NCBI GenBank assembly: GCA_025558095.1
Contig: JAIVFI010000044.1
Location: 62,001-126,000, forward strand
DNA from: Hyaloraphidium curvatum
Lineage: Eukaryota; Monoblepharomycota; Hyaloraphidiomycetes; Hyaloraphidiales; Hyaloraphidiaceae
DNA length: 64,000 nucleotides
Direction of reading: 5' to 3'
How positions within the stretch are numbered: the stretch's first letter is position 1; each line of letters starts with the position of its first letter. Positions 1 to 64,000 of this stretch are shown in pieces. The position numbers were made by a program, and so were the translations under genes. A model generated the notes under the pieces. The model was not told the origin of the DNA. It made no database searches and saw nothing but the letters and a program-made list of their open reading frames with translations.

Positions 1-157
1 CGCGGGCACCGCGCCCGAGGCCGTCGCACGCGGAGGGCGCCGGCGCCCGCAGCATCCCCTCGGCCCCCCGCGCCCCCGCCCCGCGACCCTCCCGAGAGCG
101 TCCCACCCGGCTCGCGGTCCTTCGCACCACACCGCCTATCCGCCGCCGAGCGCCGAC
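1..157. other. 5' flank of SKN7
   Basis: Very GC-rich leader upstream of the SKN7 start codon. I see no coding sequence and no clear TATA element. Confidence 0.4.
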
Positions 158-2071
158 ATGAGCGCCCAGGCCGGGGACAGCGGCCCGGAGGAGTCGGGCT
201 CGACCCCCGAGTTCGTCAAAAAGGTGGGGATGCCGCGGACCTCGCCGCCCCGGCTGCTGCTGACTTTCTCACACCCCGCAGCTCTATGCGTGGGTTTCGA
301 ACGGCGCCCAGGGCCCCGTCGCGCCCCGGCCCGTGCTGATTTTGGTTCCCGCGTGACTCGATCCCGCAGCATGCTTGAGGACAACACCTACGCGCACTGG
401 GTGTCGTGGGGCATCGACGGCAGCTCCTTCGTGGTCAAGGATCCGACCGAGTTTGCGAGGGTGCGCCGCTCCGCGCGGCGGCGTCGTGCCTCGTGGTCTC
501 TAAAATCATCCCCTCCCAGACGGTGCTCCCCCGCCACTTCAAGCACAACAACTTTGCCTCGTTCGTGCGCCAGCTCAACAAGTACGACTTCCACAAGGTC
601 AAGACGACGGATGACCAGCGGGTGTACGGCGACCAGGTCATTTTCGGCGCAGGGTCCGCTCGGCAACACCTCTGACCGGCCTCGTTCCCGTGTTGGCAGG
701 CCTGGGAGTTCCAGCACCCCAAGTTCCAGTACAACAAGTACCACCAGCTCGAATCCATCCGGCGCAAGACGCCCGCCGCGCGCCTGGTCAAGCCCGGCAC
801 GGCCGCCGGCTCCCCCGCGCCCAACCGGGTCAAGGAGGAGCCCGGCGCGCAGGCGCCGCCGTCGGGCCTGTCGCCGGAGCAGCAGTACCAGATCGACAAC
901 GTGGTCAAGGTGCAGGCCGAGATGGCGAGTTACCTCAACGGGATGGCGAAGAACTACCAGATGCTGGTGGAGGAGGTGCTCGAGTTCCGCAAGAGCATGG
1001 TGCAGCAGGACCAGGTCATCAAAAGCCTTATCGACTACGTCGTCAACAATGCCGGTGGGTGTTGCACGCGGTTCGCGGCGGCCGTGCCCGCCCCTCACCC
1101 GCCCCACCTCTTGCAGACAAGCCCGAGGCCCAGTCTACGGCCCGCCAGCTCCTCTCGGCCTACCAGGACATCTCGCAGAAGAACCAGTCCCATGTCGCCA
1201 AGATCGGCGAGCGCATGCACGGCGCCTCGGAGATGATGGGTCCCCCGCCGGTGCCCGCCGCCCCCCCGGGCTACTTTGGCTACGACTACCCCCCCGCCGA
1301 CTTTGGCCAGCCCGGCCCGCCGCTGGGCATGCAGCAGGCGCCGCCGAACGGCGGGAGCAAGCGGCCGCCGGTGTGGATGAGGCCGCCCAAGGTGCTGCTG
1401 GTGGAGGACGACCCGATCTGCAGGAACCTGTCGGCCAAGCTGCTGCAGGTGTTCGGGTGCGTGTACGACGTGGCGAACGACGGGCAGAGGGCAGTGGACC
1501 TGTTCCAGCTCGGGAACAAGTACGACCTCATCCTGGTGGGTGCACGGCTCCTTTTGCCCCCCCACGATTCTCCTGATCCCCGCGATCCTCAGATGGACAT
1601 CGTCATGCCCAACATAGACGGCATCTCCGCCACTTCCCGCATCCGGCAGTTCGACAACAACGTGCCCATCGTCGCCATGACCGGCAACACCTCGCAGACG
1701 GACTGCATGACCTACCTCGCCCACCGGATGAACGACGTGCTCGCCAAACCGTTCGCCAAGGAGGCGCTGCTGCAGATGCTCGAGCGGTGGGCCACATTCT
1801 CCACATCCCCAGCCCGGTCGCTGACGCAACATTGAACCGCAGGTACTGCGACGGCCTCCGGTCCAAGGACCCCTCTGCGCAGCACGAGGAGCCCGCGCCG
1901 CCGCCGACCGGCTCCCCGCGGTACGATTTCCCGTACCCCCCGGCCGGTCCCGACCGGTGGCCCGCGCCGTCGCCGTACGGGAACCAGGGGTACTTCCCCG
2001 GGGGCTACCCGCAGCAGAACGGGTACGCCAAGTTCGAGGACGGGCAGGGGAAGAGGCAGCGGACGGAGTGA
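158..2071 (+). CDS. SKN7: SKN7/PRR1-type HSF-domain response-regulator transcription factor
   Basis: Nuclear transcription factor ending the fungal HOG-type two-component phosphorelay; family members drive oxidative-stress and cell-wall genes. Exons 158-223, 282-289, 370-460, 520-636, 700-1054, 1117-1535, 1593-1786 and 1843-2071 give 492 residues. An HSF-type DNA-binding domain fills about residues 18-120 (motifs [17 protein letters not shown] and HPKFQ). A coiled coil follows (about 165-220), then a receiver domain at about 335-450 with the acidic pair EDD, the phospho-acceptor Asp in MDIVMPN, the TGN switch and the KPF lysine. The tail is Pro/Gly/Tyr rich. Exon 2 is only 8 nt. The start is the first ATG before STPEFVKK. 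The receiver has HRMNDVL where relatives usually have Gly at the His position. Family assignment is firm. Confidence 0.93.
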
Positions 2072-2415
2072 TGGGATTGGGAGGGGAGGCTCGGGCTCGG
2101 TGGCCGGATGTATGTGCAGGACCGTAACGACAAGAGGCTTGTTCTTGCTCCTACGTCGTTCGTGGCGGGGCCCCGTCACTCGCGGCCCCATCCATCCACC
2201 CATTTTTCCGCATCAGCGCATCGCAAGCTTCCAGAGCGGGCCTACCGCCGTGGCGCATGGAGGCCTTTCATGCGCCCACGGCCCAGTCCGCGCTGGTTCG
2301 ACCGCAGGGTCAATGTTATAGTGAGGGACGCGTGTGGAACTGCAGTCGCTGCCCTGATGACCGCGATCGCCGAGGATGTCTCCCGGCCCGAATAGATCCA
2401 GCTGACGCTTCCGCG
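2072..2415. other. Intergenic, SKN7 to 7TM-A
   Basis: 344 nt between two genes on the same strand. It should hold the SKN7 3' UTR and the 7TM-A promoter. The frame is open upstream of the chosen ATG, so the 7TM-A start could lie up to about 160 nt earlier. Confidence 0.4.
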
Positions 2416-3914
2416 ATGGACAGCGAGCCTGCGGCCGAGACCTGGCTGGCTGCATTTCCAGCGTGGCCTTCTGCGCCGCCGAGCCTCTCCGGCGCGCCGC
2501 CGTTCCCCGACCGTGCGGCGCCGGCGGCGGAAGCGCGACCGCTCACTGCGAGGGCCATGCTGGACGGCCTCGCGCCGTCGCCGGCCCTCCGCGCCGCGAC
2601 ACGCATGCAGCTCGTGCTCGCGCCCCTGGCGGGGGCGGCCATGGCCCGGGCCGCCTTTACTTTTGTCGCGTTCGCCGCCGTGCTGGGCGCGTCGTGGGCG
2701 TTCCCGCACGGGCAGTTTCCGCAGAACAATTTCGTCATCGGCTTCGCCGTGATGCTGGTCTTCACATTTCAGGCTTTGGTGGGGCAGGGTCTCATGGCCA
2801 CGTACCGCGGGTCCCTGAGGCTCCCGACGTCGACGTCAGGTCCGGTGCTCCTGGACAAGCACCCGCTCGCCCCGCTAGTGCGGTGGGCGGAAGCGCAGCG
2901 TGCGGGCCACATGTCGGAGCACGATCCCGTCGACGAGCTGTGTCCCTGCCCGCTGCCGGGCTGCGCCGGGGGGCTCGGTTCTCGCGCCGCGCTTCTGCGC
3001 TGGCTCGAACTGGCCTTCAAGTCCGTCTTCGTGACTTCGGCCATGTTTGTGTGGATCTTCACTCCCATGGTCACGCAGGGGTACGAATTTTGGCGGACCC
3101 CGTGGTCTGCGACGCTTGGGGCGTTGAGCCGTGAGTAAGACAGCCGTACACCGCGCTTGCTTTCTGCTGAACGTCCCATCTTGCAGTCGCTGCGATTCCG
3201 ATATACAGCTTCCCCGTCACTGCCGTGCGCTTCAACGGGAACATCGCCGTGTTCGAGCTTTCGGAACGTATCTCGCACCGGATGATGCGGCTCGCTCTCT
3301 CGGACGTGCTCAGTTCTCTGCGTCACCGCTCCCTATCTGCCATGGAGCACGGGGAACTCCCGGTTCCGGTCGATAAGCCCGGTCCAGGGAATCCGGCCGA
3401 TGCGGACCTCTACGTGGAGCTTCACCGAGCCCTCTCCGCGACATGGCGCTCGCGCGTCTCGCAGACCAACTTCTCCACCGCCCTCGTCGTCTCGGCCCTC
3501 ACCGCGCTTGTCGGCAGCTGCATCGTCATGGTTTCGGGCGGATGCCTGCCCGCCATATATCCCGCCTTTTTGGCCTATTTGGCGCTTGCGCTGGTCCTCG
3601 TGGACCTGCTCAACCTGGCCGCCAGCAACGGACAGGTCAGTTCGGTGCGCGCTCTGTACCACACGGCGCGGCGGGAGCTCCGCGAGCTGCCGGACCCGCC
3701 CGACCCCGAGCTCCGCCGCGCGGCAGCCCGGCACGACGCCCGCCTGCCGGGATATCTCGACGACCCGGGCGTCAGGGGGAAGTTCCTGGGCCTGACGGTG
3801 GACTACGGAGTCGTGAGGACGGTCGTCGTGACCACGATCACTTTGATCGTCGGCATTTGGAGCATGCTGGAGGGGCTCGGAGTCAGGTTGACGATGGACT
3901 TCGCGCGCACCTGA
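2416..3914 (+). CDS. Seven-helix membrane protein of unknown family, copy A (7TM-A)
   Basis: I do not recognise a named family. Exons 2416-3130 and 3187-3914 (56-nt GTGAGT intron) give 480 residues. Hydrophobic segments lie at about 73-95, 105-127, 192-219, 230-252, 334-356, 360-383 and 446-468. The loops after helices 2, 4 and 6 are long and charged, and the loops after 1, 3 and 5 are short, so the long loops share one side, probably the cytosol. A Cys-rich motif LCPCxxxGCxGxxGxR sits at 175-190 just before helix 3. The gene at 50424-52388 is a clear paralog: same motif, same helix order, and matching segments such as LYVELHRALSATW against LYVRLHEELLATW. It could be a channel, a receptor or a transporter; the sequence alone does not decide. 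The ATG chosen gives a short cytosolic leader. Confidence 0.75.
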
Positions 3915-4819
3915 GCATGGCGTCGCCGGTGGGAATGTATGCTGATCATCCGACGATTGGAGCTCCGAGTGGTGGCATATGTGGTCGCTACGCGAATGGA
4001 AAGGACCGAGCAGTTCTTTCGTCAAGAACAAACTCAAAGCTGTGCTCCGAGCAGCTCACATCTGCCTCAGCGTCGCGATTTCGTCACCTCCAAATCCCTC
4101 TTCCACGCCCAAGGACTTCCAAAAGTCCACTTGTTCCGGAGAACGCGCGGTCGCGATCGGGAGCTTCTGCGCGGAGCGGCCGCGCTGGAATAGGCGACGC
4201 CCCGCAGCTGCGCGGGATGCCTGCTCGGAGAGGTCACGATTACGACGCCGGCGCAGCAAGCTTGCATTATCGCTCTTCTCGGGAACGGGGGACGGAACCC
4301 TCGCCGTTCTATCGCGGACCTCCTCGCCGACCGCGGTGCCGGTCGGGGCTACGTGCGGAGCCCGCGTCGCAAACCGGATACCCGCCGTGCGCGCAGCGGA
4401 GCCTTTTGAGCAGTTTGTGTGCGCCCCGGCCGCCCGGTCTGCCCGCGGGGCTCCTGCCCGTTGGGGATGTTTTGGCGGCGAGGCGGCAGCATTGGTGCCT
4501 TGGCTTGAGGGTCCGGGCTCCGCAGCCACCGCCCCTCGGCGGCCTTCCGGCGCCGCTGCGTGCAACCGATCCCGCCGCTGCTTTACGGCCGGCACCCGCG
4601 CACTCTCGTATGCAGCGGAGGATGCACCGCGGTGCGCGGCCGGCGGGCACGAATGCCCTGCCGACCGGTCGGCACCTCCGTGGCTGGGGCGCCGACACCG
4701 ACGTCACCTGTCCCCAATCCGGGGCCCTGCGTCCCTTGTTTTCCGCCACCGGCCTGGCAGATCCCAGACAAATGATCTCGGGCCCGAACGAACCCCCATT
4801 TCGCCGGATCGACCTTGCG
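3915..4819. other. Intergenic, no gene seen
   Basis: 905 nt between 7TM-A and the secreted mosaic gene. Open frames here are GC-driven: they run across the 7TM-A stop in another frame and show no family motif. It probably holds the promoter of the mosaic gene. Confidence 0.4.
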
Positions 4820-7800
4820 ATGGACGCGCCGGCACCCCCGGCGAATGCGCCGGCGCGCCGCACTGCCCCCCGACGCGGGCGGCCGCGCCTCGCGGCGTCC
4901 CTCATCTGCCTCGCCGCGCTCCTCCTCCTCCTCTCCGCCCGCACCTCCGCGCAGCTCGCCGCGCACGATCGCCCCCCCGCCGTTCGCTCCTCTTCGGCAT
5001 TCGTGCGCGGCGAAACATGGTGGGCGCCGAACGTCCCGGCCGCAGCGCCGCGGCTGACTCGCCCCGCGCGCGCAGCTGCTTCGGATGCTCGTACGGCACG
5101 GGATGCTGCTGCCCCCGCGCGTCCCGCGAGGTCCGCACGAGGACGGTCACCTGGACGGCCGTGGCGACCCGCCGCATCACGCGCACCCACGTGAAGAAGG
5201 TCACGACCATCGTGACGGTGACCGCCCGGCGGTTCTGGGGCCGCAGCACGCCGGTGGTCGTGCGCGGGGCCGCCGGGAGCAGGCCGGAGCGTCCGGGGGA
5301 TGCCGGCACGAACCTGCGGAGGGATCACGGCCGCAACGCCACGGTGCCCCGCCGGCTCGAGGCCAGATCACCACCTCCCGAGCCCTATTCCCCCCTCGAT
5401 GAGCCCATCCGGGAGCCGCATCGCCTCTTTGCCCGGCACCTCTGCCCCGCGTGCCCCTCCGGGATCGTTCCGGCCGCGAACGCGGTGGGAGGCAGCCCTT
5501 GCTGCCCCCGCACGACGGTCTGGAGGACTTCGACCGCCGTGCGCAGGCGGACGACGACGGTGTACACGACCAGGACGCGGAGGGTGACGAGCACGAGCAC
5601 GTTCACGAGCGTCGCCGGCGCGGTGGGTGGCTTTACGTTCCCCGAGGTGACCTTACCTTACTTGATCCTTGATCCCTGATCCCGGACAGACAAACGCCGT
5701 GCAGGGACAGGCGAGGACACTTACCGCCTCCCGCAACCTGTATTTGGATTGACCCGCAGCCGCCCCGCAGATCTGGTACGACGACGACGACGACGGCCTC
5801 TTCGACCCCGCGCACGACCGCCCGCTCGCCGGGCAGGTGGTCTACGTCCTGGAGGTCGACGGCGCCACGGGCCACGCCGTCGCCGTGGCATCCGGGACCA
5901 CGGACGGCCAGGGACACTACGAGCTGCCGGCGCCGCAGATGCCCCCCGGGGTGGTGTGCAGGATCGCGCTCAACGACCCGGGGAACAGGCCACTGGGGAG
6001 CACCTTGGTGGGCGGCGCTCCTTTGCACCGCTGATTCGTCTGATCCGGTGCCGTCAGACCAACTCGTCGGGCAGCTTCAACTCCCTGATCCCGATCCCGC
6101 CCGCCCGCCAGCCGCCCGAGGTGATCGCGATCGCGCACCGCAACGCGTACGGCGTCCGTCTGACTCCGGAACCCCGCAGCTCGCCGTCACCGCCTTCCTC
6201 GATGGCTGCTCCGCGCGCCGCCGCTCGGGCGGCGCCGTCACCGTCGCCGGCACCGGCGCGGCCCCGCGCTGCACGGTGGTGCTCACCTCGTCGGGCGCCC
6301 GGATCGCCGAAACCGCGTCGGACGCCGGCGGCGCGTGGCGGTTCGTCGTTTCCGCGGCGGCGATCCCGGGGATGGGCGGGCGGACGCCGTTCGAGGTGCA
6401 CCAGCTGGACGGGCACGGGCTGGCTTCGGCGCCGGTCGAGGCGGGGTGGGTCCCGGACGCGTTTCCTCGCCCGTGGTGGTTTGCTGACGTCCGTTCGAAG
6501 CGTCGCGAACTGCCCCGTAAGGACCGCGACGGCAACGGCCACGAAGACACCGACCCCGCTGCCCCTGGGCTCCATCTCGGGCCGCGTGTTTGTCGACGCG
6601 ATCGGCAGGCCCGGTGTCGTCGGCGTCGCCATCAAACTCACCGGAACGGCTGCCGACGGAACCGCCGTCATCCTGGCGACGAGCACCTCGGCCGACGGGA
6701 GCTACTCCTTCGCGGACCTGCCGGCCGGGACCTACACCCTGACCGAGAGCGTGCCGGCGGGATACTCGCCTTCGCCCAACTTCCCCAATACTGTGATCAC
6801 ACCCGTCGTGCTCGCTCCCGGTGCATCGTCGACGGAGAACGACTTTGGCCTCGTGCAGCCGATCGCCTCTTCGAGCACCGCCGCGGCTCGTTCGACCTCG
6901 AAAACCAAAACCTTGACGGCAACGACGTCGATCGCGCAGAGCTCGACGGCCTCGCCCACCACCACGGGCCTTCCCCTGGGGACGATCTCGGGCCGCGTGT
7001 TCCTCGACGCCACGGGCAACCCCGGCGTCGCCGGCGTCACCATCCAGCTCGCGGGCACGGCATCGGACGGCAGCGCCATCGGCTTGTCGACCATCACCTC
7101 GGCGGACGGGGGCTATTCCTTCCCGAACCTGCCCGGCGGCACATACGCGATCACGGAGCTCGTGCCCGCGGGCTATTCGCCCTCGCCAAACTTCCCCAAC
7201 ACCGTCGTCGCGCCCGTCGTGCTCGCTCCCGGTGGATCCTCCGCCGGGAACGACTTTGGCCTGGTACAGAGCACATCTTCGAGCACCGCGGCAGCCGCTA
7301 CGTCGACTTGGCAGACCGAGAGCGCGACGGCAACGAGCTCGGAGTCGCAGAGCTGGACGGCGACGACCAGCGAATCTGCTTCGCGGACCGGTACGACCTC
7401 GGAGTCGCGGAGCTTGACCGCGAGCACCTCGGAGACGCAGAGCGAGACCGCGACGGCATCAGAAACCCAGAGCCTGGCGGCCACGAGCAGCGAGACGGCT
7501 TCGGCGACCGCGACGTCACCGGAGTCCCAGACCTTGACGGCCAGCACGTCCGAGACGCAGAGCCGGACGGCCACGACGTCGGAGTCGCAGAGCGTGACGG
7601 CCAGCTCCTCCTCGGAGACGAAGAGCGGGACTGCGACGGCATCGGAAACCCAGAGCCTGACGGCCACGAGCAGCGAGACGGCCTCGGCGACCGCGACGAC
7701 ATCGGAGTCCCAGACCTTGACGGCCAGCACGTCCGAGACGCAGAGCCGGACGGCCACGACGTCGGAGTCGCAGAGCGTGACGGCCAGCTCCTCCTCGGAG

Positions 7801-10800
7801 ACGGCGACGACCAGCGAGAGCGCCTCTGCGAGCGCCACGACTTCCGAATCCCGGAGCGCGACGGCCACGACCAGCGAGACTGCCTCGCCAACCGCGACGA
7901 CCTCGGAATCGCAGAGCTTGACGGTCACGACGCAGGCTACCTCGGTGAGAGGATCGCTTGGGAGCGCGGAAGCAGCCGCTGACGAGCTTGCAGACCCAAC
8001 CATCGACGTCGACGGCCGCCCCGACCACCTCGAGCCTGCCCTCCGGATTGATCTCGGGCCGGGTGTTCCTCGATGCCCCCGGCCAGCCCGGCGTCGCCGG
8101 GGTCACCATCCAGCTCGCGGGCACGGCATCGGACGGCAGCCCCGTGAGCTTGTCCACGACCACCGCGGCGGACGGAAGCTATTCCTTCCCAAACCTTCCG
8201 GCTGGAACCTACACCGTGACTGAAGTCGTGCCCGCGGGCTATTCTCCCTCGCCGAATTTCCCCGAAACCATCATCACCCTGATCGCGATCCCTGCGGGCG
8301 GGGCTTCAACCGCGAACGACTTTGGCTTGGTGCGGACGAGCACCTCTTCGAGCACCGCGGCGGTGGTTCCTTCGACATCAAAAACCAAGAGCCGGACGGC
8401 AACGAGCTCGGAGACGCAGAGCTTGACGGCCACGAAGTCGGAAACGCCGAGCACCAGCTCTTTGACGGCCACGAAGTCGGAGACGCCGAGCAGCAGCTCT
8501 TCGACGGCCACGGAGTCGCAGACGCCCAGCAGCAGTTCTTTGACGGTCACGAAGTCGGAAACGCCGAGCACCAGCTCGTTGACTTCCACGAAGTCGGAGA
8601 CGCCGAGCACTAGCTCTTTGACGGCCACCAAGTCGGAGACGGCCAGCAGCAGCTCTTCGACGGCCACGGAGTCGCAGACGCCCAGCAGCAGCTCTTTGAC
8701 AGCCACGAAGTCGGAAACACCGAGCACCAGCTCTTTGACTTCCACGAAGTCGCAGAGCCGCACTCCTTCGCCGACGTCGAGCAGCACCACGGCCCGCCCC
8801 ACGACGTCGAGCAGCACTCATTCGGCGACGTCGAGCACCCAGGCCGTTCCGAAGACGTCGACGAGCTCGACATCTGCAACTACCACCAAAGTTTGTCTAC
8901 CTGATGCCGCTCTCCCAAACCTCGAGTGACCAGTCTTTGCAGGTTTGCAGCACCGTCACCCCGCTTCCCAGCCCGTCCGGGGGCACCAACGCCTGGAGCG
9001 GCACGGTGACCACTCAGGCGGCGGTTTCGAGCCCCGGCGTCGATTTCCAGTCGAACACCGGCGGCGACGGATGGGATGTCGGGTTTCACGCTGATGGCCA
9101 GAGGGTGTTCAACGTGTTCCACGTCAGTATCGCGCTCCGTGCTCTGGGCTCTCGCTGAGCTGTGCGCTTCGCCTCGCAGCACGACGTTGGCATGACGGTT
9201 GATTGCCACGTAAGTGCGATGTTCTGCAATCACTTGCTCTCCTCGAACTCCTCTGTCCCTTCAGATCAAGAGCACCGGTGACCCCTGCAACGCCCATTAT
9301 CCGTGGAGCGGAACGACAGACGTGCTGACGTCGCAGCAACCCTACCTATTGTTCGACCCGTTGGACCCCAACCTGATGTACATCTGGGGCCTACTCTCCT
9401 TGCAGTCGGGAGCGTCAGCAGCAGCCGTGATCGTGGGTATCAACGTGGGCAGCACCGCTGCAACGGTACCGACCATCACGGGGCTGTACCAAATGTCTCG
9501 CGACGGCTACGGACCTTATCCCGACTTTACCTACGGAAACTACGGCCCGGTGGGAGGGGTCGTGATAGGCATGTGGCCCGTGCGTTCGCTCGGGCAAAGC
9601 CTGACGCCAGGCCACAGGAACGCAGTTCTGGGCCATCAACAACGCTCAGAACTTTGCTCTGGATCACGAAAGGAACGCGATGCTGTGCTTCGACACTTCC
9701 ACCAAGGCTGCTTGTGCTGGGCCCGCCTGGTACCCAGTAAAGTACCCCAACAACTGGATCAGCAATTGGGGTTATACGGCATGGATCTTGGAAGCGAAGG
9801 GACGGATCTACATCTACAGCCCCGGGGAAGCGTCCGGTTTTTGGAAGAATGTGATAACTTGCTTCGATCCCAACTCGGCTGGGACCGCGTACGAATGCGG
9901 CGGGAGCTGGCCGGTCACGGTTCCGTATGAGTGAGTTCGTCTCCCGTCGAGCGAGGGGCAGTCTTCTCAACGATCTCCCAGCACAACACTTGACGAAGAC
10001 ACAAGATCGGCATCGCTCTTCCAGTATCGCCCTTCTGCTTCAGGGGATGCGCAGGGAGTCTGCGTTGGCGGTGCTCAGTATGATGCCATAGCGGGACCCG
10101 CAGGCCGGATCTACTGCTGGCACTTTGATGGCACCAAAATCGGATGTGGGTTCAACCGGAGCTCGACTCGCCAGTTGTGTTGACTCATTGGTTCGGAAGA
10201 TCTGGCCGACATCCACGGCCTCCTGAGCCACACCTCGGTCAGCGGCGCGAACTTTGAAACCACGAAGTACCTTGTGCCTGCCAACGACGGGGTGGCGTGC
10301 ATCGACATGGCCACCAACGCTTCATGCACCGGGTATCCGATAACGGGCCTCACACCAGGCGGGGACATTTCGACCTATACGATCCGCGCGGAATCGCCGA
10401 CGTGTTTCTGGGCGAATAGCGACGCCGGCGACATTTGGAACTTTGACCCTGTCGCGAGAACAAAGGGCTGCGGGAGTAAGCTATACACTTACGGTGGGTT
10501 TCACTTGGGGTGCATCCTGGAGTCACACGAACTCATTGCCTGGCCCGATCTATAGACAGCTTCCACCCTGTCAACCTCGAGAAGCCCTGGTGCACGCAGA
10601 ACATCACGAGCTGGAAGTCGTGGACGCTGATCAAGGTCGGCAACAACCTGGCTTACACCAGCGCGAGCATCGTCTTCTACGACCAGAACCTGGTCCCGAT
10701 CCCGGGCCTCGCCTTCACCATAACGTCGGCGTCGCCCACCGCCAACTTTGGGAGCAACCTGCCGGGGTCGCTGATCCCCGACGGCACGCTGCGCTTCGAG

Positions 10801-10940
10801 ATCAAGTTCACCGGCCTGACGGGGTGCACCGGATGCGCGATCCAGTACTCTGTAGACTGTGCGTACCCGCGCCTTGGACACCGATTCCACCGCTGACCCT
10901 CTCGACAGTTGACTCGACCCCGCAAGTGTGCTGTGGCTGA
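4820..10940 (+). CDS. Secreted multidomain surface protein with three SdrD-B-like domains
   Basis: Predicted extracellular or cell-surface protein of 1748 residues. Exons: 4820-5019, 5076-5622, 5771-6007, 6058-6120, 6180-6445, 6501-7944, 7994-8890, 8943-9122, 9180-9209, 9265-9549, 9626-9930, 9982-10145, 10200-10493, 10556-10858, 10909-10940; all phases agree. An Arg-rich n-region and a Leu-rich core ending in ARTSAQ form a signal peptide. Thr/Val-rich segments and a transthyretin/Cna-B-like unit (YDDDDDGLFD) follow. Three SdrD-B-like repeats then share SGRVF(V/L)DA, GTYxxTExVPAGYSPSPNFP and NDFGLV, separated by Ser/Thr/Glu linkers (SETxS and KSETPS types). The last 600 residues are Cys-containing, with recurring CxDxxTxAxCxG units and a beta-rich end (CTQNITSW). 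SdrD-B domains are best known from bacterial adhesins, so an adhesin or wall role is inferred. No GPI signal is evident. The 148-nt third-exon acceptor and the 9550-9625 intron are the least certain joins. Confidence 0.8.
6552..8340 (+). repeat. Three SdrD-B-like coding repeats
   Basis: Three copies of a roughly 95-codon unit begin near 6565, 6973 and 8036. They match at both protein and DNA level, for example the string encoding AGYSPSPNFP in each. Copies 2 and 3 resemble each other more than copy 1. They lie in exons 6 and 7 of the secreted mosaic gene. Confidence 0.85.
7453..7818 (+). repeat. 183-nt tandem duplication in the SET-rich linker
   Basis: A unit running through agcctg(a/g)cggccacgagc and on to ccagctcctcctcggagacg occurs twice with a period of 183 nt (61 codons), differing at only a few positions. 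The period keeps the frame. The sequence itself is an imperfect array of Ser-Glu-(Thr/Ser) codons. Confidence 0.8.
8385..8870 (+). repeat. Imperfect KSETPS(S/T)SSLTAT tandem repeats
   Basis: Short in-frame repeats of about 13-15 codons encode KSETPS-TSSLTAT variants in exon 7 of the secreted mosaic gene. They form a Ser/Thr-rich, probably O-glycosylated stalk after the third SdrD-B-like domain. Confidence 0.8.
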
Positions 10941-11105
10941 GGTGCACGTTGTTGGGCATTGGGCGAGCGCGGGATGTGCCAATAGAGCAACCACGGTTTC
11001 GCTTCCTGCTCCGCCGCGCGATCTTTGTTGCACCAACACCGTCGCGTTGTTCGCCAGACGGCGTGTCGTAAAGAACACGGAGCACACCGTTCGGTCCCAG
11101 ACCTT

Positions 11106-11789
11106 GTTTCCAACACAAGCCCTATCTATTGGAACGGACACACGGTCTCCACGGTGAAGAATATTCCCGCGCCCCTTAGCATCGCGGGGACCAACTACAG
11201 CGGATCCGACAAGCCCGCCGCCGAGCGCTTCGCGCACTGGACGGCCGGATGCGGTGGCACGATCGCGTTCCTCGAAAACGTGCTGCGCCCGCTGAACATC
11301 CCCGTGCTTGCCCTGTGGAACGACCTGGACGCATGCGCGCACTCGTCCGCCTACTTCCCCACCCTCGACATGTACCTCTCCCACGGGGACGATCCCTACA
11401 CCGCGCACACCATGGGCATCGGGGACTGGTTCGCCCCCGCCGCCGAGCTCTTCACCTCCCGGGCAGACTGGACGTCCTGGTTCAACGTCACGGTGCCGCT
11501 CTCGTGCAAGAACCTCGGCCGAAGACCGCACGAGATCGCGATCGGCACGCCCAGCGTGCCGCTGTGGTACGCGTTCTGCGTCGATCGGCTCGCGGGGGTG
11601 CAGTGGGATTCGCCCGTGGCGGCGAAGGAGGGAAGCTGGGTGGTGAAGGAGTTTGCGCCGTTCGGGTACACCGCAGGGACGCTGCAGGCCAAGGGCGTGT
11701 GGGACAGGTTGGAGGCGGTGAGGGCGGCGTTGGGAGGCTGTCCGCCGGGGTGCGCGGTCAGCCCGTGGTCGGGGTTTCCAATGTGCTGA
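11106..11789 (+). pseudogene. Transglutaminase-like fold ORF lacking a visible start
   Basis: An open frame ending at 11787-11789 encodes a coherent domain. A likely catalytic Cys lies in TAGCGGTIAFLENVLRPLNIPV, a His in AHSSAYFPTLDMYL and acidic residues in SHGDDPY, the Cys-His-Asp pattern of transglutaminase-like enzymes. Later Cys pairs (CPPGC) suggest an extracellular protein. No in-frame ATG precedes the domain; the frame opens after an in-frame stop near 11000 and the first Met is inside the domain. It is therefore either the 3' part of a gene whose 5' exon I could not place, or an N-terminally truncated remnant just after the secreted mosaic gene. The family call is by motif only. Confidence 0.45.
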
Positions 11790-11866
11790 CGAGACAAGGT
11801 CCGATGCACCGAGTCGAAATGATGGTACACTGCATCGTTTCCGGTGCCGCGATCCAGAACCGTCCG

Positions 11867-12835
11867 TCAAGTTTCCCGCTCGACATTCCCGAATGCGGCC
11901 CAGAGGTCCCTCTCGCGGCGGCCTTCCTCCCCACGCCACGCCTCGCCGTGCGTCAGCGGCGGCCCCGAAAACTCGAACCGCACACGGAGCCCCGGCCGCA
12001 AGCACAGCATCCCGATCGCATCGGCGTGACCAACGGGGAGCGACGGCTGCGCGTTTCGGAGCACCAGCAGGCGCAGACTCGGCGGCAGCCGCGCGCACCA
12101 AAGCTCGCCGGTCGGGATCCTGTCCAGCTGCAGGGTCTCCACGCTGTCCATGGCCGACAGGGAGCTCCAGAACCTGTCCACGTCAGCCTCGGTCATGGGC
12201 GGGATCACCCGCACGGGGAACCAGATGAAGCGCAGCTCCTTCAATCGCAGCCCCTGCATCGCGAGCAGCCCGGGGAACGTGTCCAGCTGCGCCACCGCCA
12301 AAACGAGCTTGGCCCCGAGGGCGGGCGGGGCACGGTCCCAAGGGAACCCTTTGTTGAGGCACCGCACCGCGCGGACGGCGGGAGCTGCCGCCAGCGCCTC
12401 GAAGATGCGCGAGGTGCCGACGACGGTGACCTCCACGTCCCGCATGCGCAAAAGCATGCTCTCCAGGTCGTCCGCGGCAGAAAGATGCACACCGGCCAGC
12501 ATCAAGTGGCGCACGAAGCGCAGGTTCGGCGACTCCCCCGCCGCCGAAAAGAAGCGCCCGAACGGAACAGGGCGTTCGAAGGGCGGGAACGCGGAGTCGC
12601 CGAGGCACACCGTGCGGAAGAGTGCGGGCATCACAGCATCGAGGCCCGCGGAGCTGGCTTGCGCGAGGGAGGCGAGCGTGCGGAGGAGGCCGGCGCGGGA
12701 GAGGTGTTCGGCGACCAGGGCGAGGAGCTCCTCGGGCAGGTCCGGCGGTTCGGGCACCATCAACGACGAATGAAGATAGGTGCGACTGTCCGGGTCGCTC
12801 CCGGCAAAGCTAGCTCCGGGTGCGGCCGTGGCCAT
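11867..12835 (-). CDS. F-box-like / leucine-rich protein
   Basis: Intronless frame of 322 residues. Residues 30-75 (LPEELLALVAEHLS...) resemble an F-box, the SKP1-binding helix bundle of SCF ubiquitin ligases. The rest has irregular leucine-rich spacing (VRHLMLAG, VETLQLDRIP, LRLLVLRNA), as in substrate-recognition repeats. A second Met at residue 26 (MVPEPPDLPEELL) is an equally good start. Its 5' end lies 52 nt from the gluconokinase start on the other strand, so the two probably share a promoter. The substrate is unknown. Confidence 0.6.
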   Translation of the reverse strand: MATAAPGASFAGSDPDSRTYLHSSLMVPEPPDLPEELLALVAEHLSRAGLLRTLASLAQASSAGLDAVMPALFRTVCLGDSAFPPFERPVPFGRFFSAAGESPNLRFVRHLMLAGVHLSAADDLESMLLRMRDVEVTVVGTSRIFEALAAAPAVRAVRCLNKGFPWDRAPPALGAKLVLAVAQLDTFPGLLAMQGLRLKELRFIWFPVRVIPPMTEADVDRFWSSLSAMDSVETLQLDRIPTGELWCARLPPSLRLLVLRNAQPSLPVGHADAIGMLCLRPGLRVRFEFSGPPLTHGEAWRGEEGRRERDLWAAFGNVERET

Positions 12836-12887
12836 GTTGGACGACGGCTGGCCTGCCGAACTCCGTGTCTCCCGCGGCGAGCAAAGG
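12836..12887. promoter_or_regulatory. Short divergent promoter, F-box-like / gluconokinase
   Basis: Only 52 nt separate the two start codons, so this spacer and the 5' coding ends must hold both promoters. I see no TATA box. Function is inferred from layout. Confidence 0.4.
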
Positions 12888-13445
12888 ATGCCTGCCCACC
12901 TAATCTACATCATGGGCACTACCGCCTGCGGCAAAACCACCGTCGCCTCCGCGCTCCCGCCGCTCCTGGCCTCCCTCTCGCCCCCGGTGCGCGCGTCGTG
13001 CGTCGACGCGGACGCGCTCCACCCCCGCGCCAACGTCGAGAAAATGAGCCGCGGCGAGCCGTTGGACGACGACGACAGGTGGCCGTGGCTGGAGGCCGTG
13101 GCGACCGAGGCGGTGAAGGAGGCTGGAAAGGACGGGGCGGCCGTGGTCGCGTGTTCCGCGCTGAAACGGAAATACCGGGCGGTCCTGGCCCGGAATGACC
13201 CCGGAAGCGCCGTCGAGACGACGTTCGTGCATCTCCGCGCGTCGCCTGAAGTCATACGGACGCGAATCGCGGCCCGGAAGGGGCACTTCATGAACCCGGC
13301 TTTGGTGGACTCCCAGTTTGCTGCCCTCGAGCAACCACAGTTGGGCGAGGGCCCCTACGGCGTCATTGTCGTGGACGTGGACGACAAACCGGAGGACGAG
13401 GTGCTGCGGGAGGTGCTCGAAAAGCTGGAACCGAGGCTCCGGTAG
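12888..13445 (+). CDS. Gluconokinase
   Basis: ATP-dependent phosphorylation of D-gluconate to 6-phosphogluconate, feeding the pentose-phosphate pathway in the cytosol. The frame is intronless, 185 residues, usual for GntK/IdnK enzymes. The P-loop GTTACGKT is at residues 10-17; DADALHP and NVEKMSRGEPLDDDDRWPWL are the family's gluconate and lid motifs; CSALKRKYR follows, then ARKGHFMNPALVDSQF and the terminal ALEQP. The frame is open to an ATG 54 nt upstream, but MPAHLIYIMG places the P-loop at the usual distance. Confidence 0.92.
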   Translation: MPAHLIYIMGTTACGKTTVASALPPLLASLSPPVRASCVDADALHPRANVEKMSRGEPLDDDDRWPWLEAVATEAVKEAGKDGAAVVACSALKRKYRAVLARNDPGSAVETTFVHLRASPEVIRTRIAARKGHFMNPALVDSQFAALEQPQLGEGPYGVIVVDVDDKPEDEVLREVLEKLEPRLR

Positions 13446-13451
13446 CCTCTA

Positions 13452-15040
13452 TCATTGTGTCTTCTGGTCGAGGACACGCAGCATGTACTCGCAGGCTGCC
13501 ACCAACCCGGCCTCCACCTCCTCCCCGCTCGGCACGATCTCGGACGGCGGGAGGAGGAAGCCGCGCTCGCCTCTGTCGCGGAGCTCGACGCCGAACGCGA
13601 AGTCGGCCCCGACGGAGCGGGCAAAGTCGACCGAGGAGCCCGGTGCGGGGTAGATGGTCTGGCACACGGGCCCGTGCCCGAAGCTGTACGGTCATCGGCA
13701 TGTCAGCTGCAATCGACCGGCGTCCGCAGCGCAGGCATCGCACCTCTTCCCGTGCACCTTCTCCAGCGCCTCCACCGCCGCCTCCGCCGCCCCGGCGAGC
13801 GCCCTGCCTTCCGGCGACCGATCCTCCTCGCACGTCCACGCGGGCGGGTACATCCAGAGCTGCGAGAAGGCGTGAAAGTCGGCGTAGCCCGCCAGCGGCG
13901 CCGTCGAGTTGGAGAGGGATGTGAGGAGCGAGGCGATGGCGCGGGATTCGGGGGCCGAGAAGGCCTTGGGGCCGCCGCTGGTCGGGTCGGACGTCAGCCT
14001 TCTTGCGCCGTCCGGCGGGACGGCAGACCCACTAGTTCTCGGCGCAAGGGTTGGAGGAGGAAGACCACTTGTATCCCCAGTTGCGGTTGGTGTCGGTTCC
14101 GTCGCAGCCAAAGCCGGGGAACGGCGACTTGTTGGGCTGCCTGTTCTTGCGCCACTGCGCACCGGAGTCGTCGGCAAACCGAGTGGCGCACGCCCACGAC
14201 AGATCCCACCATCCGGTCCTTGGTCCAGGAATAAATGTAGCCGTCGACGTTCATGACGGGAATGACGTGGAACTCGAACCGGTCCAGCAGCGCCGCCAGC
14301 GGCCCCTCCCCCGAAAGCAGCCGGTCCGCGAGGTAGGTCGCGACCGCCGCCGATATCCACTCCCGGGCATGCTGTGCGCCGTGGAACACGAACGAGTACT
14401 TCCGGGGGTGGGGATGGTCCGAAGTCGAGTTGCCGTGCGGCCGCGCGATCTTGAGGCCGAGGATGTCCCGCCCCTCGTGGGTCTTGCCGGCGGTGAACAC
14501 CGATGCGATTTCGGGGTGCTCCTCGGCGGCCTTCATGACAAAGTCTTTGAGCTCGTCGGCCGTGTGGTACTTGCTAAAGAACCCGTCGCGGCCGGCTTGA
14601 GCAGAAAGCTCTTGTTCCTCCCGGATGAGCTGGTCAACATCTTCGTGCACGACCCGGGATCCGGAAAACCGGCGCTCCAGTCTGGGCCAGTGACGGGCAA
14701 ATGCGCCGGGGTTGAGCCGCACCAGCGCCGTAGCGCAGCCGCCGTCCCGAGCGAACGACCACAGATCTGCCCCGGGGATCGCCTCCAAGACGGTCAGGAG
14801 GTCCTCTTTCCTGTCGGCATGCCGAAAAGACGCGTTGTCGGCCCGCTGGAGAGCGATCGGAGCTTCTTTGCCAGGGCAATCGACGAGGCGGACCACGCCG
14901 TGACCGCCATACGAGACGGGGCCCGAAGACACAAGGAAAGACCGGAGATCCAAAACGGAGGGCTCCCAGAAGGAAAACAACGCAATGCAAGCAATCAGGA
15001 GCCCCAAGGCCGAGAAAACCACACGCGCCGCGTCTGGCAT
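13452..15040 (-). CDS. M14 zinc metallocarboxypeptidase (carboxypeptidase A/B type)
   Basis: Secreted or membrane-anchored exopeptidase that removes C-terminal residues. Exons on the minus strand: 15040-14210, 14154-14033, 13977-13744 and 13683-13452, giving 472 residues. The N-terminal hydrophobic segment (VVFSALGLLIACIALFSF) is a signal peptide or anchor. A propeptide-like region follows to about 160. The catalytic domain shows zinc ligands in GAQHAREWIS, the substrate Arg/Asn region DTNRNWGYKW, the third ligand His in FHAFSQLWMYPP, and the general-base Glu in FGVELRDRGERGFLLP. Exon 2 opens with WRKNR as expected. The third acceptor needs GACCAG at 13978, because nearer AGs would create a stop codon. 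The gene is divergent from ALG3 with an 89-nt gap. Confidence 0.9.
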
Positions 15041-15129
15041 CGCGGCGAACTAAAGACAGTGCGCACAGAGCAGCTTCTGAGACGTGTCATCGAAGCAGCA
15101 TCAACCAGTCTTGTCGCGCCGGGAACACG
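15041..15129. promoter_or_regulatory. Divergent promoter, carboxypeptidase / ALG3
   Basis: 89 nt between the two start codons on opposite strands. It must carry both promoters or parts of them; I see no clear element. Confidence 0.4.
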
Positions 15130-16668
15130 ATGCCGCCACGGTCGCCGCCCAAAAGGGCGGCACCGAATGTCCGGCACCGCGATGGCCCGGGCCAGCAGAC
15201 ATTGGACGCGCCGCATCCCCTCCTCCGCCTCGCGGACGCGCTGCCCGGACCTCTGCGGCCGCTGGGCCGGCTGGCCGCCTCGTTGCTCGCCGACCGGAGA
15301 TATTTCTGGCATTTGGCGGGACTGCTGCTCGTGTGGGAGGCGCTGCTGACGGCGGTTGTGATACTGAAGGTGCCCTGTGGGTCCACCGTCGCGGCGGAAT
15401 GAGGACTTCGCTGACCGCGGTCCAGACACGGAAATCGACTGGATTGCCTACATGCAGGAAGTTGAGGGGTTCCTGGGCGGCGAGAGGGACTACATGAAGC
15501 TTAAGGGCGACACGGGGCCGCTCGTGTACCCCGCGGGCTTCGTCTACCTTTACTCTGGGCTCCGGTGGTTGACTGGAGGGGGCGTCGACCTGCGGACGGG
15601 GCAGTGGATCTTTGCGGGCCTTTACCTGGCCACGATGGGGGTGGTTTTCGCTGCTCTGGGTCACTCTGAGGTGGTGAGTGTCTCGTTGTTGCTCTTCGCC
15701 GTCCACTTCATCGACATTCGTCGCAGATGCCGAACTACGGCCTCATTCTCTTAACGCTATCGAAGCGCCTCCATTCCATCTATGTGCTGAGGCTGTTCAA
15801 CGACCCGTGGGCCATGTTCTTCCTCTACTGCGCCCTGCTAGCGATGGTGCGAGGCCGATGGCGAGGAAGCGCAGTTCTCTACAGGCAAGTTCTCAATCGT
15901 ACCATCGAAGCTGACTGTCAATGACCTCTGTGATGGCATTACAGCCTCGCGGTGTCGATCAAGATGAACGTCCTGCTATTTGCCCCGGCCTTTGGCGTAC
16001 TGCACCTCGTGGCGAACGGCCTTGCCGAGTCGATCATCAACGGCCTCTCCTTCCTCCTCATCCAGATCCTCCTCTCTCTCCCCTTCATGCTGCACAATGC
16101 ACGATCCTACCTCGCCCGGTCGTTTGAGCTCTCCCGTGTCTTCCTCTACAAGTGGACGACCAACTGGAAGTTCTTCGACGAGGCTACCTTCCTCTCCCCC
16201 TCCTTTGCCCGCCTGCTCCTCCTCGCGCACGCCGGATTGCTCCTCGTGCTCCTCCCGCTCTGGACCTCGCGCAGGCCGTGGCGCTCCCTCCTCTCGTGGG
16301 CCCGCCCGCCCTTCCCGCGGCCTTCGGCGGACCGCATCCTCTCTGCCATGCTGACTTCCAACCTCGCCGGCATCCTGTGCGCGAGGAGCCTGCACTACCA
16401 GTTCTACTCGTGGTACGCGCACGCGGTGCCGTACCTGCTCTTTTTCGCGGACCTAGAACGGGCGCTGGGGTTCCTGGGATCCGCGGCCGGGTTGGCGGCG
16501 GCGTTGCTGAGGATCGGGGCATGGGCGGTGCTGGAGTGGACGTGGAACGTGTACCCGGCGACAGCGGTGTCAAGTGCGGCGATGGTGGTGGTGAACGGGG
16601 GCGTCCTCGCAGCGTGCATCCTGTTTGGCAGGTGGACGCGGGGCAAAGAGAGCGGGCAAGCTCACTAG
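15130..16668 (+). CDS. ALG3: Dol-P-Man:Man5GlcNAc2-PP-dolichol alpha-1,3-mannosyltransferase
   Basis: ER-membrane enzyme of N-glycan precursor assembly; adds the first lumenal mannose to Man5GlcNAc2-PP-dolichol. Exons 15130-15376, 15426-15673, 15727-15884 and 15945-16668 give 458 residues, normal for ALG3. Family hallmarks: [13 protein letters not shown] in the first lumenal loop, [43 protein letters not shown], and TTNWKFFDE. At least ten hydrophobic segments are visible. The third intron (15885-15944) starts with GC, ag|gcaagt. That is the only join giving the conserved [11 protein letters not shown] decayed partial copy of the last exon lies at about 19740-19950. Confidence 0.95.
15885..15944 (+). 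other. GC-AG intron in ALG3
   Basis: The 5' splice site reads acag|gcaagttc, a strong consensus for the minor GC donor class; the 3' end is ggcattacag. The join restores [11 protein letters not shown], conserved in ALG3. Confidence 0.85.
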
Positions 16669-16717
16669 CAGGCTTCACGTGTATCGATTGAAGTGACCCT
16701 TCAGCCCTCCCTTTACA

Positions 16718-16930
16718 TCATGGCGTGCAACACTCTTCGTCTTCCTCCCACGGACAAATGTCGTAGTCACCGTCCTCGTCGTCCGAAGACGGCTCACGAG
16801 ATTTGCGATTCTGGATCTCCAGCTCGAGGCGCAGGTTGGCGATGTGTTGGCTCCCTCGCCTTACAAAAGACGAAAATTCCGACTTTTTTTTTTCCTGCTT
16901 TCTCTCCTCTTCACTTCTCGCCGACTTGCG
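16718..16930 (-). other. Acidic open frame just downstream of the ABCG stop
   Basis: An open frame on the ABCG strand encodes IANLRLELEIQN and an acidic SSDDEDGDYD stretch ending EECCTP. It looks more protein-like than usual shadows and could be an alternative C-terminal tail. However, no good splice pair links it to the transporter's last exon, so I leave it out of the gene model. Confidence 0.2.
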
Positions 16931-16941
16931 ACCCGCCCCAA

Positions 16942-19255
16942 CTACGAGATCCGGGGCTTTTGAAGCCGGATGGTGACGTAGAAGAAGATTCGGAACACTA
17001 CGATTATGGCAATGAGCACGCCACACCAGTTCCCGATGGTGGCGCCGCCGATCTCGTAATACGACATGACGTCGTTCCCGGTGAAAGCGCACTGGCCTGG
17101 GGGCAGCGTCGAAGGGAACATGCAGAAGCACTCGGTGGAGTTGCCCTGCTGGATTTGGTCGCAAGTAAACGTTTGGCCCGACAGGTCGTTCGCCGCCATG
17201 AGCTCGAAAGTGTAGCGCTGGTAGTCGATTTGCTGTGGGCGCACGTGAGAGGTCCGCCCCTCCGTCGATTGAGCCGTTGAAGCTCACCGTTGCCCAGACA
17301 CGCAGCCACACGGGGAGGTTGATGTACTTGACGAAGTAGCCCTGGACACACATCCAGAAACCGTTCATAAAGGAGGTGATCGCGAGCGCAGCCACGAAGA
17401 TGGGCACAAGTGCCGACACGAATATGGCCTGGAATTCCGCAGCGAGGAGGCCGAGGTAGAGATACGCAAGGAATTGGAAGAAGTGCGAGGCGCCGGGGTT
17501 CAGGCCAATCATTGGATAGGCGATTGCGGTGAAGACGAGCGAAATGACGAAGAGGTAGGGAAGAACGACAAGGGTATTGGCGATGGTGTGGGCCAGGCAG
17601 CCGTACAGCCCGTTGGCGCGCTCGCGCATGAACACCTGGCGTTCTTCGAGGAAGGATGGGATGCCGGCGACCGACATGAAGCCGAGGAAGGCGACGGAGA
17701 AGAAGTAGACCGAGAAGCGGTCCGCGATCTGGGCTTGTCCGTACCCAATGCGCATCCAAACGAGGCCCATCAGGATGGCCATGGCGACTGATGCATGGAG
17801 GCAGAGGCAGAAGCTAGATCAGCACGGAGCTGTCAGGCTAGGGGGAATCGCGTACGCACCGTACATGGCCAGGCGGATGCCGTAGCCGATGATGTTGCGC
17901 GAGTAGTTGAGGACGTTTCTGCGAGTCAGGACGACCGTCTGCTGGAAGATGTTGGCCTTGTACGTGTGCTTCCGTTCGCTTTTGACCAGGCCGGTCAGAG
18001 ACGCGATCGAGCCCGAGGGCCCCTTGGGCAGTTCCTCCATGGCTCCCTTGGCGTCGAGCTTGACGACAGGGCCGTTGTCTTTCCACGCCTGAACAATGCT
18101 ATCGATCTGCTGGGCGGCTGCGGCGCGGTCCGTAATGAAGTCAACGTTGATCTGCAACGATGCATGTTATAGCGTGAACAGACAACTGCGCGTCTCACCA
18201 CATGCCTGCTCTAGGAAAAAGTCCGACGGGTTGAAGTACGCCGGGCAGGGACGCCCAATGCTCGTGAAGTAGTCGATGGCGCCCTCGCGGGGGCCAGGGA
18301 AAACGGTTCGGCCGCCAGGAGCAAGCAGAAGGAGCTGAAAGGATGAACTGGTCAACAAGAGCTGGACTGGAGGAACATTGCAGCGATGCTCACGTCGTCG
18401 AACAGGTTGAAAGTCTCCGTGCTCGGCTGATGGATGGTGGCGACGACCGTGACTTGGCCCTCTACGGCGAGCCGCTTAACCGACTCCATGACCTTAAACG
18501 CTGCTGCGCTGTCCAGGCCAGATGTTGGCTCGTCGAGAAACTGCAGGAAGGGCATCAGTCGATCAGCGAGTGATGAAGGGCCTTGCGCGACTCACCAGGA
18601 TCTTGGGATCGGTGACCAGCTGCGAGGCGATGGACGTCCGCCTCTTCTCGCCCCAGGAGACACCGCGCTGTATCACCGTGCCGACAATGGAGTCTTTGAC
18701 ACGCTCGAGGCCCATTTCCTGGATCGCTTGGTCCACCTTCTTCTCGCGTTCGGCGCGCGAGAAGTTCGGGAGCGAAAGGTCGGCGGCGTAGCGTATGTTC
18801 TCGACGACGGTTAGGGAGCCGTAGAGGGCTTCCTCCTGCATGACAAAGGTGGACAAGTGCTTGAGGGTCGACGAGCCGGGGGCGACGGCTGCGCCGTCCA
18901 CCGCGAGGGAGCCCGAGAGGCCGCCTGCGCGGACGCGATTCGAAATGCAGCTCAAAAAGGTCGACTTGCCTGCGCCGCTGGGGCCCATGACTGCACGGCA
19001 AAGGACGGTCGGTCAGCAGTGGCTTGGGCGGTGTTCGAGATGCGCGAACCTGCGAGGATGCGGCCGGGCAGAGCGCGGCCGGTGCCGCAATCGAGCACGA
19101 CCTTGGCCGACTTGCCGTCGTTGTGCTTGGGCTTCACCTGGGGCGAAAACAAGTGAGCGCGGTGCCCGACGGTGACGAGGGGGGCTCACATTGACTTTGT
19201 ACGCGAGGTCGGTCCAGGAAAGCTCGACGCCGCTGACGGTGACAGTGGCGGACAT
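16942..19255 (-). CDS. ABCG (white-type) half ABC transporter
   Basis: ATP-driven membrane exporter, probably of lipids, sterols or xenobiotics as a dimer; substrate unknown. Exons on the minus strand: 19255-19190, 19137-19050, 18990-18596, 18540-18394, 18334-18206, 18151-17860, 17787-17288, 17232-16942; 635 residues. NBD first: Walker [10 protein letters not shown] (about 54-62), Q-loop FVMQEE, a signature region reading [12 protein letters not shown] where most ABCG proteins have VSGGE, Walker B with [11 protein letters not shown], and H-loop TIHQPS. Then come [15 protein letters not shown] and six membrane segments, with a Cys-rich outer loop before the last helix (CDQ...CFCMFP...C) as in white/ABCG proteins. 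The intron at 18205-18152 must use a GC donor to give FFLEQINVDF. None of its donors is GTGGG, unlike its neighbours. Convergent with ALG3. Confidence 0.88.
18152..18205 (-). other. GC-AG intron in the ABCG gene
   Basis: The donor is cag|gcatgt and the acceptor ttgcag. Both nearby GT donors would run into a stop codon in the next exon; the GC donor restores FFLEQINVDF, which fits the ABCG family. Confidence 0.7.
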
Positions 19256-19739
19256 GGTGGAAGGTTTCGCCGCGAAGTTCGCAACTTCGGGGCAGCGAGC
19301 TCAGCTCCTAAGCGCTGCTGAGGTGGGGAGACGTTTCTGTTGGAACCCTTCGAAACGACCGATCTGGGCCCCGCATATCCCTGTGACATCATGGGAGACG
19401 GGATGAGCCCATCAGCCTCAGCTTCATCGCGGCCTGCCTTCGGCGCAACATCAAACCATCCCTTTTCCACAATGGTGCCGAATATGGGTTCAGTGCCCGC
19501 CGAACGGCATGCGGATTCGTGCATGCCTATGGACTGCAGCGACCGACCTGCGGCGGGGCGCGCGGCATTTCCGCATCTGCTGGCGGTCTGGGCGTGCGCG
19601 AGCCGCTATCCGACTCTCCGGTGGGAGACGGGCGGCCAAGCGGACAGTCCCGGGAGAGCCAGGAAGCGCCGGCGGAGGTGCGGACCGTGCGGTGTCGTCT
19701 CGGGGTGCACCTGACGGTTGAAGCGCATCATTGCATTCT
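19256..19739. other. Intergenic upstream of the ABCG gene
   Basis: 484 nt on the 5' side of the ABCG gene, holding its promoter. No coding sequence is supported. Confidence 0.4.
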
Positions 19740-19950
19740 TCCGCGCCCTCCTTTCCGCCGCGCTCAACTCCTCGCGCACGCCGGACTATGCTCCTCCCGC
19801 GCTGGATCTCGAGTAGGCCGTGGCGCTCGCTCCGTTCCTGGGCCCGGCCGCCGCTCCTGCGTTCGCGCGGCCCTCGGCGGGCCGCATCCTTTTCGCCATG
19901 CTGATCTCAACCTCGCTGGCATTCTGTTCGCCAGAAGCCGGCAGTGCTTG
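19740..19950 (+). pseudogene. ALG3: Decayed fragment of the ALG3 last exon
   Basis: About 210 nt align by eye with ALG3 positions about 16185-16395. Shared strings include ctcgcgcacgccgga, aggccgtggcgctc, the ggcggaccgcatcc/gcgggccgcatcc pair and gccatgctga. The copy has small indels, so the protein is out of frame in the middle and back in frame at LNLAGILFAR (ALG3: [10 protein letters not shown]). It lacks the rest of the gene. It has the same orientation as ALG3, about 3.5 kb away, with the ABCG gene between them. Confidence 0.85.
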
Positions 19951-20213
19951 TCCAGGTCACCAATGTTTTGCCGAGGACAACGTGAAGGTCGAGCGACAAA
20001 CATGGAGAGGAACAAGCCAACGACGACTCGGAGAACAGGACCTAGGACCAGATGGCAGGGCAAGGGATAAGGCGGCCTAATACTATGGTACATACACGCG
20101 GCCGCACGGAGCCGTAATCCACAATAGCTCGGTTATCCTCCCCGCCGCGCATGCGGCGGGCACATCCCGTGATCGACTGCTCAGAATGGTGGTACTTGGG
20201 TGGAGCGGAGCGC
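19951..20213. other. Short intergenic, ALG3 fragment to MscL
   Basis: 263 nt downstream of the MscL stop codon. Nothing recognised apart from the end of the ALG3 fragment. Confidence 0.35.
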
Positions 20214-21780
20214 TCAGGACTTGGTGGGGATGCCGTTGACCGCGTTGGCGGCGGTGCTGGCGGCGGAGGCCTGGGCCGCGGTGGCGACGGGCGCGGAGGC
20301 ACCGAAGCCGGCTGCAAAGGGCGAGCGCGTGAGCAAACAGGGACGCGCAAGCAGCGTCGCGGGAAACCCACTCATGACGGCGTTCCTGTTGCGCACCAGC
20401 TGCGACTCGACCGCCACCTTGTCCAGGTCCGTCGCGTCCTTCATCGAGTCGAGGGTCTGCATCACCTGCTTCTCCAGCGCCAGGATGGCCTTCTCCTGCT
20501 CCTTGGTCGGGAGCGTGGAGCCGCACTTGCCGCAGCGGCGGGCGTCGGCCTGCACGTCCTCCTTGCACCAGAAGCACACCAGCACGATCGTCTCCTTCTT
20601 GCGGTAGAAGAGACCCATGAACTTGACCATGCCGAAGACGACGAGCGCGATGATGAAGAAGTTGATGATGGTCTGCGTGACGTGGGCGGTCAGGACTTGG
20701 AGCGGCTCGGGGACAACGCGGGAAACCCACGTTCAGGAAGTTGCCCCACGCGAGGGTGATGGCCTGGTCCAGCTTGGCCTGTGCAGGGGACGGGTAGCTC
20801 ATGTTGCCCGACAGGCCGGCGCGCATGACGGTGTTGATCTCGGAGAGGGACTTGTTGCCGATAAGACCGAGGATGGGGCCTGTGGGGCACGTGTCAGGGC
20901 GGGAGGGGAAGCGCGAGGTTGGAACCCACTGATCATGTCGTTGACGAGGGAGTTGACGATGGCCGTGAAGGCCTGGCCGACAATGACACCGACGGCGAGG
21001 TCGACGACGTTCTGGAGAACGGGACGGTGTTCACGGGAGCTCCATCCGACCTGCGCGGAGGGTACGCACACCGCGGGAGATGAACTTGAAGAAGTCCTGG
21101 GCGAACTCCGACATGCCCCTCAGCGCGTCCTGGGCCGCATCGCCGGGGTCCTCAAAGACGTTCTGCACGTAGGTTGTGGTTTGGTTGAACGTGTTCTTGG
21201 TCGTGTTGATGACGGCTGCGAAACAATCGGTTAATGGCCGTGCGGTGCACCGCTAAATGGGCTACTCACTGTCCGCAACGTCGGGAACAAAGTCGGATAT
21301 CGCGATCGACCCCGCGTCTCCCTTCGTGTCCTCGGCGATGGTGTCCGTGTTGAGCGCGTGCGCAAGATCCGAGGTGCCAGCGGCATCCGCCTTGCTAGGT
21401 GCAGCAGAAGCGGCGGCGGCAGCAGCGGCGACAGGGGCGGCCGAAGCGGCGGGGACGGCAGGGACGACCGAGGCCGCCGGTGCCGGTGCGCCCTTGGCGG
21501 CCGCATCCAGCGCGCCGGTTGCAGACTCGGCGGTCATGGCCATGGCGCCGCCGTTGACCGATTTGGCGCCCATGGAACCGATGGTGTTGCCCGTCTGGAT
21601 GCCCACGCCCTGGTTCGAGGTCATTGTCGGTGCGGTGGCCTTGGCGGCCTCTGCTGCTGCTTCGACGGGGACCAGCTTCGGCTGGCCGGTCTCGGCGTCG
21701 AGGATGACCTTGCCGGTGGCCTCGTCCACATCGTACTTGAAGCCGGCCGGCGGTGCCGGCAGGTCCGCCGGCGTCGACAT
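20214..21780 (-). CDS. MscL-type large-conductance mechanosensitive channel with zinc-ribbon-like tail
   Basis: Tension-gated channel of the bacterial MscL family, which releases osmolytes under hypo-osmotic stress. Exons on the minus strand: 21780-21270, 21215-21070, 21011-20930, 20879-20731, 20672-20372, 20311-20214; 428 residues, about three times a bacterial MscL. Residues 1-170 are Ala/Pro-rich and low complexity. The channel begins FFKFISRGNVVDLAVGVIVGQAF (pore helix TM1), followed by SLVNDMISPILGL, a 40-residue periplasm-like loop and TM2 (INFFIIALVVFGMVKFMG). The cytosolic tail holds CFWCKEDVQADARRCGKCG, two CxxC pairs as in a zinc ribbon, a coiled coil and an Ala-rich end. The start at 21780 could be 16 codons earlier. 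The last intron (60 nt) is in frame and stop-free, so it may be retained. Confidence 0.88.
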
Positions 21781-22637
21781 CTCCAAATAAAGCGGAAGCG
21801 GGTAACCTAGATGACGCGCGGTCCCCAAAGAAAGCAGACAGCAGGCCCCATTCCGGTAACAAGAGGCCGAACGGAGGGGTAATGAACGCAGGAGCGGCCG
21901 AAGGGCGTGAGGAAGGAAAACGAATGGTTAGCCCTGCCACCACGCCATCCGCGGCCCGAGCCACCACCGGTTGCGGCGGAACCGCATCACAGCACTCCAA
22001 CGCGCGCCGCGGTGTCGGCCGGGCGGTCGCCGGGGTCCGACAGCGGAGCGGCCAGCCGGGCCCCGATACCCGCGGGAACGCGTGCCGACGGCCATCGCGG
22101 GCCGGCCGCCCCGCCGCAACCCGCCGGCCGGCTATCCGCAATATTAAAAGCCCGGAGCCGCCGGCGGCGCCGCCCTCCCGCTGCCCGATGCTTCCGCACG
22201 GTGCGCGGGGGAGCGGGCGGGCGGGACCGTTTCCGGCGCCCGGCCATCGCCGCGCCGCCCCGCCCGCCGCCGCCGCCGCCGCCATCGTCTCGCTCTGCCT
22301 CTGTTCTGAGTAGCCGACACTGACCTCGCGCGCCGCTGGGGGGTGGGGGGCTCAGGGTCCTCGCACGATCACCACCTTCCTCGTTTGACCAGCCCGTCAG
22401 CCGGGTGCTGCGGCGGTCCCCCGACCCCGAACGCACCAAGGACGCGGATCGGCGGCCCAATTAATGACCAGCACGATAGCTGTATACTCCACATCTACGT
22501 GCCGTGGTGGATGGCAGGCGACGGGCCACGCCGGCCGGCCGATCCGATCGTCCCTATGCCGTCCGCAATCCCGACCCAAGCCGATCGCACCTCGCGCGCA
22601 TCCACATCCGCAAACCAAACAACCAGAAACCCTGCAA
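21781..22637. other. Intergenic upstream of MscL
   Basis: 857 nt between the aminotransferase stop and the MscL start, both on the minus strand. Very GC-rich, with a (GCC)n run near 22262-22284. No gene supported; it should contain the MscL promoter. Confidence 0.4.
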
Positions 22638-24172
22638 TCAGCTCTTCCCGGCCCTTGCTTCCCGGATCACCTCGGCCAGCCGCCGCAGCGCCTCGTCCAT
22701 CTGCTCCTCCGTCGCGGTGGAGTACGCCGCCCGCACGTAAGGGCATCCTCCCTCAGGCGGCGACGGGTAGAACTCCTAAAATACAAGTCAAGACGTCAGC
22801 GAAAGACCCATTTGAGTGATTTGCGGCAAGCAACCCACGAATCCGGGCACCATCAGCACCTTCTTGTCCACCATGGCCTTGACCAGGCTCCCCGCCTCGG
22901 CCACCCCGTCGACCTTGATCCAAACAAACATCCCCGCCCGCGGCACGTTCCACGTCGCCAGCCTCTTCAGGTGCTTATCCGCCGCGCGCAGGAACGCGTC
23001 CCTCCGCGCCACGTAGAACGCCTCCACCCTCCCCACGTGCTCCAGGAACCCCTCGAGCTTCCACTTGCCGACCAGCGAGGCGACGAGCAGCTGGGACGGC
23101 CCCGACGGGTGCAGGTTCATCGCCTGCCCGTGCAGCACGATCCTCTCGATGAGCTGCTGGGGACCGGTGGCCCACCCGATCCGCACCCCGGCCGACAAAA
23201 CCTTGCTCATGCTGTCGAACCTCAGCACCCGCCCGTCCTCGTCCATGGAGAGGTACGAGGGCAGCCGCTCGCGGAACTGCAGGAAGTAGTACGGGTCGTC
23301 CTCGAGGATCAGCAGGCCGTACTTGCGCGCCAGGTGGTAGATGCGGCGGCGTCGGTCCGGGGAGGTGCACAGGCCCGAGGGGTTTGCGCCCGTGGGCACG
23401 GTGTACAGGAACTTTGGCCGCTGAGGGCTGTCCCTGTACGACGCGAGGATCCTTTCGAGCGCGGCGGGGTCCAGCCCGTCGGCGTCGGTCGGCACCTCCA
23501 CGAACTTCGGGAACAGCGGCCTCAGGCAGGCAAAGGCGCCCGAATAGCCCGGCGAGTCGACCAGAATGTGGTCGCCCGGCTCGATGAGCATGTCGAAGGC
23601 CTTGGTGAAGGCCTCCTGGCTGCCGTTGGTCACGCAGATGTCGTACGGGACGGGAGGACGGTGCTGCGCGTCCTGCAGGGTGCGGAGGAAGGCAACGAGG
23701 TCTGGTAGGCCCGCCTGATGTCAAGGAACGTCGAATCAGAACGCGTCCCGTACCGCAAAGGAAGCGGGCCGCCCACCGTCGCCGAATACTGCAGCCCCTT
23801 TGCCATCTCCTCCGCCGGCACATCCAGCACCGTCCCATCCTTCAGTTTCACGCTCATGCTCTCGAACGGGAACATGGCCGGGTTCGGCATGCCCCCGCCC
23901 AGCGAGATCATCCCCGGGATCGAGAGGAACGGCTGCAGCGCGCGGATCGCGGAGGGCTGCCGTGCTGCGGAGCGGGCGGTGATGTAGCGGGCGTAGCTGG
24001 AGATCGGCTGGGGTTTGGCGGCCTCCGTGTCCGAGAGGGGGGGCGGGGGGGCGGTGGAGGACATTGCGCGGGCGGAGAGGGCGGAACGGGGCAGGAGGGC
24101 CGGGTGGCGGGGGGACAGGGGGGGTAGGAGCGCGATTCGGAGGGCGGAGGTGGAGCGGAGGGGGGATCTCAT
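22638..24172 (-). CDS. Class I/II PLP aminotransferase, 2-aminoadipate/kynurenine/aromatic type
   Basis: Transfers amino groups between 2-oxoglutarate and aminoadipate, kynurenine or aromatic amino acids; relatives are fungal ARO8 and animal AADAT. Exons on the minus strand: 24172-23777, 23714-22839, 22775-22638; 469 residues. The Arg/Ser/Leu-rich N-terminus suggests mitochondrial import, with an internal Met (MSSTAPPPPL) that would give a cytosolic form. Motifs: PGMISLGGGMPNPAMFPF, LQYSATAGLPDLVAF, VTNGSQEAF, PTGANPSG, EDDPYYFLQF, and the PLP lysine in FDSMSKVLSAGVRIGW. The first join (ACG|gtgggc) restores YSATAGLPDL. The exact substrate cannot be told. Confidence 0.9.
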
Positions 24173-24667
24173 TGCTTCCGGGCGAGGCCCGTGTGCAGTT
24201 GAGTTCGTTGTTTACCGCAGGCGGGCAGGCGTCGGCCTTGACTTCCCGCCCCGTAGTCGACCCATCAAGATGCTCGTCGTCGCTGGGCGACGCAAATCCT
24301 AATCTCCTACACCTTTACAGACGGACGCGATGCTTGTCTCGAGAATCGGTGTTCTCGTCAGGGCGGATGGCACGTAGTGACTCCTGGACAGGCCTTGACG
24401 CAACCTAGGCTAAGCCGCAGATTCAGTGGATTCAAAATGAGTTCCACTGCTGATTGGCTTAGCTAATCACGACCGCACGAGGCGGTTGATCGTTTTCCGC
24501 TTGATCGATCCGATGCGACGTTCGCGGCTAATCCAACCCCGCCCGATCCGCCCGGCCCGCGCTTCCGCGATCCCAAGCGGTCAAATCTGTCTCCCCGCAC
24601 GCGCACAATCCTCGCCAACAGGGCGTACGCCGAAGAACCTTGAGGACCTTCCGGTCCCACCGGAGAG
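24173..24667. other. Divergent intergenic, aminotransferase / GST
   Basis: 495 nt between two divergently transcribed genes; it should hold both promoters. No coding sequence recognised. Confidence 0.4.
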
Positions 24668-25528
24668 ATGGCACCTGCTTCGGCCGCGGCAGCAGCCGCG
24701 ACGCCCATCCTCTTGACGATCCCCTTCTCGCACTACAACGAAAGGGCGCGCTGGGCGCTCGACCTCGCCGGCATCCCTCGGCGGGAGCTCCGCTTTCTCC
24801 CCGGCTTCCACGTTCCGGGCGTGTCATTCGCCTGCTGGTGGTACGGCGTGCCCGGGCAGGGCTCTGCGGACGGCGTGTCGTCTCCGTTCTCGACGCCCAT
24901 GCTGGTTCGCCCGGGCGACAACTTTTCGCCACCTCGGGCTCTCAGGGATTCCCTCGACATCGTGCGCTACGCCGACGAAGTGGCCGGTCTGAGCCTCTTT
25001 CCTCCGTGTGGATCGAAGGAGGCGGCGGAAGTGGACGAGCTCTGCGCGCTCTTCCACGACGTCCTAGGCCCCGCCGCGCGAGCTTACGGCTATTCGAGCG
25101 TCCTCTACAACGTGCGCCAGTACTGCTCTACGGGCTGGTACAACGCAAACCTGCTCCAGTCTTCCCTCTGGATCCTTCTCGGACCCGCGATCGCGCTCGG
25201 GCTTCGGTCCGGCATCGGAGCCGACGATCGGCCCCGAGCCGAAGCGGATATCAGGAAATCCATGGACATTGCCTCGCAGAAGTTGTCGGACGGACGGCCG
25301 TTCCTTGTCGGGGACCGGATGACCGTTGCGGACCTATCTCTTGCGTCTCTCGGCTCGATCGCGATCGGTCTTTCGGCCGAAGAGGGTTACGGGGGCGGCA
25401 AGTGCTACCTCCCGCCATCCGAGTCGTTCCCGGCCGAAATGCGATCGTTCTACGAGGAAATGAGGGCTACGCGTGCCGGCCAGCATATTCTGAAGATGTA
25501 CCGAGATCACCGGAAGGCGAAGGCATAA
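24668..25528 (+). CDS. Glutathione S-transferase family protein
   Basis: Intronless, 286 residues. The N-terminal thioredoxin-like half starts ILLTIPFSHYNERARWALDLAGIP, with SHYNERARW at the glutathione site, and STPMLV near the cis-proline position. The C-terminal helical half carries GDRMTVADLSLASLGSIA, the N-capping Asp motif of GSTs. An insertion rich in aromatics (YGYSSVLYNVRQYCSTGWY) lies between. The likely role is glutathione conjugation or reduction in detoxification; the substrate is unknown. The start ATG follows an open frame and gives a short Ala-rich leader. Confidence 0.75.
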   Translation: MAPASAAAAAATPILLTIPFSHYNERARWALDLAGIPRRELRFLPGFHVPGVSFACWWYGVPGQGSADGVSSPFSTPMLVRPGDNFSPPRALRDSLDIVRYADEVAGLSLFPPCGSKEAAEVDELCALFHDVLGPAARAYGYSSVLYNVRQYCSTGWYNANLLQSSLWILLGPAIALGLRSGIGADDRPRAEADIRKSMDIASQKLSDGRPFLVGDRMTVADLSLASLGSIAIGLSAEEGYGGGKCYLPPSESFPAEMRSFYEEMRATRAGQHILKMYRDHRKAKA

Positions 25529-26395
25529 AGGTCTCGCGCTGATCATGAAGCTTGTTCCTGTTGCAAATAGTCCGAATTGCGCGGTAAGTGTCCAATCGCC
25601 GCCCAACGTGGACTTCCGAGAGTCGAAGGAGGAGGCGGCAGAAAGAAAACCTCGATTCAAGAACTGCCGTCCAAACCAGCGATTCCATATCAGCAGTGAA
25701 TCGTACTTCTATCCCGGCAGGTTCGACTTGGCATCAGCTTTGTGATCAGCGAGCTGGGTTCGTCTCTGGACAGGTGGCGGACCAGGCAAAGCGCACGCGA
25801 CATCGCGTCACGCGGACGGCCCCTGGACGTTCCCAAGGGGTTCCGGCGCCGAGGTGAGCACTTTTCCCGGATCTAGGACCGCCGGCACGCGGATTCCGGG
25901 AGTTTGGCGGGGCCCGGCGGGGTCGCAGGCGGCACCTTTCGCGGCGGCCGGCCGGGGTCGCGGAGGGCACGGCGGACGCCGGGCCGCGCTCGCCCGCCCG
26001 GACCGCACAACGGCGCCGCCGATTGGGTGCCGCGGCGGACCTACGCGCGGAGGACGGTCCGCTGGACGCCCGGGCGGCCTGCTGCGCTGTGGGGCAGTCG
26101 CTGACCCGTTCCCACCGCCCCCTCATCGCGCCCTTTTCTCGCCTCCGCGTGCCCGGATATCATTTCCTTGCAAATTCATAGGACCGGATAAGGCGCTGCC
26201 GCGGGCGACTGCCGCGGCTGGCCGCTCCTGCCGGCGCTCAGCTCGCTCCACAGAAGCCCGTTGAGATACCCAGCACGCCCCGGACGCCCTCCACCGGATC
26301 CGCGATCGCCGCACGCACCGCCAACATTTCCGCCGCGCAAGACATGAGCGCCGCCTCCGCACGCACCGCCGACACCGCCGCCGCCCGCGCCCGCA
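25529..26395. other. Intergenic upstream of the HECT ligase gene
   Basis: 867 nt. No gene supported. The stretch nearest 26396 is CG-rich with short CCGCC runs and likely forms the 5' leader of the HECT gene. Confidence 0.4.
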
Positions 26396-29300
26396 ATGTC
26401 CAGAAGGAAGAGGGACGCCGCCGCGGCGCCCGCTGCTGAGGAGCAGACGCCGGGAAGGAGGCCGCGCAGGGCCGCGCTGCCGGACGCGCAGCAGCCCGCT
26501 CGGCCCGCAGAGGACGCGCAGGACAGCAAGGAAAAGGCGGCAAACGCACCGGACGACTCGCCGCCGTCGTCGCGCACGCGGAGATCCCTGGCCGCAAAGG
26601 CCGCCAGCGCCGCAGGAACACCCTCGGCTTCATCCCCCGCGGAAGCTCCCGCGCAGCCGGCTTCGCAGGCCGGGAAGCGCAAGCGGCGCGGAGCGGGACC
26701 CGCACCCGAGCCCGCACCGGAACCCGAGCACTCCGATTCCCCGCCCCCCGCCAAGCGCACGCGCATGGGCGGGAGCGGCAAGGACAAGGCGGACAAGGAC
26801 CGCCCTCCCCCCGAATCCCCCACCCTCTCCGGCCGCGCGGGAAAGTCCCCCCGCTCGCGCAGCAAATCCTCCCTCGGATCCCCCAAATCCGGGCCCCTCT
26901 CGCCCCGCGCGCAAGCAGCCGTGGCGTCCGCGGACGAGGACATGGCGCTGCCGCCGCCCGCGCCCAAGGGCCGGCGCAGGGACTCGCGCAGCCGCAAGGG
27001 CGACGAGGACGGGCCGGGCAGCCCGCCTCCGTCCGTGGGGCGCAGGAAGAAGAAGCAGGACGAGCCGCCGGATGCGCTGGGGAGCGACGGCGAGGAAGCC
27101 GCCAAGCCGGATACCCCAGCATCCAACGGCGCATCGCCGTCTTCTTCCTCCAACCCCAACCCTCCCAACCCCGCATCCAACTCCAACTCCAACCCTCCCA
27201 CTCCCGCCGGTCTGCCGCCCGCCGCCTCGGCCTCGGCGCAGCTCGCAGCCATGTTCGGCCTGGGCTCGCTGCGCCCGTCCACTGGGTCGGGCTCGGGCTC
27301 GGGTTCCGGCCGGTTCGCGTCGCTGCTGTCGCAGCTCCGTCGCAGGGACGATCCGACGGCGCAGATGGTGGCGCTGCAGGAGCTGTCCGAGGTGCTGTCG
27401 GTCGCGACCGAGGACATGTTCGGGCGCGGCGGCTACGGGGGAGGTGGGATGGCTGGCTTCGACGTTGATGCGTGGGTGAGGGAGCTCTTGAGCGTTCTCA
27501 GAGGTGGGAACCGGCGGCGTTTGTCGGTTTGGACACAGCTGACAAGCGAGCGATCCTTTCCCACAGGACCGGACCGCAAGGATCCCAAGGAGGCCCTCCG
27601 CGCGGCCGGCATCGCCGACGACTTCCCGCTCGAGTTCCTCGACGCCGACACCCTAGCCGAGCTCGGGCTCTCGGCTCCTTCCTCCGCCATCGCCCCCGAC
27701 CTCATGCTCCTCGCCTTGCGCTGCCTCTCCAACCTCATCGAGGCCCTCCCCAGCGCCACGGCGCTCGTCGTCGGCGCCGAAGGCGTCCCCGCGCTCGTCG
27801 CCAAGCTCCGCGAGATCGAGTACATCGACCTGGCCGAATCCGTCCTGAGCGTGCTCGGCAAGGTGGCGGGGGAGTACCCCCTCGCGGTGCTCCGCGCGGG
27901 CGGCGTGGCCGCGGCGCTCGGCTACGTCGACTTCTTTGCTTTGTCGACGCAGCGCGTCGCCGTGGGGATCGCGGCGGCCGCGCTGCGCGGGCTGGGGCAG
28001 CAGGCCGGCGCCGAGGACATGGCGAGGGAGGCGATGCCGACGCTGGAGCGGCTGCTCGGGTACGGCGATGCGAGGCTGGTCGAGGGGGTGGTCAAGGCCA
28101 TCGCAAAGGTTGTCGAGTGGGCGTGCAGGCCGCAGGCTGGAGAGAGCGAAAAGGCCGTCGAGGATCGCGTCGAGGTACGTCTCATCCTGTTGCGTGCCGC
28201 AATCTCGCATGTCTAACTTTTCTTCCGCTTCAGTCCCTCATCCAGTCTTCGCTGCTCCGCGCCATCATGGATCTCCTCTCCCCCAACGTCCCCACCCAGA
28301 CGGTCGTCACCCCGCAGCTCTTCACCTCCCTCCTCCGCCTCCTCCCCCCCGTTCTGCGGGCCTCGCCGCGCTACGCGCACATGATGGCCGCCGAGTGGGG
28401 CCTGGCGGACCTCGTGCGCAGCGTGCTCTGCGGGCCCGAGCCGGCGGACGCCGCGGACGAGGTCGCGGATGCCGAGGATGCGAATGCCGGCACGGCGGAG
28501 AGGGTGATGCGGACGATTGCGACGAGGACCGAGGAGCAGGTGATCGAGGCGCTGTCCGTCGCCACGGACGCCATCGCCGCGTTGCCGAAAGGTGGGGAAC
28601 AGTCGTTTGCGAGCCAGCGCCATCAGCTGACCTGCATGCATGTTCTCCAAGGCGACATTTGGGCGCTGCGTGTGCCGGCAGGGCAGGGCGACGAGAAGGC
28701 CAAGCCCCCTCGCGCATCGACTTCCGAATCGCAGGCCAGCGACGTCGCAATGGAGGGCGCAGAGGCCCCGGCCGCGAGCTCCGAGAGCAAGCCCGAAGGG
28801 GAGGACCCTGCTGACGGGGGCGACGGGGAAGAGGACGGGGACGGCGAGGGCGACGACGGCGAGGAGGACGAGGAAGACGACGACGAGCCGCCGTCGCCGA
28901 CGACCACCACCGGGCCCTCGTTCACCGAGCGCAACGCCAAGCTCGCCGAACTGCACCGCGCCGACAAGGACAGCCTCGTCAACTTCTGCGGCTCTTTGCT
29001 TCCCGTCGTGCTCGAGGTGCACGCCGCAACGGTGCAGCCCCAGATCCGGCGCAAGTGCGTCGGCCTCATCGCGCGCATGGTCTGGTTCTGCGGCGAGATC
29101 GCGGGCGAGGACGGGCTGCGGATCGTGCTGGCCAGGGCCAAAGGGTTCGGCGGGTTCGTCACCTCGCTCGTCGTGCAGGGCCGGGAGGGCGTCTACGGCG
29201 CGGCCATCGACGCGAACGCGCCACCTTCGGTGGCTGCCGCTGCGGCGGCTTCGGAAGCCAACAAGAAGGCGGAGCAGCTCGGAGTGCTCGCTTCCGGACT

Positions 29301-32300
29301 GCAGCTCGCCCTCCTGGTTCTCGAGCGGTGCCCGGATCCGTACCTGCGTGCCTTTGTCAGGGAGGGTGTCCTGCACGAGGTGGAGAAGACCGCGCAGGTC
29401 GCGACGGCGTGGCTCGAGGAGCACCAGCAGGCCGCGGCCGACGCCGCTGCTTCCGCCGAGGCGTCCAAGGATGCTGCAGGGGACGTTGTGATGGCTGACG
29501 CGGATGGGGGCAGCGGTTCGAACTCTGGGCCGCGGCGCAGCAAGAGGAACAAGGGCAAGGAGTCGGAACCTGCTTCCGGTTCGGCATCCGCGGCTGCGTC
29601 TCCAAAACCTGCTTCCGCGGCAAAACCGAGCTCTGCGCCTCAGCCCACAAGCTCTTCATCCTCGTCTGCCGAACCTGGTTCCACGGCAAGCCTGCTCTCC
29701 GGCATGCGCAAAATGCTTGAGCGCCTGTCGGACGTCATGGGGCATTCGGGAACGGATTTGGGGGCCGTGGCCGCCTCGGCGGGCATCCCCGGGCTCGCGC
29801 CTCCTCCGCCTCGCACGGGTTCGGCGCCGATGGTCCAAAACATCAGCGGCGAGCGGTTTGCCGACAAGGACGTTCGCGAATGGCTCGTCTGGATGTGCTC
29901 TCGGATCCTGGCTTTCTACAGCGACGTTTCGACCAAGAGCAGCGGGGAAGTCGGCAGCGTTCTGCGCGAGCTGAAGGCGCTCTCGAAGAAGCTCAAGGCC
30001 GCCGCTGCGATGAGCGAAGGAGGGTCGGATCCGGCGGACATTGCGTCCCTGCACCGCGTTGCCGAGTTGCTTGCTGGCGTCGGAGTCGGGGGCGACGGCA
30101 AAGGTGCCACGAGCTTCGAAGTGCTGCGGAGCGGGATCGTGGAAGGCCTGGTTCAGTACCTGTCTGCCCTTCCCCTTGCCGATTCCAAGTCGGCTGCCGC
30201 CATGAGCCCCGAGGATGCACGCGCGCAGCACCTGCGCATCAAGGCCTTTGTCCACGTTTTCATGAACGGGCCTTGGCCCTACCCTGGGGATCGTGAGCTG
30301 ACCGTGGTTTCGGTGCCGCACGAGGATCCCAGAGGCGACAGCGACCGGCGGCACCAGCATGGACCAGGCCCGCAGCCCCTGCGGTCGTCGCACGACCACA
30401 CGGAGCCGCAGATGTACGTGCCCAACGCCCTGATGAGCCTCGTGCGGCGCTTGCAGAGCCTGCTTTCGCGCACCGAGCACTTCGAGGTCGTCGCCGCTAT
30501 CCCCGGCCAGCAGTCGTCGGCTTTGGCGAGCTACGCGCTGGAGAGCATCATGGGCGCCTCATACCTGGCCGCGAGCCAGAACCCGGCGATGCAGCTCACC
30601 AGGCAGCTCCGTCTGCGGCTTGTTGCCGAGGAGCCCGACAACGTCCCGAAGACCTTCAACAACTACGCCGTCTCCATTCACGCGGTGGCGACGTTCCGCG
30701 CCTTGGAGGAGTACCTGAAGGGACGCGTGGGCGGTTTGGACTTCGGCAGCACGCCTGGGCAGGGGGACGGAACGGTTGCTTCGACCGGGAACCCTGCCGC
30801 ATCCAATGCCAGTGCGGCTGCGGCGGATGCGGCTGCTTCACCCTCCGCCGTGGTTCCCAGTGGTGGCGACGACAAGGCGTCTGGCGCCGGAGACGGGGAC
30901 GTCGAAATGGACCAGGGTGAGGACGGGGAGGATGATGAAGATGGGGAGGATGGTGACGACGGGGACGATGGAGAGGACGGTGAGGACGACGAAGACGAGG
31001 ATGAGGACGAGGATGGGGAAGAGGAGGGTGCCCCCGGCGAGGCGCCTTCGGGCGGAGAGGGTGAAGAGGCTGGAGCCTCTGGGGACTACGACGACGGGGA
31101 GGACGACTACGATGACGGCGATTACGACGACGGTCAGGTATGGTATCGCCTCTCTGCTTCGTTGCAAAGCACATCTGATTGGGCTCTTGCAGATGGTCGA
31201 CGTGAGCGACCTCCTGCTGCACTCGGAGGAGGAGAGCAGGCGCAGGCGGGTCAAGCCCAAGCGGGTCGACAGCACTGGGAGCTCCATTGGGGGCGCTGCG
31301 GCGGGATCCCTGGGCACCGGCGCCGAACCGCCACCGCTGGACCGTCAGCGGACGGGTGACAGCTTCGTCGTCGACATTGGGGACAAGGAGGACCAGGGAC
31401 CATTGACGCCCCAGCGGACTTTGCGCTCTCGTTCGGGCCAGACACCTGCGAGCAGCACGTCTGCGCCGTCGCCTCTTTCTGCAGCGTCGAAACCCCCGGC
31501 TGGTGCAGCGGCTCTGCCTCCGCCTTCGCCTACGACCCGCCCTGCAGCCTCCTCCTCCGCTGCTCCTCCTCCCGCCTCCTCAAGCGCGCCAGCGGCGTTG
31601 GGCGCTTCCGCCGGGGCCGCTGCGCCTGTTCCGAGCTACAGCTCGGTTGTCGCGGGCACGGCCAACTCGTTCCACATCGAATTCTCCATCGGCGATGCGG
31701 TTTCTGGCGTCTTTGTGCCTGTCACCAGCGACATGACAATCTTTGCCGCCTGCTGGCAGCTGGAGCAGGAGCAGGCTCGCCGCCGTGCTGCTCCGGGAGC
31801 CGCACCGCCGGCCTCGGTGAACGTGTGGAACTCGGCCTACACGGTTCGCTTCCGCAAAGTTGGAGGAGCGCGGCCAGTCGCGGCGCCGCCGACGGCTACG
31901 GGTTCCGAGCCGTCCAAGAAGCCGCCGCCGAGCCCTGCGCGGGAAGTGGCCCCGCAGTCGCCGGCTGCCTCGGTTTCGACGACTGCCGTGGACCATCTCC
32001 TCATCCCCCGCCTTCCCTTTGATTCCGTCTCCCAGCCTGCCATCGACGCGACGTCGCCTGCAGGCCGCATCCTCTACCTCCTCCGCGCCCTGTACGGGAT
32101 CAACACCAACTGGACCGATGTCTACCTCGACGAGAACTCGAAGGTCATGGAACTGTCGCACGCCAAGGAGCTACTGGACTCGCAGCCTCTCGAGGAGGAA
32201 GCCATGGTCATCGAGAGCGAGGAGATGGTGCAGAACCGCCTCGAGCCGGTTCCGGCGAGGAGCGACATCGAGCTCCACCCGGGAGTCATTGCCGCGCTTC

Positions 32301-33994
32301 CGCCCTCGGCGTTCGTCAACTCCAAGGTCACGGCGAAGCTCGCACGGCAGCTCGACGAGCCCTTGATCGTGGCGGGCCGGGTGGTGCCCGACTGGTGCAG
32401 CGCCATCGCCAGGCACTTCAGCTTCCTGGTCAGCTTCGAGTCGCGCTGGACTTTCCTGCAGAGCACCAGTTTCGGCTACAGCCGCAGCATGCTCAGGTGG
32501 CAGCAGCAGCAGCAGCAGCAGGCTTCGTCGTCGGGCAGCGCGGCCGCGGCGCGGGAGCAGCAGGTGCTGGGCCGAATCCAGCGGCAGAAGGTCCGCATCA
32601 GCCGGAACCGCGTGCTCGAGAGCATGATCAAGGTCATGGAGCTTTACGGGAGCAGCCAGGCCTTGCTGGAGGTCGAATTCTTCGAGGAGGTCGGGACCGG
32701 GCTTGGGCCTACGCTCGAGTTCTACACGCTCGTATGCACGGAGATCCAGAAGGCGAAGCTCAAGCTGTGGAGGGACGAATCGACGGAGCCGCAGCCGGCC
32801 AAGGGGAGCCGCCGCAAGTCGAAGCCGGGCGCGGACTCGGACCGCTACGTGGTTGCACCGCACGGACTCTTCCCGGCGCCGATGAACGCCGCCGTCGCGG
32901 CCAGCGACAACGGAAAGTGGGTTTCATCCTCGCTTGGAAGCTTTGACGTGGATGCTGACGTTGCTTTTCCTCAACAGGCGTCTGCTCAACCTGTTCCGCA
33001 ACCTCGGCACATTCGTCGCGAAGTCCCTCCTGGATGCGCGCATGGTGGACATACCCTTCAACAACGTCTTCCTGCGCCTGATCCTCAAGGGCTGCTTCTC
33101 GATGGCTTCTGCTTCCGACGAGGATGCGGCCCGCGATTCGGAGCAGCAGCGCGTGCGCGGGCTCCACTACCTCAAGCACATCGACCCCGCCCTGACGCAG
33201 TCCCTGCTGCACCTGCAAAAGTACGTGCACCAGAAGCGGGCCATCGAGAGCCGGAGGGACCTGTCGGCGGACGAGATCCTGGACCAGATCAACGCCATCA
33301 AGGTGGACGGCGCGCACGTCGAGGACCTCTGCCTGGACTTTTCCCTGCCCGGGTACCCCGACATCGAGCTCCTGCGCAACGGCAAGAACATCTCGGTCAC
33401 CATCTTCAACATCGAGGAGTACGTGGCCGCGGTGATCGAGGCGACCCTGGGCGACGGCGTCCGGAGGCAGGTCGAGGCCTTCCGCTCGGGCTTCGACGTC
33501 GTCTTCCCGGTCACGGACCTCAACGCCTTTACCTTGGAGGAACTCGGCATGCTTCTCGGTGGCGGACAGCAGGAAGATTGGTCTGCCGAAGGTGGGCCTG
33601 ATTGTGCGTTTTCCTGCTTGGTTCTTGTCCTGACGCATCCACTCCAGGCTTGACGGACGCGATCAAGGCGGACCACGGCTACCGTACCGACAGCATCGCC
33701 ATCCGCAACCTGATCGAGATCCTGAGCGAATTCACCAGCCTGGAGCGCCGCGAGTTCCTGCAGTTCGTCACGGGCTCGCCCAAGCTCCCCCTGGGCGGCT
33801 TCCGCAACCTCTCGCCGCCTCTGACGGTGGTGTGCAAGACGTGCGAGGCGCCGCACCAGCCGGACGACTACCTGCCCAGCGTCATGACGTGCGTCAACTA
33901 CCTCAAGATGCCGGACTACAGCGCCAAGGCCGTGATGAAGGCCAAGCTGCTGCTGGCCATGAGCGAGGGCAAGGGGGCGTTCCACCTTTCGTGA
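26396..33994 (+). CDS. UFD4: HECT-type E3 ubiquitin ligase, UFD4/TRIP12 family
   Basis: Ubiquitin ligase of the ubiquitin-fusion-degradation and N-degron pathways. Exons 26396-27503, 27567-28174, 28234-28591, 28652-31137, 31193-32916, 32978-33591 and 33648-33994 give 2414 residues. The N-terminus (1-270) is basic/Ser/Pro rich and disordered. Armadillo-like helices follow (about 290-620), typified by [30 protein letters not shown]. Several acidic runs (around 28810 and 30920-31030) flank further helical repeats, and a polyGln tract lies near 32503. The HECT domain takes about the last 370 residues, with [32 protein letters not shown], and the thioester Cys about residue 2381 in [14 protein letters not shown]. 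Size and layout match fungal UFD4 and animal TRIP12. Introns 1 and 3 are in frame (63 and 60 nt), so ORFs run through them. Confidence 0.93.
32501..32522 (+). repeat. CAG microsatellite coding polyglutamine
   Basis: Seven CAG codons in a row in exon 5 of the HECT gene, just before a Ser/Ala-rich linker, within the region preceding the HECT domain. Length is likely variable between strains. Confidence 0.8.
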
Positions 33995-34200
33995 GGCCGG
34001 GGCCAACTGTACCATAGCATCTTTCATTCCCATTTGTCTCTGTCCCGATATAGAGGAGGGATTTCTTAGAGTTTCGCAGCTCCATCCGCGCGTTATGGGG
34101 CAAGTTTGAGTTTCCGCGGAGTGGCCACCGCCTCCACCCGCGCGGCGCAACACCACTGACTCCGCGCGCGCCCACGTACCGAGCCCTTGGTGCCGCAGCG

Positions 34201-35582
34201 ATGGCCACCGCCTCGTCGAGCCAGTACACCGGAGGTGCGTTCCGCGAGACGGAGGGCCTGAGGGCGGGCGGGGACCGCGGGGCGCCACGGGAGCCGCGAA
34301 CCCCCGAGTTGTCTCCCGAGCCTTTTGCCGTCGAAAGCGCTCGTCTGCACGGTCTGACGCCGCCTCCCCGCAGACGGCATCGATTTCACCACGCAGGCGG
34401 GGCAGAAGAAGGGGATCAATGCCTACCTGGACAGGTGCGGCGGCGTCCGCGACTGGAGGCCGCTTCGTGGACTTACAACGGCTTCCTGGGGTCCCTTCCC
34501 TATTGCTGCACCTTATCTCCCCAGTGTCGATGTTATGCAGCACTGGGATGCCGGCGAGAAGCCGCTTGGAGAGATTGGTGGGCTCCCCAGTCCTCCCCCG
34601 CGCCGAGCAACGACTCACTGCCGCACACAGACCCCGTGACCAAGCACGACCTCGATATCCTCCTCCGCGACGGCCACGTCACCATCGAGGGCGTACTGAG
34701 CCCCGCCGAGGTGGCGCACCTGAAGGAGACGGTGCACAGGATCAACCCGCAGCCCAAGATGGGGCGCAACAACTTCGAGGGGCGCAAGACGATCCGCACG
34801 GACGGCATGCTCGGCAAGAGCTCGGCATTCGACTACCTCTGCATCCACCCGCGGGTGGTGAACGTCATCGAGAGGGTGCTGATGCCCACCTTCCTGCTGC
34901 AGCAGATCCAGGGTGGGTTTCTCCGTGTTCCGCCGCGTCTCGATCTCATTGCCCCCAGCCATCGAGATCTTCCCCGGCGAGACCGTGCAGCCCGTGCACA
35001 CCGACGACGGGTACAACCGCGTCCCCCGCCCCCACCCGCCGCTCAACGTGGCCTGCATGTGGGCGCTGGACGACTGGACCGAGACCAACGGATCGACCGT
35101 CATCTTCGAGGGCTCGCACCTCTGGCCCGACGACCGCCTGCCGGACCGCGAGAAGGACAAATGGATCTCGGCGACCAAGAAGGCGGGGTCGGTGACCATC
35201 TGGCTCGGGACGACCTGGCACGGGGGCGGCGCGAACATCACCGACCAGACCCGCGAGGGACCCGACGGCAAAGGCACGAGCCGGCTCGGGATCACCTGCC
35301 AGTACTGCCAGGTGGGTTTTCGTGCGTGCTCTAACCATGAGCAAGGAAGCTGACTCTCGAGCCCTCCTCCAGCCCTGGCTCCGCCAGAACGACAACTTCT
35401 TCCTCGAGATCCACCCCAAGGACGTCCTCAAGATGCCCCAGCGTCTGCAAAGCATGCTCGGCTACTCGATCCACTCGCCCAACATCGGCCAGTACAACGG
35501 CGTGCACCCCATGAAGGCCCTGGCGCCCGAGGGGATCAGGTTCCTGCGGAGGATCGAGGACCAGGAGGGGAGCAGGCTCTAG
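34201..35582 (+). CDS. PhyH-type Fe(II)/2-oxoglutarate dioxygenase
   Basis: Hydroxylase of the phytanoyl-CoA dioxygenase superfamily. Exons 34201-34234, 34374-34434, 34525-34577, 34631-34912, 34959-35311 and 35373-35582 give 330 residues. The iron-binding facial triad is visible as HTD in QPVHTDDGYNRV and the distal His in TWHGGGANITDQ; substrate and 2OG residues lie in NGSTVIFEGSHLW and TSRLGITCQY. LLRDGHVTIEGVLSP is the usual N-terminal strand pair. The substrate is unknown; animal PhyH acts on phytanoyl-CoA, but many fungal members act on other compounds. No peroxisomal PTS1 is present (ends GSRL). The first two introns are long for this region (139 and 90 nt). Confidence 0.85.
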
Positions 35583-35851
35583 ACGGGCAGAGCGCAAAAG
35601 TGGAATGTCGCGGTTGTTCAATCGAAGTGTCGTTTCTCCCATGTGTCCTTGTCGCTGGATCGACGTGCCAAGAACGGGTCGACGCAGGGCGTCTTCCGAC
35701 GTGAGGTCAGGTGGCACCGCAGCGCAAAGAGTATTCTCGTTTCCTTCACTCCAAAACGCCCGGAGAGCCCGGCTTTCGGCATCGGAAAGCCTATTTGGAG
35801 TGTATCTGACTGCAGCGCTCGCCGCTCCGTTCGTTGCTGCCCGCGCGCGCA

Positions 35852-36541
35852 ATGGAGGCCATGGAGGGGAGCGCCGCGCCTGCCAAGGCGGGCCCGTCCA
35901 AAATCGCCCCAATGACCGCTGCGTTCAGGGCCATAGACGAGAGGAGCATCAAATCGCAGGAGCTCGCGGACGCCGCAAAGCTCGTTGGCCACCTCTACGA
36001 CGTTCTCTTTGCTTCCTCCTCGAAACTCTCCTCGACGCTGTCGGCCGACCTGAACGCGCACATCGACGAGCTGCTGGATTACACGGACCGGAACCCGCAC
36101 AACCTGCCTGCGGACAAGCGCGGCGAACTGATGCTGCCGGTGCTCGAGGCCGAGATCGCGCTGTGCGGCGGGAAGGAGGCCGTGGCGGAGGGCGGGACGG
36201 CAACGTCCACGTGGGGACTCATCTGGCTCCTTCGGATCCTCTCTTTCCTCCAAACATTCCTGGGTCATCTGTCGAAGCCGCTCGAGTTCAATTCGCCGCG
36301 GGCAGCTTGCAAGTCGGCCTACTCAGCGACACTAGGGAAGCACCACTCCTTCGTCGTCGGATCCCTGGTCAAGGTCGCGATGACGATGGTCCCGGGATCG
36401 CGGGAGTACATTTGCCTCCAGTTCGGGTTCCCGAACGAGGTCCAGGCTCTGAAGGAGAGCGCGGAGTGCTCGGCCGAGATGAGCAGAGTGATCAGCTTCC
36501 TCAAGATCTGGGTCAACAAGAACGTCGGGGATTTGGTCTGA
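35852..36541 (+). CDS. GLTP-domain lipid transfer protein
   Basis: Cytosolic carrier of sphingolipids between membranes, of the glycolipid transfer / ceramide-1-phosphate transfer type. Intronless, 229 residues, the usual single-domain length. Family signatures: DLNAHIDELLDYT for the headgroup Asp/Asn helix, TWGLIWLLRILSFLQTFL for the Trp-Arg segment, and AYSATLGKHHSFVVGSLVKVAMTMVP containing the conserved His. It cannot be told whether the headgroup is a sugar or phosphate. Start 35852 (MEAMEGS) has a better context than the upstream MLPARA at 35834. Confidence 0.82.
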   Translation: MEAMEGSAAPAKAGPSKIAPMTAAFRAIDERSIKSQELADAAKLVGHLYDVLFASSSKLSSTLSADLNAHIDELLDYTDRNPHNLPADKRGELMLPVLEAEIALCGGKEAVAEGGTATSTWGLIWLLRILSFLQTFLGHLSKPLEFNSPRAACKSAYSATLGKHHSFVVGSLVKVAMTMVPGSREYICLQFGFPNEVQALKESAECSAEMSRVISFLKIWVNKNVGDLV

Positions 36542-37390
36542 TTCCTACTCGTCTCCACGGACCAGCTGCATGGAGGCGGTCTCGTTTGTCGTCAGAGGGC
36601 TCGACCGGACGGCTTGGACAACGCGGGGAGGACGTGGCTGGGAACTCGGCGATATCACTTCAACAGGGCTTTTCTACTCGACGCCTTTGGTTCCCCTCAG
36701 TGTCCAATGATCTTCAGGTGTCGGAATCACCAAGTGCCGTGCTTGCGGGTGTCCACCATCGCCTCTCCCGTCGCGTCGTTCTGGAGCCGCATTCAAAATC
36801 GAGCAGCGAAGAAAAGACTTGTCGGCACACATACCTTCCACGCCTTCTAATCAGCGTCCTGGACTTCGTGCTCGAAGCTGTGGGGATCTGCCACGATCGC
36901 AACGTCATGTCAGATCAGCTGATGAAGTTTCCAGTCCATAGCTTTCCCACCATCGTCCTTCGTTTCGTCCTTCTGCTTTCCGCCGTGCACTTCTTCCACT
37001 GTCATCCGTTCGCCCTCTTTGGCTGCTCCTCCAAGCTGCGATCCGGGTAGAGTCAACGACGGGGTGTTCGCGGCCTCTTTGCGCTTGGAGCCGTGCGCTG
37101 GCGGTCTTGCTGCCTTCGGCCGGCACGGTCTCGCCGGTCAGCAGTGCGTCCTCGGGGATTGCTGGTCCGGACATGTCTTGAACGCCCGTCTGGTTGTTCG
37201 GATTGTCTCTCAGGTCCTTCGGTACGAGTCGACGGTTTTGGTGCTGACGTGGCTCCTCCGCTTCCGAACTCCTTCGCAAAACTCCGTCATTCAAATTGCT
37301 CGCACGTCTACCAGCAGAGAGCTCCGTTAGTAAGAACTCTTTCGAAAGAGCGGTTTGACGCCGCTGCTAATGCTGCTCCCGCAGAAAGTC
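36542..37390. other. Intergenic, no gene seen
   Basis: 849 nt between the GLTP gene and the small hydrophilic gene. No frame shows family motifs. The sequence just before 37391 ends in ctcccgcag, so a 5' UTR intron of the next gene may end here. Confidence 0.4.
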
Positions 37391-37892
37391 ATGAGCAGCA
37401 ACCAAGACCCCGAGCGGCCCGCCGGCACCTCCAACACGACCCAACCTCCCGGAGGCACCACCGGCTCAACCGTCGCCGAAACCTCTCCCGTCTCGCGCGA
37501 AGCCGGCCGCCTCATGTCGTCCCGCGCCGCGCACGTCGACGCCATGCGCACGGAGCACCAGGGCGAGAAGGGCGACCCCGGCGTCGAGAAGCCGATTGAC
37601 GAGGCGCAGCAGGGGGTGTTGGAGGGGGAGAGGTTCGGGAGGAACGTGCAGTTTCAGCAGGCGGGGAGTGGGGAGGGCGCTTGGAGTGGGTGGATAGGGC
37701 TGTTGGCCGGACATGGAAGAACGCTATCTCACCTCGTCTCGGACACCCACAGAACCCTCAGGCTACGAGATGGATCCGGATCTCAAGAAGGTGGAACGCG
37801 ACGCCGCGTCCGAGATTGGCCAATCGGCGCACAACCTCAAGGAACCCGGGGCCGCCTCGCGCGAAGAGCTCAAGCGCAGCAAGACCAGCTGA
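37391..37892 (+). CDS. Small hydrophilic protein, LEA/stress-protein-like
   Basis: I do not recognise the family. Exons 37391-37685 and 37753-37892 give 144 residues almost free of hydrophobic segments. It is rich in Glu, Gly, Ser, Gln and Lys, with repeated SREAGRLMSSRAAHVD- and SREELKRSK-like pieces and EKPIDEAQQGVLEGE. Such composition is usual for intrinsically disordered, LEA- or hydrophilin-like proteins that protect cells in drying or stationary phase; that role is only inferred. It converges on the DNAJC21 gene with a 133-nt gap. Confidence 0.65.
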
Positions 37893-38025
37893 ACACGGCA
37901 CCAGGACACCATTGGTAGCGAGCAAGGGACCATGTAGCTCGTAGAAGGGCGGAAGGCAGACATATATGCGAATCCATCAGCGAACACGGAACCGTCAGGC
38001 CTGTTCTGCCAGGGAAGAAGCAGAG

Positions 38026-39882
38026 TCATCGGCGCTTCTTGCCCTTTCCCTTCGTCCCCCGCTCGGCTTCTATCGCAGCAGCAGCGGCGGCCGCCGCCGC
38101 AACGTTGACCGGCACCGCGTGTCCGGTCGCCTTGACGTGCGCAAACATCTTGCTCCGCGAGGAAAACGCGGCGCGGCACACAAGGCACACGACGGGCTGC
38201 TCCGCGCCTTCGCCGTCCGGCACCGGAGCGGGCACCGCCGGCGCTGCCTCCTTATCCTTGTCCTTCCGTCGCCGGGGCTTGCGCTGCTTCCCGCTCGGCG
38301 CTTCCTCCTCTGGGTCCGGGTCCGGTTCCGCGGCCCGCGAGAGGTCCAGCCCGCCCATCCCGAGGTCCCCTTCGGAGCCGGAAGAGCCGAGGCCGGCGTA
38401 ATCGGTGCGCTGTCCGCGGCGCCGGGCGGCCTTCTTGGCCTTTCCCTTTGGCCGAGGTGCGGATTTGGGGCCGGGGAGGTCCGACAGCTCGTCCTCCGAA
38501 ACCAGGGCCGGGGCGGGCTGCGCGGGCGTCGGCGGGGAAGGCGCGCCGGAGCGGCGGCGCCGGAGGGATGTGGGAGGCGGTGTGTCCGCGTCCGAGTCGG
38601 AAGGCTCGGGTTCCGGTTCCCTGTACCCCGTCGCCGACCCGTTAGTCGGCTTCGGCTTCGCGCTTTTAAGCTCCCGCTCCTCGCGCTCGATCTCCCGGCG
38701 GAGCTTCTCCACGTTCTGCCTGTGCTTCTTGGACCGCTCGTGGTTGGTGAAGGAGGCGCCGTTAGCGAAGCGCTTGTTGCACGCGGGGCAGTAGAGCTCG
38801 TCCATCTCGAGCTCCAGGTCGTCCTCGTCGCTGTCGGCAGCCTCCGCGGCCGCTTCGACGAAGTCCTCGTCGTCGTCGACGTCGACCTCCCGCGCGTCGA
38901 CGTAGGAGTCCGGATCGGCGTCGGCGTTCTCATCAGCCTCAGCATCCTCCTCGAGGTCGTCCTCGTCCGTGACCTCCTCTTCCGTCTCGTCGTCCCCAGC
39001 CTCGTCGTGGCTCAGGTCCTCCACAGCCCTGGTCGGTACCGCCCACTCTGGCGGCTTCCACTCCTTTGCCTTCTCCGCCTTTTCCCTGCGCTCCTGCCGC
39101 ACGCGCTCCTTCTCCTCCTCCATCTTGCGCAGCCTCTCCCGCTCCTGCTCCTCGACCATGGTCTTGTACCGCGGGTCCCGGCGCCGCACATACGCCGCCA
39201 GCGACCGCACGGCGTCGACGTAGGCGGAGCGCTCCTTGGACCGGAGCTTGGCGTTCTCGCGGACCATGATCCTCCGGATCCGGCGGTCCGGCGCGTCGCG
39301 GGTCCGGTACTTGTCGCACCAGGCGAACTTCTTGGCCGTGACAAAGGAGGCGAAGCGCGTGTAGAACGACGCGGGGTACGAGTCGGAGGAAGTGCCGAAG
39401 GAGGTCCGGGGGAAGTCGTAGTCGGAGCTGCCCTCGGACTCCTCGTCCGACGACGTCCGCCCGCGGGCCCGCCTGGCCGCCCGGGCCGACAGTTCTTCCT
39501 CGTCGATCTTTGCGAAAAGCGCCCCGTAGACGGCGTAGAAGCCGTTGCGCCCCTCCATGCCCGTGTAGCACGCCGGTGAGAAGAACCGCATGAGGTCCGC
39601 CGCGGTCAGCCCGGCTCCCTCGGGCGGCACGCCTCCGCCCCCGCTTCCGCCACGCGAGATTTCATCCCGATGGTCGTCGTACCACCGCCGCTCGCGCTCG
39701 TCCGAGAGCACCTCGTACGCCTCCTGCAGCTGCTTGAACCGCTCCGTCGCCGCGGCGAGCTGCGCCGCGCCCGACCCGGCATGTTTGTCCGGGTGCCACA
39801 GCAGCGCCTGCCGCCGATACGCAGCTTTGATATCCGCCGCGCTGGCGTCGCGCTCGACGGACAGGAGCGCGTAATAGTCCAT
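38026..39882 (-). CDS. JJJ1: J-domain cochaperone, DNAJC21/Jjj1 family
   Basis: Cytosolic J-protein that, with Hsp70, helps recycle export factors of the pre-60S ribosome. Intronless, 618 residues. The J-domain is at 1-70 (MDYYALLSVERDASAADIKAAYRR, HPD at about 31-33). Then come the family's FFSPACYTGMEGRNGFYAVYGALFAKI, the RRIRRIMVRENAKLRSKER segment, a charged coiled coil (EEQERERLRKMEEEKERVRQ), an acidic tract, and a U1-like zinc finger CPACNKRFANGASFTNHERSKKH. A second C2H2 finger near the end (CLVCRAAFSSRSKMFAHVKATGH) and a basic tail match Jjj1 layout exactly. Confidence 0.95.
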   Translation of the reverse strand: MDYYALLSVERDASAADIKAAYRRQALLWHPDKHAGSGAAQLAAATERFKQLQEAYEVLSDERERRWYDDHRDEISRGGSGGGGVPPEGAGLTAADLMRFFSPACYTGMEGRNGFYAVYGALFAKIDEEELSARAARRARGRTSSDEESEGSSDYDFPRTSFGTSSDSYPASFYTRFASFVTAKKFAWCDKYRTRDAPDRRIRRIMVRENAKLRSKERSAYVDAVRSLAAYVRRRDPRYKTMVEEQERERLRKMEEEKERVRQERREKAEKAKEWKPPEWAVPTRAVEDLSHDEAGDDETEEEVTDEDDLEEDAEADENADADPDSYVDAREVDVDDDEDFVEAAAEAADSDEDDLELEMDELYCPACNKRFANGASFTNHERSKKHRQNVEKLRREIEREERELKSAKPKPTNGSATGYREPEPEPSDSDADTPPPTSLRRRRSGAPSPPTPAQPAPALVSEDELSDLPGPKSAPRPKGKAKKAARRRGQRTDYAGLGSSGSEGDLGMGGLDLSRAAEPDPDPEEEAPSGKQRKPRRRKDKDKEAAPAVPAPVPDGEGAEQPVVCLVCRAAFSSRSKMFAHVKATGHAVPVNVAAAAAAAAAIEAERGTKGKGKKRR

Positions 39883-40027
39883 TGTTTACGCCAAGCGTCG
39901 CAGTGGTCCTAGCAGCGGATGCCAAAAGTGAGGCGGCCCAATCTAAAGCCGTTGCCACTTCATTCAGGACCCTCGTTGATCTACAAGAACTAAGGGCCCA
40001 AGCAAGGCAAAGCTCTACTCCACAGCA

Positions 40028-43516
<3,489 letters not shown>

Positions 43517-43665
43517 GGCGGCTACCCTTGTTGAGGCTCGACGCGATCGCGTGGCACATACGATCGCGCCGGAAATACAACTGTCTCCCGGCCCGCTTCG
43601 CTTCCGTTCCGCCAGCGCAACCTCAGCCATCGAGCTCCGCGCCGCAGACGTCGCACGAAGTCGCG
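43517..43665. promoter_or_regulatory. Divergent promoter, beta-galactosidase / GNAT
   Basis: 149 nt between the two start codons. It must carry control sites for both genes; no TATA box or operator is obvious. Confidence 0.4.
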
Positions 43666-44651
43666 ATGCCCGGCCACATCGCCTCGGATCGGGACCACAT
43701 GCTCGAGTTCGCCCGGCATGCCGCGGAGGTCTCCAAAGCGAAAAGCGCCGGCCACGTTTCCCTCTCCCACGGCGTGGAAGGCAACTGGGCTGCCGCTCCG
43801 TATTTCATGACGAACAGCTTCATGACGACGCGTCCGCTGTCGAACGACCAGTTTGCCCAAGCCTGCGCTGAGGTCACGGCGGACGCCGCCAAGCGCCAAG
43901 AGGCTCTGGGCTCCGCCTTCCGGGCGCGCTGGTTGTTCCAGGTCTTCGAGGGCGACCTGCAGGACGCCGACGCTGCCGTCGAGATCGCCATGAAGAACGG
44001 GCTGGCGCTCACCTCGCGCTCGCGGATCATGGCGACGGACGTCTCGCTGCTCGTCCCGCCCGCGCATCCGGCGCCGGAGATGGAGCGCCGTAGGATAGTG
44101 ACCGAGGCCGATGCGGCGGAGGCGGTCGCGCTCAACTACGCCGCGTACGGAGCTCCCGCAGCCCCCCGGGATGCCGAGCTCACCGCGGCGTCCGGGATGT
44201 ATCGCTCGTCGCCAACGACCGACTTTGGCTGGCTGGCTGTCGTCGACGGGAAGCCCGTGGCCACGTGCCAGTGAGCTGCACCTCGAGCGTACATGTTCCA
44301 CAGCCGATCTTACGCCCATTTCCCAGAATCCTCGTCCAGGACGGGTGGCTTTATGTGACCGAGGTGGCCACCGACCCCTCCCCTGCCCACCGCGGCAAAG
44401 GCTACGCCGAGCACCTCCTCCGCCACGCCCTGCTTACCGCCCGCGCCGAGACCGGCCTCACCCGCACCGCCTTGGATGCCTCGCAGCCGGGTGCGCCGAT
44501 CTACGCGCGCATGGGGTACGCGTTCACGGGGGGGTGCTGGATGGCGTTCGTCGCCGCGAGGAGCGAGAAGGGGAGGGAGGCGACGCGGAAAGATGAGGTG
44601 CAGGCCGAGGAGGAGTACAGGAAGCGGATGAAGAGGATTGGGAGACTTTGA
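43666..44651 (+). CDS. GNAT-family N-acetyltransferase
   Basis: Acetyl-CoA-dependent acetyltransferase of unknown acceptor. Exons 43666-44270 and 44327-44651 give 309 residues. The first 100 residues hold a helical region (HMLEFARHAAEVSKAKSAGHVSL, SNDQFAQACAEVTADAAKRQ). The GNAT core follows: WLAVVDGKPVATCQILVQDGWLYVTEVATDP, the acetyl-CoA loop HRGKGYAEHLLRHAL, and YARMGYAFTG. The acceptor tttcccag at 44326 was chosen because it keeps the beta4-beta5 strand (ATCQILVQDGWLYVTEV) in frame. The C-terminus is a charged helix. Confidence 0.82.
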
Positions 44652-44854
44652 TCGCGCGCCGGCGGCGAGTTCTTCGCGAGATAGGGTGTGGCCCCCTGCT
44701 ACGTTTCCATTTTCGCTCGACAATACACATCTTTCGAGTACTCATAGGCGGTACTCGGTGTCCGGCGGGATCGGGAATTCGTCGACATTCAAGCACATTG
44801 ACACCCAGCTGATGTGAGATGATCAGTACCCGATGCGGGCCACTCCGCGGATGC

Positions 44855-45576
44855 TCACGTGTAGTAGCTCATGACCCCCATGAGCTCCACCGCCCCCCTC
44901 TCGCCGAGCAGCTCCCTGACCTTGAGCCACGTCGCCTGGTCCACCCTCTTCCTCTCCGAATGGTAGAGCTGCCTGCAGAACGCGTAGATGGCGTTCTGGT
45001 CAGCGGTCATGGCTGCCACGGGCGGCGGCAGGTTCTTGCGGATGGCGTCACATCCCTCCTTGGACAGGCCGGCGTGGATCGCAGGGAGCTCGTGGGCATA
45101 CCATTCGAAGTCCGAGTTGAAGAAGCGGGCGGTGACTAGGATGCCGATCTTGGGAAGGAGGGTGAGGGGACGGCTTGCGGGACGGAGGAGGAACGCACCT
45201 CCTTTGCCATGGGCGGGACCTCGCTCTTGAGGTTGAAGAACTGCAGCATGTCGACCATGACCTTGTTCATCCCCGGAGTGCGGTGCCACGGGTTGCTCGG
45301 CCCGACGCGGAGCACCCTGTCGCCCAGGGCGTTCGCCAGCTCCTTCTGGTCCTCGGCCAGGCTGTCGTCCTCCGCGGGCGTCAGCGCAGGGAACCGCTTT
45401 CCCTCCGCGCGACGCCCATTGGGGCCCTTGTCCATGAAGAACGGGATCTTGGTGAGATCCCCGAGGATGCCGAAGAACTCGGTGTTGTACTTGGCCAGCT
45501 CGGCCTCGGTGGGCTTGAGCTTGGGCGCGGGGAGGTTGGCACGGTACTCCTTGCTCCAGGCAGATTCGGAGCCCAT
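44855..45576 (-). CDS. Carboxymuconolactone decarboxylase / AhpD-like protein
   Basis: Small all-helical protein of the CMD/AhpD fold, which includes decarboxylases and peroxidase partners. Exons on the minus strand: 45576-45199 and 45148-44855; 223 residues. The core motif ARFFNSDFEWYAHELPAIHAGLSKEGCDAI fits the CMD pattern (Glu-Trp, His, then a Cys). AhpD's catalytic CxxC pair is absent, so a thiol-peroxidase role is unlikely. The actual reaction is unknown. Upstream, NPWHRTPGMNKVMVDM is also typical of fungal members. Convergent with the GNAT gene. Confidence 0.75.
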
Positions 45577-45892
45577 CGTGGCGTTTCCTCAATGGAATGA
45601 AGGTCCTTGGTGGACGAAGATTCGCCTTCTGCCCTCGCGAGAGGACAAAGATGTGCCCGGAATCGGAGGGGAGACAGACGCGGGGGAACAAACGCCGGCG
45701 ACAATCTCCCGACGCGAGTCCTCCCGGCAGCGCAGGCAACGAGCGCGAAAGAACGCGTTCGATCTCCCTTTAGGCAAAGAGAGAGCCTGAAGAGACCGGC
45801 GGGCGCTCGAGACTATTGGCGGAGAGACCCTTTGCCACGCGCGCGTTCCTTTCGTCGTCCCGCCGACGGCAAAGTGCGGATCCAAACACGCG
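45577..45892. promoter_or_regulatory. Divergent intergenic, CMD-like / unknown membrane protein
   Basis: 316 nt between divergent start codons. Likely holds both promoters; nothing specific recognised. Confidence 0.35.
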
Positions 45893-47337
45893 ATGGCCCA
45901 CGAAACAGGCGTCCAGGGCGCACAGGGCGGGGCGTCCGCCGATCTCGGAGTGCCCGGCGTCAGCGGCCACGGTGAGGCACGGCCCTTTCCCGCCCGGAGA
46001 GCCCTCTGACGCGGGATCCGGGTAAACAAGTCTACACGACCTCGTCGAGCCTTCCCTTCTCGGTGGAGAAGGAATGGTACCTGTGCTACGCCGACAGCTG
46101 CACCGTGGACGACCTTTTCGTCGGGATGATCGACAAGGTGGCCCCCGCCGCGGCCTCTGGAACGTTCGGGCGGGCTGACGGGATCGCGGACAGGTCGGGC
46201 AGTGCGTGACCCCCCTGACGACCATGCTGGGCCTCAAGCCGACCCCAAGTACGTTGTCCGTCCTTCGCTGTCGGCGATGTCCCGCGCTGAGTCGGATTCC
46301 CACAGTGATGGTCACGCGGGATTTCCGACTCCAGCTCCACCCGTCCATGGTCGCGCAGGGCTCCAAGACCATGATACCGGGAGCGGGCGACCACCTCTGG
46401 TTCCGCATGTACATGCTTGACGTCAGTAAGGCCTACATCAAGTGCGAGTTTGAGTTCCGGTTGGTCGGGGACCTGGACTGGGCCAAGTTGGTTTCCCGCG
46501 GGCAGTCGCTCGCGGCCCGATGACTGATTGCCCTCCCTTTCCAGGTGGGCAGAGAGAGACATTGCCGGCGGGAGGGCCAGCTGGGGCTCCGGCGTCGACC
46601 GCCGGCCAGGGATTCCCGTCGCCGCCGGCGTCGTCGGCTACGTGAGCATCCTTTTCGTCGTCAATGTTTGCCAGCTTCTCATATCCTCCCAGATGGTCGT
46701 CGTCCGGGATCCCAAAACCCACCGCCTCCGCGCCGCCCCCCCGGACCTCCTCCCCGTCGCCGAGTGGACCCGCCGCGGCATCTTCCACAGCTCCATCCTC
46801 GCGGGCGACATGCTGGACGGGGAGCAGGCGTACAAGTGGCTGCTGCACAGCACCGAGGCGGACGGGTTCGCGGCGGAGGAGGTGGTGCCGGGAGACAGGT
46901 GGGAGGCGCTCCCAGAGTACGAGTGGAGATCGCGGAGGACGGACAACGACAGTTTGGGGCACACGACGGTGCACCGGTGGGATTCGTTATCTGTGGTGCG
47001 GATCGGTTCTGATTCCTCGCTGCCAGCCGGGTGCTGCCCTTTTTCGACGCCTGCTACGCGCTCCTGCCGAAACAGCGGGTCGCCGGCATGTGGTTCGAGT
47101 GCGTTTCGCCCCCGCTTCCTGTCCGAACTCGGCTGACGGCGCCCTGCCAGGTGCAAGACCGAGATCCTCCCGGACCAGGACTGCACCATCCGCGGCGTCC
47201 ACATCCCCGGCGCCGACGGCCGCGCGCGCTTCCTCCTCGACAACGGCGGCGGCCCTGGCCGGCTGAACCGGTGCGGCGTCTGGCTCGTGGACCGGGCGAG
47301 GGTGCGGCTCAAGAGCGCGGGGGGCGGGCCGGCGTGA
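45893..47337 (+). CDS. Unknown multi-exon membrane protein
   Basis: I do not recognise it. Proposed exons: 45893-45971, 46031-46137, 46203-46248, 46306 to about 46425, about 46545-46976, 47027-47098 and 47151-47337. The join between exons 4 and 5 is unresolved, with several donors (gtcagt 46422, gtaagg 46426) possible. The N-terminal half has EKEWYLCYADSCTVDDLFVGMIDK and a basic beta-rich stretch (RDFRLQLHPSMVAQGSKTMIPGAGDHLWFRMY). One strong hydrophobic segment follows (VAAGVVGYVSILFVVNVCQLLI). The C-terminal half is soluble, with WTRRGIFHSSILAGDMLDGEQAYKWLLHS, RVLPFFDACYALLPKQRVAGMW and paired Cys. Conserved-looking phases in most introns argue that it is a real gene. Confidence 0.6.
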
Positions 47338-47440
47338 GGCGGTTGGACAGGCATCAGCAATCAGAATAGACTACATTTCGCGACTCGTTCCGCGACGACT
47401 CCACTTGCGCCGATCGGCATCCAATTTTCGCACCCTTGGA

Positions 47441-49608
47441 TCACGGGCTCAGCAGCGCCTTCGGGGGCACCTGCACCCGCGGCGACTCGGGCACCTCCTC
47501 CTCCTCCTTGACCCCCTCCACGGCGACCTCCCCCTTTTCCAGCAGGTCGTCTTGGCTCCGATCGGTTTGGAGCGGGTGCATCGCCTTCCAACGCTTCTGG
47601 AAGTGGAACGGCCCGTTCGGCCCGCAGTATTGCGGGTACCGCCACTCGATGAAGTAGGTGATGCAGAGCATGACGCTGCGTTTGCCAAACGTGGGAACAA
47701 TCAGCCCACCGATGCATCCGCGGAACGCGCGGAGGGAAACCCACATCACCGCCCCGCACATGGCCGCGCTCACGGCGAACGCCTGCTGGTATAGCGGCGC
47801 GTCCTGCTGCCTGTACAGCTGCGGCCCGATGATGCTGCCGAACTGCCCGAACATGATGGGGATGGAGGAGGCGAGGGCGGTGTAGGTGGTCCCGTAGATG
47901 GTGTCGGTGCGCCTGCAATCCCGGGTTTCAGTCCGCTGCTGCTTCCAAGACGTGGAGCCGAAACCCACCACGCCATGGTGATCGGTGCCAGTGGCGAGAT
48001 GCCCGTCAGCCCGAGGAACAACAGGAACAGCTTCACGCCGGGCAACCCGGGCCCGATGACGGAGAACACGGTGTAGGCGACCATTGGGAAGCACACGATG
48101 GCGACGAGGTGGAAGAACCGGTCGTGGAAGCGGTCCGACGACCAACCCCAGAACAGGAGGGTGATGACGCCCCATGTGCCCAGCGGGGCGCTCATGGCGA
48201 TGGCCTTGGTAGAGGTGAAGCCGAGGTTGGTCAGGATGATGGGCTGCCGAATCGCGGTCAGTTTGGAAGCCTTGGCAGGCGTGGAGACAACCCACGTAGT
48301 AAGCCACCAGCCCCGACGTCACCGCCCCCGAAAACAGCTTCGCAATAGCAAAGGTGTACGTGAACGGGTTCCTCGCCGCGTCCTTGACTTGCGCCCACAC
48401 CCACGTCCTCCCCCTCGGATCCGAAACGCTGTCCCCCTGCAGCCTCCACTCCATGAACTGCCTCTCCGTCCTTGTCATCCACCCCCTGCACGTGTGCGGG
48501 TAGTCGGGCAGGCACGTCCACGAGCCGATGCCGATGAGGATGGAGAACAGGCCCTCGAGGAGGAAGAGCCACTGCCATCCGTACAGGCCGCCGATCCCGT
48601 TCATCTGGATGATGCCCGTGGCGAGCAGGCCGCCGATGATGGTTGCCACGGAGCCCGCGACGAAGAAGCCGGCGACCCGGCGGCCGCGCTCGGAGCGCTT
48701 GTACCAGAACTGGAAGGGGACGGGGTGCGGTGAGGCGAGGTGATCAATCGGGTGCCAGCGAGGCAACCCACGGTGAAGTAGTACAGCACGCCCGGGATCA
48801 GCCCCGCCTCGCACACGCCGAGGAAGAACCGCGTCGCCAGCAGCCCCCCGTAGTTGGTGATGGCCGCCATGCACGCGAAGACGATCCCCCAGGAGACGCA
48901 GATGCGCGCGAGCCATTTCGAGGGGCTGGCCCACTTGAGCACGATGTTGCTGGGGATTTCGAAGATGATGTAGCCGAAGAGGAAGATGGATTGGGCCCTG
49001 GAGGGGGGAGGCGGGTCGGTCAGATCCTGGGTAGACTACCCGTGAAGGTGGTTGTGATTACCAGTTGTATTGGTCTGCCAGCGGGGGTCAGTCAGGTGTT
49101 CCGTCCGCAAGCACAAGGCACAAAATGCCCACCGGTGGTCAGGTTCAGCGTCTGCAGCAGCGAGTTGCCGCTCTCGCGGTTGGCCACTGCGGCGAACGAG
49201 AGGGCCGAGCGGTCGAAGGTGTTGACCAGGAAGAGGAAGAACACGGCGGGCATGATCCGCCAGTCGGCGCGCCGCACGAGGGCCCTCTCGATCTTGGCCA
49301 GCTCCCTGCGAAGCCGTGCGGGAGAGGATCGGCGATCAGCGTCGGGCGGTGCGGGCTTCGCAGGGGACCCACTCGGGGGCCGCCCCCGCCAGCTCGGCGG
49401 GCAGCGCGACCTTGCCGTCGGCGTCCTTCGGGTACGACTCGTCGGGCTCGTCGGTGCGGCCGCCGACGATGCGGCGCCACGTCCAGCGCGCGGGCGCCGG
49501 TGCGGGCTCCGCAGGAGGGTTGTACGGCGGCGGCGGCGAGGGCGTTTCAGCGCGCGCGGGGGCAGCGCCCGCCGCGGCGGCCTTCACGTCGGCGACGCCG
49601 GGCTCCAT
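47441..49608 (-). CDS. MFS transporter, anion:cation symporter (allantoate permease-like)
   Basis: Plasma-membrane proton symporter of the ACS/Dal5 group that imports allantoate, nicotinate, vitamins or similar anions; substrate not predictable. Exons on the minus strand: 49608-49373, 49305-49133, 49074-49062, 48997-48772, 48709-48296, 48243-47969, 47912-47441; 602 residues. Evidence: NTFDRSALSFAAVA in helix 1, DQYNWAQSIFLFGYIIFEIPSNIVLKWASPSKWLARICVSWGI in helices 2-3, YYFTFWYKRSERGRR after helix 5, LPDYPHTCRGWMTRTER in the central loop and about twelve helices. The first 100 residues are a long Pro/Ala-rich cytosolic leader. Exon 3 is only 13 nt. All phases agree. Confidence 0.9.
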
Positions 49609-50423
49609 TGGCGCGGCACGCGGACGATTGGCGGCGGCGGATGGGGTGTTCCTGGACGAAGGCAGCGGATGGCTGATCGATCCGCGGCCTCAGCCCCGTC
49701 GAGCGTCTGGGCCGACGATCGTCTGACGTGACGTCGAATCAGCCGGACGGAGGGCCCTTCGCCGGCACTACTGTGGTGCTCCACAGCGTGTGGGAATGGG
49801 GCGAATGCTTCCGCAACGGCCGCCGGTGCCTATGCGCCCTGCCGGGACAGCGGGGGGCGAGGGCGCCTGGCCGCACCCGGGCGGGATCCGGCCGCTTCGG
49901 CCAAAATGGAGAGGTTGGGCAGCACCCATGCTATGGATTTGGGCAAAATCGCGCGGGACAGTGGTCTCCGACGGGCAGCGACCGTTCTTCGAAGATGGTC
50001 TCCAAGTGGGTCCGTCCCTTCCGCCGCTCCCGCGCGCAGGGGGTCCGGTCCGGCTCGGTCCGGCCCGGGCAGTCAACCGAATGACACCCTGAGCTAGATC
50101 AATGCGTTGAGAGTTGTCGTTGCTTGAATCGCGACGGGGAAAGCGGATTTTGGAAGATTCCTATGGAAAGCGGTCTGGAGCGGTCCAAAGTGACGTATCC
50201 GTCTCCCCACTCCAAGCGATCTGCACCCGATCCGCACGATTCACCCATGAACGTGACCGGCTGCCAATGTCCGCAATCAGACGCACCCCGGCGGAAGGTT
50301 ACCTCCGCTTCCCACGTTCGGCACTACGTTTCACGTTTCTGCTCCCTAGCCAACCAGCCACCTCTGCGGAGGTGCGGGCGCCTCACATCACTCGTCGGGC
50401 TCCGCAGCGCCGCTTCCCCCGCG
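49609..50423. promoter_or_regulatory. Divergent intergenic, MFS / 7TM-B
   Basis: 815 nt between two divergent genes. No coding motif in any frame. Both promoters should be here. Confidence 0.35.
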
Positions 50424-52388
50424 ATGACCACAATGCGGCGCGCGCCGCCGCGCGCGCTTGACTTCTCCCCCGCCGAATGGGTCACCGTCTTCCCCGCGCC
50501 GTCGCCGGGCGTCGCCGTGTTCCCGTCGACGAAAGCCGATGCCGCGCCGCCCGACCCGGGCGCCGACCTGCGCAGGGCCGAGCCGCTGTCGCGCGCCAAC
50601 CTGCTGCGCGAGGCGCGGCGGTCGGGCTCCGGGCTGCTGTACGGCATGACGCGCCTGAACTTTTTCCTGAGCCCGTGGGCAAACAAGGTGCAGCTGCGCG
50701 TGCTGGGCTTCCACGTCTTCAACTTCGCCCTGCTCGCATTCGTGTGGGCGGTCAATGCGGCCGGCGGCAACCGGTACGGCACCCGGCAGCTGATAGCAGG
50801 TGGGTTGCCCCGACCGCCCCAGCTAAAGGTCGGCTGACCCCTTCCACCATTGTTTCCAGCCCTGATCAGCGCGGTCCTGGAGCTCCTCGGCCTCGTCCTC
50901 CTGCCCTTCCTCTTCTTCGGCCGCCTCCGCCAGCGCTTCAAGAAGCTCGGCTCGGGGGTCAACAACGTCCTGGACCAGCACTCGCTCGCCGGCTTCTGTC
51001 GGTGGCAGCAGCTCGTGCGCCGCGATAGCTTGTCGGAGATCCTGGTCGACGTGGATCTCGAGAAGGCGGGCGCGGCGGCCGGGCCCAAGTCCGACGCGGG
51101 CGCCGAGGAGGCCTCGGAACCGGTCCGAGACAGCGCATCCACCGCCGCGGACTCGGAGTCGTCCTCCGAACCCGCCTCCATGCCCCGCGAGCGGCACTCC
51201 TCCTCCTCCCGCACCGACGCCCCCTCCCACATTGATGACTCCCCCCCACTCGGCGTCTCCCCGCTCGACACCGCCCCCCGCAAGGCGGTCGACCTCCCCC
51301 CCACGGAGCCCTCGAAGCTCATCGAGCACCACAAGGGCGACTCCCTGTGCCCGTGCGCGCAGGACGGGTGCATGGGTCGCATCGGGCACCGGTACGCCAA
51401 CCTGAGGCTGTTCCAGATGTTCGTCACCCTGCCGACGCTCATCATGCGGAACCTGTTCCACTTTTACGCGGCGTTCGTGACCTTTGGGTACATCTTCTGG
51501 GGGCGGTGGTGGGGCGTGCTGCTCGGCATCGTGGCCAGTGGGTTGCTGCGTGCCGGGAGCACGCACGTTTGATCTCACCCGTCCGCCGTCCAGTCTTCGC
51601 CGTCCTGAACGACAACGTACCCACCATCCTCGGCCTCGTGCAGTGGACCAACGTCCGCCTCCTCGGCCTCTCCCGGCGGGTGCACCGCCGCGCCATGCTG
51701 CTCGCGCTCGACAGCTTCCTCGCGCGGTGCAAGCACGAGCTGCTCGCGTGCGACGGGGACGGCGACGGCGCGCATGCGATGCAGCCGGCGGAGCTGTACG
51801 TGCGGCTGCACGAGGAGCTGCTGGCGACCTGGAAGAGGGTGCTGCCGCCGCTGTCCATCATGGTGTCCAACTGGGTGCTGCAGCTGAGCGTGCTGCTGGC
51901 GGTGATCATCATCAACATCGTGGGTTCCCGTGCCGCGGTTGCGCGGGCCGTTGCCTGACCTTTGGCGCATCCAGACGATGGGCTCGTGCGTCCCGGCGTA
52001 CTGCTTCTTCACCGTCGCCAACTCCCTCATCCTCATTACCACGCACCTCGTCGACCAGTCCGTCGCCAACTCCCAGATCTCCGACATCACGGATCTGTAC
52101 CTGGACGCGCGCCGCGAGGTGCGCGGCATGGTCGTCCGCGGCGAATCGCTCCCCCGCACCGTTGCGCGGGACCGCCTCCTCGCGCGGCTGAGGGCGCACG
52201 AGAACCTGCTGGGCTCGTTCCTCGAGGTGCACCTGTACAAGAGCCGGCTGCTGGGGTTCGAGATCAACTTCACCTTCACCCGCAACTTCCTCGTCACCCT
52301 GTTCACCCTGACGATCGGCCTGTGGACGCTGCTGAGGGGGAGCAACATCCACGTGGTGCTGGAGAACGTGTGCCCGCCGATTGCGTAG
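50424..52388 (+). CDS. Seven-helix membrane protein of unknown family, copy B (7TM-B)
   Basis: Paralog of the protein at 2416-3914. Exons 50424-50799, 50860-51537, 51594-51919 and 51975-52388 (all introns start GTGGGTT) give 597 residues. Helices at about 92-113, 122-147, 307-336, 343-366, 436-459, 464-487 and 558-580. The helix 2-3 loop is long (about 150 residues), Ser/Asp/Glu-rich and ends with the shared motif LCPCxxxGCxGxxGxR (288-303). Loops 4-5 and 6-7 are also long and charged; loops 1-2, 3-4 and 5-6 are short. Matching pieces with copy A include the LY-DARREVRG helix after helix 6 and LTIGLWTLLRG in helix 7. Extra length relative to copy A lies mainly in the N-terminus and the 2-3 loop. 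Function unknown; see findings for a channel/receptor hypothesis. Confidence 0.75.
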
Positions 52389-52660
52389 GGGGTCGACGGG
52401 GCAGTGCGCCGCGTTGGTGGGGTGGCGGGGAGCTGGTGGGGTACCGATCCAGCGGGCCTTGGAAGCCCGCTTGGAAAAAGTGAAACGCGGCATGGAGGAG
52501 CGCCTGTACATCCTTCGACAGTAGACGATGCGCTCGGAAAGACGCCTCCACTCCCGCCTATGCGGCAGCATACATCTACTTCACCTGCAATGCTCCCACC
52601 CATCGTCCCGTGCAATGAGTCCACCCTTCTCCCGTGTTCTCAGTGCCGAGGCAGTGCCCG

Positions 52661-53509
52661 TCAAGGCGCCAACCGGGACAGCACCCACGACCCTCCAGCA
52701 CCCTGCACCACCCTCTCCCCCGCCCATGCTCCCGCTACCGCCCTCTCGTACACGACCCGGTCCACGTCGTGCAGCTCCGGCGTGCTCCCGCCCTCCCAGA
52801 ACTCCCACCTGTCCGCCGAGACGGCGAAGCACCCCCAGAAATCCGGCGCCGTGCCCACCGGCCCCGTGTACGACGCGTCGGCGAGCACCTCCTCCCTGGT
52901 GACGCGCGACGACATCCTCGGTGCGCGGTGTTCGCGGAGCTTCTGCCCCTCCGACAGCCCGGCCCAGATCGACTCCCTTTCGGGCCCCGGCAGGAGCGCA
53001 GCCCGGCCGTGCACGACGATCTGGCGCGACCTGCCGGCCTCGGGCAGGGGCAGCTGCAGCACGAGGGCGCAGGCGGGGTTGGCGGCGAGCTGTCGCGCCT
53101 TTGGCGAGCCGAGGTTGGTGTGGAAGAGGAGCAGGCCGTCGCGCGAGTACGACTTGAGCGATACCGTCCGCGCTGCCGGCCGCGGCACGCCGTCCGACGC
53201 GTCGACGGTGGAGAGCACGGCGATCGGCTGCGGCGCGAAGGCGATCGGGGGGTGCGCGCCGCCGGCGGAAAGGAGGGCGGCCGAGGGCCGCGCCGGCGGG
53301 GGCTGGTTGAGCCACGCGAGCAGCAGCGCCAGCGGGTCGTCCGGCGCGTTCGACACGTCCAGCCGCGGGCGCGGCGCGGGCGAGGCGGGGGAGCGCGGCC
53401 GCGGGGAGGGCGCCCGTGCGCCGAGCTGGAGTACTGTGACTCCGTCGTCGTCGGACGACGACGACTCGTCGGAGGCGTACATCGCCGCTACGCTGCGACT
53501 TAGGGACAT
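52661..53509 (-). CDS. PNPOx-like FMN-binding split-barrel protein
   Basis: Intronless, 282 residues. Residues 110-170 show the pyridoxamine-5'-phosphate-oxidase pattern: RTVSLKSYSRDGLLLFHTNLGSPKARQLAANP and ALVLQLPLPEAGRSRQIVVHGRAALL. The C-terminus has WGCFAVSADRWEFWEG and HDVDRVVYER, which parallels the substrate/FMN end of the fold (PdxH: WGG..V.P..EFW.G..RLHDR). It is therefore likely an oxidase or FMN protein related to vitamin B6 salvage. The first 60 residues are a low-complexity Ser/Pro leader. The terminal RLAP replaces the usual RLxP ending. Divergent from the SDR gene with 144 nt between starts. Confidence 0.82.
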   Translation of the reverse strand: MSLSRSVAAMYASDESSSSDDDGVTVLQLGARAPSPRPRSPASPAPRPRLDVSNAPDDPLALLLAWLNQPPPARPSAALLSAGGAHPPIAFAPQPIAVLSTVDASDGVPRPAARTVSLKSYSRDGLLLFHTNLGSPKARQLAANPACALVLQLPLPEAGRSRQIVVHGRAALLPGPERESIWAGLSEGQKLREHRAPRMSSRVTREEVLADASYTGPVGTAPDFWGCFAVSADRWEFWEGGSTPELHDVDRVVYERAVAGAWAGERVVQGAGGSWVLSRLAP

Positions 53510-53653
53510 GTTGTTTTAGGTAGAGATGGGTGTCGAGGCGCGATGGCTCGAATGCGCGATGGACGTTGGCCGTCCGCGGAGGCGTGGGCTCCGCGCACTC
53601 GTTCTGCCTCCCGCGTCCCCCACGGCCTGCCGTTCCCACCTCTCCTTACTACG
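53510..53653. promoter_or_regulatory. Divergent promoter, PNPOx-like / SDR
   Basis: 144 nt between start codons on opposite strands; probably a shared control region. No specific site recognised. Confidence 0.4.
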
Positions 53654-54772
53654 ATGGCCAAACCGCTGCGCGTAATCGTGACCGGAGGATCCGGAAAATT
53701 GGGGCGCTACGCCGTCGCGGCCCTCCTCGAGGCGCACTTCCAGGTCGTCCTCAACGCCGACCTGATCCCGCCGCCGCCAAACACGCCGTGGGCCAAGCAG
53801 GTGCCCTTCCTCCAGGTGGACCTCGAGGACTTTGGGCAGACCTACGAGGCCTTCAGCGGGGCCGACATCGGCATCGACAGGGGCGGCAGGAAGGTGGACT
53901 GCATCGTTCACCTGGCCGCCATCCCGGCGCCGGGCAAGCACACGCCGTCAAAGACCTTCCGCAACAACATCCTCTCCGGTGGGCTCCCGTCGAGCCGGCC
54001 GCCGCGTCGGCCGCCGTCCTCACCCTCGCCTCGGCACAGAATACAACGTGTTCGAGGCCGCCCGCAAGCTCGGCATCCGCTCCGTCGTCTGGGCCTCCTC
54101 CGAGACCGTCCTCGGCATCCCCTTCCTCGACCCCCCGCCGTACCTGCCCCTCGACGAGGAGTACGCTGGGCGCCCCGAGAGCTCGTACGCCTTGAGCAAG
54201 CACCTCGGCGAGAAGATGGCGGAGCAGTATGCGCGCTGGCAGGGCAAGGAAGGGGCGCGGATCGTCGGGCTCCGGTTCTCGAACGTGATGGATCCCGCGG
54301 CGGGGGACTACGCGGGGTTCGAGGCGTGGCAGGAGACGCCGGCGATGCGGTCGTGGAACTTCTGGGGATGTGGGTCGCACGCCCCCCGGTCCGCCTTTTC
54401 GGCCGCTCACCCCGCCCGACTACAGACATCGACGCCCGCGACGGCGCCCAGGCCGTCGTCAAGGCCGTCCTCGCCTCCCTACCCGGCTCGGACCTCCCCG
54501 CCGGCGCGCACGTCTTCGTGATCGCAAACGCCGACACGGTCATGCGCACGCCCAACAGGGCGTTGCTGGAGCGGCTGCCGGGGATCGAGAGGAGGGGGGA
54601 CACGGAGGGGAACAGGACGCTGCTGGGGATCGAGAAGGCGAAGAAGGTGGGTTGTCCGTGCGCGCGGGTGGGATCGTGAGGGGCTGACGGAGTTGCGATG
54701 CAGCTGCTCGGGTGGGCGCCGCGCCATTCCTGGCGGCCGTCGTGGAAGGTGGAGATGGACTCGAAGATGTAG
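53654..54772 (+). CDS. Extended SDR, NAD-dependent epimerase/dehydratase family
   Basis: Rossmann-fold nucleotide-sugar or uronate-type dehydrogenase/epimerase. Exons 53654-53978, 54040-54369, 54426-54646 and 54704-54772 give 314 residues. The NAD-binding motif is VTGGSGKLGRYAVAALL at about 9-25; VDCIVHLAAIPAPGKH follows; the catalytic pair is in SSYALSKHLGEKMAEQY (YxxxK); RFSNVM is the later conserved strand. A DARDGAQAVVKAVLA helix and FVIANADTVM match bacterial and fungal uronate-dehydrogenase-like members. The short last exon ends SWKVEMDSKM. The precise substrate is unknown. Confidence 0.85.
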
Positions 54773-54985
54773 ATGGCCCGTTGGAGGTGTTGCAGATCGA
54801 ACAATCATCATCGCTCCCATTTTGGCAAAGAGATCATCGACGTACGCGCAAAAGGACACCCGAGTGACCGAGCCGCACGCATCCTCCTCCACCTACTGCG
54901 CCGGCGATGCGCAGCTCAGCTTGTGCCCCGCCCCGCCTTGTGACTGCCGACTTCACCGCCACGCATTCGCCCGGCTTCGACCGCT

Positions 54986-56866
54986 TCACCGCAGGACGAT
55001 CGCCCACTCCAGCACCCCCACCGCGGCCCCCACGAAGATGGCCCACGCCGGGTTGATCCCGCCCCTCCCATCCCCGCCGTAGTCGCAGCACAGCACGAAG
55101 GTGATGACGGCCAGGCTCAGGAACACGGGGTAGCCCAGGATGCTGGTGCCCTTGTCGCGCCCGGTGATGGACTGCACCGAGATGACGTAGACGGCCTGGA
55201 ACATCAGGCCCGTGGAGGCGGCGTTGATGCCCGAGAAGATCCACTGCATGGCCGGGTACTCGCGGATCTTGGCGTACGAGGGGATGGTGATCGAGAACAT
55301 GAGCATTCCCGGCAAGAAAATGGAGACGAAGGCGAGCCAGCCCGTCAGGATCATCACCCCCGGCCCCGAGCTGCGGAACGCGAGCGCGCCGACGAACGCC
55401 GCTGCGTTGAACAGCGGGCCCGGCAGCGCGTTCTGCAGCGCCACGAGGAAGGTGAGCTCCGAGATGGTCGCGAAACCGTACTGCTCGACCGCGAAGGACG
55501 TCCAGAGGGGGAGCAGCGAGGCCCAGCCGCCAAAGACGATGACGCCGCAGACGACCATCATGCCGTACAGGTTCAGGAGGGGGTTTCTGACGGGGCCGAA
55601 CTGGCAGGTGAAGCCCGTGGCGAGCACGAGAACGTAGAGCACGGCCAGGGGGAGCATGTTGACTAGCGTGGGGGGAAAGTACGGCGCCAGGGGAGGCTGG
55701 TTCGGTTTGACGTGGTTTGAAAAGGTGATTGCCAGCGGGTCGGGCTCCATCCGCGCCCTCGGGGAGAGGCCGGAGCCGGCGGTCATGGCCGAGGCGGCGA
55801 TCGACGGCCTCCTGCGGAGCACGGCGGCCCCGGGCGCCGAGATCTGCTCGAGCCCGTCCGGGACCCAGTCGTCGACGACGGAGTCGGAGTCGGCGGCCGG
55901 TGCAAGGTCCGCGGCATCCGACCGCTTTCCCCTCGTCTGCAGCTCCACGTCGGCCCCAAGATCCTCCTCGACGACAACCGTCGGCGTCCTTTTCGCCGCC
56001 TTGCCGGGCATCCTGGCTCGAAGCCCGTGCTTGGCCTCGGTGAACCACGCCCAAAGCCCGCGCTCGTGCCCCCACTCATATACGAACCCCGCGGCTCCCG
56101 CCAGCGCCATGACCACGGGGAACTTCCACACCGGCTGCGCGACGATCACCACCACCAGCGTGATGGTGCACAGGGCGACGGCGAAGACCCTCCTGTTCCT
56201 GCTGTGCGCCACCACCGCCCTCTCCGAGGCCGACATGCCGGGGAGCACGCGCACTGGCGTGCCGTCCAGGAGGACGATTTTGGCCGTCAGCCGGAAGGCG
56301 GCCAAAGCGACGAGGCCGACAGCGGAGCCGACGGCGCCGTTCTTGATCCCGACCGCCCATCCGGGGAGCTCCGAGACGCCGCCCGACAAAGAGAGGCCGA
56401 TGGCCACGCCGATATAGACGAAGAGGCTGGGTGCGGTCCACACGAAGAAGGAGAGGATCGCGCAGAGCAAGCCGCCGCGGATCAGCGCGACCGCCCAAGA
56501 GAACCCGGCGTTCCCGGGGCCAGGCAGGGACGACGTGATGCCAAAAAGCTCGGCGTAGGTTCGCTCGGTAATGAAGTGGTTCTTCACGACGAAAATCGAG
56601 AAGTACTGCGAAACCGTCGCTTGCGGCCCGCCGAGGGTCGTGAAGCCCAGCGGGAGGTACGTCCAGAACGTCTCGGCCAGCCGCTCCCGCAGCGGGCGCT
56701 TAGTAAATTCCGGCTGGATCAGCGGCAGCGAGTCGGGCGGGTCGGCGGGGGCGGAGGGAGGGCGCCGAGGGCGGGAAGGGCGGTCCGGCGCCGGCGCGTC
56801 CCCGGGCGGCGGCGTGGCGCTGCCGGGGGCGACCTCGGTGCTCGAGCGCGCTTTTGCCGGCGACAT
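54986..56866 (-). CDS. Chromate (CHR family) ion transporter, two-domain form
   Basis: Membrane protein of the CHR superfamily; members export chromate or exchange it for sulfate. Intronless, 626 residues from 56866 (an ATG 120 nt upstream, 56986, is also in frame). Each half carries a CHR domain: TFWTYLPLGFTTLGGPQATVSQYF and LFGITSSLPGPGNAGFSWAVALIRGG in the first, and LWTSFAVEQYGFATISELTFLVALQNALPGPLFNAAAFVGAL in the second, both with the hallmark proline-glycine turn. A roughly 170-residue charged cytosolic linker joins them. The fused arrangement is typical of fungal CHR proteins. Convergent with the SDR gene. Confidence 0.93.
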   Translation of the reverse strand: MSPAKARSSTEVAPGSATPPPGDAPAPDRPSRPRRPPSAPADPPDSLPLIQPEFTKRPLRERLAETFWTYLPLGFTTLGGPQATVSQYFSIFVVKNHFITERTYAELFGITSSLPGPGNAGFSWAVALIRGGLLCAILSFFVWTAPSLFVYIGVAIGLSLSGGVSELPGWAVGIKNGAVGSAVGLVALAAFRLTAKIVLLDGTPVRVLPGMSASERAVVAHSRNRRVFAVALCTITLVVVIVAQPVWKFPVVMALAGAAGFVYEWGHERGLWAWFTEAKHGLRARMPGKAAKRTPTVVVEEDLGADVELQTRGKRSDAADLAPAADSDSVVDDWVPDGLEQISAPGAAVLRRRPSIAASAMTAGSGLSPRARMEPDPLAITFSNHVKPNQPPLAPYFPPTLVNMLPLAVLYVLVLATGFTCQFGPVRNPLLNLYGMMVVCGVIVFGGWASLLPLWTSFAVEQYGFATISELTFLVALQNALPGPLFNAAAFVGALAFRSSGPGVMILTGWLAFVSIFLPGMLMFSITIPSYAKIREYPAMQWIFSGINAASTGLMFQAVYVISVQSITGRDKGTSILGYPVFLSLAVITFVLCCDYGGDGRGGINPAWAIFVGAAVGVLEWAIVLR

Positions 56867-58268
56867 TTCGGCGCACCGGTCGCCGGCGTGCTCAGGCCGG
56901 TGAAGTGGGCGGAGCTTTGTTTCTAGTGAGTGGGTGGCGCAGCCGGGGAAAACGGCGCGGCCCGAGGATCCTTGGGAGGCGCTCAATCAGATGGGCGACT
57001 GGGGTAATATTCCTCGAATCCAGTGCTGCAGAGGCATGCGCTGCGGCGATTCTCTTTCCTCCCAAGTCTCTGGCCCTGGTAAGTCTGGTACCGTTGCTCG
57101 CTACTTCTTCGGCTCGGTTGCTTTGTCACCTCCTCATCGAAAGGCTATTTGAGAAGCAAGACCCTCCATGTTTTGTGCCTCCTCCTCCATATCCCTTCTA
57201 AGAGTAAGTTCGGATGCCTAATCGCGTCCTTGGTGCATCGGGAGGGTCGGATGGGTGATGTAGCGCGCCGCTATTAGCCCACGCCTCGTTCTCTCTGTCG
57301 CTAACTCGGCATAACAGCCTCTATGCTCCGCCATCTTCACGTTCCTGATTGTGTCCGCAGGCTTTGCGGCCGCGCATACGTGGCACCGCCGGCCGCGCAT
57401 ACGTGGCACCCACGCTTACGTGGCACCCGCTTACGTGGCGTCCGCGAAAACTACCAAAGGCAGGGTAAATAGGCTCCCGCATCATCACCAAACGTCTCCT
57501 GCCCCGTGCGCTCACCAGCATAGAGCCATGAGGGCCGCAAGAAGCGCACGAAGAGCTTCCCGGTCGCGCTCTCGCTGTTGGGGGCGCTGTCCTGGTGGGA
57601 GCGCGAGCGCCGCCTGCGCCCTGCCCCCGTCGCCTTCTCACCGCGGCATTTCCCATCTTTCGGCAGTGCCGCTGCCGTCACGCGCAGAACAACGGCCGTG
57701 TTCTCGGCTCATTGAGAGAAGTAGGCTCGCAAAAAAGACGCGCCGGAACGACGCACCGACCTGACGGTTCAGCAGCCATCTTATCTTCATTTTGTCGCTT
57801 CTTTCTCTCTGTTACTCGGCTACAACGACTGACGGGCGACGAGCGCACGGGCGCTGCGCGGCGCCGACGGCCGGAGACCGCCGATCGAATCGAGCTGGAC
57901 TCCAAGTGCACTCTCTTGCACCCCTCGGCATTGCGCGCGACTGTGGAGTTCGGAGCTCAACCAAGCCTACCTGCATGTGCATTATCCTGCCCGCCCGCCC
58001 ATGGATCTCCACCGTTGCAATGTGGTGGAACAACGTGTGGGTGGAGCCTGCATGCGCCCTGCGATCGTGCCGGCCAACGTTCCCTTGCAGACTGATCTGG
58101 AGAATTCGTGGGCAGGAAGGGATATCGGGTAGCAAGTTGTTGAGGACAGTAGCCAGAGAACTAGTAGCGGCGTCGAACCTGCGGAGTGCGGGTTTCTGAT
58201 GTAGCCGCACTAATCTTCAGCTGCGGGGCCGCGTCGTCGACTCACAACAAGCTCGCTGCCATGGCCCG
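56867..58268. other. Long divergent intergenic, CHR / acyltransferase
   Basis: About 1.4 kb between two divergent genes (or 1.28 kb if CHR starts at 56986). No gene supported in any frame. It holds a fourfold TACGTGGC array (57375-57442) described separately. Confidence 0.5.
57375..57442 (+). promoter_or_regulatory. Fourfold (A/T)TACGTGGC direct repeat
   Basis: catacgtggcaccg, catacgtggcaccc, cttacgtggcaccc and cttacgtggcgtcc occur in a row, spaced 14-24 nt apart. ACGTGGC is a bZIP (G-box/ABRE-type) core, so this may be a clustered binding site in the promoter region between the CHR and acyltransferase genes. Confidence 0.55.
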
Positions 58269-59687
58269 ATGTTGCTAGCCGGAGGCGTCCTGCGCACCTC
58301 CCGTACTTCGCTCGGTTCCCTCGGCCTCGCTGGACTCGGCTCCCGCGGCTTCGCGTTTTCCCGCCCTTCGCGCCACAAGCGTCGGATTCCCGCCCGCGCC
58401 GCGTCGTCTGCGGCCGCGCCGCCGCCCGCGATGCGCCGCCCGCTGAACGAGATCGAGTACATGAACTTCTGCATCCCGCAGCCGTACAACATGGTGCTCT
58501 GCGCGCGTCTTCGCGGAGCAGTTGGGGCGGCGGAGGTTCGCGACGCGCTGGACACAGCGCAGAGGAGGCACCCGCTGCTGCGCGCCAACGTCTCGCACGA
58601 CGAGCATGGATATCCGTGCTTTGATTCCGAGGGCATCGGCGAGATTCCGCTGCGGGTGGCCTCCCGGGTCCCGAACGACGAAGGCGCCGCGGACCGCGTC
58701 GCAGACGACGAGCTCGGCGCCGTGTTCCCTCTGCACCCTCCGCACCCGCTGCTCCGCGCCACGCTGCTGCTTCCCGAACCCCCCGACGCCACCGCCGACC
58801 TCGTGCTGTGCGCGCAGCACTACATCGCAGACGGCAGGTCGATGCTGCTCCTCCTGCGCGACCTGCTCGCATCCATGGCCGATCCCGCGCGCGATCCGGG
58901 CACCGAGGACGCGTCGGCCAGCGCGGAGGACCTGCTACCTCCCTCTGTGAGACGCTGGATGCCGACCTCGACCCTCCGGCTGCACGCCATGCGGTGGCTG
59001 CTCGCTCCCTTTGCCTGGTTCAACCCCTCCCCGCCGCCTGCAGCGGCCGGTCACGCGGTTCACCGCCGCTCATGGTCACTCTCCCCCGAGCGCACGGTGA
59101 AGCTGATCGCGCGGTGCAAAGCCGAGGGCGTCTCGGTCCAATCTGCCCTCTGCACCGCCTTCTCCCCCTCATATCGGACCATCAACACCCCCGTCGACCT
59201 GCGCACCCTCCTCGCACGCGACGTCGGCCAATCCGTCGGGCTGTACGTCGGCTCCGCCATCGTCACGCACGCTTACGACCCCCGGCTGGGTTTCTGGGCC
59301 AATGCGCGAGCGTACCATCCCCTCCTCCGCAAGGCTATGGCCAACCCGTTCCTGCCCTTCATGGCCATCACCCCCCGCGCCCCGCCGGAGCTCGTGCAGA
59401 AGGCAGGGGACGCCGCCGTGGCCGCGTTCGCGCGCGGGCGGCCGTTTGCTGTCACAAACCTCGGCTCGGCCGAGAGGCAAGGGATCGATCTCCGCTCCGG
59501 GCCCGTGAAGGTGGACGCGGTGAGCGGGGGCGTGACGCCGATTCTGGGGGCCGCAAGCGTGCTGGTGTACACGCTTGGGGGGGAGATGCGGTTCCACCTG
59601 GCGGCACCGACGGAGCTGAGGGAGGAGGAGGTGGCGGGGGAGGCAGAGAGGGCGATGAGGATGCTGGAGAGCGCGCTGGAGGAGTGA
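58269..59687 (+). CDS. Condensation-fold acyltransferase (alcohol acetyltransferase/PapA-like)
   Basis: Acyl-CoA-dependent acyltransferase of the chloramphenicol-acetyltransferase/condensation fold. Intronless, 472 residues. The catalytic motif HxxxDG is present as QHYIADGRS (about 193-201), with Gln in place of the first His of HHxxxDG; the second, catalytic His is kept. The fold's first strand is MRRPLNEIEYMNFCIPQPYNM and VRDALDTAQRRHPLLRANV is the usual helix. The DFGWG-like C-terminal element is weak (FAVTNLGSAE). The first 55 residues are Arg/Ser/Ala rich, possibly a mitochondrial presequence, with an alternative start at MRRPLNE. Donor and acceptor are unknown. Confidence 0.72.
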   Translation: MLLAGGVLRTSRTSLGSLGLAGLGSRGFAFSRPSRHKRRIPARAASSAAAPPPAMRRPLNEIEYMNFCIPQPYNMVLCARLRGAVGAAEVRDALDTAQRRHPLLRANVSHDEHGYPCFDSEGIGEIPLRVASRVPNDEGAADRVADDELGAVFPLHPPHPLLRATLLLPEPPDATADLVLCAQHYIADGRSMLLLLRDLLASMADPARDPGTEDASASAEDLLPPSVRRWMPTSTLRLHAMRWLLAPFAWFNPSPPPAAAGHAVHRRSWSLSPERTVKLIARCKAEGVSVQSALCTAFSPSYRTINTPVDLRTLLARDVGQSVGLYVGSAIVTHAYDPRLGFWANARAYHPLLRKAMANPFLPFMAITPRAPPELVQKAGDAAVAAFARGRPFAVTNLGSAERQGIDLRSGPVKVDAVSGGVTPILGAASVLVYTLGGEMRFHLAAPTELREEEVAGEAERAMRMLESALEE

Positions 59688-60414
59688 TGTGTTGGTGGGA
59701 TGTTGCCGGTGTTGCATATGGGCTGGACTTGCTTCTGTTCTTCTTTTGCAAGGATTCATGATTTCCCCATGGTTTTCCAGCCACTCTCTTATCCGTCTCC
59801 CACAAAGCTGCCCCGTCCGAATGCGCAGTCACGACACACAAGCGACGAAAACGATGCTTTCACTTCAAAAGGCAGTCACTTGAGCGCGATTTTGCAATTA
59901 GGGGGCTTTTGGCAGAACGAAATGTGGCAGTCACAAAACCAACCTGTTTGCCCCGCTGCTTTCAAACCCCTTCCGGCGTGCGTTTGAAAAATGAAGTGTG
60001 GCACCTGACTTGCATGATCCATGAATGCATGAAGAAGCATGCCTCTAGCTAGACTCATGGCCTGTAATCCATATCATTCACTTTGTTCGCTGTTTCCTGC
60101 AATTACAAGTGAAATAACTGCGCCAGCAACCTTCCTTGACTCCATCAACCTATCACATACAGCAGAGGGTACTCTGCAGAAGACAGATCCTGATTTTGCC
60201 CCCGTGAAAGCCGCATAAATTCGCGAAGTAATGGATTCTCAGGCCCTAATGACAAGGTCTGACTTCCAGCACCCTGATAAACTTGGTTGCGAAATTCAGG
60301 AGCATCTGTAGCGGCACAGATCATTCACTGATCAGGCAAGGGATTTAATAGAGGTGGTGGTGCTTGTTTAGGACACAGAAGCACGCTGCGCAGGCACCTC
60401 GAAAACCCAAAACC
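59688..60414. other. Less GC-rich intergenic
   Basis: 727 nt, clearly lower in GC than the rest, with short direct repeats (ggcagtcac at about 59871 and 59925) and catgatccatgaatgcatg-like palindromic text near 60014. No gene is supported here. It leads into the zinc-finger gene. Confidence 0.45.
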
Positions 60415-61367
60415 ATGCCCCCCGCTTCCCCTTCACCAGGAGTGCCCAGAACCATTTCCCAGCAATTTCCCGGCTCAAAGGAGGTTTCCTTTCTCCTTTT
60501 CCTCGCCCTGCCAGACGGGAGCAGCCACCGAATACCGGTATTTCAATCTCCCCCTACAAATGGGAGTGCGTCCCCACGCGTCGCAAAATGTCCCCACTGC
60601 GAGCATATTGCCAGCCTGTGCGGCTATGATGGTAAGACCAATCCAGACACGCGTCTTTTATTCATACAAGTGCTATCTGCTGAACCACAACTTCCCCCTC
60701 CCCCGGAAATCTCATTTCTGGGTTCTACAGGGCAACTTGCCGCCAACATCAACAAGCACATTCGCTCCAAGCATGCAGGGATGGCCAGTGTGAAGAGCAG
60801 CCGCAAAGTTGGGCACAGAGTTGTGGGTTGTCGGCGGGGCCAGATACGGGGTGTGCCCCTAGCCTGCTCTGAGATCGGTATCTTACACCTCATTTTCTTG
60901 ACCTAGAATCCAAACAAGCCTGGTGTGCGCCCCAGAAAGCGCAGCAAAGGATCCTTCAAGGCCAAAGCAGCTGGGAATGGTGGGTTTTCGGACCTTATTG
61001 GTGCGGCTTTTCTTCGAGTCCTGCTAAAGTCATCAAATTGCCGGCAGCATCGGCCCCAATCACGCCAGAAAAGCTACCAGACGCGTCCCTTGGGCTGGCA
61101 GCAGAGCCTGGGTCGCAGGGGAGCGGGGAGAACCTCGAAATTGCTCTTGATGAAGGTGGCAAACAGGCAATCGGCCTGGAGCTTGCCAAGCTTCAGCCCC
61201 TGAAGGAGCCTTTGGAGCTCTTAAACACTTCTGTGCAGTCCTATGGGCTGCAATGCGTTGGCATCGTGGTGGAGGATCCGTCTTTTGACTCTGCAATGGA
61301 CGATAGTGGGATGTACATGCTTTTCCAGGATGTGATGGAGGAAAGTGGCTCTTGGTGGACTACGTGA
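60415..61367 (+). CDS. C2H2/BED-like zinc-finger protein in a GC-poor island
   Basis: Likely DNA- or RNA-binding protein of unknown target. Exons 60415-60631, 60731-60789, 60907-60979 and 61048-61367 give 222 residues, all phases agreeing. The finger is CPHCEHIASLCGYDGQLAANINKHIRSKHAG: Cys-x2-Cys and His-x4-His separated by a spacer longer than classical C2H2, closer to BED-type. A basic segment (RPRKRSKGSFKAK) follows, a probable nuclear localisation signal, then an acidic C-terminus (DDSGMYMLFQDVMEESG). The introns (99, 117 and 68 nt) are longer than elsewhere and the GC content is lower. Possible domesticated-transposon origin; I cannot assign a family. Confidence 0.6.
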
Positions 61368-61823
61368 GTTGGTAGATCTACATTCATTCAAACAATGTAT
61401 CGTTGTTTTCACTGGCATCTGTAACGCATCTTTGTATCAATGGGAAGTAAGTGATGGGAGAAGGTCAATCAAGTGCCCAGCACAAAGGAGGAGAGAAGAA
61501 GATGAATTTTGACCCTGAATTGGAGGAGAAGAGTCTTATTGGAAAGTTGAATGTCGGGGTTTGTCGATCTGATGCCCTGCTTGAGAGCAAGAGGTTCTGG
61601 AGGAGGATGCGGAGCCTGATGTCTGAAGTCTGGTTCGCACCCAATCCAACAAAATGAAGTGATTGATCCAGGCTTGCTGATAGTCTCCCCAGTTGGCAAA
61701 GTGTGATGACGCCGGTGAGCTGCACGGAAAGCGATGAGGGATCGCTCCTGGAGGGGGGCGGTGGGGCTGCTGGGAGCGGCCGTCTGACCTCGCGGGGCCT
61801 GCTCCCTCCCCTCTCCGACCAAC
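61368..61823. other. Intergenic, zinc-finger gene to Tul1/DSC-A
   Basis: 456 nt. A 68-residue open frame (61451-61657, KRFWRRMRSLMSEVWFAP near its end) looks protein-like but has no family and no clear splice link to the zinc-finger gene. It may be a remnant. The right part, near 61780, should contain the promoter of the next gene. Confidence 0.35.
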
Positions 61824-64000
61824 ATGCGGCAGCGGCTCCTGTTATGGATCATCCTGCTGATCATCGTGCAGATGCTGGACCGCCAGCCGGGCGGCCCCGC
61901 CGCGAGCCGCGCGCACTCGGCGAACCGCGGCGCGGGGGATACGCACGCCACCCCGGCAGGTGGGCACGGCCGCCGCGTGCTGAGCCTGAAGCGGCTGGCG
62001 GACGCGTACGCGAACGAATCGCGGCGGCTGGCTGAGCTGCCGTTCGCGGCGCCGGCGGAGAACGCGGCGGCGGCGGCGCGGTTCACGGCGTCGCTGCTCG
62101 ACGCCGCGCGGACGTTCGTTCCCCCGCCGGAGGAGGAAAAGGCTCAAACAAACAACACCGATGACGCCGACGCGCGCATCGCCGGCCTGTGGAAGGCCGC
62201 GTTCGGGGCCGCGCCGCCGCCGGAGCCCCCGCCGACCCTGGACCTGCCGGTGGTGCTGCCGCTCATCGAGCGCTCGCGGAACCGGACTGTTTCGCGGTTC
62301 CTGCCGCCGCGTATATACTACCGCAACCTGAGCTCCACGTTCACCGGGAAATGGACGTCGGTGCGGCTCTCGGAGCACTTTCCGGACCTGGGGAAGCCGA
62401 TCCAGCCGGCGTTTTTCCGCCGTCGGGGTGTTCCTCTCAATTCTTCTTCGAATGCAACGACAGGAGATGCTCGACAGAATGAATCGTCGGGTGGGCAGCA
62501 GTTGACGCAGCAGCTGAGCCCGAGGAACGCGTCGGCTATGGACGGGGAATCCGCAAACGGCACGGCGCCGCCAAACTCGACCGCCCTGTCGCCGTACGTG
62601 CCGAACCCGCTGGATGTTTTCAACGAGACTGCGGCATCGACGCGGCGGGGCACGGTCCTGGGCTCGCCGCAGCTGGGCTCGGGCTCGCTCTCGCTCACGC
62701 TGTTCGGGAACCAGACCATCACGGACGAGGTCGATTTCGTCAGCGCCCACCTCCTCCTCCGCACCGGCGACCGCTCGGCCTCGGGCGACCCCAAGCGCGA
62801 GGCCGCCTTCGTCGGCTACGGCGTGCACGTGCTCGAGGAAGGCGCCGTACGCTTCCTCCTCGTCCCCCCCGGGCGCGACCTCCCCCTCGAGGAGCTCCTC
62901 CGGCTCATGCCGACGCAGGGCACCTTTACCCGCGCGCGCAACGCCACGCGTCGCTTCCTGGAGGGCAAGGTGGCCCAGCTCCGGCGGCGGATCGAGGCCG
63001 AGGGCCCAGACGCCTACGAAATCTTCGACTCGGGGTCGCGCCCGTTCGCGTTCGGCGCGCCCATCGTGCCTCCCGACTGCAGCTTCCAGCTCCACCTGCA
63101 GCTCTCCCCCCTCGGCCACCCGCACACGGAGGAGGAGCTGCTCGAGTACACGGCGCAGATGCACGGGGGCACCTACGACGGCCGCGCGCTGCCGCACCTG
63201 CCCGCGCCGTCGGCGTCCATGTTCCTCTACTCCAGGGACTGCCTCCTGGCGCTGGAGGCGCCAATGACCAACGGCATGCTGCTCCCTGTGTTCTTCTCGC
63301 GGCTGAACGCGCTCGTCGTGGCCGTGTCGGTCGCGACGGCGGCCGAGATGGTCGGGATCGTGAGGCAGTTTGGGCACACGCAGACGCTGGGCAGGCTGGC
63401 CAAGGTCAGCCTGTGGATGCTGGGCGTCGGCGCGGCGTGGGACGCGATGCTAAGCGCCGTCGCGCTGATGGGAGCCATGGTTCTCGGTGGGTTTGCCTCG
63501 TGTTCCGCGGGTTCTCCTTGCTCACAACCCCTCCGTGCGACAGAACCCCTACTCATGCCCCTCCTGGCGCTCGCCTTTCTCAAACTCTCCTCCTGCGCCA
63601 TCTTCCAGGGCCGCTACATCCTCCTGGTGCTGCGCGCGCGCCACATCGACGTGACCCCGGCCGGGTTTCAGCGCGTCTACGTGCTCTGGGTGCTGGCTAT
63701 GGCCGTGGCCTGGGCCGTGGTTAGCCTGGGGGGATGGGTGTTTTGGACGCTGATCGTGGCATCGCTGGGGTCGATGATGCCAGGGCAGATCGTCATGTGG
63801 GTGGCTTTCGCTGTCGGCCCGATCGTTGAGCTGGACTGAAAGAGAGGGTGCTCCCACAGGAACGCCCGCCGCAACAACCGCAAAACCCTGGACCACGCCT
63901 ACATCGTCTCCACGATCGTCTCCAAGTTCTTCCTGCCCATCTATTACCTCGGCTGCCCCGGCAACGTCGTCGTCCCCGACGCCGGCGACACCCTCCCCTT
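61824..64000 (+). CDS. TUL1: DSC E3 ubiquitin ligase subunit A / Tul1-like, 3' part cut by the window
   Basis: Golgi/endosome membrane ubiquitin ligase of the DSC complex, acting in membrane-protein quality control and, in some fungi, SREBP activation. Exons 61824-63486, 63544-63799 and 63860 to beyond the end; 686 residues are visible. An N-terminal signal-anchor (LLLWIILLIIVQML) is followed by a large lumenal domain (about 50-480) with the family's VGYGVHVLEEGAVRFLL, FLPPRIYYRNLSSTFTGKW and Asn-rich linker. Then come hydrophobic helices: FSRLNALVVAVSVATAAEMVGIVRQ, GRLAKVSLWMLGVGAAWDAML, FLKLSSCAIFQGRYILLVLRARHID, IVMWNARRNNRKTLDHAYIV. The expected C-terminal RING finger lies outside the window. 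Assignment rests on this helix order and those motifs. Confidence 0.8.

Follow-up and report, generated by a model that had tools for sequence, protein, structure and literature searches.

Two genes that lie 47 kb apart in the window, the whole stretch of 64,000 nucleotides analyzed here (G+C 65.8%), encode seven-helix membrane proteins. The original prediction took them for a pair of paralogs from a family that it could not recognize, and suggested that this family might have expanded. This raises the question of whether the two proteins are truly related, how large their family is, and what such proteins might do.

Both genes are present on the forward strand where they had been placed, once short spliceosomal introns are removed. 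Spliced translation gives a two-exon gene A of 480 aa and a four-exon gene B of 597 aa. Exon 1 of gene A (2416..3130, +) covers codons 1 to 238 plus the first base of codon 239, and encodes the predicted cytoplasmic N-terminus, TM1, TM2, loop 1 with a Cys/His motif, TM3, and the start of TM4. It is followed by a 56-nt intron (3131..3186, +; GTGAGT...CAG) and by exon 2 (3187..3914, +), which encodes the end of TM4, loop 4-5, TM5, TM6, loop 6-7, TM7, and a short, predicted outer C-tail. In gene B, exon 1 (50424..50799, +) encodes the N-terminus and TM1; exon 2 (50860..51537, +) TM2, loop 1 with the Cys/His motif, TM3, and TM4; exon 3 (51594..51919, +) loop 4-5 and TM5; and exon 4 (51975..52388, +) TM6, loop 6-7, TM7, and the putative outer C-tail. 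Its introns are 55 to 60 nt long, and its loop 1 carries an additional Ser-rich stretch of ~95 aa. In both genes, the splice sites find support in alignments to relatives without introns. Those of gene A are also supported by its closest relative (contig C41), which has an intron at the matching place, although a 2-nt difference follows immediately.

Proteins A and B are homologous. They match by BLASTP at E 2e-36 (28% identity over 320 aa), and their full-length alignment reaches Z 53 against 300 shuffles. When all TM segments are removed, the loops alone still score 233, versus 39.5 +/- 5.7 for 300 shuffles (Z 34). Thus, the proteins align outside their hydrophobic segments, and the match is not due to hydrophobicity. 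Identity by region points the same way, with 0/24 positions in TM2 and 1/23 in TM3, but 24/67 in IL1 and 24/74 in IL2. The loops are therefore better conserved than most helices, which is the opposite of a hydrophobicity artifact. The matching stretches first cited as evidence are found in the two proteins (LCPCPLPGCAGGLGSR / LCPCAQDGCMGRIGHR and LYVELHRALSATW / LYVRLHEELLATW), as is ARRE at the exit of helix 6 (ARREL in A, ARREV in B). The helix-7 motif, given as IGxWxxLxG, was slightly misquoted, and reads VGIWSMLEG in A and IGLWTLLRG in B. The paralogy thus stands, but the idea of a pair does not. In a tree of 58 members, A and B fall in separate clades, with a patristic distance of 3.3 against an all-pair median of 3.4. 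They are therefore two random members of a far larger family, rather than the products of a local duplication.

The copy number strongly supports the predicted expansion. We searched the genome (31.9 Mb, 55 contigs) using six single-protein tblastn queries, namely B and then five members from different branches. B alone recovered about 70 genes. Together, the six queries recovered 159 places on 42 contigs, equivalent to about 156 genes when split ones are allowed for. The union of places rose with every query (72, 113, 129, 137, 150, 159), and the Chao2 estimate is about 230. When the 1.5-kb regions flanking the fetched loci were scanned with an HMM, about 10 further members appeared that were absent from all query lists. 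These counts are lower bounds, giving a family of at least about 165 genes in this genome. Since members already listed were fewer in these flanks than unlisted ones, the true size is probably several hundred, an extrapolation from a small sample. Members are dispersed across the contigs, some of them in close pairs, and would make up more than 1% of the gene set if roughly 10,000 genes are assumed. Most are encoded by one uninterrupted frame of about 500 to 700 codons. Most are 480 to 600 aa long, with a median pairwise identity of 30% among the 58 that were aligned.

The same 58 members were used to predict topology, loop lengths, and column entropy from sequence. All have seven hydrophobic helices, and the K/R content within 8 residues of the TM ends favors an N-inside orientation in 55 of them. 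The predicted topology is thus N-inside, seven helices, C-outside. The proteins are probably located in the plasma membrane. Median lengths of the inner parts are 92 aa (N-terminus), 82 aa (loop 2-3), 73 aa (loop 4-5), and 65 aa (loop 6-7), compared with outer lengths of 7 aa (loop 1-2), 11 aa (loop 3-4), 5 aa (loop 5-6), and 14 aa (C-tail). The columns with the lowest entropy are those of the TM5-TM6 outer loop (1.52 bits), TM7 (1.57 bits), and the Cys/His motif (1.73 bits), while TM1-TM6 have the highest values (2.6 to 2.9 bits). Helix 7, with the consensus RTxxVTxxTLxVGLWSILRG, is therefore the most conserved helix, while helices 1 to 6 are variable. Such a pattern is expected of receptors that differ in their ligands but have a gate in common. 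The family also has a characteristic N-terminal motif, FSxxEWLAxxP.

Nine positions vary little or not at all (H169, D173, C176, C178, C183, C358, N386, T457, and a C-tail Cys; gene A numbering), and most of the polar ones are located in loops rather than helices. The first five all lie in cytoplasmic loop 1, where they form the motif H169-x3-D173-x2-C176-P-C178-x4-C183 in gene A (2920..2964, +) and H-x6-C-P-C-x4-C in gene B (51327..51371, +). Among members with letters at these positions, the His, the Asp, and two of the Cys are present in 57/57, and the middle Cys in 56/57. N386 marks the exit of TM6, and T457 lies within TM7. C358 belongs to outer loop 5-6 (GGCLPA, 3543..3545, +), and its gene B counterpart (GSCVPA, 51987..51989, +) likely pairs with the C-tail Cys of that protein (VCPPIA, 52371..52373, +). 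The C-tail Cys is present in 57/58 members. Gene A alone lacks it, having Arg479 instead (3906..3908, +), while its closest relative retains the Cys. Because the His-Cys group is predicted to be cytoplasmic and the other Cys pair to be outside, the former is likely to be a metal site, and the latter is likely to form a disulfide.

None of our searches assigned the family to a known one, in keeping with the original prediction, which recognized none. Pfam returned no match for A and only a sub-threshold match to DUF2628 for B (E 0.028), and no consistent match across 54 members. The family profile retrieved nothing significant from the PDB, and no solved 7TM channel was matched. Bestrophin, initially raised as a family that might turn up, is rejected, since its Pfam profile was not matched; PAQR and every other Pfam family are rejected on the same grounds. 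An hhalign comparison with Orco (query confirmed against PDB 9vqr and 6c70) gave a 43-column chance match, a weak comparison because the Orco profile held just two sequences. Searching the genome with 7tm_7 and DUF3537 gave no match, which shows little, as there was none in the control genomes either. No relatives were found in IMG/VR or GTDB, collections that are viral and prokaryotic and thus uninformative on other fungi. A structure model of gene A exon 2 (half the protein, 3 sequences) has long TM5 and TM6 helices at a pLDDT of 44.5, and is not evidence for a fold.

We suggest, with a probability of roughly 45%, that these proteins are surface chemoreceptors that work like the seven-helix ligand-gated channels of the insect odorant and gustatory receptor (OR/GR) type. 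This claim is separate from membership of that superfamily, and the likeness is one of topology, loop pattern, and TM7. Plant DUF3537 and animal PHTF proteins belong to the superfamily as well (PMC7746228, PMC9998090). Published criteria used to screen for its members include seven TM segments, an intracellular N-terminus, and inner loops longer than outer ones (PMC7746228). The family described here has all three, the N-terminal location being predicted, and is slightly above the length criterion of about 350 to 500 aa. The superfamily TM7 signature, TYhhhhhQF, is absent from the family consensus, although published unicellular relatives retain just 1 to 3 of its 4 positions (PMC7746228). This absence, and the negative Pfam, PDB profile, and Orco comparisons, count against the proposal, and membership of the superfamily is at most a candidate assignment.

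In the structure of the insect-type receptor BmGr9, the helices enclose a ligand pocket, and the bound ligand opens a gate on helix 7 (PMC11062906). If the proteins studied here work in a similar way, the variable helices 1 to 6 and the outer loops might form ligand pockets that differ among paralogs, while the conserved helix 7 might act in transmission or serve as the gate or the pore. Loops 4-5 and 6-7, whose long, conserved cytoplasmic stretches continue TM4-TM6 and lead into TM7, could pack together as an anchor for the assembly of subunits. The likely outer disulfide would link loop 5-6 with the tail that follows helix 7. The cytoplasmic His-Cys3 site, which would probably hold zinc, could fold loop 1 or couple it to a partner.

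Alternatively, this could be an unrelated, fungus-specific family of seven-helix receptors or sensors that evolved the N-inside arrangement separately and signals by means other than an ion pore, for instance via partners bound to the His-Cys3 loop. We regard this as somewhat less likely. The match to the insect-type superfamily in topology, loop-length pattern, and conserved TM7 (PMC7746228) argues against it. In its favor, no sequence link to 7TM channels appeared at any sensitivity tried, and neither the cytoplasmic motif nor FSxxEWLAxxP is known from insect-type receptors.

It is unlikely that the family expanded for reasons other than chemosensing, as membrane transporters or enzymes, or as surface proteins in self/non-self recognition. 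Large surface-protein families do exist in fungi, and the invariant group resembling metal ligands could be catalytic or structural. Nevertheless, no transporter or enzyme family was matched, and transport or catalysis would place polar invariants in the helices, whereas here they are mostly in loops. A family of G protein–coupled receptors (GPCRs) is highly improbable, despite the seven helices and the large copy number. The predicted topology is the opposite of the extracellular N-terminus and intracellular C-terminus of GPCRs in 55/58 members, on which grounds we reject this identity. There was also no GPCR match in Pfam, and PDB matches to P2Y1 covered a single short stretch and were no better than chance (E 0.15).

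The proteins are under purifying selection, at least in the branch that joins A and its C41 relative (dS 0.65, dN 0.10, dN/dS 0.16). Nearly all members are single-exon and intact. That the family consists of dead or decaying repeats or artifactual frames is scarcely credible: a few members do have internal stops, and gene A lacks one otherwise universal Cys, but most frames are intact over 480 to 850 codons, selection is evident in that branch, and key residues are invariant despite the low median identity.

The genome contains several chitin synthases and about 70 Fungal_trans matches, and thus belongs to a fungus. No match to IFT57 exceeded the family cut-off in this genome, so the host probably lacks flagella. 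A solid result is that a fungus carries a seven-helix family that is very large, intact, and invisible to Pfam, and whose predicted topology is the inverse of that of GPCRs. More tentative, and short of an even chance, is the fuller proposal that a non-flagellated fungus has several hundred channels of the insect chemoreceptor type, beyond the reach of sequence detection and bearing a cytoplasmic zinc module and an outer disulfide. Fungal chemical sensing is largely ascribed to a limited set of GPCRs and transporters. A role in chemosensing would mean a receptor repertoire on an animal scale in a fungus. It would also mean that animals are not the only lineage in which large repertoires of non-GPCR chemoreceptors arose, and would make such repertoires accessible in a simpler organism. 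Should the fold turn out to be new, an unnamed membrane family this large, and not covered by Pfam, would still merit characterization. Benton 2020 reported two chytrid fungi, each with a single candidate receptor of the insect type (PMC7746228), and a 2023 structural screen found no such receptor in the fungi it covered (PMC9998090). A later survey by Himmel, Moi and Benton (Curr Biol, 2023) might mention fungal relatives.

The family shares features with several known systems. Like bestrophin, its members are multi-helix membrane proteins, but they have no Pfam match. The PAQR/adiponectin-receptor family also has seven helices, an inside N-terminus (predicted in the present family), and metal ligands; here, however, the candidate ligands lie in a long loop, loops 4-5 and 6-7 are long, and Pfam gives no match. 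Pth11-type GPCR-like expansions likewise produce large paralogous seven-helix families within one fungus, whereas the proteins described here are predicted to be inverted and match no GPCR profile. From the insect OR/GR superfamily (Orco, ORs, GRs, GRLs, DUF3537, and PHTF), the present family differs in lacking TYhhhhhQF, in showing no detectable sequence or profile similarity, in its length of about 500 to 600 aa, and in its own His-Cys3 group, outer Cys pair, and FSxxEWLAxxP. Nonetheless, the two share seven helices, a cytoplasmic N-terminus and long inner and short outer loops (as predicted for the present family), a conserved helix 7 alongside variable helices 1 to 6, and a large copy number, which here may be lineage-specific.

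Almost all members of the seven-helix membrane protein family lack introns, whereas gene B (window 50424-52388, +) has three and the lineage of gene A (window 2416-3914, +) has one. Retroposition or later intron gain could lie behind this contrast. The nearest relative of gene A, on contig C41 of the same genome (327542-329028, -; 79-86% identity), carries its intron at the same position. Directly past that intron it is 2 nt shorter than gene A, and thus may be disrupted or use a different acceptor.

Gene B is directly followed by a convergent gene for a PNPOx-type flavin oxidase (window 52664-53509, -). Towards the window end are a frame with a weak, sub-threshold match to an NRPS-type condensation domain (58269-59684, +) and a DUF2921 transmembrane E3-ligase-like protein (61824-63836, +).

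Elsewhere in the genome, Fungal_trans domain genes occur in two pairs: C25:4796-5410 (-) with C25:28295-28909 (+), and C10:42653-43207 with C51:10831-11385. Their identical scores and inverted or duplicated positions suggest recent segmental duplications or assembly duplicates.

The window also encodes a complete LacZ-type beta-galactosidase (40031-43033, -; GH2 with Bgal_small_N) in a single frame of 1001 aa. Horizontal transfer is a possible origin of this gene; LacZ-type beta-galactosidases are uncommon among fungi.
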